This document shows positions 1-34,910 of a stretch of 34,910 nt of DNA, piece after piece (position 1 is the stretch's first letter; each line of letters opens with the position of its first letter). The notes under the pieces were generated by a model. The model searched no databases. It saw nothing but the letters and a program-made list of their open reading frames with translations, and was not told the origin of the DNA. This DNA comes from Gammaproteobacteria bacterium (GTDB taxonomy: Bacteria; Pseudomonadota; Gammaproteobacteria; Enterobacterales; Alteromonadaceae): positions 1 to 34,910 of the forward strand of contig JAHIWM010000020.1 in NCBI GenBank assembly GCA_018815765.1, given 5' to 3'. Position numbers and translations under genes: made by a program.

Positions 1-716
1 CGGTACAGGTTTTTTGGATCGGCTTTGTTGTAATCCCAATCGGGCTGGAACGACGTGTTGTAGTGTTCCCACACCAGTCCCTGAGTTAAATCAGCCTGAC
101 GTACAGCTATGTTATACGCCAGCTGATTGGCGCGTTGCAGAAAGCGGTCATTGCCCGTCGCTTCAAAGGCTGCCAGCATGGCTTCACATAAATGCATATT
201 GGAGTTCTGACCCCGGTAGCTGCTTAAGACACCTGCAGGACTGAGTTCATCGGCATAAAGACCAGCATCGGCTTGCCAGAAGCGTTTTTCCAATAGCTGA
301 TAGACCCGGAATAAAGGCTCGTCACTGTGAATTAAACCGGCTTTACGGGCAGCTGCGTAGGCCAGCAACACAAAAGCATACCCATAAGCTTGTTGTGTCA
401 TATCCAGTGGTTGATGGTTTTCTAAGATCCAGGCGTAGGTTTCGGTGTCAGCTTGCCAGTGCACCTGCTCCAGATACTTCAGGCCATGTTTTGCTATTTG
501 CAGATAGTCATCGCGCTGAAATACCAAAGCCGCTGTGGCGTAATTGACAATAATACGGGTGCTGCTGACCAGCTGCTTAAAGTGGGTATCAAACAGGCTG
601 CCATCGTCGAGAAAGTTTTGATGATAGCCGCCAGTGCTGTCCACTACTCTGTCGGTATAAAAATCCAGAATGCTCTGGCAATGCGCCAGCAGGAAATCTT
701 GCGAATAATAGTTCAT
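1..716 (-). CDS. AGE-family sugar isomerase, probably mannose isomerase (3' end outside window)
   Basis: Leftward gene whose C-terminal part lies beyond the window; 238 codons are visible. The reading frame begins MNYYSQDFLL and contains the AGE / N-acylglucosamine 2-epimerase family hallmark RGQNSNMHLCEA near residues 168-179, with H175 matching a conserved active-site histidine. The many aromatic residues and alternating helices fit the (alpha/alpha)6 barrel of the family, which includes N-acylglucosamine 2-epimerase, mannose isomerase (YihS-like) and cellobiose epimerase. The start codon lies one base after the fructokinase stop, so it is the fourth gene of the GH92-permease-fructokinase operon. 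With an alpha-mannosidase and a fructokinase beside it, mannose-to-fructose isomerisation is the best inference. An epimerase role cannot be excluded because the C-terminal catalytic histidine is not visible. Confidence 0.8.
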   Translation of the reverse strand, partial: MNYYSQDFLLAHCQSILDFYTDRVVDSTGGYHQNFLDDGSLFDTHFKQLVSSTRIIVNYATAALVFQRDDYLQIAKHGLKYLEQVHWQADTETYAWILENHQPLDMTQQAYGYAFVLLAYAAARKAGLIHSDEPLFRVYQLLEKRFWQADAGLYADELSPAGVLSSYRGQNSNMHLCEAMLAAFEATGNDRFLQRANQLAYNIAVRQADLTQGLVWEHYNTSFQPDWDYNKADPKNLY

Positions 717-717
717 A

Positions 718-1728
718 TCAGGCCCCAATAAAGAGTGAAGAAGGGAAGTCGTGCAGTTTATGGCCATGCCATGTTAACTGAGCTTTAACTGCCGCCAAGT
801 CGGGTAAGGCGGTAAAGGCGCCGGGCTGGGTCACTGCATAAGCACCGCAGTGGGCGGCAAAATGCAGCGTTTGTTCCAGTGCTTTGGTTTGAGTAAAAAA
901 GCCTGCTAAATCAGTATGTCCGCTTAAGCCATATAAAAAACCACCAATAAAGGCATCACCGCCAGCCGTGGTATCCAAAGCCTGCACTTTGGGTGGGGTG
1001 ATCAGTCCTGAGCTGGTCTGGGTAAAATACTCTATGGTTTTAGCGCCGTCTGTCACCAGCAGTAACTGGCAACCCTGCGCCAGACAATGCTGAATATAAG
1101 CTTCGGTTTGACCTTGAGCTAAATACTCCAGCTCATCACGGGAGAATTTCACCAGATCGGCTTGAGTGACCAGTTGGTTCACCAGACTTCTGTCAGCCTG
1201 GCCGCTAGCCCACAGATTGTGCCGCAGGTTGACGTCAAAACTAACCAGATTACCTGCCGCTTTGGCTTTACGGACTACTGCATTCGTACAACTGGCAATA
1301 TCAGCTGTGGTCAGGGTGTTGCTGCAAAAATGCAGCATAGTGTCGCCGCTGAACCATAGATCACTGACTTGGTCGGAGCGCAAAATCACATCAGCCGTCT
1401 GATGGCGATGGAAAGAAAAACTGCGCTCACCTTTGTCATCCAAGGCGACAAAAGCCAAAGCTGTGCTGGCTGTTGGATGTTGCAATAAAAAGCGGGTATC
1501 GACGCCATAAGCCACTAAAGCGTCGCGCAGAAAGTTACCAAACATATCCTGACCCACCTGACCGGCAAAATAAGCCTGACCGCCTAAACGCGCTACAGCT
1601 ACAGCAGCATTAGCCGGAGCGCCGCCCGGATACTGGCAAAACACTGCTAAATTCAGCGGTCCTTGCGGAGTATGGCCTGTGTTTAAAAAGTCGATTAAGG
1701 CTTCGCCGAAACAAAGAATTTTTCTCAT
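718..1728 (-). CDS. PfkB-family fructokinase
   Basis: 336-residue cytoplasmic sugar kinase of the PfkB/ribokinase family, at the usual family length. The N-terminal signature GGAPANAAVAVARLGG is at residues 35-50. The C-terminal signature DTTAGGDAF is at 252-260, with the catalytic base D258 and the anion hole formed by the preceding glycines. The protein resembles ScrK/CscK-type fructokinases most closely; a mannokinase or other hexokinase activity in the family is possible. It overlaps the upstream permease gene by four bases (ATGA) and ends one base before the isomerase, indicating translational coupling. In context it would convert fructose made by the isomerase from mannose into fructose-6-phosphate. 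Confidence 0.85.
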   Translation of the reverse strand: MRKILCFGEALIDFLNTGHTPQGPLNLAVFCQYPGGAPANAAVAVARLGGQAYFAGQVGQDMFGNFLRDALVAYGVDTRFLLQHPTASTALAFVALDDKGERSFSFHRHQTADVILRSDQVSDLWFSGDTMLHFCSNTLTTADIASCTNAVVRKAKAAGNLVSFDVNLRHNLWASGQADRSLVNQLVTQADLVKFSRDELEYLAQGQTEAYIQHCLAQGCQLLLVTDGAKTIEYFTQTSSGLITPPKVQALDTTAGGDAFIGGFLYGLSGHTDLAGFFTQTKALEQTLHFAAHCGAYAVTQPGAFTALPDLAAVKAQLTWHGHKLHDFPSSLFIGA

Positions 1729-2993
1729 GATCGAGTCTCAGTCTGAGGATTAGAAATGGTCTCTGGCTGCGCTGTGGTGACAGAAAGGCGAGAACCTGAC
1801 AGCGCATACCAGCAGATATAAAAATACGCCAGCATAGGCACCACAAAACTCCATTGCACTGAACTGTTGTCCGCGACCAGGCCTTGCAGTAAAGGTAAAA
1901 CGGCGCCTCCTACTATGGCCTGACACAATAAACCTGAACCTCTGCTGGTCAAAGGGCCAAGGCCACGAATCGCTAAAGTAAAAATAGTTGGGAACATAAT
2001 AGAGTTAAAAAAGCCTACAGCCAAAACCGACCACATCGCCAGCTCGCCACTACTATTGATGCTCAGCATTAATAACAGGATCACTAGGACTGCATTGGTC
2101 GCCAGTACATAAATGGGCGCAATAAAACGGGTTAATAAGGCACCAACAAAACGGCCTATCATGGCGCCGCCCCAGTAATAGGACACCATTTGACTGGCTT
2201 CACGTTCATTGAGTCCGGCAATGTTGCTGTCGGCAAAGTAGTTCACCAGAAAGCTGCCGATAGAGACTTCAGCGCCTACATACAAAAATATCGCCAGAGC
2301 ACCAAACACCAGATGTTTATGGTGCCAGATACTACCGCCAGTTGTTTGCTCTGTGCTTTGTTCGGTTTGTATCTGTGGTAGTTTCAGAAATATAAAACCA
2401 AAAGCCGTTAGCAGCACAGCGCCTGCCAAAATCAGATAAGGCAGTTGCACTGCGCTGGCGCTGTTGGTTGTGGCCGCAGCAAAAATTAACGCAGCTCCAA
2501 ATAATGGCGCCAACGTATGGCCTAAAGAGTTAATAGCCTGGGCCAGACTTAAGCGGCTGGCAGCAGTTTTTTCTGAACCTAACACCGCCACATAAGGATT
2601 GGCCGATACCTGCAAAATGGTAATGCCTGATGCCAAAACAAAAAGGCCACATAAAAACACCGCATATATTGATACCTCGGCTGCCGGGTAAAACAGCAGG
2701 CAACCTAAAGCCATAGTGCACAAGCCGGTAATGATGCCACGCACATAACCTATACGTTCAATCAGCTTGCCGGCAAAAGGCGAGACAATAAAATAAGCGC
2801 CAAAAAAACACAGCTGAACCAGCATGGCCTGAGTGTAACTCAGCTCAAAAGCGGCCTTCAGATGAGGGATCAAAATGTCATTCAGCGCCGTGATAAAACC
2901 CCAGATAAAAAACAAAGTGGTCATAGCAATAAAAGCAAAGTTGCTACTTACGCCAGGACTGGCGCTGTGATTGCTGTTATGGATGATCGCCAT
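1725..2993 (-). CDS. FHS-family (FucP/GluP-like) MFS sugar:H+ symporter
   Basis: 422-residue, highly hydrophobic protein of about twelve membrane segments. The opening segment MTTLFFIWGFITALNDILIP (residues 24-43) is typical of the fucose/glucose-galactose permease (FHS) branch of the major facilitator superfamily, as is the later stretch ILQVSANPYVAVLG (residues 126-139). It is an inner-membrane sugar:proton symporter. The gene starts three bases after the GH92 stop and overlaps the fructokinase by four bases. Being locked between an alpha-mannosidase and a fructokinase, its probable substrate is mannose. This is inference from context; the family also carries fucose, glucose, galactose and N-acetylglucosamine. 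Confidence 0.85.
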   Translation of the reverse strand: MAIIHNSNHSASPGVSSNFAFIAMTTLFFIWGFITALNDILIPHLKAAFELSYTQAMLVQLCFFGAYFIVSPFAGKLIERIGYVRGIITGLCTMALGCLLFYPAAEVSIYAVFLCGLFVLASGITILQVSANPYVAVLGSEKTAASRLSLAQAINSLGHTLAPLFGAALIFAAATTNSASAVQLPYLILAGAVLLTAFGFIFLKLPQIQTEQSTEQTTGGSIWHHKHLVFGALAIFLYVGAEVSIGSFLVNYFADSNIAGLNEREASQMVSYYWGGAMIGRFVGALLTRFIAPIYVLATNAVLVILLLMLSINSSGELAMWSVLAVGFFNSIMFPTIFTLAIRGLGPLTSRGSGLLCQAIVGGAVLPLLQGLVADNSSVQWSFVVPMLAYFYICWYALSGSRLSVTTAQPETISNPQTETRS

Positions 2994-2996
2994 AGG

Positions 2997-5372
2997 TTAG
3001 TCTCTTGTTTTTGCTTTAGGGGTTTCAGGGCTGGATTGCTCCAGCGACATGGAATAAGGCGCAGTATGTTCTGCACTGGCCCAGCTTTTTTCTGGTTCAG
3101 ATCCCATCAGGAAATTCAGTTGGCCACCTGCCTGAATAATTGTGTGATCCAGCCAGCTTTGTAGCAACGGTCGACCATTTAAACTGGCTTGCTGGATATA
3201 AGGCGAATCGGCATTGTTCTGCTGCGCTGTGATCACAAAGTCTTTGCCGTTTGGCATAGTTAGCGTGACTTTGTCGAATAGCGGACTGCCAATCACATAC
3301 TGGCCTGCACCAGGTGTGACAGGATAAAACCCCATAGCGCTGAACACATACCAGGCAGAAGTTTGGCCGTTGTCTTCATCGCCGCTGTAGCCATCAGGCG
3401 TGGCTGAATACAGCTTATTCAGTACTTCTCTGACTTTTTGCTGGGTTTTCCAAGGTTGTCCGGCGTAGTTATACAGATAAATCATATGCTGAATGGGCTG
3501 ATTGCCATGGGCATAGTTGCCCATATTGACGATTTGCATCTCACGGATTTCATGGATAGTAAAACCGTAGTAGGAATCATCAAAAACCGGCGGCATCTCA
3601 AATACCTGGTCCAGTTTATCGAGAAAGGCCTGATTGCCTCCCATCAGTTGTTTTAGCCCTTCGATGTCGTGAAACACAGACCAGCTGTAATGCAAAGCGT
3701 TGCCTTCGGTGAAGGCGTCACCCCATTTCAGTGGATTAAATGGCGTCTGGAAACTGCCGTCTTTATTTTTACCTCGCATCCAGCCGGATTCGGCATCAAA
3801 TAAATGATGGTAATTCAAAGAACGCTGATAAAAGGTTTTTGCATCTTCAGTTTTGCCTAAAGCTGTCGCCAGCTTATACAGATTAAAATCAGCAAAGGCA
3901 TACTCCAGAGTGCGGGCGGCGTTTTCATGAATACCAGCATCATAAGGCACGTAACCTAAAGTGTTGTAGTACTCAAGGCCTGCTCTGCCTACAGAACTCA
4001 CTGGACGGCCTTGCTCTACTTCGGCGTTTTTCAGCGCCGCCTGATACAAGGTTTCAATATCAAAACCACGGATACCTTTAAGGTAAGCGTCGGCAATATT
4101 AATAGCCGAGTTGGAGCCTATCATGACGTCACGATGACCAGGACTGGCCCATTCAGGTAACCAGCCAGACTCTTTATAGGTATTGACCAGCCCCTGCATA
4201 ATTTGCGCGTCCAGCTCCGGATACATCAGGGTGAAAAACGGGAATACGGCGCGGAAGGTGTCCCAGAAGCCATTGTCAGTAAACATATAACCAGGCAACA
4301 CCTGACCATTGTAAGGACTGTAATGCACGATTTGATCGTTTTTATCCAGTTCATAAAACTTACGCGGAAATAGCATCAGCCGGTACAAGGTGGAATAAAA
4401 AGTCCGCACCTGATCCAGATCCTGATCATCCACTCTGATGCGCGACAATTGCTGTTGCCAGCTGGCTTTAGCTTTCGCCATAGTGCTGTTGAAGTCGTCT
4501 TTCGCCAGTTCACGGTCCAGATTCAGCTGAGCTTGTTCCGGGCTGATAAACGAAGAGGCAACGCGGGCATGCACTTGTTCGCCTTTTTTGGTTTTAAAAC
4601 CAATCACAGCTCCTACATGCTGACCTTCACTCTGCTGGCTATTGGCCTGCAGCTGCCAGTTGTCGTGCCAGGTGTGAGTTAGTTCAAATTCTTTATCAAA
4701 TTCAATCACAAAGTAGTTATGAAAATTCTCCGGCACACCGCCGTGGTTATTGCGGGCATAGCCAATAATTTTGCGTTGTTTTGGTAGTATTTTTACCATC
4801 GAACCTTGGTTAAAGGCATCCAGAATAATGTAAGCCTGCTGGGTTTCGGGGAAGGTAAAACGAAACTGCGCAGCCCGCTCTGTTGGGGTGACTTCTGCTG
4901 TGACGTCATAGTCGGCCAGATACACCGAATAATGGTGAGGGCTGGCCTGTTCGGCTTTATGCGAAAACCAGGAAGCCCGCTCTTCTTCGTTAAACTTCAG
5001 CTCCCCTGTCACCGCCATCAGCGAAAAAGCGCCGTAGTCGTTTAACCATGGGCTTGGCTGGTGAGTTTGTTTAATACCGCGGATTTTTTCATCATCGTAT
5101 TTGTAGGTCCAGCCATCACCCATAGCACCTGTCATCGGGGTCCAGAAATGCATGGCCCATGGCGTGGCAACAGCAGGATAGGTATTACCATTGGATAAAC
5201 TGAAGCTGGAGTCTGTGCCCATCAATGGATTGACATAACTGACTAAATCCTGCGACACCAGACTGGCTGCAGGTTGAAAATGGGGCTCAGTTGTATTGCG
5301 CTGCCCTGCTGGTGTGCAGGCGACTATAAACAGACTGACAATGGCGGCAAGGCTGACTTCACGCGTCATCAT
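2997..5372 (-). CDS. GH92 alpha-mannosidase, predicted lipoprotein
   Basis: 791-residue exo-acting alpha-mannosidase of glycoside hydrolase family 92, a calcium-dependent inverting family acting mainly on alpha-1,2 (also 1,3/1,4/1,6) mannosides of N-glycans and mannans. The N-terminal signal ends in the lipobox IVAC with C19, so it is probably anchored on the periplasmic or outer membrane. The beta-sandwich N-domain covers roughly residues 40-290 and the (alpha/alpha)6 domain follows. The acid motif FTEGN has E556 as proton donor. The GDEDNGQTSAWY stretch (664-675) carries the aspartates (D665/D667) expected to activate water. Length is normal for the family. It is the first gene of the leftward mannose operon and has a LacI-type operator about 90 bases upstream. 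Linkage specificity cannot be read from sequence. Confidence 0.93.
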   Translation of the reverse strand: MMTREVSLAAIVSLFIVACTPAGQRNTTEPHFQPAASLVSQDLVSYVNPLMGTDSSFSLSNGNTYPAVATPWAMHFWTPMTGAMGDGWTYKYDDEKIRGIKQTHQPSPWLNDYGAFSLMAVTGELKFNEEERASWFSHKAEQASPHHYSVYLADYDVTAEVTPTERAAQFRFTFPETQQAYIILDAFNQGSMVKILPKQRKIIGYARNNHGGVPENFHNYFVIEFDKEFELTHTWHDNWQLQANSQQSEGQHVGAVIGFKTKKGEQVHARVASSFISPEQAQLNLDRELAKDDFNSTMAKAKASWQQQLSRIRVDDQDLDQVRTFYSTLYRLMLFPRKFYELDKNDQIVHYSPYNGQVLPGYMFTDNGFWDTFRAVFPFFTLMYPELDAQIMQGLVNTYKESGWLPEWASPGHRDVMIGSNSAINIADAYLKGIRGFDIETLYQAALKNAEVEQGRPVSSVGRAGLEYYNTLGYVPYDAGIHENAARTLEYAFADFNLYKLATALGKTEDAKTFYQRSLNYHHLFDAESGWMRGKNKDGSFQTPFNPLKWGDAFTEGNALHYSWSVFHDIEGLKQLMGGNQAFLDKLDQVFEMPPVFDDSYYGFTIHEIREMQIVNMGNYAHGNQPIQHMIYLYNYAGQPWKTQQKVREVLNKLYSATPDGYSGDEDNGQTSAWYVFSAMGFYPVTPGAGQYVIGSPLFDKVTLTMPNGKDFVITAQQNNADSPYIQQASLNGRPLLQSWLDHTIIQAGGQLNFLMGSEPEKSWASAEHTAPYSMSLEQSSPETPKAKTRD

Positions 5373-5463
5373 AGTTTCAACTCTGAAAATACCCTTTTTA
5401 TTGCCAGGGCTTAACAGATTTACGTTATGCCTGACTGAGGGCTTAGTGAATAAGTAACCTGAC

Positions 5464-5477
5464 TGTAATCGATTACA
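5464..5477. promoter_or_regulatory. LacI-family operator upstream of GH92 operon
   Basis: Perfect palindrome TGTAATCGATTACA with a central CG, the typical geometry of LacI/CytR-family operators. The same 14 bases recur exactly at 6911-6924 upstream of the TonB-dependent receptor, and a LacI-type regulator is encoded in between. It lies 87 bases upstream of the GH92 start codon. Binding is inferred, not shown. Confidence 0.75.
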
Positions 5478-5567
5478 TATAGTCAGTCCAGCAAAAAATA
5501 ACTGGCTTTTTGGCTGGGTTAATCGCTGTTTTTAGGTATAAGTGAGGATGTTGCTGAAAAATATCAT

Positions 5568-5581
5568 TGATACCGATTACA
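5568..5581. promoter_or_regulatory. Imperfect LacI-type operator upstream of the regulator gene
   Basis: TGATACCGATTACA matches the palindrome at 11 of 14 positions and keeps the right half-site CGATTACA intact. It lies 110 bases upstream of the regulator start, so it may serve autoregulation or cooperate with the site at 5464-5477 about 104 bases (ten helical turns) away. Confidence 0.45.
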
Positions 5582-5691
5582 TCGTCCTTGATATTGTCCT
5601 ACAGTGGTGGGAACATGTGATTTACTGCTAAATTACCTTATAGACGGGATTTTCTCCGTTGATCTGGAAAGTAACGGAATTTTTATAATTC

Positions 5692-6711
5692 ATGACCAAT
5701 ATAAAAAAGGTAAGTGAGTTGGCGGGTGTGTCCACTGCAACCGTCTCAAGAACATTAAAAGACCCTGATTTAGTGTCACCGCAAACCCGTGAAAAGGTGA
5801 TGGTTGCTGTGCAGCAGGCAGGTTATCGCCCGAACTGGATGGCGACCAGCGTCAAAACCGGTAAATCAAATTCTATAGTGGTATTGGTGCCTAACCTGGT
5901 GAATCCTTTTTTTATGCGCATCATTGAAGGCATAGAGCAGGCGGCGCAGGAAAAGGGTTATTCAGTATTGCTGGGTGATACGCAGGGTTCAGCCAGTCGG
6001 GAGCATGAATATGCCAGCATGCTGCTGACCAACAGAGCTGACGGCCTGATCCAGCTGGACCACTCTTTTCCCTTTTCACAGGACGATGCTCATCTGGTCG
6101 GTAATTTACCTGTGGTCAGCGTCTGTGAGCGTATTGAAGGCGATAAAAAATATCCGGTGATTGAACTGGATAACTATGCTGCAGCGCGGGCAGTCACTCA
6201 TCATCTGATCAGTTATGGCCATCGCAGTTTTGGTGTGATTGCCGGACAAATCAGCAGTCAAATTCACCATGACAGACTGGCCGGTATTAAAAGTGTGCTG
6301 GCAGAAGAAGGTATAGTTTTTGATGAGGCGATGCTGGTCGGTGGCAGTTATAAAATAGAAACAGGCGTGGAAGGTGTGCAGCAGTTGTTAACCAGAGCAC
6401 AACCACCAACCGCTATTATTTGTTTTAATGACGATATAGCCATAGGGGCTTTGTACGCCATTAAAAAGCATGGATTACGGGTTCCGCAGGACATATCGGT
6501 CACAGGTTTTGATAATGTCCGGGTTGCAGCTTATATGGATCCACCGCTGACTACTGTGGATCAGCCCGCTTATCAGATGGGGCGTCGGGCAGTTGAAGTG
6601 CTTATTCAGCAGATTAACCGTCAGCCGTTAACCAGAACCAGAGAAATTCTGCCTTTTAGCCTGTTAGAGCGACAAAGTACAGGACCTGTTTCCAAGCCCA
6701 ACCAGCATTGA
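5692..6711 (+). CDS. LacI-family transcriptional regulator of the glycan locus
   Basis: 339-residue regulator with the LacI layout. A helix-turn-helix at residues 4-23 (VSELAGVSTATVSRTL core) is followed by the hinge ending in AGYRPN (residues 43-48). A periplasmic-binding-protein-like effector domain covers about 60-330. Its N-terminal half resembles CytR-type members. Such proteins bind a short palindrome as dimers and release it on binding a sugar. The gene stands alone between the two divergent carbohydrate units, and candidate operators lie on both sides, so it probably controls the GH92 operon, the TonB receptor unit and itself. The effector could be mannose or a mannosyl oligosaccharide; this is inference. 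It matches the role assigned to ManR-type regulators in related bacteria. Confidence 0.88.
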   Translation: MTNIKKVSELAGVSTATVSRTLKDPDLVSPQTREKVMVAVQQAGYRPNWMATSVKTGKSNSIVVLVPNLVNPFFMRIIEGIEQAAQEKGYSVLLGDTQGSASREHEYASMLLTNRADGLIQLDHSFPFSQDDAHLVGNLPVVSVCERIEGDKKYPVIELDNYAAARAVTHHLISYGHRSFGVIAGQISSQIHHDRLAGIKSVLAEEGIVFDEAMLVGGSYKIETGVEGVQQLLTRAQPPTAIICFNDDIAIGALYAIKKHGLRVPQDISVTGFDNVRVAAYMDPPLTTVDQPAYQMGRRAVEVLIQQINRQPLTRTREILPFSLLERQSTGPVSKPNQH

Positions 6712-6730
6712 CTCTGAGTGCTGGTTCCGT

Positions 6731-6785
6731 CAAGGGTACAGCGCTGCGGCAGAAAATGCGACCCTTGCGACAAAAGGTTTTTTTA
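6731..6785 (+). terminator. Weak terminator-like structure after the regulator gene
   Basis: CAAGGGT (6731-6737) can pair with ACCCTTG (6761-6767) across a 23-base loop. A second short CCTT/AAGG stem then runs into seven T residues ending near 6784. The stems are short, so this is a tentative call. Confidence 0.35.
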
Positions 6786-6910
6786 AATAAAAACAAAAAG
6801 ATAAGTTATATTTGTTAGCCTGCCTCCTCTAAATATTCTGCAATATTACAACTCAGCTGCCTTGCCATGTTGACAGCCCCGAATTCTGGGGCTAGTATTT
6901 TTTCCTATCT

Positions 6911-6924
6911 TGTAATCGATTACA
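6911..6924. promoter_or_regulatory. LacI-family operator upstream of the TonB-dependent receptor
   Basis: Second exact copy of TGTAATCGATTACA. It lies 129 bases upstream of the receptor start and about 20 bases upstream of the candidate -35 box. It ties the receptor and its lipoprotein partner to the same regulator as the GH92 operon. Confidence 0.75.
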
Positions 6925-6944
6925 TTTTGAACGTCAGCGAATGC

Positions 6945-6973
6945 CTGACTTTCTGTTGTGTTTTGATTATAAG
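6945..6973 (+). promoter_or_regulatory. Candidate sigma-70 promoter for the TonB-dependent receptor
   Basis: CTGACT (6945-6950) and TATAAG (6968-6973) separated by 17 bases resemble -35 and -10 boxes. Transcription would start near 6980, leaving a leader of about 74 bases before the ATG at 7054. Match quality is moderate. Confidence 0.35.
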
Positions 6974-7014
6974 TATAAGAAATAAAATAAATTATTATCA
7001 CGGCAATTGACGTT

Positions 7015-7028
7015 TGAATACGATTACA
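7015..7028. promoter_or_regulatory. Degenerate operator half-site in the receptor leader
   Basis: TGAATACGATTACA matches the locus palindrome at 11 of 14 bases and keeps the right half CGATTACA. It lies downstream of the candidate promoter, where a repressor could block elongation or form a loop with the site at 6911-6924. Tentative. Confidence 0.35.
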
Positions 7029-7053
7029 TTGCGGAAACAACGGGGAGCGGCCA

Positions 7054-9957
7054 ATGGCTACAAGGAATACAACAGGACATCACGTTTATCGGCGTGGTTT
7101 CAGCAAATCAGTACTTTGTCTTTCAATACTCAGCGCTATGGGTCTGGCTCAAGCTCAGGAAACACCCGATAAGGAAGAAGCTGAAGCTAAAGCAACAGAA
7201 GTGATTGAAGTCAGGGGCATACGTGCTTCCTCCGCAGAAAACCTGGCGATCAAACGTCTCTCTATAGCCACAGTGGACGCCATTACGGCCGAAGATATAG
7301 GTAAATTTCCTGATAAAAACGTAGCAGACTCCTTGCAGCGTGTACCAGGTGTCGTGATTGCCCGTAGCGGTGGTGAAGGTGCCACTGTCAGCATCCGTGG
7401 TTTATCCTCAGATCTGACCTTTACCCAGTTAAACGGTAACTTTATTGCGTCCTCTCCAGGTGAGCCATCCCGTTCTTTCTCCTATGCCCTGTTACCTTCA
7501 ACCATGATCCAGAAAGTGGAAGTCTATAAGTCATCTGAAGCACGACTGGACGAAGGTGGTATAGGTGGTACTGTATTAATGTTTACCCGTAAACCGCTGG
7601 ATATGGAGAAAAACTCCGGCGTACTGAACGTTGAATACAGCAATTCAGATATCACAGATAAAAACGAACCTCAATTCAGCGGTATCTATTCCTGGAAAAA
7701 CGACGGCGAAGATTTTGGTTTCCTGCTGGGGTATACCCGTCAGGACAGAACCAACAGATTCCAGAGTTCCCGCGTTAACATCATGAATAAGAATTTCTTA
7801 TACGCTGAGCGGGAGAATAACCAGATCGTTGCAGACGGAGCCTCAGGTTATGCTGCTCAAAGTATGGTGCAGGAAGTTCTGGAAGAAAAACGCAACCGCG
7901 AAGGTGTGCAGTTTACCAGCCAGTGGCGCCTGACCGACAACCTTGAAGTAGGGATGAATTACTTCAAATTTAATCTGGGTCAGGATTCAGTGCTGAATCA
8001 GTTGGAATATCCGGAGTGGAATAACAACGACAAGTTTTGGACTGATGTGCGGGTCGATGCAGCCAGCCAGTTTGTCACTGGTATTGATTACTCAGTGGGT
8101 GTTTCAGGTCCACAGCTGGTTTCGAATATTCCACGTATTAACGGTGAGTTTAAGCGTGAAGAAGCCACATCCGATACCTTTGATTTTTTTGCCAATTATG
8201 AAGGCGACAACTACAACGCCAGACTGACTTTTGGTCATACCGAAGCCGAAGGCGGACCCTCAGAGAAATACCGTGCTGCTTATTATGCGGGCGAGTCGTC
8301 TTTGTTTTATGGTTATGATCTGTCAGGCCATAGGATGAGCACCTATATGGACCCCAACATGATTGAGAACATGAAAGCGGGTATAGGAGGTCAGGCTGAT
8401 CCTGGTGCAACAGATTCAAGTTTTGTCACAGGTACTCAGGAAGAAGATTACGCCAGTATTGATGTGGACTATGATCTGGATTATGAAATTCTGAATACTC
8501 TGCATTTTGGCGCTAAGTACCGCAATGGTGAAATCCATCGTGATACCCGCAATACCTTTTATTTAGCTAAAGACTTTGACATTCCGGCCGCTGAAGCTGG
8601 TGATGGTATTTCTCTGGACGACGATTATTCCCGCCACGGCGGTATTCCTTTGCTGACGTCAGTGATCCGGGCTCAATCTCTGGATAACCTGTCTGATGCG
8701 ATTAATACCAACCTGTTTCCTGCAGTGGACTGGTATAAATACAACGAAATTTTGCAACAAAACTTTGTGCAATACACTCGTATAGAACCTAACTATGTAT
8801 ACAACGTCAGTGAAGAAATCAGTGCTGCTTATTTGCAGGCTGATTATAGCTATGCCGATCTGCGTGGTAACGTCGGGGTGCGTTATGTCAGCACCACCAC
8901 CACTTCAGGTTCTTCAGACAAAATTGTATACCGGCTCGATTGGAAAGATGCCAATGGTGTCGAATTGCCACTAGCGCAACGTGCGCCTGAAGAGTTTTTC
9001 TATATAGAAAAAGAAAGTACTCAGAACAAGTTATTACCCAGCATGAACCTGGCATGGGATATCAATGAGAACTGGGTATGGCGTTTTGCTGCGGCTAAAG
9101 TGATGGCCAGACCTGGTTATGATGATTTGGGTCAATACCAGACTTTAACTTATACCTCCAGTGAATATGCGGCCGACCGCTCCAGTGCCGACGACTTTGA
9201 CGAAATCAATGACAGTGAAGGCTGGACAGGCTCAGGTGGTAATCCATCACTGCAACCGCTGGAATCGACCCAGTTTGATTCCTCACTGGAATATTACTAC
9301 GGCAATGGTTCAGGTTTAGGTATCGCGCTGTTTCAGAAGAATGTGGATAACTTTGTGGTTCCGCTGATCATCGATACCACACAAAATCTGCCAGTGCGCG
9401 AATTTGTGTTAAGCAATGCCGGTGACAAAGTGGTGACTGCTGGTGGCGACAATCTGAATGTGCGTGATTTCAGCACAGCAGCCAACGGTACTGACGCAAC
9501 CTCGTCTGGTGTTGAAGTTTATATTCAGCATTTTTATGAAAATGGGTTTGGTTTTTCCGCCAACTACACCAGAAATAATACCAATCAGGCTAATGTGGAA
9601 TTGGACGGTCAGAAAATTGGTGAATCACCGCTGATCGGCAGCTCCAAATACCAGATGAACTTCTCTGCTTTTTACGAGGACGATTTATTCAGCGTCCGGG
9701 CTTCTTACAACAAACGTGGTCCTACAGTAGGTGAGTACAACTCAGACTGGGAAATGAACGTGTACAGTGCTGCTTATGATCAAGTCGACCTTAATGCCAG
9801 TTACAACCTGACTGAAAACCTGGTGGTGTCGGCTTCCGTCATCAACCTGACCGAGTCGGAAGTATACCGCTATCTGGGTGACGACACTGACAATCGTTTT
9901 ATCCAAAACTCCTACAGCGGCCGTCGTGCCTACCTGGGTGCAACCTACAGATTCTAA
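7054..9957 (+). CDS. TonB-dependent outer-membrane receptor, probable glycan importer
   Basis: 967-residue outer-membrane receptor. The signal peptide ends near AQA (residues 32-34) after a rather long, basic n-region. A TonB-box-like stretch EVIEVRG follows at 49-55. The plug domain (about 65-180) has the FPDKNVADSLQRVPGV motif at 88-103 and the RGLSSDLT segment after it. A roughly 22-strand beta barrel fills the rest and ends in the canonical terminal phenylalanine (TYRF). Length and style match the large Alteromonas/Caulobacter-type carbohydrate receptors. It is energised by TonB-ExbBD and would import oligosaccharides into the periplasm. It is followed after 61 bases by a repeat-containing lipoprotein and carries an upstream LacI operator, so a high-mannose glycan fragment is the likely cargo. 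The substrate is inferred from context. Confidence 0.92.
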   Translation: MATRNTTGHHVYRRGFSKSVLCLSILSAMGLAQAQETPDKEEAEAKATEVIEVRGIRASSAENLAIKRLSIATVDAITAEDIGKFPDKNVADSLQRVPGVVIARSGGEGATVSIRGLSSDLTFTQLNGNFIASSPGEPSRSFSYALLPSTMIQKVEVYKSSEARLDEGGIGGTVLMFTRKPLDMEKNSGVLNVEYSNSDITDKNEPQFSGIYSWKNDGEDFGFLLGYTRQDRTNRFQSSRVNIMNKNFLYAERENNQIVADGASGYAAQSMVQEVLEEKRNREGVQFTSQWRLTDNLEVGMNYFKFNLGQDSVLNQLEYPEWNNNDKFWTDVRVDAASQFVTGIDYSVGVSGPQLVSNIPRINGEFKREEATSDTFDFFANYEGDNYNARLTFGHTEAEGGPSEKYRAAYYAGESSLFYGYDLSGHRMSTYMDPNMIENMKAGIGGQADPGATDSSFVTGTQEEDYASIDVDYDLDYEILNTLHFGAKYRNGEIHRDTRNTFYLAKDFDIPAAEAGDGISLDDDYSRHGGIPLLTSVIRAQSLDNLSDAINTNLFPAVDWYKYNEILQQNFVQYTRIEPNYVYNVSEEISAAYLQADYSYADLRGNVGVRYVSTTTTSGSSDKIVYRLDWKDANGVELPLAQRAPEEFFYIEKESTQNKLLPSMNLAWDINENWVWRFAAAKVMARPGYDDLGQYQTLTYTSSEYAADRSSADDFDEINDSEGWTGSGGNPSLQPLESTQFDSSLEYYYGNGSGLGIALFQKNVDNFVVPLIIDTTQNLPVREFVLSNAGDKVVTAGGDNLNVRDFSTAANGTDATSSGVEVYIQHFYENGFGFSANYTRNNTNQANVELDGQKIGESPLIGSSKYQMNFSAFYEDDLFSVRASYNKRGPTVGEYNSDWEMNVYSAAYDQVDLNASYNLTENLVVSASVINLTESEVYRYLGDDTDNRFIQNSYSGRRAYLGATYRF

Positions 9958-10018
9958 TGGATTAAACGACGAGACAACCTGGCTGTAAGAGCCTGAAAAG
10001 TTGGGTAGAGGATTAATA

Positions 10019-12913
10019 ATGAACAGATTTAATAAAAATAAGTTATATGCCGTAGTTGTACTGGCGCTTGGCTCTTTGTATGGCTGTGGTGGTGGTGCAG
10101 GTGAAGTGTCACCTGATGATGTTCCTGTCACTTTAGATTTCACTTATGCAGATATAAAAGGTTCGGCGGTCAAAGGCACTCTGAGTAACGCTGCAGTCAG
10201 CGTCACTCAGCTCAATGGCGCACCCGTAACAATGCAAACTGCGGATCGGACTGATTCCAGCGGCGCTATTAGTTTCAGTGTGCAAAGTAAAGAAGGTTTT
10301 GGCCTGAACAGTATGTTTAAAATAGTGGTCAGTGCTGACGATCAAAGCAGTATGATTTGTGATGCAGCCTCCTGTGCTGGTGTTCCTCTGGGCAGCAGCC
10401 TGAAAGGTGCTGGCTTGAGTGGCAGCAAATTCAGCACTCTGGCTTATGTGGCTGTGCCTTATGCCAATGCATCTGATGCGGTGGCTGATGCCAGTTTCCA
10501 GACTACAGCTTTAACCACTATGGCTACAGACCTGGTGGCTGCAGATGTCGCGGCCGGACGTAATGTGTCGGTTCGGGTTTTGTATGAAATGGCGCTGGCT
10601 GATAATTCGCAGATCCTGCTCAGAGCTTTAGGCGTCAGTACCAAAGCCAATGTGTTTCAGACGAACCTGATCAGTGCCGAAGCTTATGAAAACTTTGTCA
10701 CAGGTGAAGATTGTGAAGATGTGCCAGCAGTGGACGCTGACGGCAACCCGGTGCTGGATGATCAAGGTCAGCCTGTGCTGGAAGAGGTCTGTACCGATGT
10801 ACTGGTCAGTCCGGATATCATCAAGTTATCCCTGATCAATGCCGCTTTTGCCAATATCACTGAAGGCGAAAGTCTGAATGGGCTGATGAGCGAAGTGACG
10901 GCTGCTATTGCTATAGCCAATGAAGGCGACGTTACCGTATTAAAACCACTGCGCGAGCGGATGCTGGCTTCAGTCAGCAAAGTACCTTATCTGGCTCAGT
11001 TGTCGATGACGGCAGAAGATGTAGTGGATCTGGCTCTGGCTTTTGTCGATGCTGAAAGCAGTACAGTGCCGGTGAAAGAAATCACCACAGCAGCAACCAT
11101 GGCCTCAGCTATTGTGACCAGCCGTAATGCGATCAGTGATGCTGAAGCTGGTTCCATGGTGTTTGACGGTAATGTGGAAACCAAGTGGCTGGATCACAAC
11201 GACTGGAAAGGTGCGCCTTCAGTGACTGAACCGTCCTGGCTGCAAGTGCAATTTGCCACGCCACAAGCTGTCAGCAGTCTGTTTATCACCAGTGCCAATG
11301 ATTCTCCGGCCCGCGATCCTGAAAACTTTAATCTGCAGGCGTCCAATGATGGTGTGACCTGGGTCACGCTTGCTGAATTTATTGGCGAAAGCTTTGACGA
11401 GCGGTTTGAGCGCAAAGAATTCAGATTCTCTAACGGTCTGGAATTTAGCTACTACCGTTTAAATATCACCAAAAACAAAGGTGATGACACCCTGATGCAA
11501 ATTGCGGAAGTCTCTTTTGTTGGGCCAATATACACCAGCGCCGATCACACAGATCCGGTAGGCTCAGCTACAGTGACAGCACGTAATTTTATTGGTGAAG
11601 CTGAAGCTCCTGTTATGGCCTTTGATAACAACGTCGAGACTAAATGGCTGGACCATAACGAGTGGAAAGGTGCGCCAACAGCGGAAGATCCATCCTGGGT
11701 CAACGTTGTATTACCTGAACCCAAAGCTGTAGGCACTCTGGTTTTGACCAGCGCCAATGATTCCGATTCCCGAGATCCGGAAAACTTTAATCTGCAGGCG
11801 AGTAGCGATGGTGGCGTGACCTGGCAGACCCTGGCCAGCTGGGTGGGTGAAAGTTTTGACAGTCGTCTGCAACGTCGTCAGTTCAATGTGGGCAATACCT
11901 TAGCTTTTGATACCTACAGATTAAACATTACTAAAAATAAGGGTGACGATACCCTGATGCAAATTGCTGAAATTGGTTTAGTGGGCCCTAAGTTGCCTGA
12001 TTTAAACCACGGCAGAACCGCTGGTGTGGTTGTGACTGAACGTAATGCGATCAGTGATGCAGAAGCCGGAGCTATGGCTTTTGATGGTAAAACCGATACG
12101 AAATGGCTGGATCACAACGACTGGAAAGGTGCTCCTACAGAAGCGGCGCCTTCATGGGTGCAGGCTCAATTGCCAGCTCCTGCTACAGTCAATAAACTAG
12201 CTATTATCAGCGCTAATGATGCAGACAGCCGCGACCCTCAGAACTTCAATATTGAAGCTTCTAACGATGGAGTCAGTTGGGTCAAACTGGCTTCATGGGT
12301 AGGCGAAGGTTTTGAGCAGCGTTTTGAGCGTAAGGTCTTCTCGTTCAGTAACCAACTGGCGTTCAGTTACTACAGAGTGAATGTTACTAAAAACAAAGGT
12401 GACGATACTCTGATGCAAGTTGCTGAAATTGAACTGATAGGTCCGCAGTACCAGTCAGTGGATCATTCTTCCGCTGCTGGTGTAGTGGTCAGCGCCCGCA
12501 ACCGTATTGGCGATGCTGAAGCGGAAGGCAAAGCTTTTGATGATGATATTGCAACCAAATGGTTGGATCATAACGAATGGAAAGGTGCGCCTACTGAAGC
12601 AGACCCATCCTGGATCCAGCTGGATTTACCAGCGGCGAAAATTGTCAGCAGCATAGCTATTACCAGTGCTGGTGACGCCGACAGCCGTGATCCGGAGAAC
12701 TTTAATATTGAAGGTTCAAATGATGGCGGTGCCACCTGGACCCGTATTGGCAGTTGGGTTGGTGAATCCTGGGACAACAGAGCTGAACGCAAACTGTTTG
12801 AAATGGGCAATGGTTTTGCTTTTACCACCTACCGTATCAATATCACCAAAAATAAAGGGGATGATACCCTGATGCAGATTGCTGAAATTGAACTGATAGG
12901 TCCGGACTTGTAA
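10019..12913 (+). CDS. Lipoprotein with four tandem F5/8 type C (discoidin-like) domains
   Basis: 964-residue lipoprotein read from ATG 10019, which has AGAGGA just upstream; a TTG at 10001 in frame is less likely. The signal ends in lipobox LYGC with C23. Residues about 35-360 form a region I do not recognise, perhaps beginning with an Ig-like or carboxypeptidase-regulatory fold. From about 364 to the end come four copies of a 152-153-residue module. Each copy has KWLDHN(D/E)WKGAP near its start and KNKGDDTLMQ(I/V)AE near its end. The module has the beta-sandwich signature of F5/8 type C / CBM32-like sugar-binding domains (ASNDG, YYR.N..KN). Placed directly after the TonB receptor, it is probably a surface glycan-binding partner playing the part that SusD-like proteins play in Bacteroidetes. 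No catalytic domain is evident. A terminator follows 12 bases after the stop. Confidence 0.82.
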   Translation: MNRFNKNKLYAVVVLALGSLYGCGGGAGEVSPDDVPVTLDFTYADIKGSAVKGTLSNAAVSVTQLNGAPVTMQTADRTDSSGAISFSVQSKEGFGLNSMFKIVVSADDQSSMICDAASCAGVPLGSSLKGAGLSGSKFSTLAYVAVPYANASDAVADASFQTTALTTMATDLVAADVAAGRNVSVRVLYEMALADNSQILLRALGVSTKANVFQTNLISAEAYENFVTGEDCEDVPAVDADGNPVLDDQGQPVLEEVCTDVLVSPDIIKLSLINAAFANITEGESLNGLMSEVTAAIAIANEGDVTVLKPLRERMLASVSKVPYLAQLSMTAEDVVDLALAFVDAESSTVPVKEITTAATMASAIVTSRNAISDAEAGSMVFDGNVETKWLDHNDWKGAPSVTEPSWLQVQFATPQAVSSLFITSANDSPARDPENFNLQASNDGVTWVTLAEFIGESFDERFERKEFRFSNGLEFSYYRLNITKNKGDDTLMQIAEVSFVGPIYTSADHTDPVGSATVTARNFIGEAEAPVMAFDNNVETKWLDHNEWKGAPTAEDPSWVNVVLPEPKAVGTLVLTSANDSDSRDPENFNLQASSDGGVTWQTLASWVGESFDSRLQRRQFNVGNTLAFDTYRLNITKNKGDDTLMQIAEIGLVGPKLPDLNHGRTAGVVVTERNAISDAEAGAMAFDGKTDTKWLDHNDWKGAPTEAAPSWVQAQLPAPATVNKLAIISANDADSRDPQNFNIEASNDGVSWVKLASWVGEGFEQRFERKVFSFSNQLAFSYYRVNVTKNKGDDTLMQVAEIELIGPQYQSVDHSSAAGVVVSARNRIGDAEAEGKAFDDDIATKWLDHNEWKGAPTEADPSWIQLDLPAAKIVSSIAITSAGDADSRDPENFNIEGSNDGGATWTRIGSWVGESWDNRAERKLFEMGNGFAFTTYRINITKNKGDDTLMQIAEIELIGPDL
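11108..12910 (+). repeat. Four tandem intragenic repeats (about 456-459 bp each)
   Basis: The conserved KWLDHN codons begin at 11183, 11642, 12101 and 12557, giving periods of 459, 459 and 456 bases. Similarity extends to DNA, for example in the codons for NKGDDTLMQ at the end of each unit. This indicates fairly recent in-frame duplication with later drift. Unit boundaries are approximate. Confidence 0.85.
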
Positions 12914-12924
12914 GTTTAACAACG

Positions 12925-12952
12925 CGGCCAGTGTATAGCTGGCCGTTTTTTT
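12925..12952 (+). terminator. Rho-independent terminator after the lipoprotein gene
   Basis: Stem CGGCCAG (12925-12931) pairs perfectly with CTGGCCG (12939-12945) across a seven-base loop and is followed by seven T residues. It ends the receptor-lipoprotein transcript and separates it from the kinase operon that starts 55 bases further on. Confidence 0.88.
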
Positions 12953-13007
12953 ATCAAAACAACCTCAAGGTTTTTATAACCCTGAACACAGAAGGAACAG
13001 ACACAAC

Positions 13008-13931
13008 ATGACTGACAAAGTTGTAGCCACTGAACAGACAACAAGCAAAGCCTTGTATCTCGGCATAGACGGTGGAGGCAGCCATTGCCGGGTTATGTTG
13101 CAGGATGCTACCGGCCTTTTACTTGGCGAGGGTCGTGGCGGCCCCGCCAATCCTGTTTACGGCACAGAACAAGCTATCCAGTCTATTCTCACTGCAACAG
13201 ACGAAGCCTTGTTACAGGCGGGTTTTACTCCGGCTGATAAACACCAACTGATTGTCGGAGCAGGCCTTGCTGGTCTTCACTTGCCACAGATGCAGCAGGT
13301 GATGCAGCAATGGCAACATCCGTTTAAAGCTTTATACCTGACGACAGACTTACATGTAGCTGCAACAGGAGCCCATCAGGGCTTGGATGGTGCAGTTATT
13401 ATTCTGGGGACTGGTTTTAGCGCTTTATCTGCTCATCAGGGCCAACTGACCCAAATTGGCGGTTACGGTTTTCCGATTAATGCCACTTGCAGCGGTTCAT
13501 GGTTTGGCCTTGAAGCCGTTAAAGCTGTGTTGCTTGATGCTGATGGCGTAGGCTTGCCCAGCCGTCTGACTTCTGTACTGCTGAAAGATAAAACGGCCAC
13601 AGCACTGGCGGAACACTATATGAATGCTTCTGCCACACAATATGCCCAGCTTGCACCACTGGTGTTTGAGCTGGCTGATCTGGGTGACAAAGTGTGTCTG
13701 TCTTTTATTCAGCATGGCGCTGCTTTTATCAATCAGGTGATCCGCAAACTTCTCGCCACTCAGGTATCTCGCGTGTCGATGATAGGTGGCATCTCTGAAC
13801 GTATTAAGCCCTGGCTGGATCCTCAATTATCGGTATGTATCAACCCTGCTTTATCGTCACCGGAGCAGGGTGCCATTTTATTTGCCAGACAGTCGCATCA
13901 GGCTGCTCTGCGTGTTGCTAAGGAAAACTAA
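13008..13931 (+). CDS. BadF/BadG-family N-acetylglucosamine (or glucosamine) kinase
   Basis: 307-residue cytoplasmic kinase of the actin-like ASKHA fold. The phosphate-1 loop LGIDGGGSHCRV is at residues 18-29. A TTD motif with D114 is at the position of the catalytic aspartate of eukaryotic-type GlcNAc kinases, and the second phosphate loop LGTGFSALS is at 133-141. Length is normal. The segment after GGYGF (151-155) reads PINATCSGS, where many relatives have a GDEGSG motif, a deviation worth noting. The family includes GlcNAc kinase and glucosamine kinase (GspK). It is the first gene of a tight six-gene operon with a GH85 and an aspartylglucosaminidase, which both release GlcNAc-type ends, so GlcNAc-6-phosphate formation is the likely role. 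GAAGGA precedes the ATG. Confidence 0.82.
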   Translation: MTDKVVATEQTTSKALYLGIDGGGSHCRVMLQDATGLLLGEGRGGPANPVYGTEQAIQSILTATDEALLQAGFTPADKHQLIVGAGLAGLHLPQMQQVMQQWQHPFKALYLTTDLHVAATGAHQGLDGAVIILGTGFSALSAHQGQLTQIGGYGFPINATCSGSWFGLEAVKAVLLDADGVGLPSRLTSVLLKDKTATALAEHYMNASATQYAQLAPLVFELADLGDKVCLSFIQHGAAFINQVIRKLLATQVSRVSMIGGISERIKPWLDPQLSVCINPALSSPEQGAILFARQSHQAALRVAKEN

Positions 13932-14905
13932 TGCGCTCAAGACGTGATTTTCTAAAATTATCTGCTTTATTAGGTCTGACGACAGGCCTGATGAAAACGA
14001 CAACTGCTTTTGCTGCAACAAAAAAACAAGCCGAAGCCATAGTGGTGTCCACCTGGGAACATGGTTTGGCTGCCAATGAAGCGGCCTGGCAAATACTGGC
14101 CAAAGGTGGACGGGCTTTGGATGCGGTTGAAACCGGAGTTCGGGTGCCTGAAGCCGACCCTAAAGTGCGGACTGTAGGTTATGGCGGTTATCCGGATCGG
14201 GACGGTAAAGTCACACTGGATGCCTGCATTATGGACGAGCATATGAACTGCGGTTCTGTGGCCTTTTTGCAGAATATTAAACACCCGATTTCAGTAGCCC
14301 GGCTGGTGATGGAAAAAACACCTCATGTGATGCTGGTCGGCGAAGGCGCAAAGCAGTTTGCGTTGCAGCAGGGTTTTAAAGAAGAAAATCTGCTGACCCC
14401 AGAATCCGAAGCCGACTGGAAAGCCTGGTTAAAAGATCAAAAAATCCAGCAAATTAATATCGAAAATCACGACACCATCGGTATGCTGGCGCTGGACGCT
14501 GCAGGGAATTTAAGTGGTGCTTGTACCACCAGTGGCGCTGCTTACAAAATGCATGGCCGGGTTGGTGATTCACCGCTGATTGGCGCTGGTTTGTATGTGG
14601 ACAACGACATTGGTGCAGCTACTGCGACAGGTATGGGTGAGCTGATGATCAAAACAGTCGGCAGCCATCTGGTGGTCGAATTGATGCGTCAGGGCGCTAG
14701 TCCGGAAGAAGCCTGTAAACAAGCTGTGCTGCGCATTGCCCGTAAACTGGGTGATTATGCCCAGTTTCAGGTTGGTTTTCTGGCCTTAAATAAACAGGGC
14801 CATTATGGCGCTTATGGCATTCAGCCTGGTTTTAATTACGCGGTACAAAACAAAGCGGGCAGCAAACTGATTGATGGCAAAAGCCTGCTTGGAGCCAAAG
14901 CCTGA
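13931..14905 (+). CDS. Aspartylglucosaminidase (N4-(beta-N-acetylglucosaminyl)-L-asparaginase), Tat-exported
   Basis: 324-residue N-terminal-nucleophile hydrolase that cleaves the amide bond between GlcNAc and asparagine in N-glycopeptide remnants. A Tat signal SRRDFLK (residues 3-9) and hydrophobic stretch end around AFA (26-28), so the enzyme is probably periplasmic. The autoprocessing and nucleophile motif HDTIGM has T182 as the expected new N-terminus of the beta chain after self-cleavage between D181 and T182. The substrate-binding GRVGDSP (209-215) matches the conserved Arg/Asp pair of the bacterial enzyme from Elizabethkingia/Flavobacterium. These motifs favour glycosylasparaginase over isoaspartyl peptidase. 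The start overlaps the kinase stop by one base (TAATG) and the stop overlaps the GH85 start. This gene is the strongest single pointer to N-glycans as the substrate of the locus. Confidence 0.9.
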   Translation: MRSRRDFLKLSALLGLTTGLMKTTTAFAATKKQAEAIVVSTWEHGLAANEAAWQILAKGGRALDAVETGVRVPEADPKVRTVGYGGYPDRDGKVTLDACIMDEHMNCGSVAFLQNIKHPISVARLVMEKTPHVMLVGEGAKQFALQQGFKEENLLTPESEADWKAWLKDQKIQQINIENHDTIGMLALDAAGNLSGACTTSGAAYKMHGRVGDSPLIGAGLYVDNDIGAATATGMGELMIKTVGSHLVVELMRQGASPEEACKQAVLRIARKLGDYAQFQVGFLALNKQGHYGAYGIQPGFNYAVQNKAGSKLIDGKSLLGAKA

Positions 14906-16626
14906 TGGTGCGGTTCTGGTTTGTTTTGTTGTGCCTGTCAGGCGCAGGTTTTGCGGCGCAGGCAGAACTACTGCCTGATCAGCCGCCTTTTGCTTTAACT
15001 CTTCAGCAGGCCAGAGACTGGTCACCACAGGCACCAACAGCCAGTGTGGAGAATGTATCGCAGGTGCCGCTGGCCCGTCGTATTAGCGCGCCACTGGCTG
15101 GCCAGCAGCAACTGGATACTCAGGCCAAAGTCTTGTATGCACCTGATGGCATGAACAATTTTGCCAACTACCTGAAGATGCAGCCGCAGTTTAATTTGTA
15201 CAACTTTACTCACTGGTCACAGATTGATGTACTGAACTGGTTTGCCGGCACTGCAGATTTAACAGTGCAAATTCCAGCCAGACCCTGGGTTGATACCGCC
15301 CATAAAAACGGCGTTAAAGTCATAGGCTCCGTGTTTTTGGGGATAGCCCAGTGGGGTGGTAATCCGGATACAGTGGAAGCTTTACTGGAGCAAGATAATC
15401 AGGGCCGTTTTATTCTGGCGGATAAGCTGATCCAGATGGCAGACTACTATGGTTTTGATGGCTGGTTGATTAATCAGGAAACGGATTTAACGGCAGTCAA
15501 AGATGCGCAGAATCAGCTGGTCAAAGGCAAAAAAGACCCAGAGCGTGGCCGCGAATTAGCAAAGCGTTTATTGGCTTTTATGCAGTATCTGACCGCCAAC
15601 GCACCTCAGGGTATGGAAATTCACTGGTACGATTCGATGCTCGCTTCCGGTGAAGTGCGCTGGCAAAACCAGCTGAATGCGAAAAACCAGCAGTTCCTGC
15701 AGGCGCAAGTACCTTCATCTGACGCTATGTTCCTTAATTACTGGTGGGACCAGGCTATGGTGCGGTCTTCCCGGCAAAAAGCGCTGGAACTGGGTCGCAG
15801 CCCTTATGATGTTTACACCGGCGTTGACCTCTGGCCAAGCCGGGATGCACAGCGTGCTTTTAGCTCTTACCAATGGCTGGACTGGTTATTTGATGGCCAT
15901 AAAGCGCTGAGTTCTATCGCGTTATTTGCACCTAATGTGAATTTTAACTTTGAAGGTGAAACCCATACTCCAGCCTTCAGCCGCTTTCGTACTGACCCCA
16001 CTGACGTGTCGTCTTTTTATGCCACAGAAAGCCGGATTTTTGCCGGTGACAATCTGAACCTTGCACTGGTGGACAAATCCGGTTGGAAAGGATTGGGGGC
16101 TTATTTGCCAGCTAAATCCAGCCTGCTGAGTTTGCCTTTTAGCAGCAGTTTTAATACGGGTCAGGGCAAAGTCATGATGCAGCAAGGCAAAAAAACCGGT
16201 GGTGCCTGGACTGATATCAGTCGGCAGGATTTGTTACCCACCTGGCAATTTGCTGTGCAGGGCCGCAACACATTGCAACTCAGCTACGACTTTGATCAGC
16301 CTTATCAGGGCGGCAGTTCATTAGCTGTGCGCGGAACAGCCACAAAATCCAGTCTGATGCCTTTGTATCACAGCTCTGTGGTGCTAAGTGCAAACAGCAA
16401 AATCCAGTTGATCAGTCGGGGGCAAAGCCAGGGATTAAAGCTGTATTTGCAAACGGCAGAGGGAGAGCGTTTTCAGCTGCCATTGCAGCCTTCCACTGAC
16501 TGGCTGTCCCAAAGCGAATCTTTAGCCGCTCTGGCAGGTCGCAATATAGTGCAGATAGGTTTACTGACAGAAGGAGCCGCTGAAGCTCTGGATGCCCGTC
16601 TGGGTTTACTGGAGATTTCGCTATGA
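14905..16626 (+). CDS. GH85 endo-beta-N-acetylglucosaminidase
   Basis: 573-residue secreted enzyme that cuts the beta-1,4 bond within the GlcNAc-GlcNAc core of N-glycans, leaving one GlcNAc on the protein (Endo-A/Endo-D type, family GH85). A type I signal peptide ends near AQA (residues 18-20). The TIM barrel covers about 70-370 and includes YNFTHWSQIDVLNWF (99-113) and GFDGWLINQE (183-192). N190 and E192 form the N-x-E pair used in this family for substrate-assisted catalysis, with E192 the acid/base. Beta-sandwich material follows to the C-terminus. It has no anchor or LPXTG motif and is compact for the family. It overlaps the upstream aspartylglucosaminidase and the downstream cutC-like gene (ATGA), showing tight coupling. 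Confidence 0.9.
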   Translation: MVRFWFVLLCLSGAGFAAQAELLPDQPPFALTLQQARDWSPQAPTASVENVSQVPLARRISAPLAGQQQLDTQAKVLYAPDGMNNFANYLKMQPQFNLYNFTHWSQIDVLNWFAGTADLTVQIPARPWVDTAHKNGVKVIGSVFLGIAQWGGNPDTVEALLEQDNQGRFILADKLIQMADYYGFDGWLINQETDLTAVKDAQNQLVKGKKDPERGRELAKRLLAFMQYLTANAPQGMEIHWYDSMLASGEVRWQNQLNAKNQQFLQAQVPSSDAMFLNYWWDQAMVRSSRQKALELGRSPYDVYTGVDLWPSRDAQRAFSSYQWLDWLFDGHKALSSIALFAPNVNFNFEGETHTPAFSRFRTDPTDVSSFYATESRIFAGDNLNLALVDKSGWKGLGAYLPAKSSLLSLPFSSSFNTGQGKVMMQQGKKTGGAWTDISRQDLLPTWQFAVQGRNTLQLSYDFDQPYQGGSSLAVRGTATKSSLMPLYHSSVVLSANSKIQLISRGQSQGLKLYLQTAEGERFQLPLQPSTDWLSQSESLAALAGRNIVQIGLLTEGAAEALDARLGLLEISL

Positions 16627-17342
16627 CGCAGCTGGAAATCTGTATTAACGCCGATGACCCACAGCTGGATGCCAATGTCGCCGCAGCATTGCAAGGTGGT
16701 GCCAGCCGTATTGAGCTTTGTGCTGATATGCAGCAACAAGGCATGACACCAAGTCTGATTGCTATGCAAAAAGCCCGTCGCGCTTTTGCAGCTACACCAG
16801 GATTACTGGTGATGGTGCGCTTTCGCAGTGACGATCAACTCCAGACAAAAGCTGAGCTGGCCATTATGCAACAGGCTATTGCTCAGGCGGCGGATGCCGG
16901 AGCCAATGGTGTTGTGATGGGGCTATTAAATGATCAACGCCAGTTGGATTTACCAGCCCTGGAGTTACTGGTCAATCAGGCGAAACGGCTTGGACTTCAG
17001 GTCACTTTTCACCGTGCTTTTGATGCTATTCATGACCAGAGTCAGGCACTGAATCAACTGATTGATTTGGGCGTCGACAGAGTGCTGAGTGCGGGCACTT
17101 TATGGGGCAGTGATTTAGGGGTGATGCACGGCCTTGATCGTTTACAGCAACTGAAAATTCAGGCCGCCGGCCGGATTGAGCTGGTGGTGGGTGGTGGCGT
17201 GAGTCTGGACAACCTGAGCAGGATAGTCGACAGCTTAACACCCGCAGGAAAACTCTGGTCTGTGCACAGTTATTCGGCTGTGTTCAGTCAGGGCAGAGTC
17301 GACCCTGAAAAAGTGGCCGCTATGGTCCGGCTTTGTCAATAA
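16623..17342 (+). CDS. cutC: CutC-family TIM-barrel protein
   Basis: 239-residue cytoplasmic protein of the CutC family, close to the E. coli length of 248. Conserved blocks are GGASRIELCADMQQQGMTPS (residues 26-45), TFHRAFDA (about 130-137), RVLSAG and the glycine-rich VVGGGVSLDN. One conserved block usually reading IRPRGGDF is instead VRFRSDD here. The family was named for copper homeostasis, but that role is disputed and its biochemical function is unsettled. The four-base overlap with the GH85 gene and the position before the beta-mannosidase suggest a job in glycan or GlcNAc metabolism. No metal-export or copper genes are near. Family assignment is firm; function is open. Confidence 0.85.
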   Translation: MTQLEICINADDPQLDANVAAALQGGASRIELCADMQQQGMTPSLIAMQKARRAFAATPGLLVMVRFRSDDQLQTKAELAIMQQAIAQAADAGANGVVMGLLNDQRQLDLPALELLVNQAKRLGLQVTFHRAFDAIHDQSQALNQLIDLGVDRVLSAGTLWGSDLGVMHGLDRLQQLKIQAAGRIELVVGGGVSLDNLSRIVDSLTPAGKLWSVHSYSAVFSQGRVDPEKVAAMVRLCQ

Positions 17343-17395
17343 ACACGCCGTATGACCGCTCATATCGCTAAGACAGTAACAGTTTTAACCTTGCA

Positions 17396-19945
17396 ATGGA
17401 CATTATGACAACTCATCACTCTCTTTCTCTTGATGCTATTTTTAGTCTGAATGGCGACTGGACTTTTTCTCAGGCGGGTCAGAACAGCTGGCATGCGGCA
17501 ACTGTGCCTGGCTGTAATTTTACCGATCTGCTGGCTAATGGTCTGATAGAGGACCCCTTTTACCGGGATAACGAAAGTCGTCTGCAATGGATAGAACAAC
17601 AAGACTGGCATTACCGTAAATCCTTTTGGTTGGATGAGAGCTGGCTAAACACAAGCGAACAAGCAGATCAGTGTATTGAGCTGGTGGCTGAAGGCCTGGA
17701 TACCTTCTGCGATCTGTATCTGAATGGCCAGAAAATCGGCAGCAGCCAGAACATGTTTGTTGGGCAACGAATCTCTTGCCACTCCCTGCTCAAAGCCGGT
17801 GAAAATCTGCTGGAGTTGCAGTTCCGTTCACCTATTCAGCAAAGCTTACCGGCCCACAAAGCCGCTGGTTTTACCTATCCGGCTGAAAATGACAAATCAG
17901 AAGAAAAGCTCAGCGTGTATTGCCGCAAAGCACCTTGTCATTTTGGCTGGGACTGGGGCCCACGTTTTGTCACCAGCGGTATCTGGCGGTCGATTTATTT
18001 ACAGCGACTGGATTCTGTCCGCATTGCGGATCTGCATTATGTGCAGCATAGCCTCAATGCAGCTGAAGCCAGTTTTAGTTTTGATATGCAACTGCAGGTA
18101 CTGGCGGCCCAAAAAGTCACATTACTGGTGGAATGCCAACAAGCACCAGAGCTTAACCAAACCCTGGAGTTGCAATTAGACGGTTCTGAACAGTTGCAGC
18201 GGCTGGATTTCTCTCTGACTCAGCCGCAACTCTGGTGGCCTAATGGTTTGGGCGACGCCTTTTTGTATGACTTTAGTTTTACGCTGCTGATTGATGGTCG
18301 CAAGGCCGATAGCCGCTCTGAACGTATAGGCCTGCGCACTATAGAAGTAGTAAACCAGCCGGATGAAATGGGGCTGTCGTTTTTCCTGAAAGTGAATGAT
18401 GTACCTGTGTTTATGAAAGGTGCTAACTATATTCCGGGCGACAGTTTTATCCATCAGATGACGCCAAAGCGCCATGCCGCTGACTTTGCTGCTGTGGTCG
18501 CCGCCAATATGAATATGTTGCGGGTCTGGGGTGGTGGTGTTTATCAGGATGATGAATTTTACCGGCTGGCTGATCAGCATGGCATCCTGATTTGGCAGGA
18601 CTTTATGTTTGCCTGTACTTTGTACCCGGCCGATCCGGCTTTTCTGGACAATGTGCGTGCTGAAGCTCACTACAATATCAAACGTTTACGTAACCATCCT
18701 TGTCTGGCACTTTGGTGTGGTAACAATGAAGTGGATATGGCAATCAAACACTGGCAGTGGCCGGAAAAATTTGGTTATAGCGATGAGTTGTACCAGCGCC
18801 TGAAGCAGGACTATATCCGCTTGTTTGACCAATGCTTGCCACAAGCTGTACAAGAACTGGATACAGAGCGTTTTTACCTGCGTTCTTCGCCTATAGGTTT
18901 CTGGGAAGAAGATGCTGATCATATGGGCAATCACCACTTCTGGGGCGTCTGGCATGGTGAACAGCCTTTTAGTGAATACAAAAAGCGTATTCCGCGTTTT
19001 ATGACGGAGTTTGGTTTTCAGTCTTTCCCTATCGATGCTTCTATGGCACGTTTTACCTTGCCAGAAGACTTGCAGTTAAACTCAGACGTACTAAAAGTGC
19101 ATCAGAAGCACCCCAGAGGCAACGCGCTGATCCGCAGTTACATGCAGCAGGAATATCAGGATCCCAGAGATTTTTCGGCCTTGTTGTATTTAAGCCAGGT
19201 GCAGCAGGCTGAAGGGCTAAAGCAGGCTTTTGAAGCACATCGTGCAGCTATGCCGTTTTGTATGGGCACTTTGTACTGGCAACTGAACGACACTTGGCCA
19301 GCAGCGTCCTGGTCTGGTATCGATTATTATGGCCGCTGGAAAGCCTTGCATTATCAGGCCAAACGCAGCTTCAGGCCCGATTTGCTGGTCGTCGATGAGC
19401 AAGCTGGCCAAATCACAGTGCGATTGATCAGTGATCGTCAACAGAGTCTGGACGCTGAATTGCAGCTGGAGCTCTGGACTTTTAACGGTCATTTAGTCTG
19501 GCAGCAACAGCAAGGAGTGCAGACTCCGATAAATGCTGCTGTGTTGCTACTTGAGCTGGATAAAGCCATGCTGCTGGCAGACAAAAACGTTGAAGAGCTA
19601 GTGTTACAGGTCAGATTAACCGACAAAGAGCAGGGTTTACTGGCAGATAACCTGTATTATTTTGTACCAGCTAAACAGCAAAAGCTGGCTGCACCCAAGC
19701 TGGACATCAGGATGCAGGTTGTGGATGGATTGTTGTCATTACAGCTTTGCAGTAGTGCTCTGATCCGCCAGTGTTGCATTGAAGTGGACGGAGCCAACGG
19801 CAATTTTTCGGATAACTTCTTTGATTTGCTGGCAGGGCAGCCAAAAAAAATCGAACTGGTTATGCCGGGTTTAAGCCAGTCTGACGTCAGAGCCGTCGCC
19901 CAGACCCTGCGTTGTCGTAGCCTGTACGACAGTTATACGGAGTAA
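17396..19945 (+). CDS. GH2 beta-mannosidase, cytoplasmic
   Basis: 849-residue glycoside hydrolase of family 2 with the beta-mannosidase layout: sugar-binding jelly-roll (about 10-200), Ig-like domain (205-315), TIM barrel (320-640) and C-terminal beta domains. Barrel motifs are MKGANYIPGDSF (340-351), RVWGGGVYQDDEFY (376-389), WCGNNE with acid/base E445, and MTEFGFQSFP with nucleophile E538. There is no signal peptide, so it acts inside the cell on imported Man-beta-1,4-GlcNAc or related beta-mannosides. An in-frame ATG nine bases downstream (17405) is an alternative start; neither has a strong Shine-Dalgarno sequence. The adjacent symporter gene begins five bases after the stop, suggesting import and hydrolysis are paired. 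Length is typical. Confidence 0.92.
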   Translation: MDIMTTHHSLSLDAIFSLNGDWTFSQAGQNSWHAATVPGCNFTDLLANGLIEDPFYRDNESRLQWIEQQDWHYRKSFWLDESWLNTSEQADQCIELVAEGLDTFCDLYLNGQKIGSSQNMFVGQRISCHSLLKAGENLLELQFRSPIQQSLPAHKAAGFTYPAENDKSEEKLSVYCRKAPCHFGWDWGPRFVTSGIWRSIYLQRLDSVRIADLHYVQHSLNAAEASFSFDMQLQVLAAQKVTLLVECQQAPELNQTLELQLDGSEQLQRLDFSLTQPQLWWPNGLGDAFLYDFSFTLLIDGRKADSRSERIGLRTIEVVNQPDEMGLSFFLKVNDVPVFMKGANYIPGDSFIHQMTPKRHAADFAAVVAANMNMLRVWGGGVYQDDEFYRLADQHGILIWQDFMFACTLYPADPAFLDNVRAEAHYNIKRLRNHPCLALWCGNNEVDMAIKHWQWPEKFGYSDELYQRLKQDYIRLFDQCLPQAVQELDTERFYLRSSPIGFWEEDADHMGNHHFWGVWHGEQPFSEYKKRIPRFMTEFGFQSFPIDASMARFTLPEDLQLNSDVLKVHQKHPRGNALIRSYMQQEYQDPRDFSALLYLSQVQQAEGLKQAFEAHRAAMPFCMGTLYWQLNDTWPAASWSGIDYYGRWKALHYQAKRSFRPDLLVVDEQAGQITVRLISDRQQSLDAELQLELWTFNGHLVWQQQQGVQTPINAAVLLLELDKAMLLADKNVEELVLQVRLTDKEQGLLADNLYYFVPAKQQKLAAPKLDIRMQVVDGLLSLQLCSSALIRQCCIEVDGANGNFSDNFFDLLAGQPKKIELVMPGLSQSDVRAVAQTLRCRSLYDSYTE

Positions 19946-19950
19946 GAAGG

Positions 19951-21741
19951 ATGAGTTTAAGCTGGATTGACCTGCTTATTATTGCCTTGTATATGCTTGG
20001 GACCTTAGGTCTGGGTATGTATATTGCGAAAATGGCCAGCACGGATATGAATGCCTATTTTTTAGCAGGCAAAAAAATCCCGTGGTGGGCGCTGGGTGTA
20101 TCCAATGCTTCAGGCATGTTTGATATAGCAGGTACCATGTGGCTGGTCGCCATGTGTTTTGTTTATGGTTTAAAAAGTGTCTGGTTGCCATGGGTCTGGC
20201 CGATTTTTAATCAGGTTTTTCTGATGATTTATCTGTCGCTCTGGTTACGCCGCTCTAATGTGATGACAGGAGCTCAGTGGCTGGAAACCCGCTTTGGCAC
20301 AGGCAGGGGCGTTGAGCTTTGTCAGTTAGTGGTCGTGGCTTTTGCTATTGTCAGCGCTATTGGTTTTATTGCTTATGGTTTTAAAGGCATAGGCAAGTTT
20401 GCCGCTATCTTTTTCCCCTGGCAGTTGTCGCCCGATACCTATGCTTTGATTATTTTTGCAGTCACCACTTTGTATGTGATCAAAGGCGGTATGTATTCAG
20501 TGGTATTCACTGAAGTGATGCAGTTTGTCATTATGACCATAGCGGCTTTAGCTGTTGGCATTATTGCTATGACGCTGGTCAGTCCCGAACAAATTAAAGC
20601 TGCTACCCCACAAGGCTGGGACAGTATCTGGTTTGGCTGGCAACTGGATCTGAACTGGACCGGCTTGATTGATAGCGTACAACACAAAGTCCAGCAAGAT
20701 AATCTGGAGCTATTTGGCCTGATGATTATGATGATGCTGTTTAAAGGTGTGCTGTTTAGTCTGGCAGGCCCTGTGCCCAATTACGATATGCAGCGAATTC
20801 TGGCCGCCCGCACTCCAAAAGACGCGGCTAAAATGAGTGGTTTTGTCTCGCTGGTGATGTTTTTCCCACGTTACATGATGGTGGCAGGCCTGACGGTGCT
20901 GGCACTGGTGTTTATGGGGCCGGAAATTCAGGCTCAGGGGGCGGCTTTTGATTTTGAACAGATTTTGCCTTACGCCATTCAGAATTTTGTGCCTGTGGGT
21001 CTGGCCGGATTATTGATTGCCGGTTTGCTGGCTGCTTTTATGTCGACGCTGGCGGCTTCGCTGAATGCGGCACCTGTCTACATAGTCAACGATATCTACA
21101 AACGCTATTTCCGGCCTGATGAGCCAACTCAGACTTATGTTCGGTTAAGTTACTGGGTGTCTTTACTGCTGGTGGTGGTCGGGGTTGGCCTTGGCTTTAT
21201 GTTGTCCAGTATCAACGACATTATGCAGTGGATTTTTGGCGCACTGTTTGGCGGTTATGCCGCTGCTAACTTATTGAAATGGCATTGGTGGCGTTTTAAT
21301 GCCTATGGTTATTTCTGGGGCATGATGGCGGGTTTAGTGGCTGCATTATTTTTGCCTTTGCTGTTGCCAGATACTCATCCTTTATACGCCTTCCCTTTAT
21401 TGCTGCTACTGAGTTTAGTAGGTTCCATTGCCGGAACTCTGTTGACACCCGCTGAATCGGATGAAGTCTTGTGTAGTTTCTACCGGCAGGTGCGGCCCTG
21501 GGGTTTCTGGCGACCTGTGCATGATAAAGTGCTGGCTCAGGATCCATCTTTTGCTGCGGATACCCATCCATGGCGTGATGCGTTTAATATTCTGGTGGGT
21601 ATGACCTGGCAGATTGCGTTAGTGGCCATGCCGATTTATCTGGTGATCCAGCAATGGTACCAACTGGCGTTGGCCACTATGCTGGCTGTGTTGACATCCT
21701 GGATCCTGAAGAAAAACTGGCTGGATAAACTCAAAGACTAA
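19951..21741 (+). CDS. Sodium:solute symporter (SSS family), probable glycan disaccharide or sugar importer
   Basis: 596-residue inner-membrane protein with about 13-14 hydrophobic segments and the LeuT-like layout of the SSS family. It begins with an outside-start helix and the early AYFLAGKKIPWWALGVSNASG region (residues 33-53, FLAGR-type signature). A conserved mid-helix region GLLIAGLLAAFMSTLAASLNAAPVY lies at about residues 354-378. It uses the sodium gradient to bring in small solutes. It is the last gene of the GlcNAc/GH85/GH2 operon and starts five bases after the beta-mannosidase stop, which makes Man-GlcNAc, mannose or GlcNAc plausible substrates. Its stop codon is embedded in the edge of a 55-bp palindrome. 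Confidence 0.85.
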   Translation: MSLSWIDLLIIALYMLGTLGLGMYIAKMASTDMNAYFLAGKKIPWWALGVSNASGMFDIAGTMWLVAMCFVYGLKSVWLPWVWPIFNQVFLMIYLSLWLRRSNVMTGAQWLETRFGTGRGVELCQLVVVAFAIVSAIGFIAYGFKGIGKFAAIFFPWQLSPDTYALIIFAVTTLYVIKGGMYSVVFTEVMQFVIMTIAALAVGIIAMTLVSPEQIKAATPQGWDSIWFGWQLDLNWTGLIDSVQHKVQQDNLELFGLMIMMMLFKGVLFSLAGPVPNYDMQRILAARTPKDAAKMSGFVSLVMFFPRYMMVAGLTVLALVFMGPEIQAQGAAFDFEQILPYAIQNFVPVGLAGLLIAGLLAAFMSTLAASLNAAPVYIVNDIYKRYFRPDEPTQTYVRLSYWVSLLLVVVGVGLGFMLSSINDIMQWIFGALFGGYAAANLLKWHWWRFNAYGYFWGMMAGLVAALFLPLLLPDTHPLYAFPLLLLLSLVGSIAGTLLTPAESDEVLCSFYRQVRPWGFWRPVHDKVLAQDPSFAADTHPWRDAFNILVGMTWQIALVAMPIYLVIQQWYQLALATMLAVLTSWILKKNWLDKLKD

Positions 21742-21794
21742 AATGGGGTCAGATCACATTGTTAACAGTTAACAATGTGATCTGACCCCATTTT
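21740..21794. repeat. 55-bp perfect palindrome, REPIN-like element or bidirectional terminator
   Basis: Two 27-base arms pair perfectly around a single central A at 21767. The outer part of the left arm reads AAAATGGGGTCAGATCACAT. The core GGGTCAGA is shared with the repeats flanking the RAYT transposase at 33381-34202. It lies exactly between the convergent symporter and flgN genes and overlaps the symporter stop codon. A transcript from either strand would form a very stable hairpin ending in a U-rich tail, so it may act as a terminator for both operons. The origin by RAYT-type mobilisation is inferred from the shared core. Confidence 0.75.
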
Positions 21795-21798
21795 AAGG

Positions 21799-22233
21799 TT
21801 AACCCAAAGGCATATCCGGATAGCTGGTTTTGCTTTCCATCCCCATCAGGTTTTGCATCAGCTGACGCTGCTGTGCCAGCAGTTCGCCGTTTTTCTGGTT
21901 CAGCTGTTGGCAGAGCTCAGTATGACGTTGCACTTTGTCGAGCAATTGCTGGCTGGCCTCGCGGATTTTTTCCGGCAGTATCGACAGCAAACGTTCAAAG
22001 CCTTGGGTGGTAGGCTGCAATTGTAAAGTGGCCATAGCGCTCTGACGCTCTGTTGCATTCTGTTGCAGCAACTCAAGCAATACAGCTGCTTGTTGGTTCA
22101 GCTGTTCCAGTTCAGCGCTTTGACGTAAATTCATCAGCACATATTGTTTTTGCAATAACGGGCTGAGTTGCAGCAGCAGCTCAGCATCCTGTTGCAATGT
22201 ACTAATGATCTGTTTCAGCGCTGTCTGATTCAT
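21799..22233 (-). CDS. flgN: FlgN-family flagellar export chaperone
   Basis: 144-residue, helical, glutamine/leucine-rich protein with heptad patterns and no membrane segment. FlgN chaperones the hook-associated proteins FlgK and FlgL to the export gate. Sequence conservation in this family is low. The call rests on length, coiled-coil character and position directly downstream of flgM, which it overlaps by four bases (ATGA), the usual flgMN arrangement. It converges on the symporter gene. Confidence 0.78.
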   Translation of the reverse strand: MNQTALKQIISTLQQDAELLLQLSPLLQKQYVLMNLRQSAELEQLNQQAAVLLELLQQNATERQSAMATLQLQPTTQGFERLLSILPEKIREASQQLLDKVQRHTELCQQLNQKNGELLAQQRQLMQNLMGMESKTSYPDMPLG

Positions 22234-22520
22234 TTTTTATGATAATCCAGTATGGCCTGAACTAAGACATCATCATCCAGCTGCAATGAACCTTCTGACA
22301 AGGCCAGTTTGATTTGGGCCACTTTATCCAAATCCACTTCACTTTGTTGCTGCAACTGCTCAAAGGCCTGTTGCACAGCTTGTGTCGTGCTGCTGATAGC
22401 CGCTTGTGCTTCAGGAGCTGCTGCTGTTGTTGTGACACTGGTTTTGTTTTGGCTGGTTTGGCCATGCTGATCAGTTTTAATCAGCGGCTGCACCTGACTG
22501 TAATGGTCAATTTTTACCAT
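22230..22520 (-). CDS. flgM: FlgM, anti-sigma-28 factor
   Basis: 96-residue protein with the FlgM layout: a low-complexity, polar N-terminal half and a conserved C-terminal half (VDLDKVAQIKLALSEGSL, about residues 62-79) that binds sigma-28 (FliA). It holds sigma-28 inactive until the hook is complete and is then exported. It lies between flgA and flgN and has a sigma-28-like promoter just upstream whose -35 box overlaps the flgA stop codon. That would give the usual feedback in which sigma-28 makes its own inhibitor. Confidence 0.88.
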   Translation of the reverse strand: MVKIDHYSQVQPLIKTDQHGQTSQNKTSVTTTAAAPEAQAAISSTTQAVQQAFEQLQQQSEVDLDKVAQIKLALSEGSLQLDDDVLVQAILDYHKK

Positions 22521-22573
22521 AATAGATACCTGATTAGCCGGATAATGATCCGAAATTTTGCTGCTACCTTTGT

Positions 22574-22601
22574 TAAGCGACAGCTTAGTAAAGAAACTTT
22601 A
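22574..22601 (-). promoter_or_regulatory. Sigma-28-like promoter for flgM
   Basis: On the minus strand TAAAGTTT (22601-22594), a perfect sigma-28 -35 box, is followed after 12 bases by GTCGCTTA (22581-22574), a partial match to the -10 consensus GCCGATAA. The same -10 (GTCGCTTT) with the same spacing occurs before the flagellin gene. The -35 box overlaps the flgA stop codon. Confidence 0.6.
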
Positions 22602-23363
22602 ATGAGATTTAAAAATACTTTGCACTGTCGCTTCAGCTACTACATCAGCTTCCAGCACAGTGCCAGAGCTTAAATTCTGCACTTTAATACGCTGGCCCAA
22701 CTGGCCATCCTCTAAAGCGACTCCTTTAGTGCTGGCTTCAAAACCTTGCGTCTGCACCCGGATCAGTACATGACTGCCTTTTTCTACCAAGAGTTTATGC
22801 TCCAGCAAATGGCGACTGATCACTTGCCCTGCCTGAATTCTGCGCTTTGTTTGCATACCTACTAAAGCTGCAGGATTCAGTTCGATACTGAGTTTGGATT
22901 GGGCCAGTTCCGTCAGGCGGGTGCCCAGCATAGCTTCAGTCAGCAACTCGTTTTTTTGAATGGCCTGGTTTGCCACAACCACAGGTAGCCAGACTCTGAC
23001 TCTGGCTGTGGCACGGCTTTGCCAACTGATTTTATCTTTACAGTTCAAACTATAACTGACACGACCCCAGGGCGCCTGCTGATTGTTGCTGCGACTGATT
23101 TCCAGCTTGCTGCAACGGCCATATTTACTTAATCCGCCAGGCAAAGTTAAATCCAGTTCCTGTTTAATCTGACCTTGTGCACCAAGCTGACGGGCGAACT
23201 TTAGTACTTCAGCACTGATATGAGAGTGGATCTGTTGTTCCAACTGAGCATTGGCAACAGCTGGGACAGGACTACAGAGCAGGAGGAAAAATAACCACTT
23301 CCGTAGCGGAAGCAAGACTTCCGCCTTGTGGCTTACTTTTGCGACGACATTAGTGTAAGTCAT
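22599..23363 (-). CDS. flgA: FlgA, P-ring assembly chaperone
   Basis: Up to 254-residue periplasmic chaperone needed for FlgI P-ring formation. A hydrophobic signal WLFFLLLCSPVPAVANA (about residues 24-40) precedes the mature part. The C-terminal SAF/FlgA domain contains the NELLTEAML (about 138-146) and AGQVISRHLLE-type stretches, ending LSSGTVLEADVVAEATVQ. The ATG at 23363 gives an unusually long n-region of some 22 residues. A TTG at 23315 (residue 17) has AAGG eight bases upstream and would give a 238-residue protein of normal length. A TATAAT box at 23374-23369 would place the transcript start at or just inside the ATG, which also favours the TTG. It heads the leftward flgAMN unit, divergent from flgB. 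Confidence 0.88.
   Translation of the reverse strand: MTYTNVVAKVSHKAEVLLPLRKWLFFLLLCSPVPAVANAQLEQQIHSHISAEVLKFARQLGAQGQIKQELDLTLPGGLSKYGRCSKLEISRSNNQQAPWGRVSYSLNCKDKISWQSRATARVRVWLPVVVANQAIQKNELLTEAMLGTRLTELAQSKLSIELNPAALVGMQTKRRIQAGQVISRHLLEHKLLVEKGSHVLIRVQTQGFEASTKGVALEDGQLGQRIKVQNLSSGTVLEADVVAEATVQSIFKSH
23298..23324. repeat. Overlapping hairpin arms inside the flgA 5' end
   Basis: On the plus strand CTTCCG (23298-23303), CGGAAG (23307-23312) and CTTCCG (23318-23323) alternate, so the middle arm can pair with either neighbour. The longer pairing is GCGGAAG (23306-23312) with CTTCCGC (23318-23324) across CAAGA. In the flgA message these arms cover the possible Shine-Dalgarno sequence and the TTG start. 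Confidence 0.6.
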
Positions 23364-23368
23364 TAAAT

Positions 23369-23374
23369 ATTATA
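23369..23374 (-). promoter_or_regulatory. Candidate -10 box for flgA
   Basis: The minus strand reads TATAAT at 23374-23369, a perfect -10 hexamer, but no clear -35 box stands 16-18 bases upstream. Transcription would begin about 23362, at the annotated ATG, implying a leaderless message or the downstream TTG start. Confidence 0.35.
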
Positions 23375-23386
23375 GCCTTTTAATGA

Positions 23387-23402
23387 TGGCATAAAGCTTG
23401 TA
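23387..23402 (+). promoter_or_regulatory. Candidate sigma-54 promoter for the flgB operon
   Basis: TGGCATAAAGCTTGTA keeps the TGGCA (-24) and TTG (-12) elements at the exact sigma-54 spacing; the -12 reads TTGT instead of TTGC. It lies 41 bases upstream of the flgB ATG. flgB operons of polar and lateral systems in Vibrio, Aeromonas and Shewanella are commonly sigma-54 dependent. Confidence 0.5.
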
Positions 23403-23442
23403 CCTCCATCCTCACTATTGCTGCATTCAAAGAGCACATCAG

Positions 23443-23817
23443 ATGGAATTTTTTAACAAAGCTTTGGGCGTACATCCGTTTTCACTGCAACTTCGCCTCG
23501 ACAGAGCCGAGATTATCTCAGGCAATCTGGCCAATGTCGACACACCGGGTTTTAAGGCTCGTGATCTGGATTACCAGAGCATTTTGCAAAACATTGAATC
23601 GGACTTAACCAGCCCTTATGGCGCCAGCATGAATGCAGCTGATGTGCGCGAAGAACTGAAATACCGTTTGCCTTTCCAGCCTTCTGCTGACGGCAACACG
23701 GCGGAACTGAGTGTAGAACAGGCCAATTTTGCTGCCAACAGTATGGATTTCCAAACCAGCCTGACCTTTTTGAATATGAAAATTAGCGGCTTACATAAAG
23801 CCATTAAGGGAGAATAA
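23443..23817 (+). CDS. flgB: FlgB, proximal rod protein
   Basis: 124-residue flagellar rod subunit exported through the flagellar type III apparatus. The conserved rod motif SGNLANVDTPGFKARDLDY spans about residues 26-44, and the C-terminal helix ends in the ISGLHKAIKG region. I chose ATG 23443 because MEFFNKALG is the normal family N-terminus; an in-frame TTG at 23398 would add 15 residues unlike the family. It is the first gene of the rightward flgB-L operon and ends two bases before flgC. Confidence 0.92.
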   Translation: MEFFNKALGVHPFSLQLRLDRAEIISGNLANVDTPGFKARDLDYQSILQNIESDLTSPYGASMNAADVREELKYRLPFQPSADGNTAELSVEQANFAANSMDFQTSLTFLNMKISGLHKAIKGE

Positions 23818-23819
23818 GC

Positions 23820-24236
23820 ATGTCTTTTTCCGCTATTTATGACATAGGCGGCAGTGCAATGCGTGCCCAGGTGATGCGCCTGGATACAGTGGCTTCCAAT
23901 TTAGCTAATGCTGACACTGCAGCCTCCAGTGACGCAGAAGCCTACCGCGCTACCAAGCCGGTTTTCTCTGCTTTATACACTCAGGACTTTGACAACAGAT
24001 CCATGTCAGCTCAGGTGCAAACGCTGGGCGTAGTGAAATCAGACCGTACAGTCGAACAACGTTATGAACCCAATAACCCAATAGCAAATGCCGATGGGGT
24101 GGTGTTTTATTCCAACGTCAATCCTGTAGCCGAAATGGCCGACATGATGTCTGCTTCCCGTGCTTTCCAGACCTCTGTGGAAGTGATGAACCGAGTCTCC
24201 AGCATGCAGCAAAGTTTGCTGAAGCTGGGCCAATAA
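23820..24236 (+). CDS. flgC: FlgC, proximal rod protein
   Basis: 138-residue rod subunit. The N-terminal motif LDTVASNLANADTAAS (about residues 21-36) is the rod/hook signature, and the C-terminal EMADMMSASRAFQTSVEVMN (about 105-124) is the matching amphipathic helix. The helices form the D0 coiled coil of the rod. Length is typical. AAGGGAGAA precedes the ATG. Confidence 0.94.
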   Translation: MSFSAIYDIGGSAMRAQVMRLDTVASNLANADTAASSDAEAYRATKPVFSALYTQDFDNRSMSAQVQTLGVVKSDRTVEQRYEPNNPIANADGVVFYSNVNPVAEMADMMSASRAFQTSVEVMNRVSSMQQSLLKLGQ

Positions 24237-24246
24237 GGATTTGACC

Positions 24247-24918
24247 ATGTCTGCAGTGGATAACAATTCACCGGTACGTAACAACACATCAAGTGATCAG
24301 ATTGCCAGCAATGGCAAAACAGACGCCGCTGGTTTATCCAGCATGTTTCTGGAATTGCTGGTAGCACAAATCAGTAATCAGAACCCGCTTAATCCTATGG
24401 ATGGCACTGAATATGTCAGCCAGCTGGCTGAATTCAGCAGCGTGGAAAGTTTAGAAAACCTCAATATCCAGTCCGGCCAGCAAATCAAATACATGCAAAG
24501 TATGCAGGCGATGGAAGCCACCAGTCTGGTTGGCCAGAAGGTGGATGTAAAAGCCGACACTCTGTCACTGGAACAGGCAGACAAAGTCGAAGGTGCCATT
24601 AACCTCGGTGCCAAAGTCGACAGCGTTGTAGTGCGCTTATACGACAGTAAAGGCACTCTGGCGGATGAGATTACGCTGGATAACCCAGCCATTGGCACAG
24701 TGCGTTTTGCTTTCCCGCAGCAGGACGCCGGCGCTTACAGCATACAGGCTGAAGTGCAGCTCAATAACAGCAAACAACAAGTCCCTACTTATCTGACCAA
24801 TGAAGTGGAACGGGTGTCTGTAGGCACAGGCCCGGACGACATCATTCTGCAAGTAAACGGCTTAGGTAATCATTACCTTTTTGATATCAACCAGTTGTCT
24901 AAAACAACTCAGAGTTAA
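24247..24918 (+). CDS. flgD: FlgD, hook cap (hook assembly) protein
   Basis: 223-residue scaffold that caps the growing hook and is discarded afterwards. The family core MFLELLVAQISNQNPLNPMDGTEYVSQLAEFSSVE (about residues 36-70) is unmistakable, and an Ig/Tudor-like C-terminal half follows (VVVRLYDSKGTLADEI). ATG 24247 is chosen over an in-frame TTG at 24241 because AAGGAT lies at the right distance. It sits ten bases after flgC and eleven before flgE. Confidence 0.94.
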   Translation: MSAVDNNSPVRNNTSSDQIASNGKTDAAGLSSMFLELLVAQISNQNPLNPMDGTEYVSQLAEFSSVESLENLNIQSGQQIKYMQSMQAMEATSLVGQKVDVKADTLSLEQADKVEGAINLGAKVDSVVVRLYDSKGTLADEITLDNPAIGTVRFAFPQQDAGAYSIQAEVQLNNSKQQVPTYLTNEVERVSVGTGPDDIILQVNGLGNHYLFDINQLSKTTQS

Positions 24919-24929
24919 GGAACCGCATA

Positions 24930-26273
24930 ATGTCGATGTTTAGTATTGGCCTGAGTGGCTTAAGTTCGACCCAAAAAGCACTGGAAGTGACATCAAATAA
25001 TATTGCTAACGCCGGTACAGCGGGCTACAAAACCACCAGCACAGAGTTTTCTGCTTTGTACAGTGGCGGTCAGCGTAGTGGTGTGAATGTATCTGCCACC
25101 AGCGAAAACTTTGAAAAAGCCGGCAATCTGGTTGGTACAGGTCAAAGCCTGGATTTAGCCATCACAGGTAAAGGTTTTTTTGTTATCTCTGAAAACGGTC
25201 GTCTGGCTTATACCCAGGCTGGTCAGTTTAAAATGGATGGCAGCGATCGCAGTATTGTTACCAACAATGGTGATAAGTTGCAGGGGTATGGCATTGATGA
25301 TCAGGGCAATTTAGTACCAGGGATTTTAACTGACCTGAAAATTGAAGCGGGTAATATTCCAGCGAAAGCATCAACCAATATTAACTTTTCACTGAACTTA
25401 AATTCAGGCAGTGACCTTATTCCTTACCCGGCTGCTGCGGATTTTAATCCTAAAGATGGTACTGCTTTTAACTACTCGCAATCGAGCGAAGTATTTGACT
25501 CCCTTGGCAACAGCCATACGGTCACTCAATATTTCAACCATACAGGCGCCAATACCTGGCAGGTGTTGTTTTATGTCGATGGCAAACCTCTGACACCAGC
25601 TCAACTAGTCAATCCGGCCGGCTCTAATGTGACGGCAGTGGATGCGTTGGATGATACAGGGGCTTCTGTCGCTACTGAAGCGCTGACGGTCCGGTTTGGT
25701 GCAGATGGCCAGATGTATCCGTTGAATGTGGTTCCGCCTGCCGCTGTTCCTGCTGGCGACAACAATCAAACAGACCCGTTAAATTTGCGGGAACTGTCTA
25801 TCAATCTGCCATTAACTAATGGTGCCGCTGCACTGGATATCAAATTAGACCTGGTTAAAACCACCCAGTTTGGTTCTGCTTTTGGTTTATATGAAAACAA
25901 AGCAGACGGTTATACCTCAGGTGAATTCAGTGGTGTCGCTGTGGCCGAGGATGGTGGCGTTTATGCCACGTTCTCTAACGGTGAAGTGAAATTGCAGGGC
26001 CAGATCGCTTTAGCCAACTTTGCTAATCCACAAGGTTTAGAAACCGCCAATAACACCACCTGGTATGCCAGTCAGAAATCTGGTGAAGCTTTAATAGGTG
26101 TGCCTTCAGAAGGCAGTTTTGGTGCCATTCTGGCCGGCTCTTATATGGGCTCAAACGTCGATATCAGTAAGCAACTGGTTGATCTGATGTCGTTCCAGCA
26201 AAGTTATCAGGCCAATGCCAAAACCATCAGTACTGCAGATGAAATGATGCAAGTGCTGTTTAACGCTGTGTAA
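24930..26273 (+). CDS. flgE: FlgE, hook protein
   Basis: 447-residue hook subunit, slightly longer than the E. coli protein. The N-terminus FSIGLSGLSSTQKALEVTSNNIANAGTAGYK is the axial-protein signature. A variable D1/D2 region fills the middle, and the C-terminus has VDISKQLVDLMSFQQSYQANAKTISTADEMMQ. AAGGAA precedes the ATG. It is exported by the flagellar type III system and polymerises under the FlgD cap. Confidence 0.95.
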   Translation: MSMFSIGLSGLSSTQKALEVTSNNIANAGTAGYKTTSTEFSALYSGGQRSGVNVSATSENFEKAGNLVGTGQSLDLAITGKGFFVISENGRLAYTQAGQFKMDGSDRSIVTNNGDKLQGYGIDDQGNLVPGILTDLKIEAGNIPAKASTNINFSLNLNSGSDLIPYPAAADFNPKDGTAFNYSQSSEVFDSLGNSHTVTQYFNHTGANTWQVLFYVDGKPLTPAQLVNPAGSNVTAVDALDDTGASVATEALTVRFGADGQMYPLNVVPPAAVPAGDNNQTDPLNLRELSINLPLTNGAAALDIKLDLVKTTQFGSAFGLYENKADGYTSGEFSGVAVAEDGGVYATFSNGEVKLQGQIALANFANPQGLETANNTTWYASQKSGEALIGVPSEGSFGAILAGSYMGSNVDISKQLVDLMSFQQSYQANAKTISTADEMMQVLFNAV

Positions 26274-26288
26274 GGAAAGGATTAGGTT

Positions 26289-27017
26289 ATGGAACGTTTG
26301 ATCCACACCGCAGTATCAGGGGCTGAGCTCGCTCAAACCGCGCTACGTATCACGGCGAACAACCTGGCGAACGTCAATACCGTTGGTTTTAAAGCCGATA
26401 TGGAACAAGCCAAATCCCTGCAAATCACGGGTGAAGGCTACCGCACCCGGTTTCAGGCGCAGTTGTTGCCTGTAGCGACCGATCTGGAAGCCGGTGCCAT
26501 TATGGAAACCGGCCGTGATCTGGATGTGGCTGTCAGCGAAAAAGGCTTTATTGCGGTACAGGATGCTAATGGTAATGAAGCTTATACCCGCTCCGGTGAA
26601 TTACAGGTCAGTGGCACTGGTGCCCTGACAGTCAATGGTTTTGCTGTGATGGGTGGCGCTGCTGCCATTCAGTTGCCTGAATTTGGCGATATAGATATCA
26701 GCCCGGACGGCACATTAAATCTATTGCCTGTTGGCGGTGGAGTGATTGAACAGCAGGAACGCATCAAGTTGGTGGATTCTGACAATCTGGTGATGGTGAA
26801 AGGCGCCGATGGTTTATTCCGTGCTATCGACGGTGAACCTTTGGAGCAGGCCGAAAATATCAGTTTACGCTCTGGCGTGCTGGAAGGGTCTAACGTCAAT
26901 GCCGTCGAAGAGATGGTGAGTACCATGAATATCAGCCGTCAGTTTGAGCTCAATCTGAAAATGATGAAAACAGCAGACGAACTGGCCGTATCCGGCAACA
27001 AACTGATTAGCGGTTAA
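26289..27017 (+). CDS. flgF: FlgF, proximal rod protein
   Basis: 242-residue rod subunit. It begins MERLIHTAVSGAELAQTALRITANNLANVNTVGFK, has the DLDVAVSEKGFIAVQ segment typical of FlgF/FlgG, and ends with an EMVSTMNISRQFELNLKMMKTADE helix. Length is close to E. coli FlgF (251). It lies 15 bases after flgE and 13 before flgG. Confidence 0.93.
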   Translation: MERLIHTAVSGAELAQTALRITANNLANVNTVGFKADMEQAKSLQITGEGYRTRFQAQLLPVATDLEAGAIMETGRDLDVAVSEKGFIAVQDANGNEAYTRSGELQVSGTGALTVNGFAVMGGAAAIQLPEFGDIDISPDGTLNLLPVGGGVIEQQERIKLVDSDNLVMVKGADGLFRAIDGEPLEQAENISLRSGVLEGSNVNAVEEMVSTMNISRQFELNLKMMKTADELAVSGNKLISG

Positions 27018-27030
27018 CAGGACAATTATC

Positions 27031-27816
27031 ATGAATTCAGCTTTATGGGTCAGTAAAACAGGTTTAGCGGCGCAGGATATGCGCATGACCACCATTTCCA
27101 ACAACCTGGCGAACGTCAATACAGTCGGCTTTAAAAAAGACCGGGTGGTATTTGAAGATTTGTTTTATCAGGTGCAACGTCAACCAGGTACACAAGCCGA
27201 TGAATTAAATCAGGTGCCTTCAGGTATTCAGGTTGGTACTGGTGTGCGCGTGAACGGCACTCAGAAAATTTTTACCGATGGCAGTGCTGAAACCACGGGC
27301 AACCAAATGGATGTCGCCATTGATGGTCAGGGTTTTTTTCAGATTGAAAACACAGATGGCGAATTGCTGTATTCCCGCAACGGCCAGTTTCATTTGAACT
27401 CAGATGGCTTAATTACCAATGGCAATGGCTTGCCATTAGCACAAAATATCGTGATCCCACCTGATGCGACCAAGGTAACTATTGGTACGGACGGCACTAT
27501 TACCGCAAAAGTTGCTGGTCAGGATGAGTTAGTCGATCTGGGACAGATTTTAACAGTTAACTTTGTCAATCCGGCTGGTCTGGAAGTGTTGGGTGGCAAT
27601 TTATACCGTGCTACCGCGGCTTCAGGTGAAGCAGTTGAAGGTATACCTGGCGAAGAAGCTCTGGGCAAGTTACAGCAGTATACGCTGGAAGGTTCCAACG
27701 TCAGCGTCGTGGACGAAATGGTCAATATGATTGCAGTGCAACGCGCTTATGAAATGAATGCCAAAGTGGTGACTGCTGCTGACGATATGCTGAACTTTAT
27801 CAGCCAAAGCATGTAA
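27031..27816 (+). CDS. flgG: FlgG, distal rod protein
   Basis: 261-residue distal rod subunit, matching the E. coli length of 260. It starts MNSALWVSKTGLAAQDMRMTTISNNLANVNTVGFKKD and has the rod-specific GTGVRVNGTQKIFTDGS insertion. The C-terminal helix reads VDEMVNMIAVQRAYEMNAKVV. A stretch of the 5' end is nearly identical in DNA to flgF (the codons for NNLANVNTVGF), as expected for paralogues. Confidence 0.95.
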   Translation: MNSALWVSKTGLAAQDMRMTTISNNLANVNTVGFKKDRVVFEDLFYQVQRQPGTQADELNQVPSGIQVGTGVRVNGTQKIFTDGSAETTGNQMDVAIDGQGFFQIENTDGELLYSRNGQFHLNSDGLITNGNGLPLAQNIVIPPDATKVTIGTDGTITAKVAGQDELVDLGQILTVNFVNPAGLEVLGGNLYRATAASGEAVEGIPGEEALGKLQQYTLEGSNVSVVDEMVNMIAVQRAYEMNAKVVTAADDMLNFISQSM

Positions 27817-27826
27817 GGAGTTGACT

Positions 27827-28498
27827 ATGCTACGTTTTCTTCTGGTATTTGTGTTATTCAGCCTGGCGGCCTGCAGCTCAAAACCTGACAGTCCTCTGGC
27901 TGATGATGCCGATTGGGAACGTGGTGCTGCTAATCCTATGGTCAGTCAGCAGGCTGAACCTGCCAGCGCAGGCAGCTTGTATGCGGACTCTTACATGTTC
28001 GCTTTATTTGAAGATAAAAGAGCCTACAGAGTAGGCGATATTCTGACGGTGGAGCTGAACGAGCGGACTCAATCCAGTAAAAGTGCCGACAGTGCTGTTG
28101 ATCGCAGTACTAATCTTAATATGGGCGTGCCTTTACTTGGCAATGCCACTGTATCGGATTTAGCTATGCAGCTGCGTAATGGTCAAAATTACGAAGGTGA
28201 AAGCAGTGCCAGCCAGCAGAATTTTTTACGTGGCGCTATCACTGTACGGGTCACTGAAGTATTGCCAAACGGCTCCTTAACCATTCGTGGCGAGAAGTGG
28301 ATCAAACTGAATCAGGGTGATGAATACATTCGTCTGCAGGGCATAGTCAGGCCAGATGATATTGACGTCACCAATCGTATTTCTTCACAGCGTATTGCTG
28401 ATGCGCGTATTACCTATGCCGGTAAAGGCAGCATGGCGGATGCGGCTGAACCTGGCTGGATCACCAAGCTGTTTTCTTCTTACCTGAATTTATTTTAA
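27827..28498 (+). CDS. flgH: FlgH, L-ring lipoprotein
   Basis: 223-residue outer-membrane ring lipoprotein. The signal ends in lipobox SLAAC (C17 counting from ATG 27827). The family core YRVGDILTVELNERTQSSKSAD and the C-terminal LPNGSLTIRGEKWIKLNQGDEYIRLQGIVRPDDI are present. ATG 27827 is chosen because TAAGGAG lies about 6 bases upstream; an in-frame TTG at 27821 overlaps that spacing. It forms the L-ring bushing with the FlgI P-ring. Confidence 0.94.
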   Translation: MLRFLLVFVLFSLAACSSKPDSPLADDADWERGAANPMVSQQAEPASAGSLYADSYMFALFEDKRAYRVGDILTVELNERTQSSKSADSAVDRSTNLNMGVPLLGNATVSDLAMQLRNGQNYEGESSASQQNFLRGAITVRVTEVLPNGSLTIRGEKWIKLNQGDEYIRLQGIVRPDDIDVTNRISSQRIADARITYAGKGSMADAAEPGWITKLFSSYLNLF

Positions 28499-28509
28499 CG
28501 GGTGACTTT

Positions 28510-29613
28510 ATGCGTTTGTTTTGTTTGATCCTCCCTGTGCTTTTGCTGGTGTTAAGCCAGCACACTCAGGCTGCCTCACGGCCCTTACTGGATATTGTTG
28601 ATATTCAGGGGGTAAGGGATAACCAACTGGTCGGTTACGGTTTAGTGGTAGGTTTACCCGGCTCTGGTGACAAAGCCCAGATCAAATTTGCTGCCCAGTC
28701 GCTGAACAATATGCTGAAACAATTTGGTGTCCAGCTGGATGAGGCCTCCTTACCTAAATCCAAAAACGTGGCTGCTGTTGCAGTGCAGGCCACTTTGCCA
28801 CCTATGGCAAGTCCAGGCCAGGCGATAGATGTGACTATTATGTCTTTAGGGGATGCAAAAAGTTTGCATGGCGGCAGTTTGATGCTGACGCCTTTGCGGG
28901 GTGTGGATGGCAAAGTTTATGCGCTGGCACAAGGTAACTTAGTGGTGGGTGGCATTAAAGCTGAAGGCCTAAACGGCTCTTCAGTCACTGTTAACGTGCC
29001 AACCGCCGGTATTATTCCTGGCGGCGCTATTATTGAGCGCAGCATTGAAAATCTGCAACAGGACGGCGATTTAGTACTGAACCTGAAAAAACCAAATTAC
29101 AAAACAGCCCGCAACGTGGTGACAGCTGTCAACGATATGTTTGGTCCTAAAGTAGCCCGGGCTGAAAACTGGTCAAAGCTGGTGATCAGTGCGCCGAGAG
29201 ACGCCGACAACCGCACTACTTTTATGGCGATGCTGCAGGATCTGCGTGTGGAAGAAGGTGCGCAGCGGCCACGTGTGGTGTTTAACAGCAGAACAGGCAC
29301 TGTGGTGATCAGCGACGAAGTACGGGTGAAACGTGCTGCCGTCAGCCACGGTAGCTTAACCATCACCATCAGTGAGCAGGAAGGCGCCAGCCAGCCGCTG
29401 CCATTTAGTCAGGGTGAAACCATGCCTCTGCAAAACAGCAGCGTCGATGTGACTCAGCAAAATGCCAATATGATGGTGTGGCCTGAGGGCACTTCGCTCG
29501 ACACTATAGTTCAGGCGGTCAACAGTCTGGGGGCCACTCCCACAGAGCTGATGTCTATTTTACTGGCGCTGGATAAAGCCGGTGCTTTGGATGCAGATGT
29601 GGTGGTGATTTAA
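28510..29613 (+). CDS. flgI: FlgI, P-ring protein
   Basis: 367-residue periplasmic ring protein with a signal peptide ending near TQAAS (residues 18-22). Conserved segments are LLDIVDIQGVRDNQLVGYGLVVGLPGSGD, ATLPPMASPGQAIDVTIMSLGDA and GGSLMLTPLRGVDGKVYALAQG. Length equals the E. coli protein (365). It needs FlgA, encoded nearby on the other strand, for assembly. The stop is two bases before flgJ. Confidence 0.96.
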   Translation: MRLFCLILPVLLLVLSQHTQAASRPLLDIVDIQGVRDNQLVGYGLVVGLPGSGDKAQIKFAAQSLNNMLKQFGVQLDEASLPKSKNVAAVAVQATLPPMASPGQAIDVTIMSLGDAKSLHGGSLMLTPLRGVDGKVYALAQGNLVVGGIKAEGLNGSSVTVNVPTAGIIPGGAIIERSIENLQQDGDLVLNLKKPNYKTARNVVTAVNDMFGPKVARAENWSKLVISAPRDADNRTTFMAMLQDLRVEEGAQRPRVVFNSRTGTVVISDEVRVKRAAVSHGSLTITISEQEGASQPLPFSQGETMPLQNSSVDVTQQNANMMVWPEGTSLDTIVQAVNSLGATPTELMSILLALDKAGALDADVVVI

Positions 29614-29615
29614 GC

Positions 29616-30053
29616 ATGAAACTAGATGCAATGAGTCAGAATCTGGCGTTTGACCCCCAGTTTAGCCAGCAGATCAGTAAAAACCAGTCGGAGAGCGAGT
29701 CTTTGCAGCAGGTAGCAGAACAGTTTGAGACCTTATTTTTGCAAATGGTGCTGAAAAACATGCGTTCTGCCAGCGATGCGCTGTCGGGTGATGAAGGTAT
29801 GTTCAGCAGCGATCAGCAAGTGATGTTTCGTGATATGTACGACAGTCAGATGGCGCAGTCTATGGCCAGCAACAGCAAAACCGGCCTGGCTGAGCAAATA
29901 GTGCAGCAATTTTCTGCTGCAACAGAAAATTCTGAAAATAAATTAAAGCCAGAAGCCAATTCTGTCGCTGAGTCTATGTATCAGGATTATGGTGCCTCGG
30001 CTTTAACTCAGCCGCTTCAGGTACCTGTTCGTCAGAGTGAGCCCACTGAATGA
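29616..30053 (+). CDS. flgJ: FlgJ, rod-cap protein without the muramidase domain
   Basis: 145-residue protein holding only the N-terminal rod-cap half of FlgJ. The motif QFETLFLQMVLKNMRSAS (about residues 36-53) and DQQVMFRDMYDSQMAQSMA (about 69-87) are the rod-scaffold signature. The C-terminal glucosaminidase/muramidase domain of the 310-residue enterobacterial form is absent. The stop is clean and overlaps flgK by four bases, so it is a natural short form rather than a break. Single-domain FlgJ is known in alphaproteobacteria and in some secondary systems; a separate peptidoglycan hydrolase would then be needed. Confidence 0.88.
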   Translation: MKLDAMSQNLAFDPQFSQQISKNQSESESLQQVAEQFETLFLQMVLKNMRSASDALSGDEGMFSSDQQVMFRDMYDSQMAQSMASNSKTGLAEQIVQQFSAATENSENKLKPEANSVAESMYQDYGASALTQPLQVPVRQSEPTE

Positions 30054-31384
30054 GTATGTTATCGAACGGAGTCTCCGGACTCAACGCAGCAAATGCCGGA
30101 CTGACAGTAGTCAGTCATAACGTGTCCAACGCGGCCATTAAAGGCTACAGTCGCCAGACTGTGGTGTTGCAGACCAATGATGGCCCGCTTAATGGCGTCA
30201 AAGTCACTAAATTTGAACGTGTGGTCGATAACTTCCTCAATGCGGATATCTGGCGTACTCAATCCGACTTAAATTATTACGAAAGTTATCAGGATTATCT
30301 GGGTTATCTGGAAGAAGTATTAGGGACTGATTCATTAAACCTGAATGATGCTGTGGCTGAACTGAATGCTGCTTTTAATGCCGCTTTATCTTCACCTGAA
30401 TCACCGGCTTATCGCCAGCAGGTGATTTCTTCGGCCAATGCCATGGTGCAGGATTTACAGCAGTTGGATGGTGCCCTAACAGGCCAGGTACGCAAACTTG
30501 AATTTGAGATGGAAGCTGTCACAGAAAACGTCAATTCTGTGTTGCAGGAACTGGCAGATTTAAATCAGAAAATCAGTAAAGAAGTGGCGTTGGGCCACGA
30601 TGCCTCGACATTATTTGATGCACGAGAGCAAGCGGTGAATCGTTTATCTGCTTTTATGCAGGTGGATGTGATGCAGGAAGACAACGGCGCTATTACGATT
30701 TCCGCTTTAAACGGCGCGCCGTTGGTGATGTCTGGTAAAGCGGCAGTGTTGTCTGTCGCCGGTACTGATGTCACTTCAACTTTTAATACTCAACAGTTTT
30801 CTATTTCAGGGTCGGCCGGGGGTAGTTTAGGTGGCTTGTTGCGGGTTAAATCTGAAGTACTGGACCCGGCCCGCGCTGAATTAAATAGTTTAGTCACTAA
30901 CATTGCCACCGAGGTGAATGACGCTTTAGCTGAAGGTTTTGATTTAAACGGTGCTGTGGGTGAGCCTTTGTTTACCTACAATGCGGCAGACCCTTTAGGT
31001 ACTATTCTGGTAAATCCGGCTATGACTCAGGACAAACTGGCTTTTCGTGGCCGGGTTGATGACGGCATGGGCGGCTGGATCCCGGCAGGTGGTAAAGGTG
31101 ATAACAGTAACCTGGTGAATGTCATCGATTCGATGCAAGGTGTGGCTACTGGCTACGACAGCCTGATTGGTAAACTGGCGATTCAGAGCAAACAAGTGCA
31201 GGCCAGCGTAAAAACTTCGCAAGTGCTGAATGATAAAGCAGTGGCTTCCCGTGAAAGTATCAGTGGTGTAAATCGTGATGAAGAAGCAGCTAACTTGTTG
31301 TATTACAAGCAGCTGTATGACGCAAATGCCAAGGTGATCAGTACGGCCGGGCAAATGTTCGACACCCTGATGATGATGTTCTGA
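30050..31384 (+). CDS. flgK: FlgK, hook-filament junction protein 1
   Basis: 444-residue hook-associated protein. It starts MSMLSNGVSGLNAANAGLTVVSHNVSNAAIKGYSRQTVVLQ and ends with VNRDEEAANLLYYKQLYDANAKVISTAGQMFDTLM, both family hallmarks. It is about 100 residues shorter than E. coli FlgK (547), the loss being in the variable outer domain, a form common in lateral systems. Its export chaperone would be FlgN, encoded at 21799-22233. The start overlaps the flgJ stop (ATGA). Confidence 0.93.
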   Translation: MSMLSNGVSGLNAANAGLTVVSHNVSNAAIKGYSRQTVVLQTNDGPLNGVKVTKFERVVDNFLNADIWRTQSDLNYYESYQDYLGYLEEVLGTDSLNLNDAVAELNAAFNAALSSPESPAYRQQVISSANAMVQDLQQLDGALTGQVRKLEFEMEAVTENVNSVLQELADLNQKISKEVALGHDASTLFDAREQAVNRLSAFMQVDVMQEDNGAITISALNGAPLVMSGKAAVLSVAGTDVTSTFNTQQFSISGSAGGSLGGLLRVKSEVLDPARAELNSLVTNIATEVNDALAEGFDLNGAVGEPLFTYNAADPLGTILVNPAMTQDKLAFRGRVDDGMGGWIPAGGKGDNSNLVNVIDSMQGVATGYDSLIGKLAIQSKQVQASVKTSQVLNDKAVASRESISGVNRDEEAANLLYYKQLYDANAKVISTAGQMFDTLMMMF

Positions 31385-31394
31385 GGAGAATAAG

Positions 31395-32291
31395 ATGCGG
31401 GTAAGCAGCAGCCAGTACCATGAAACGGCGATACGGAACATTCAAAACAGTAGTCAGAAATACAGTCAGTTGTCGGTGCAAATGGCGACCAATACCCGTA
31501 TCACTAAACCTTCGGACGATCCGCTGGGTAGTGTGCTGGTGTTGCGGCTGGATTCTGAGCTGACGTCGCTGGAGCAATACGGTAAAAATATGGAACTGGT
31601 GACTTATAGCTTAAGCCAACAGGAAACTCAGTTAAGCAGCATTAACAATATTCTGTTATCTGTGCAGTCGTTAGTGACAGCAGCAGCGGACGGTTCATAC
31701 GGCGAAGATGAGCTGAATGCTATGGCCAATGAACTGGCGGTATTAATGCCGGGTATAGCCGATTTGCTGAATGCCAAAGATGGCACAGGTAATTACCTGT
31801 TTGCTGGTAGTGAAATTGATCAACAACCTTTTGTTAAAGATGGTACTGGCCAATATATTTATCAGGGTGATGCTTTGGTACGTAAAGTTGCTGTGTCGTC
31901 CAATACTTTAGTTGACTCCAATATAGTGGGCAGCGATTTAGTGCCTGGCGCTACTTTCCTCAATGATTTACAGGATTATGTGACTTTATTGCAGGCCCCT
32001 CCGGCTGGCGGTGTAGGGAACGAGTCACGGGCTATGCTGGATAAACTCAATACAGTGCTTGGCAACACCACATCCGCCATTACTAAAATCGGTGGTGTGG
32101 TCAGTTCACTGGAAACTTTAGAATTTACCAATACCGACATAGCTCTGTTCACTGAAAACCTGCGGGATGATTTAACTGCTGTGCATTATCCGTCCGCCTA
32201 TATTGAAATGAACAATGCGCTGGCCTCTTATGAATCTACTTTAAAAGTCTACAGTTCAGTGTCACAACTGAGCTTGTTCAGTCAACTCTAA
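31395..32291 (+). CDS. flgL: FlgL, hook-filament junction protein 3
   Basis: 298-residue flagellin-like junction protein. The N-terminus MRVSSSQYHETAIRNIQNSSQKYSQLSVQMATNTRITKPSDDPLGS is the FlgL signature, DGTGNYLFAGSEIDQQPF is the conserved middle, and the C-terminal helix ends ALASYESTLKVYSSVSQLSLFSQL. GAGGAG precedes the ATG. Size is close to E. coli FlgL (317). Confidence 0.93.
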   Translation: MRVSSSQYHETAIRNIQNSSQKYSQLSVQMATNTRITKPSDDPLGSVLVLRLDSELTSLEQYGKNMELVTYSLSQQETQLSSINNILLSVQSLVTAAADGSYGEDELNAMANELAVLMPGIADLLNAKDGTGNYLFAGSEIDQQPFVKDGTGQYIYQGDALVRKVAVSSNTLVDSNIVGSDLVPGATFLNDLQDYVTLLQAPPAGGVGNESRAMLDKLNTVLGNTTSAITKIGGVVSSLETLEFTNTDIALFTENLRDDLTAVHYPSAYIEMNNALASYESTLKVYSSVSQLSLFSQL

Positions 32292-32306
32292 GTTGGGATT
32301 ACAGCC

Positions 32307-33320
32307 ATGTTGATCGATAGTCTGAAACAACTCACCAGCAGCACTGCGTCGCTTAACTCTGCGGGCAAAGCTGCTAAAACTCAGACTGTCGAAGCAGAGT
32401 CAGCCCCAAAGAATACCAGCCGTAGCAGTACTTTACAGCAGCAACTGGAAACCTTAAGTCGCTGGAGTATCAGCGCTGATGTGTCACGTCAGTTAGCGAA
32501 AAATCAGCAGGCGGAACAACAAATTCGTCAGTTGTATCAGCAATTGGAACAGTTAAAAAAACAACTGGAACTGCCGCAATCTGCCGGACAAAAACAGCAA
32601 ATCAGTCAGCAACTGCAGCAACTGGAAAGTCAGCTAAAGCACAAAGATACGGCGTTAACCCCGGCATTGACGTTAAGCAGTCAACCAACTGGTCAGAGCC
32701 AGTGGCAGCTAAATAGCAAAATCGATTTATTAAGCCCACGCAAACAACCTGAATTGTTGACTATTGGCCTAGCTGATGGGCAAAAAATTCAACTGAGTTT
32801 CCCGGCAGGACAGTCGGCGGATGCCAATCTTGCGATGATGCAGCAGGAGTTTGCCAAACATAAGATTGAATTAAAACAACAAGGTCCTGTGCTGGTATTA
32901 AGTGCAGCTGCAGGGCAGAGTCATCTGCTGAGTCAGCCATGGCAAATGCAGGGTGAGGGCATACGTGTTGCTGCTGGCAATCCGGTGCAGGTGCGGTTGC
33001 AAAAACCTGAAGGTCAGTTGAATCTATTGGCGCAGCAAGCACAACAAATGGACAGCCAGCAGGCTTATCAGGCAGAACTGAATCAGGTGCAACAAAAGTT
33101 GCAGCAGATGTTACGGCAGGTTCAGTCGGAGCGACAGGTGCTGGTTGCCAAACTGAATGCATTGCGTATGGCTGACAGCCAGCAAAGTGAACAACAGGTG
33201 TCGGCTGTTAGTCAGGAACTAAAAGTACAAATGCAGCAAGGTGCTGCCTCATCTTTATCCGCCATTATGGCGCAAGGTAATGTCAGCCGCAGTTTAGTGG
33301 AATTCGCATTATCTGATTGA
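32307..33320 (+). CDS. Unrecognised glutamine-rich coiled-coil protein in the flagellar operon
   Basis: 337-residue protein I do not recognise. There is no signal peptide or membrane segment. Residues about 45-115 are a glutamine/leucine-rich coiled coil (QQAEQQIRQLYQQLEQLKKQ). About 125-235 look like a mixed beta region (LLTIGLADGQKIQLSFPAG). About 235-310 are a second Q-rich coiled coil. The tail ends SRSLVEFALSD. It starts 15 bases after flgL and is followed by the operon terminator, so it is co-transcribed with the late hook genes. A role as export chaperone, filament-length or hook-associated factor is possible but unsupported by homology I can see. Codon use matches its neighbours. Confidence 0.72.
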   Translation: MLIDSLKQLTSSTASLNSAGKAAKTQTVEAESAPKNTSRSSTLQQQLETLSRWSISADVSRQLAKNQQAEQQIRQLYQQLEQLKKQLELPQSAGQKQQISQQLQQLESQLKHKDTALTPALTLSSQPTGQSQWQLNSKIDLLSPRKQPELLTIGLADGQKIQLSFPAGQSADANLAMMQQEFAKHKIELKQQGPVLVLSAAAGQSHLLSQPWQMQGEGIRVAAGNPVQVRLQKPEGQLNLLAQQAQQMDSQQAYQAELNQVQQKLQQMLRQVQSERQVLVAKLNALRMADSQQSEQQVSAVSQELKVQMQQGAASSLSAIMAQGNVSRSLVEFALSD

Positions 33321-33344
33321 TAGCTAAGTTCTTTCCTGTAGTTG

Positions 33345-33380
33345 GGCGCTGCACTGGCAACAGTTCAGCGCCGTTTTTTT
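33345..33380 (+). terminator. Rho-independent terminator at the end of the flgB operon
   Basis: GGCGCTG (33345-33351) pairs with CAGCGCC (33366-33372), with an inner ACTG/CAGT stem and a GCAA tetraloop, followed by G and seven T residues. It lies 25 bases after the glutamine-rich gene. The RAYT unit begins directly after the T run. Confidence 0.88.
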
Positions 33381-33403
33381 AATTCGGGTCAGAGTAAAAT
33401 TAA
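33381..33403 (+). repeat. Left REP-like repeat of the RAYT unit
   Basis: 23 bases beginning AATTCGGGTCAGAG, identical to 34147-34169 in the same orientation. It stands alone on this side, with no inverted partner. Confidence 0.85.
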
Positions 33404-33455
33404 CTTTATTTTCTTCTCCGCTATACTTCTATTTTTAACAGTATGGTAACAAGTT

Positions 33456-34148
33456 ATGGGCCGATTGCTAAGAATTTGTCCTGTAGATGTACCTGAACAT
33501 GTTATTCAGCGGGGCAATAATCATCAAATTTGCTTTACCTGTCAGCAAGACTTTATTGCCTATGTCGGCTGGTTGAAAGAATACTCGATAAAGTATCAGG
33601 TACAAATACATGCCTGGGTTTTGATGACAAATCATGTTCACCTGCTTTGTACTCCCAGTCAGCCATGGGCAGTTAGTCACATGATGCAGGATCTGGGCAG
33701 ACAATATGTTCGGTATTTTAATACCAGTTATTCGCGCAGCGGAACTTTGTGGGAAGGCCGCTACAAGTCTTGTCTGGTGCAAACAGAAAGTTATTTGTTG
33801 AAGTTGTATCGTTACATTGAACTCAATCCTGTCCGTGCCGGAATGGTGACTGAACCTGCTGATTATTTTTGGTCCAGTTATCAGATTAATGCTATGGGAA
33901 AAGAATCTGCTCTTTGCTCGCCTCATCCACTTTATTTGGCGCTTGGAGAGACTAAAGCTCTTCGTTTACAAAATTACAGAGCCTTGTTCTCAGAAGCAGT
34001 CGATAGCCGTGAGTGTGATGAAATTCGTATCGCAACGAATAAAAATTTAGCTGTAGGTGATTCGGAGTTTAAGCATCAACTGGAGCTATTGACGGGCAGG
34101 CGACTACATAGTCAAAAGGCCGGACGCCCAGTAGGTTGGAGCAAATAA
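33456..34148 (+). CDS. REP-associated tyrosine transposase (RAYT, Y1_Tnp/HUH family)
   Basis: 230-residue transposase of the IS200-like Y1 superfamily. The N-terminal RLLRICPVDVPEHVIQRGNNHQICF block, the metal-binding HVHLL (HUH) motif at about residues 62-66 and the SGTLWEGRYKSCLV block are characteristic of RAYTs. The YRYIELNPVRAGMV block (about 118-131) carries the candidate catalytic tyrosine region. The enzyme would nick single-stranded REP hairpins. The frame is intact. The C-terminal part is longer than in minimal RAYTs and ends in a basic tail (GRRLHSQKAGRPVGWSK). The stop codon overlaps the start of the downstream hairpin. The ATG lacks a strong Shine-Dalgarno sequence, as is common for poorly expressed transposases. 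Confidence 0.9.
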   Translation: MGRLLRICPVDVPEHVIQRGNNHQICFTCQQDFIAYVGWLKEYSIKYQVQIHAWVLMTNHVHLLCTPSQPWAVSHMMQDLGRQYVRYFNTSYSRSGTLWEGRYKSCLVQTESYLLKLYRYIELNPVRAGMVTEPADYFWSSYQINAMGKESALCSPHPLYLALGETKALRLQNYRALFSEAVDSRECDEIRIATNKNLAVGDSEFKHQLELLTGRRLHSQKAGRPVGWSK

Positions 34149-34202
34149 TTCGGGTCAGAGTAAAATTAACCTTGATGGCTTAATTTTACTCTGACCCGAA
34201 TT
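34147..34202. repeat. Right REP-like hairpin of the RAYT unit
   Basis: Two 23-base arms (34147-34169 and 34180-34202) pair perfectly around a ten-base loop, CCTTGATGGC. The left arm repeats the sequence at 33381-33403. The hairpin ends 17 bases before the -35 element of the flagellin promoter and could also terminate the transposase message. Confidence 0.88.
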
Positions 34203-34218
34203 AATTTAAAAAAAAAAT

Positions 34219-34246
34219 TTTAGTTCCTGCTTTCAGGTGTCGCTTT
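34219..34246 (+). promoter_or_regulatory. Sigma-28-like promoter for the flagellin gene
   Basis: TTTAGTTC (34219-34226) and GTCGCTTT (34239-34246) are spaced by 12 bases and align base for base with the flgM promoter (TAAAGTTT, 12 bases, GTCGCTTA). Transcription would start near 34253, giving a leader of about 29 bases with AGGAG at 34268-34272. Confidence 0.6.
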
Positions 34247-34281
34247 ATAGTTTTGAGCAACATGCATAGGAGCAAACTCAA

Positions 34282-34910
34282 ATGGCTTTATCAATTCAAT
34301 CAAACTCAGCTGCAACCACAATTCGTAACCAGTTAAACCGTACTAACGATGGTTTGTCTGTAGCTTTAGAACGTTTAGGTACAGGTTTCCGTATCAACTC
34401 AGCAAAAGATGACGCTGCAGGCTTACAAATCGCAACTCGTCTGAGTGCTCAGTTAGTAGGTCAGGAAACTGCTATCAACAACGCGAACAACGCCAGTGCC
34501 ATGCTGCAAACAGCTGAAGGTGCGTTTGAAGAGATGACCAACATCGCTTACCGTATGAAAGAACTGGCGACTCAGGGTGCTAACGGTACTAACTCTACTG
34601 AAGAATACACTGCATTAAATGGTGAATTTGCAGCTTTAACAGCTGAATTAACCAGTATCATGGAGAACACTTCGTTTGGTGCCGGCACTACACTGTTAGA
34701 TTCTACAACTGGTAAGTTAGGCTCTGGCTCTGTTACTTTCCAGATTGGTTCTTCAGCTGCTGAAACTCTGAGCGTGGATATTTCTGCTGATGTTACACTG
34801 GTAGATACTGCTATCACTGCCTTAGGAACTGGCCCTTCTACTCAGGCTGCAGCACAAGCATCTATGGCTGATGTTGATGATCTGCTTGAATCTATAGGTT
34901 CAGCCCGCGC
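34282..34910 (+). CDS. Flagellin (3' end outside window)
   Basis: 209 codons of a flagellin are visible. The N-terminal D0/D1 region MALSIQSNSAATTIRNQLNR and the block RLGTGFRINSAKDDAAGLQIATRL (about 31-54) are classic and include the innate-immunity-type D1 helix. The central region is short: a DLLESIGSARA stretch marking the start of the C-terminal D1 helix is reached by about residue 200. The full protein should therefore be only about 270-290 residues, as in lateral (LafA-type) flagellins. AGGAG stands nine bases before the ATG. It has its own sigma-28-like promoter and follows the RAYT unit. Confidence 0.93.
   Translation, partial: MALSIQSNSAATTIRNQLNRTNDGLSVALERLGTGFRINSAKDDAAGLQIATRLSAQLVGQETAINNANNASAMLQTAEGAFEEMTNIAYRMKELATQGANGTNSTEEYTALNGEFAALTAELTSIMENTSFGAGTTLLDSTTGKLGSGSVTFQIGSSAAETLSVDISADVTLVDTAITALGTGPSTQAAAQASMADVDDLLESIGSAR

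Follow-up and report, generated by a model that had tools for sequence, protein, structure and literature searches.

The first 21,741 nucleotides of the window, a stretch of 34,910 nucleotides, carry what we read, with a probability of roughly 0.7, as a locus for high-mannose N-glycans that includes a conserved module for GlcNAc-Asn, the CutC-family protein of which is probably an amino-sugar enzyme. We computed families, gene order, co-occurrence, retained residues and the selection on the genes for N-acetylglucosamine kinase (NagK), glycosylasparaginase (AGA) and CutC, while compartments, transporter substrates and every reaction are what we infer. The joint function in N-glycan breakdown, which an initial annotation of this DNA had proposed, has good support from the protein families, the closest characterised relatives and the conserved order of the genes, and is still a prediction from sequence. 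For the CutC family, whose role is undefined so far, this provides a specific position that can be tested, in the salvage of amino sugars alongside GlcNAc kinase and glycosylasparaginase; the link extends over at least two phyla and includes a natural deletion series within one genus.

Gene Content of the Locus

Every gene listed in the initial annotation is present within 1-21741 and passes the Pfam cut-offs, with the isomerase represented by its N-terminal 255 amino acids only; the list itself was incomplete, as the CutC gene inside the operon (16623-17342) was overlooked. Flagellar genes begin past 21741 in the gene calls for the window. On the minus strand, the isomerase-like reading frame of the GlcNAc_2-epim family (3..767; PF07221, 180 bits) has 3gt5 as its nearest solved chain and D-mannose isomerase as its best NCBIfam model, at 95 bits far under the full-length cut-off of 600. 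The gene is interrupted at the window start and continues on contig C162 of the same genome, which ends in this gene with an inexact overlap of 293 bases (91.8 percent). Also on the minus strand are a fructokinase-like PfkB sugar kinase (718..1728; PF00294, 183 bits; best NCBIfam model fructokinase, 238 bits, under the cut-off of 450), an MFS hexose transporter of the gluP subfamily (1725..2993; TIGR01272, 340 bits, above cut-off) and a GH92 alpha-mannosidase (2997..5372; PF07971/PF17678, catalytic domain 587 bits). The nearest solved relative of this GH92 is BT3990 (chains 2wzs/2wvx, 1027 bits), and its translated leader ends in IVAC, which makes it a likely lipoprotein. A second GH92 lies on contig C162, just past the left end of the window.

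The plus strand opens with a LacI-family regulator (5692..6711; PF00356, PF13377), a TonB-dependent receptor of the TIGR01782 type (7054..9957; PF00593, PF07715; TIGR01782, 613 bits) and a lipoprotein (10001..12913; PF00754 in four stretches, LYGC lipobox) that has four F5/8-type C domains and is a putative glycan binder of the cell surface. The repeat of the latter matches residues 105-222 of the GH92 chain 7nsn, ahead of the GH92 part of that chain. With this type of receptor, and no match to a SusD model among the 13 locus proteins, the locus is not of the SusC/SusD type; the F5/8-C lipoprotein occupies the position where SusD would be.

The genes that follow, also on the plus strand, begin with a BadF-type NagK (13008..13931; PF01869), which has 1zc6 as a solved relative and NagK_SO3507 as its best NCBIfam model (346 bits, under the cut-off of 370). 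AGA, a glycosylasparaginase or aspartylglucosaminidase (13931..14905; Asparaginase_2), has a twin-arginine leader (RRDFLK) and is closest to the Elizabethkingia glycosylasparaginase 1p4k at 426 bits, while isoaspartyl peptidases reach at most 143 bits. This proximity and the N-terminal Thr of the beta chain place it among the glycosylasparaginases; its alignment with the beta chains of solved enzymes starts at residue 182. AGA requires free GlcNAc-Asn and the locus holds no peptidase, an observation that counts against the N-glycan proposal. The predicted GH85 endo-beta-N-acetylglucosaminidase (14905..16626; PF03644, 275 bits, above cut-off; Sec-like leader) scores 232 bits to Endo-A (2vtf) and keeps the INQET active-site motif, including the catalytic Asn and Glu, in alignment with Endo-A and 3fha. 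Beyond CutC lie a GH2 beta-mannosidase with mannosidase Ig domains, in which no leader is seen (17396..19945; PF22666, PF17786, PF17753; nearest solved relative BtMan2A, 2je8, 766 bits), and a sodium:solute symporter of the SSS family (19951..21741; PF00474, 123 bits). By its gene content, this is an N-glycan catabolic locus: it combines an endoglycosidase, alpha- and beta-mannosidases and a GlcNAc route.

In the route that we propose, glycans or glycopeptides would first be captured at the outer membrane by the TonB receptor together with the F5/8-C lipoprotein. GH85 would cleave between the two core GlcNAcs, and the GH92 enzymes, that of the window and that just past its left end, would trim alpha-mannose. 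The SSS symporter may then import the remaining Man-beta-1,4-GlcNAc, with GlcNAc as the other candidate substrate, and a cytoplasmic GH2 would split the disaccharide. Mannose would pass through the MFS transporter, isomerase and fructokinase to fructose-6-phosphate, and GlcNAc through NagK to the products of nagA and nagB-II encoded elsewhere in the genome. On the protein side, an exported AGA would convert GlcNAc-Asn to aspartate and 1-amino-GlcNAc, the known reaction of such enzymes, so that all parts of a high-mannose N-glycan may be salvaged by the locus. The earlier description of a nearly full route fits the families and their order; it missed the second GH92 and the nagA, nagB-II and nagP genes, which close the route and are found as nagK-nagB-II-nagA-nagP on another contig of the same genome.

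Conservation of the Locus and the Mannan Alternative

Within a family sample of 295 genomes, 27 are GH85-positive, the source genome included, and in each of the 26 others GH85 is set in a recognisable form of the locus. In the 20 kb fetched around each, the TonB-dependent receptor and F5/8 protein are found in 26 loci, AGA, CutC, GH2 and SSS in 25 each, and NagK in 24; at the sole locus without CutC in that stretch, the gene is in the next 20 kb, adjoining GH92s. GH85, AGA, NagK and GH2 occur together at 22 of the 26 loci.

The locus might instead serve the use of alpha-mannan from yeast, algae or plants, with GH85 incidental. GH92 enzymes act on yeast mannan too. The passages of PMC6972757 on Alteromonas macleodii AD45 report growth on alpha-mannan for a strain with a GH85/GH92 locus, and mannan could therefore be a substrate; GH92/GH85/GH2 insertions are likewise linked to algal polysaccharides in A. 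macleodii in part of a 2025 paper (PMC12838423). However, the same AD45 passages describe comparable growth of strain MIT1002, credited to other enzymes (PMC6972757). Moreover, GH85, AGA, NagK and beta-mannosidase are unnecessary for mannan, yet all four persist together in 22 of 26 relatives, and neither GH76 nor GH125 finds a Pfam match in the 13 locus proteins. We consider the mannan explanation unlikely, and N-glycans the better account.

CutC in the Locus and in Other Genomes

CutC occurs from bacteria to humans. The protein of the window (plus strand, 16623..17342), in which no leader is seen, matches PF03932 at 168 bits against a cut-off of 23.3, folds as a CutC TIM barrel and has the solved CutC relatives 3iwp, 1twd, 2bdq and 4r9x. 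Residues E5, E31, C33, D134 and H215, invariant across 114 aligned CutC sequences, are all kept, and both arginines are retained in a stretch that deviates from the usual MIRPRGGDF. With its AlphaFold2 model (mean pLDDT 91), Foldseek returns CutC proteins at ranks 1-19 and, soon after, MfnB, KDPGal aldolase and RPE, which are TIM barrels acting on sugar phosphates.

CutC is found in 36 of 38 family genomes with AGA and in 7 of the 257 others; counted by genus, the figures are 14/14 and 1/38, and among GH85-negative genomes 10/12 and 6/256. In the Bacteroidota sample, AGA is present in 73 of 76 CutC genomes versus 44 of 171 others, and for 37 of 78 CutC genes AGA is no more than 5 kb away, against an expectation of about 0.2. 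The other 41 are not that close to AGA on the same contig (38 have AGA elsewhere in the genome, 3 have none), and most of 20 neighbours scanned for such genes are unrelated. In the family, NagK and AGA are both missing within 10 kb of 7 of the 45 CutC genes.

In two genomes of the same genus, NagK, AGA and CutC are the only part of the locus retained, as GH85, GH2 and SSS are gone. One (L087) still has the flanking sequence on either side of the site seen in the window, the other (L086) the left flank and 140 bases of the right. Between the two, dN/dS is 0.08, 0.04 and 0.18 for NagK, AGA and CutC. These genes form a sub-module that persists by itself in close relatives. In a third genome of the genus (L251), AGA is cut at 225 amino acids and the genome has no CutC; a single deletion could account for both losses.

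Beyond these samples, of 14 annotated plasmid neighbourhoods of CutC, 11 contain amino-sugar genes, one of them reached via its AGA; Parabacteroides and two Enterococcus neighbourhoods show no related genes. The neighbours here and in other bacteria suggest a role in amino-sugar breakdown, and CutC is most likely a cytoplasmic amino-sugar salvage enzyme that works beside GlcNAc kinase rather than a copper protein.

Within this role, CutC could act on GlcNAc or GlcNAc-6-phosphate in a general way, perhaps as an epimerase or anomerase, and serve any amino-sugar pathway, with AGA loci as one setting. We regard this as a real possibility at somewhat under even odds. It agrees with the amino-sugar genes in 7/7 annotated alphaproteobacterial neighbourhoods, with CutC overlapping or abutting ROK or BadF sugar-kinase genes in Qingshengfaniella, Sinorhizobium, Pseudoalteromonas and Asticcacaulis, with CutC among nagA/nagB/GH20 in Kozakia, and with the sugar-phosphate barrels in the Foldseek results. 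However, ROK and BadF kinases act on other substrates as well, CutC tracks AGA closely in the family (36 of 43 CutC genomes), and these 43 of 295 genomes are fewer than GlcNAc use would lead one to expect. It is fairly unlikely that CutC is specifically a glycosylamine hydrolase, which would release ammonia from the 1-amino-GlcNAc made by AGA or PNGase and so provide NagK with GlcNAc to phosphorylate. Both enzymes produce 1-amino-GlcNAc ends, and such an activity would fit the association of CutC with AGA in two phyla, its retention where the genes for cutting glycans have been lost while AGA and NagK remain, the joint loss of the AGA end and CutC in L251, and the order SusD-CutC-PNGase F, with GH92 nearby, in Persicobacter. 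Yet 1-amino-GlcNAc hydrolyses spontaneously, AGA has a leader and CutC none, and several Alphaproteobacteria have CutC beside GH20, nagA/nagB or MurQ genes with no AGA in the stretch. The broader proposal that CutC is the missing enzyme for 1-amino-GlcNAc ends left by AGA or PNGase, and animal cytosolic CUTC likewise for NGLY1 products, is improbable.

The database name points to copper homeostasis, with the place in the locus due to chance or to the metal need of a locus enzyme, and the literature, in the parts of PMC6538781 and PMC11083455 concerned, is divided. The latter reviews CUTC as a participant on the basis of RNAi/siRNA phenotypes of animal CUTC under copper but describes the human protein as lacking a classic copper site, and the former attributes the E. 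coli copper phenotype to the MicL RNA. The CutC-AGA association (Fisher P 1.5e-27 in Bacteroidota and 9e-37 in the family, uncorrected for phylogeny) and the lack of any copper-annotated gene other than CutC in the 14 annotated plasmid neighbourhoods also argue against copper, which we hold to be highly improbable.

Comparison with Known Systems

The locus was at first described as a different gene set from those of Bacteroides and Xanthomonas, and this is correct in part. The high-mannose N-glycan locus BT3983-BT3994 of B. thetaiotaomicron, as described in the main text of PMC7021837, likewise has an endoglycosidase, periplasmic alpha-mannosidases and an outer-membrane receptor, and the window GH92 is closest to its BT3990. 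It differs in its SusC/SusD pair, in place of the receptor and F5/8-C lipoprotein, and in having BT3987 instead of GH85, while the window locus has in addition AGA, NagK, CutC and a GH2 beta-mannosidase; that main text names neither an asparaginase nor CutC. GH85 in place of the Bacteroides enzyme and the lack of SusD are thus true differences. BT3987 is presumably a GH18 endoglycosidase.

AGA, CutC and the GH2 beta-mannosidase, in contrast, are also close together in Elizabethkingia and Chryseobacterium, genera known for PNGase F and Endo F enzymes, and CutC is present at 79 of 80 AGA loci of this type. In the five loci displayed, the matches are at 63-65 percent for AGA, 28-34 percent for CutC and 36-37 percent for GH2; the three lie on one strand with up to six reading frames between them, and GH85, NagK and SSS have no match.

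The Xanthomonas nix region is, by the gene list of PMC6718126, a gammaproteobacterial N-glycan locus with a TonB receptor (nixD), an alpha-mannosidase (nixK), a beta-mannosidase (nixH) and cutC (XAC3091), which shares the spread of the region over 138 genomes. It differs in extra genes that serve plant glycans (fucosidase, hexosaminidase, galactosidase), and the paper names no asparaginase (PMC6718126). The presence of cutC in an N-glycan cluster is already in print, there labelled as copper resistance.

The locus type is itself already in print as the inserted GH85, GH92 and, in some cases, GH2 loci of A. macleodii AD45 and the FDHY strains, which, judged by description, are probably of the same kind as the window locus. 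They were published as loci for alpha-mannan or algal polysaccharides, and the passages concerned do not mention AGA, NagK or CutC (PMC6972757, PMC12838423). Our reading recasts this Alteromonas locus type as an N-glycan locus with both a glycan and a GlcNAc-Asn side, and the presumed diet of those bacteria would therefore change.

Results

Contig C165, one of 287 in a 4.1 Mb genome, carries the window, and the stretch from the window's left end to position 21741 holds 13 genes in two divergent runs. The initial annotation had proposed an N-glycan catabolic locus here, and every gene family that it named is borne out by Pfam and NCBIfam. To these we add a CutC-family gene at 16623–17342 on the forward strand, the start of which overlaps the end of the GH85 endoglycosidase gene (Pfam). 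The locus is real and largely as first described. It represents a variant of a type already known, and it is CutC that makes it of interest. Flagellar genes start to the right of 21741, with FlgN-like, FlgA, FlgB, FlgC-like, FlgD, FlgE, FlgG and FlgK among those scanned. Past them, at 33456–34148, lies a gene resembling REP-associated tyrosine transposases (Y1_Tnp, 45 bits; NCBIfam, 68 bits, below the cut-off of 80).

The individual calls differ in depth. The glycosylasparaginase (AGA) matches the Elizabethkingia enzyme at 426 bits and isoaspartyl peptidases at no more than 143 bits, and an isoaspartyl peptidase assignment was dropped on that basis. The beta chains of solved glycosylasparaginases align with it from residue 182, which we take to be the catalytic Thr. 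GH85 matches Endo-A at 232 bits with the INQET motif aligned, while the nearest relatives of GH92 and GH2 are BT3990 (1027 bits) and BtMan2A (766 bits), respectively. NagK scores 346 bits, below the NagK_SO3507 cut-off of 370, and the isomerase and PfkB kinase are called at family level only. Leaders, judged by eye from the translations, are Sec-like on GH85, of the lipobox type on GH92 and the F5/8 protein, and twin-arginine on AGA; none was seen by this reading on GH2, CutC or NagK. The F5/8 protein (10001–12913), a putative surface lipoprotein with four F5/8-type C domains, was dropped as an enzyme since domain searches gave no catalytic domain, and residues ∼30–370, within its N-terminal ∼370 amino acids, have no assigned domain in these searches.

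Part of the locus lies beyond the window. A second GH92 (754 amino acids) and the remainder of the isomerase gene are found on contig C162 of the same genome (stretch L279, 13604–16698), which ends in the same isomerase gene as that at the window start, with a 293-base overlap at 91.8 percent identity. Judged by this shared gene, C162 and C165 very probably adjoin each other, though the overlap is inexact, and the mismatch may point to a strain mixture in the assembly. A run of nagK, nagB-II, nagA, nagP and a nagX-like gene is located apart from the locus, on contig C202; NagB-II, NagP and NagK are over their NCBIfam cut-offs, NagA is over TIGR00221, and NagX is under its cut-off. With this run, the GlcNAc-to-fructose-6-phosphate route is therefore complete on paper.

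Across the class, GH85 was found in only 2 of 274 genomes, one being our own and the other a weak 29-bit match, and because of this rarity we sampled the family instead. There, 27 of 295 genomes, from 12 of 52 genera, carry GH85, our own genome included. Stretches of ∼20 kb fetched around GH85 in the 26 other genomes all hold a recognisable version of the locus. The commonest order is LacI-TBDT-F5/8-NagK-AGA-GH85-CutC-GH2-SSS-GH92, and a smaller group has NagK-AGA at the far end. By the matches obtained in the 26 fetched stretches, the TonB-dependent receptor (TBDT), the F5/8 lipoprotein and GH85 are present in 26 each, AGA, CutC, GH2 and SSS in 25 each, NagK and GH92 in 24 each, and LacI in 23. 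GH85, AGA, NagK and GH2 occur together in 22, the exceptions being L029 and L036 (no NagK), L053 (no GH2) and L054 (no AGA). For the one locus with no CutC in the fetched stretch (genome G497), CutC lies within the adjoining 20 kb, next to GH92, MFS, PfkB and isomerase genes (L105).

Twin-arginine-type leaders are seen on AGA in both Pseudomonadota and Bacteroidota (window 13931–14020; L029–L053; L231–L250). All 25 family N-termini examined carry such a leader (19 RR, 6 KR), as do 20 of 20 Bacteroidota AGAs read as RRxF, of which an automatic pattern demanding FL/LL-type endings counted 11, the rest reading RRxFI. If functional as read, these leaders would have the self-cleaving proenzyme exported in folded form.

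CutC and AGA occur together outside the GH85 loci too. In counts that ignore phylogeny, as do all our co-occurrence tests, the 295 family genomes include 43 with CutC, 38 with AGA and 36 with both. AGA is found without CutC in G483 and G565, the former match (42 percent) being perhaps another enzyme, and CutC without AGA in seven genomes (G293, G295, G311, G400, G411, G539 and G560). By genus, CutC is present in 14 of 14 with AGA versus 1 of 38 others; among GH85-negative genomes, it is present in 10 of 12 with AGA versus 6 of 256. Around the 45 family CutC genes fetched, the window's own excluded, NagK lies within 10 kb in 37 cases, AGA in 34, at least one of them in 38 and neither in 7. A class-wide draw gave CutC over the cut-off in 3 of 158 genomes, our own included, which is too few for a test.

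In a separate draw of 247 Bacteroidota genomes, CutC is present in 76, and AGA (E up to ∼1e-48) accompanies it in 73 of these versus 44 of the 171 others. At the gene level, the distance from CutC to AGA is at most 5 kb for 37 of 78 CutC genes, against a chance expectation of ∼0.2; the other 41 have no AGA that close. When the Elizabethkingia AGA was used as a query against genome contigs, matches appeared only in Elizabethkingia, Soonwooa and Chryseobacterium; CutC accompanies AGA in 79 of 80 loci of this type, and the exception, L120, sits on a contig that stops 163 bases past AGA. The differing gene orders and strands speak against pure descent as the source of the link. Among the Bacteroidota CutC genes not next to AGA, GH92, GH2 or AGA lies near CutC by blastp in L203, L204 and L206, a comparison that missed the profile-found CutC in 6 of 60 loci (L207, L214, L221, L225, L228 and L230). 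In the same group of CutC genes, most of the 20 neighbour proteins scanned are unrelated, the sugar enzymes among them being a GlcN-6-P isomerase/PIG-L fusion, a GH20, a melibiase and an NDP-sugar epimerase.

Plasmids offer further settings. CutC matches 59 PLSDB records, and we examined 21 neighbourhoods hand-picked for spread, not at random, among 40 listed matches; the choice left out Escherichia, Klebsiella, Salmonella and Proteus, and one Hymenobacter was reached via its AGA match. Amino-sugar genes, counted as AGA, GH20, nagA, nagB, SIS, MurQ or, by a loose criterion, a ROK/BadF kinase, lie within 5–8 kb of CutC in 11 of the 14 annotated neighbourhoods (Qingshengfaniella, two Pseudoalteromonas, Paracoccus, Kozakia, two Hymenobacter, Sinorhizobium, Loktanella, Peteryoungia and Asticcacaulis); the three with none are Parabacteroides and two Enterococcus. 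Among the seven without annotation, ORF calling was informative for four: a SusD-CutC-PNGase F-transglutaminase-like row with GH92 near by in Persicobacter (L268, 2833–8364), a ROK kinase upstream of CutC in Aeromonas, the order M81-MFS-CutC in Rhizobium SSA_523, and an ORF with an L-asparaginase II domain preceding the CutC match in Embleya. Elsewhere, CutC-NagK adjoins a run of Gfo/Idh, xylose-isomerase-like and MFS genes (L091, 4337–7912; L256, 7983–16699), followed in L256 by DUF1080, GMC oxidoreductase and gluconate dehydrogenase subunit 3; ORF lengths point to a like arrangement in L094 and L098–L101. This run resembles a keto-sugar pathway.

Relatives in the same genus provide a natural deletion series. 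L087 has both flanks of the window site, the right being 9.5 kb from flgN and the left the acyltransferase side, which in our genome is on C162; L086 has the left flank and, on the right, a match to just 140 bases of flgN, and L251 the left flank only. An acyltransferase-3 family gene flanks the site in all four genomes (L279, 12324–13547; L086, 12441–13826; L251, 4899–6281; and L087), as identified by Pfam in L086 and L251 and by aligned DNA in our genome and L087. What L086 and L087 have between the flanks is NagK-AGA-CutC. They lack three stretches compared with the window: one reaching from the second GH92 into the F5/8 gene, one consisting only of GH85, and one comprising GH2-SSS; the seams measure ∼30 bases or less. 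Before NagK, a remnant resembling the 3′ end of the F5/8 gene persists over ∼120–130 bases in L086 and L087 (77 percent with the following spacer) and ∼100 bases in L251, which, on alignment, speaks for loss and not stepwise gain. Between L086 and L087, dN/dS is 0.08 for NagK, 0.04 for AGA and 0.18 for CutC; these low values indicate that selection acts on NagK-AGA-CutC even where the glycan-cutting genes are missing. In G565 (L251, 7439–8116), AGA is truncated at 225 amino acids and NagK is intact, with no CutC remnant in the stretch and no CutC in the genome; the AGA end and CutC may have gone in one deletion.

Discussion

The copper name of CutC is weak, because in E. coli the copper-sensitive phenotype of cutC mutants came entirely from loss of the MicL RNA (PMC6538781) and human CUTC is described as having no classic high-affinity site, its mode of action needing definition (PMC11083455). 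The latter account still holds that CUTC takes part in copper homeostasis, and in their passages on CutC, PMC9522356, PMC6769254 and PMC3548706 offer only "poorly characterized" and "perhaps intracellular trafficking of Cu(I)". The model of the window protein is a TIM barrel (pLDDT 91). Foldseek ranks 1–19 are CutC chains, followed by MfnB (MJ1099), KDPGal aldolase, thiamine-phosphate pyrophosphorylase, ribulose-phosphate epimerase and others. In 114 aligned sequences, the window's own counted twice, E5, E31, C33, G40, D134, L155, G158 and H215 are invariant, and R66 (0.99), H130 (0.98) and R68 (0.89) nearly so. By the DSSP string of the model, most of these residues are in strands or directly follow them, on the presumptive active-site face. 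With these features, CutC looks like an enzyme.

We consider that CutC is probably an amino-sugar enzyme acting beside the GlcNAc kinase. In a specific form of this proposal, CutC could hydrolyse 1-amino-GlcNAc; in a general form, it could act on GlcNAc or its phosphate. Alphaproteobacterial settings in which CutC occurs without AGA favour the general form over the specific one.

In searches of open-licence papers, we found none that pairs CutC with glycosylasparaginase or aspartylglucosaminidase, and PMC8565777, where it mentions CutC, merely lists it among copper genes. The neighbourhood itself is already in print for Xanthomonas, without the amino-sugar reading: PMC6718126 places cutC (XAC3091) in the nix region and counts it as one of 19 families restricted to genomes of plant-associated Xanthomonadaceae; like the nix genes, it occurs in 138 genomes, and its label there is copper. 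As for the locus as a whole, the Bacteroides HM locus differs in its gene set, being described as an ENGase (BT3987), SusC/D and three periplasmic alpha-mannosidases (PMC7021837), and Alteromonas loci with GH85 and GH92 are read, in the passages that treat them, as alpha-mannan or algal loci (PMC6972757, PMC12838423).
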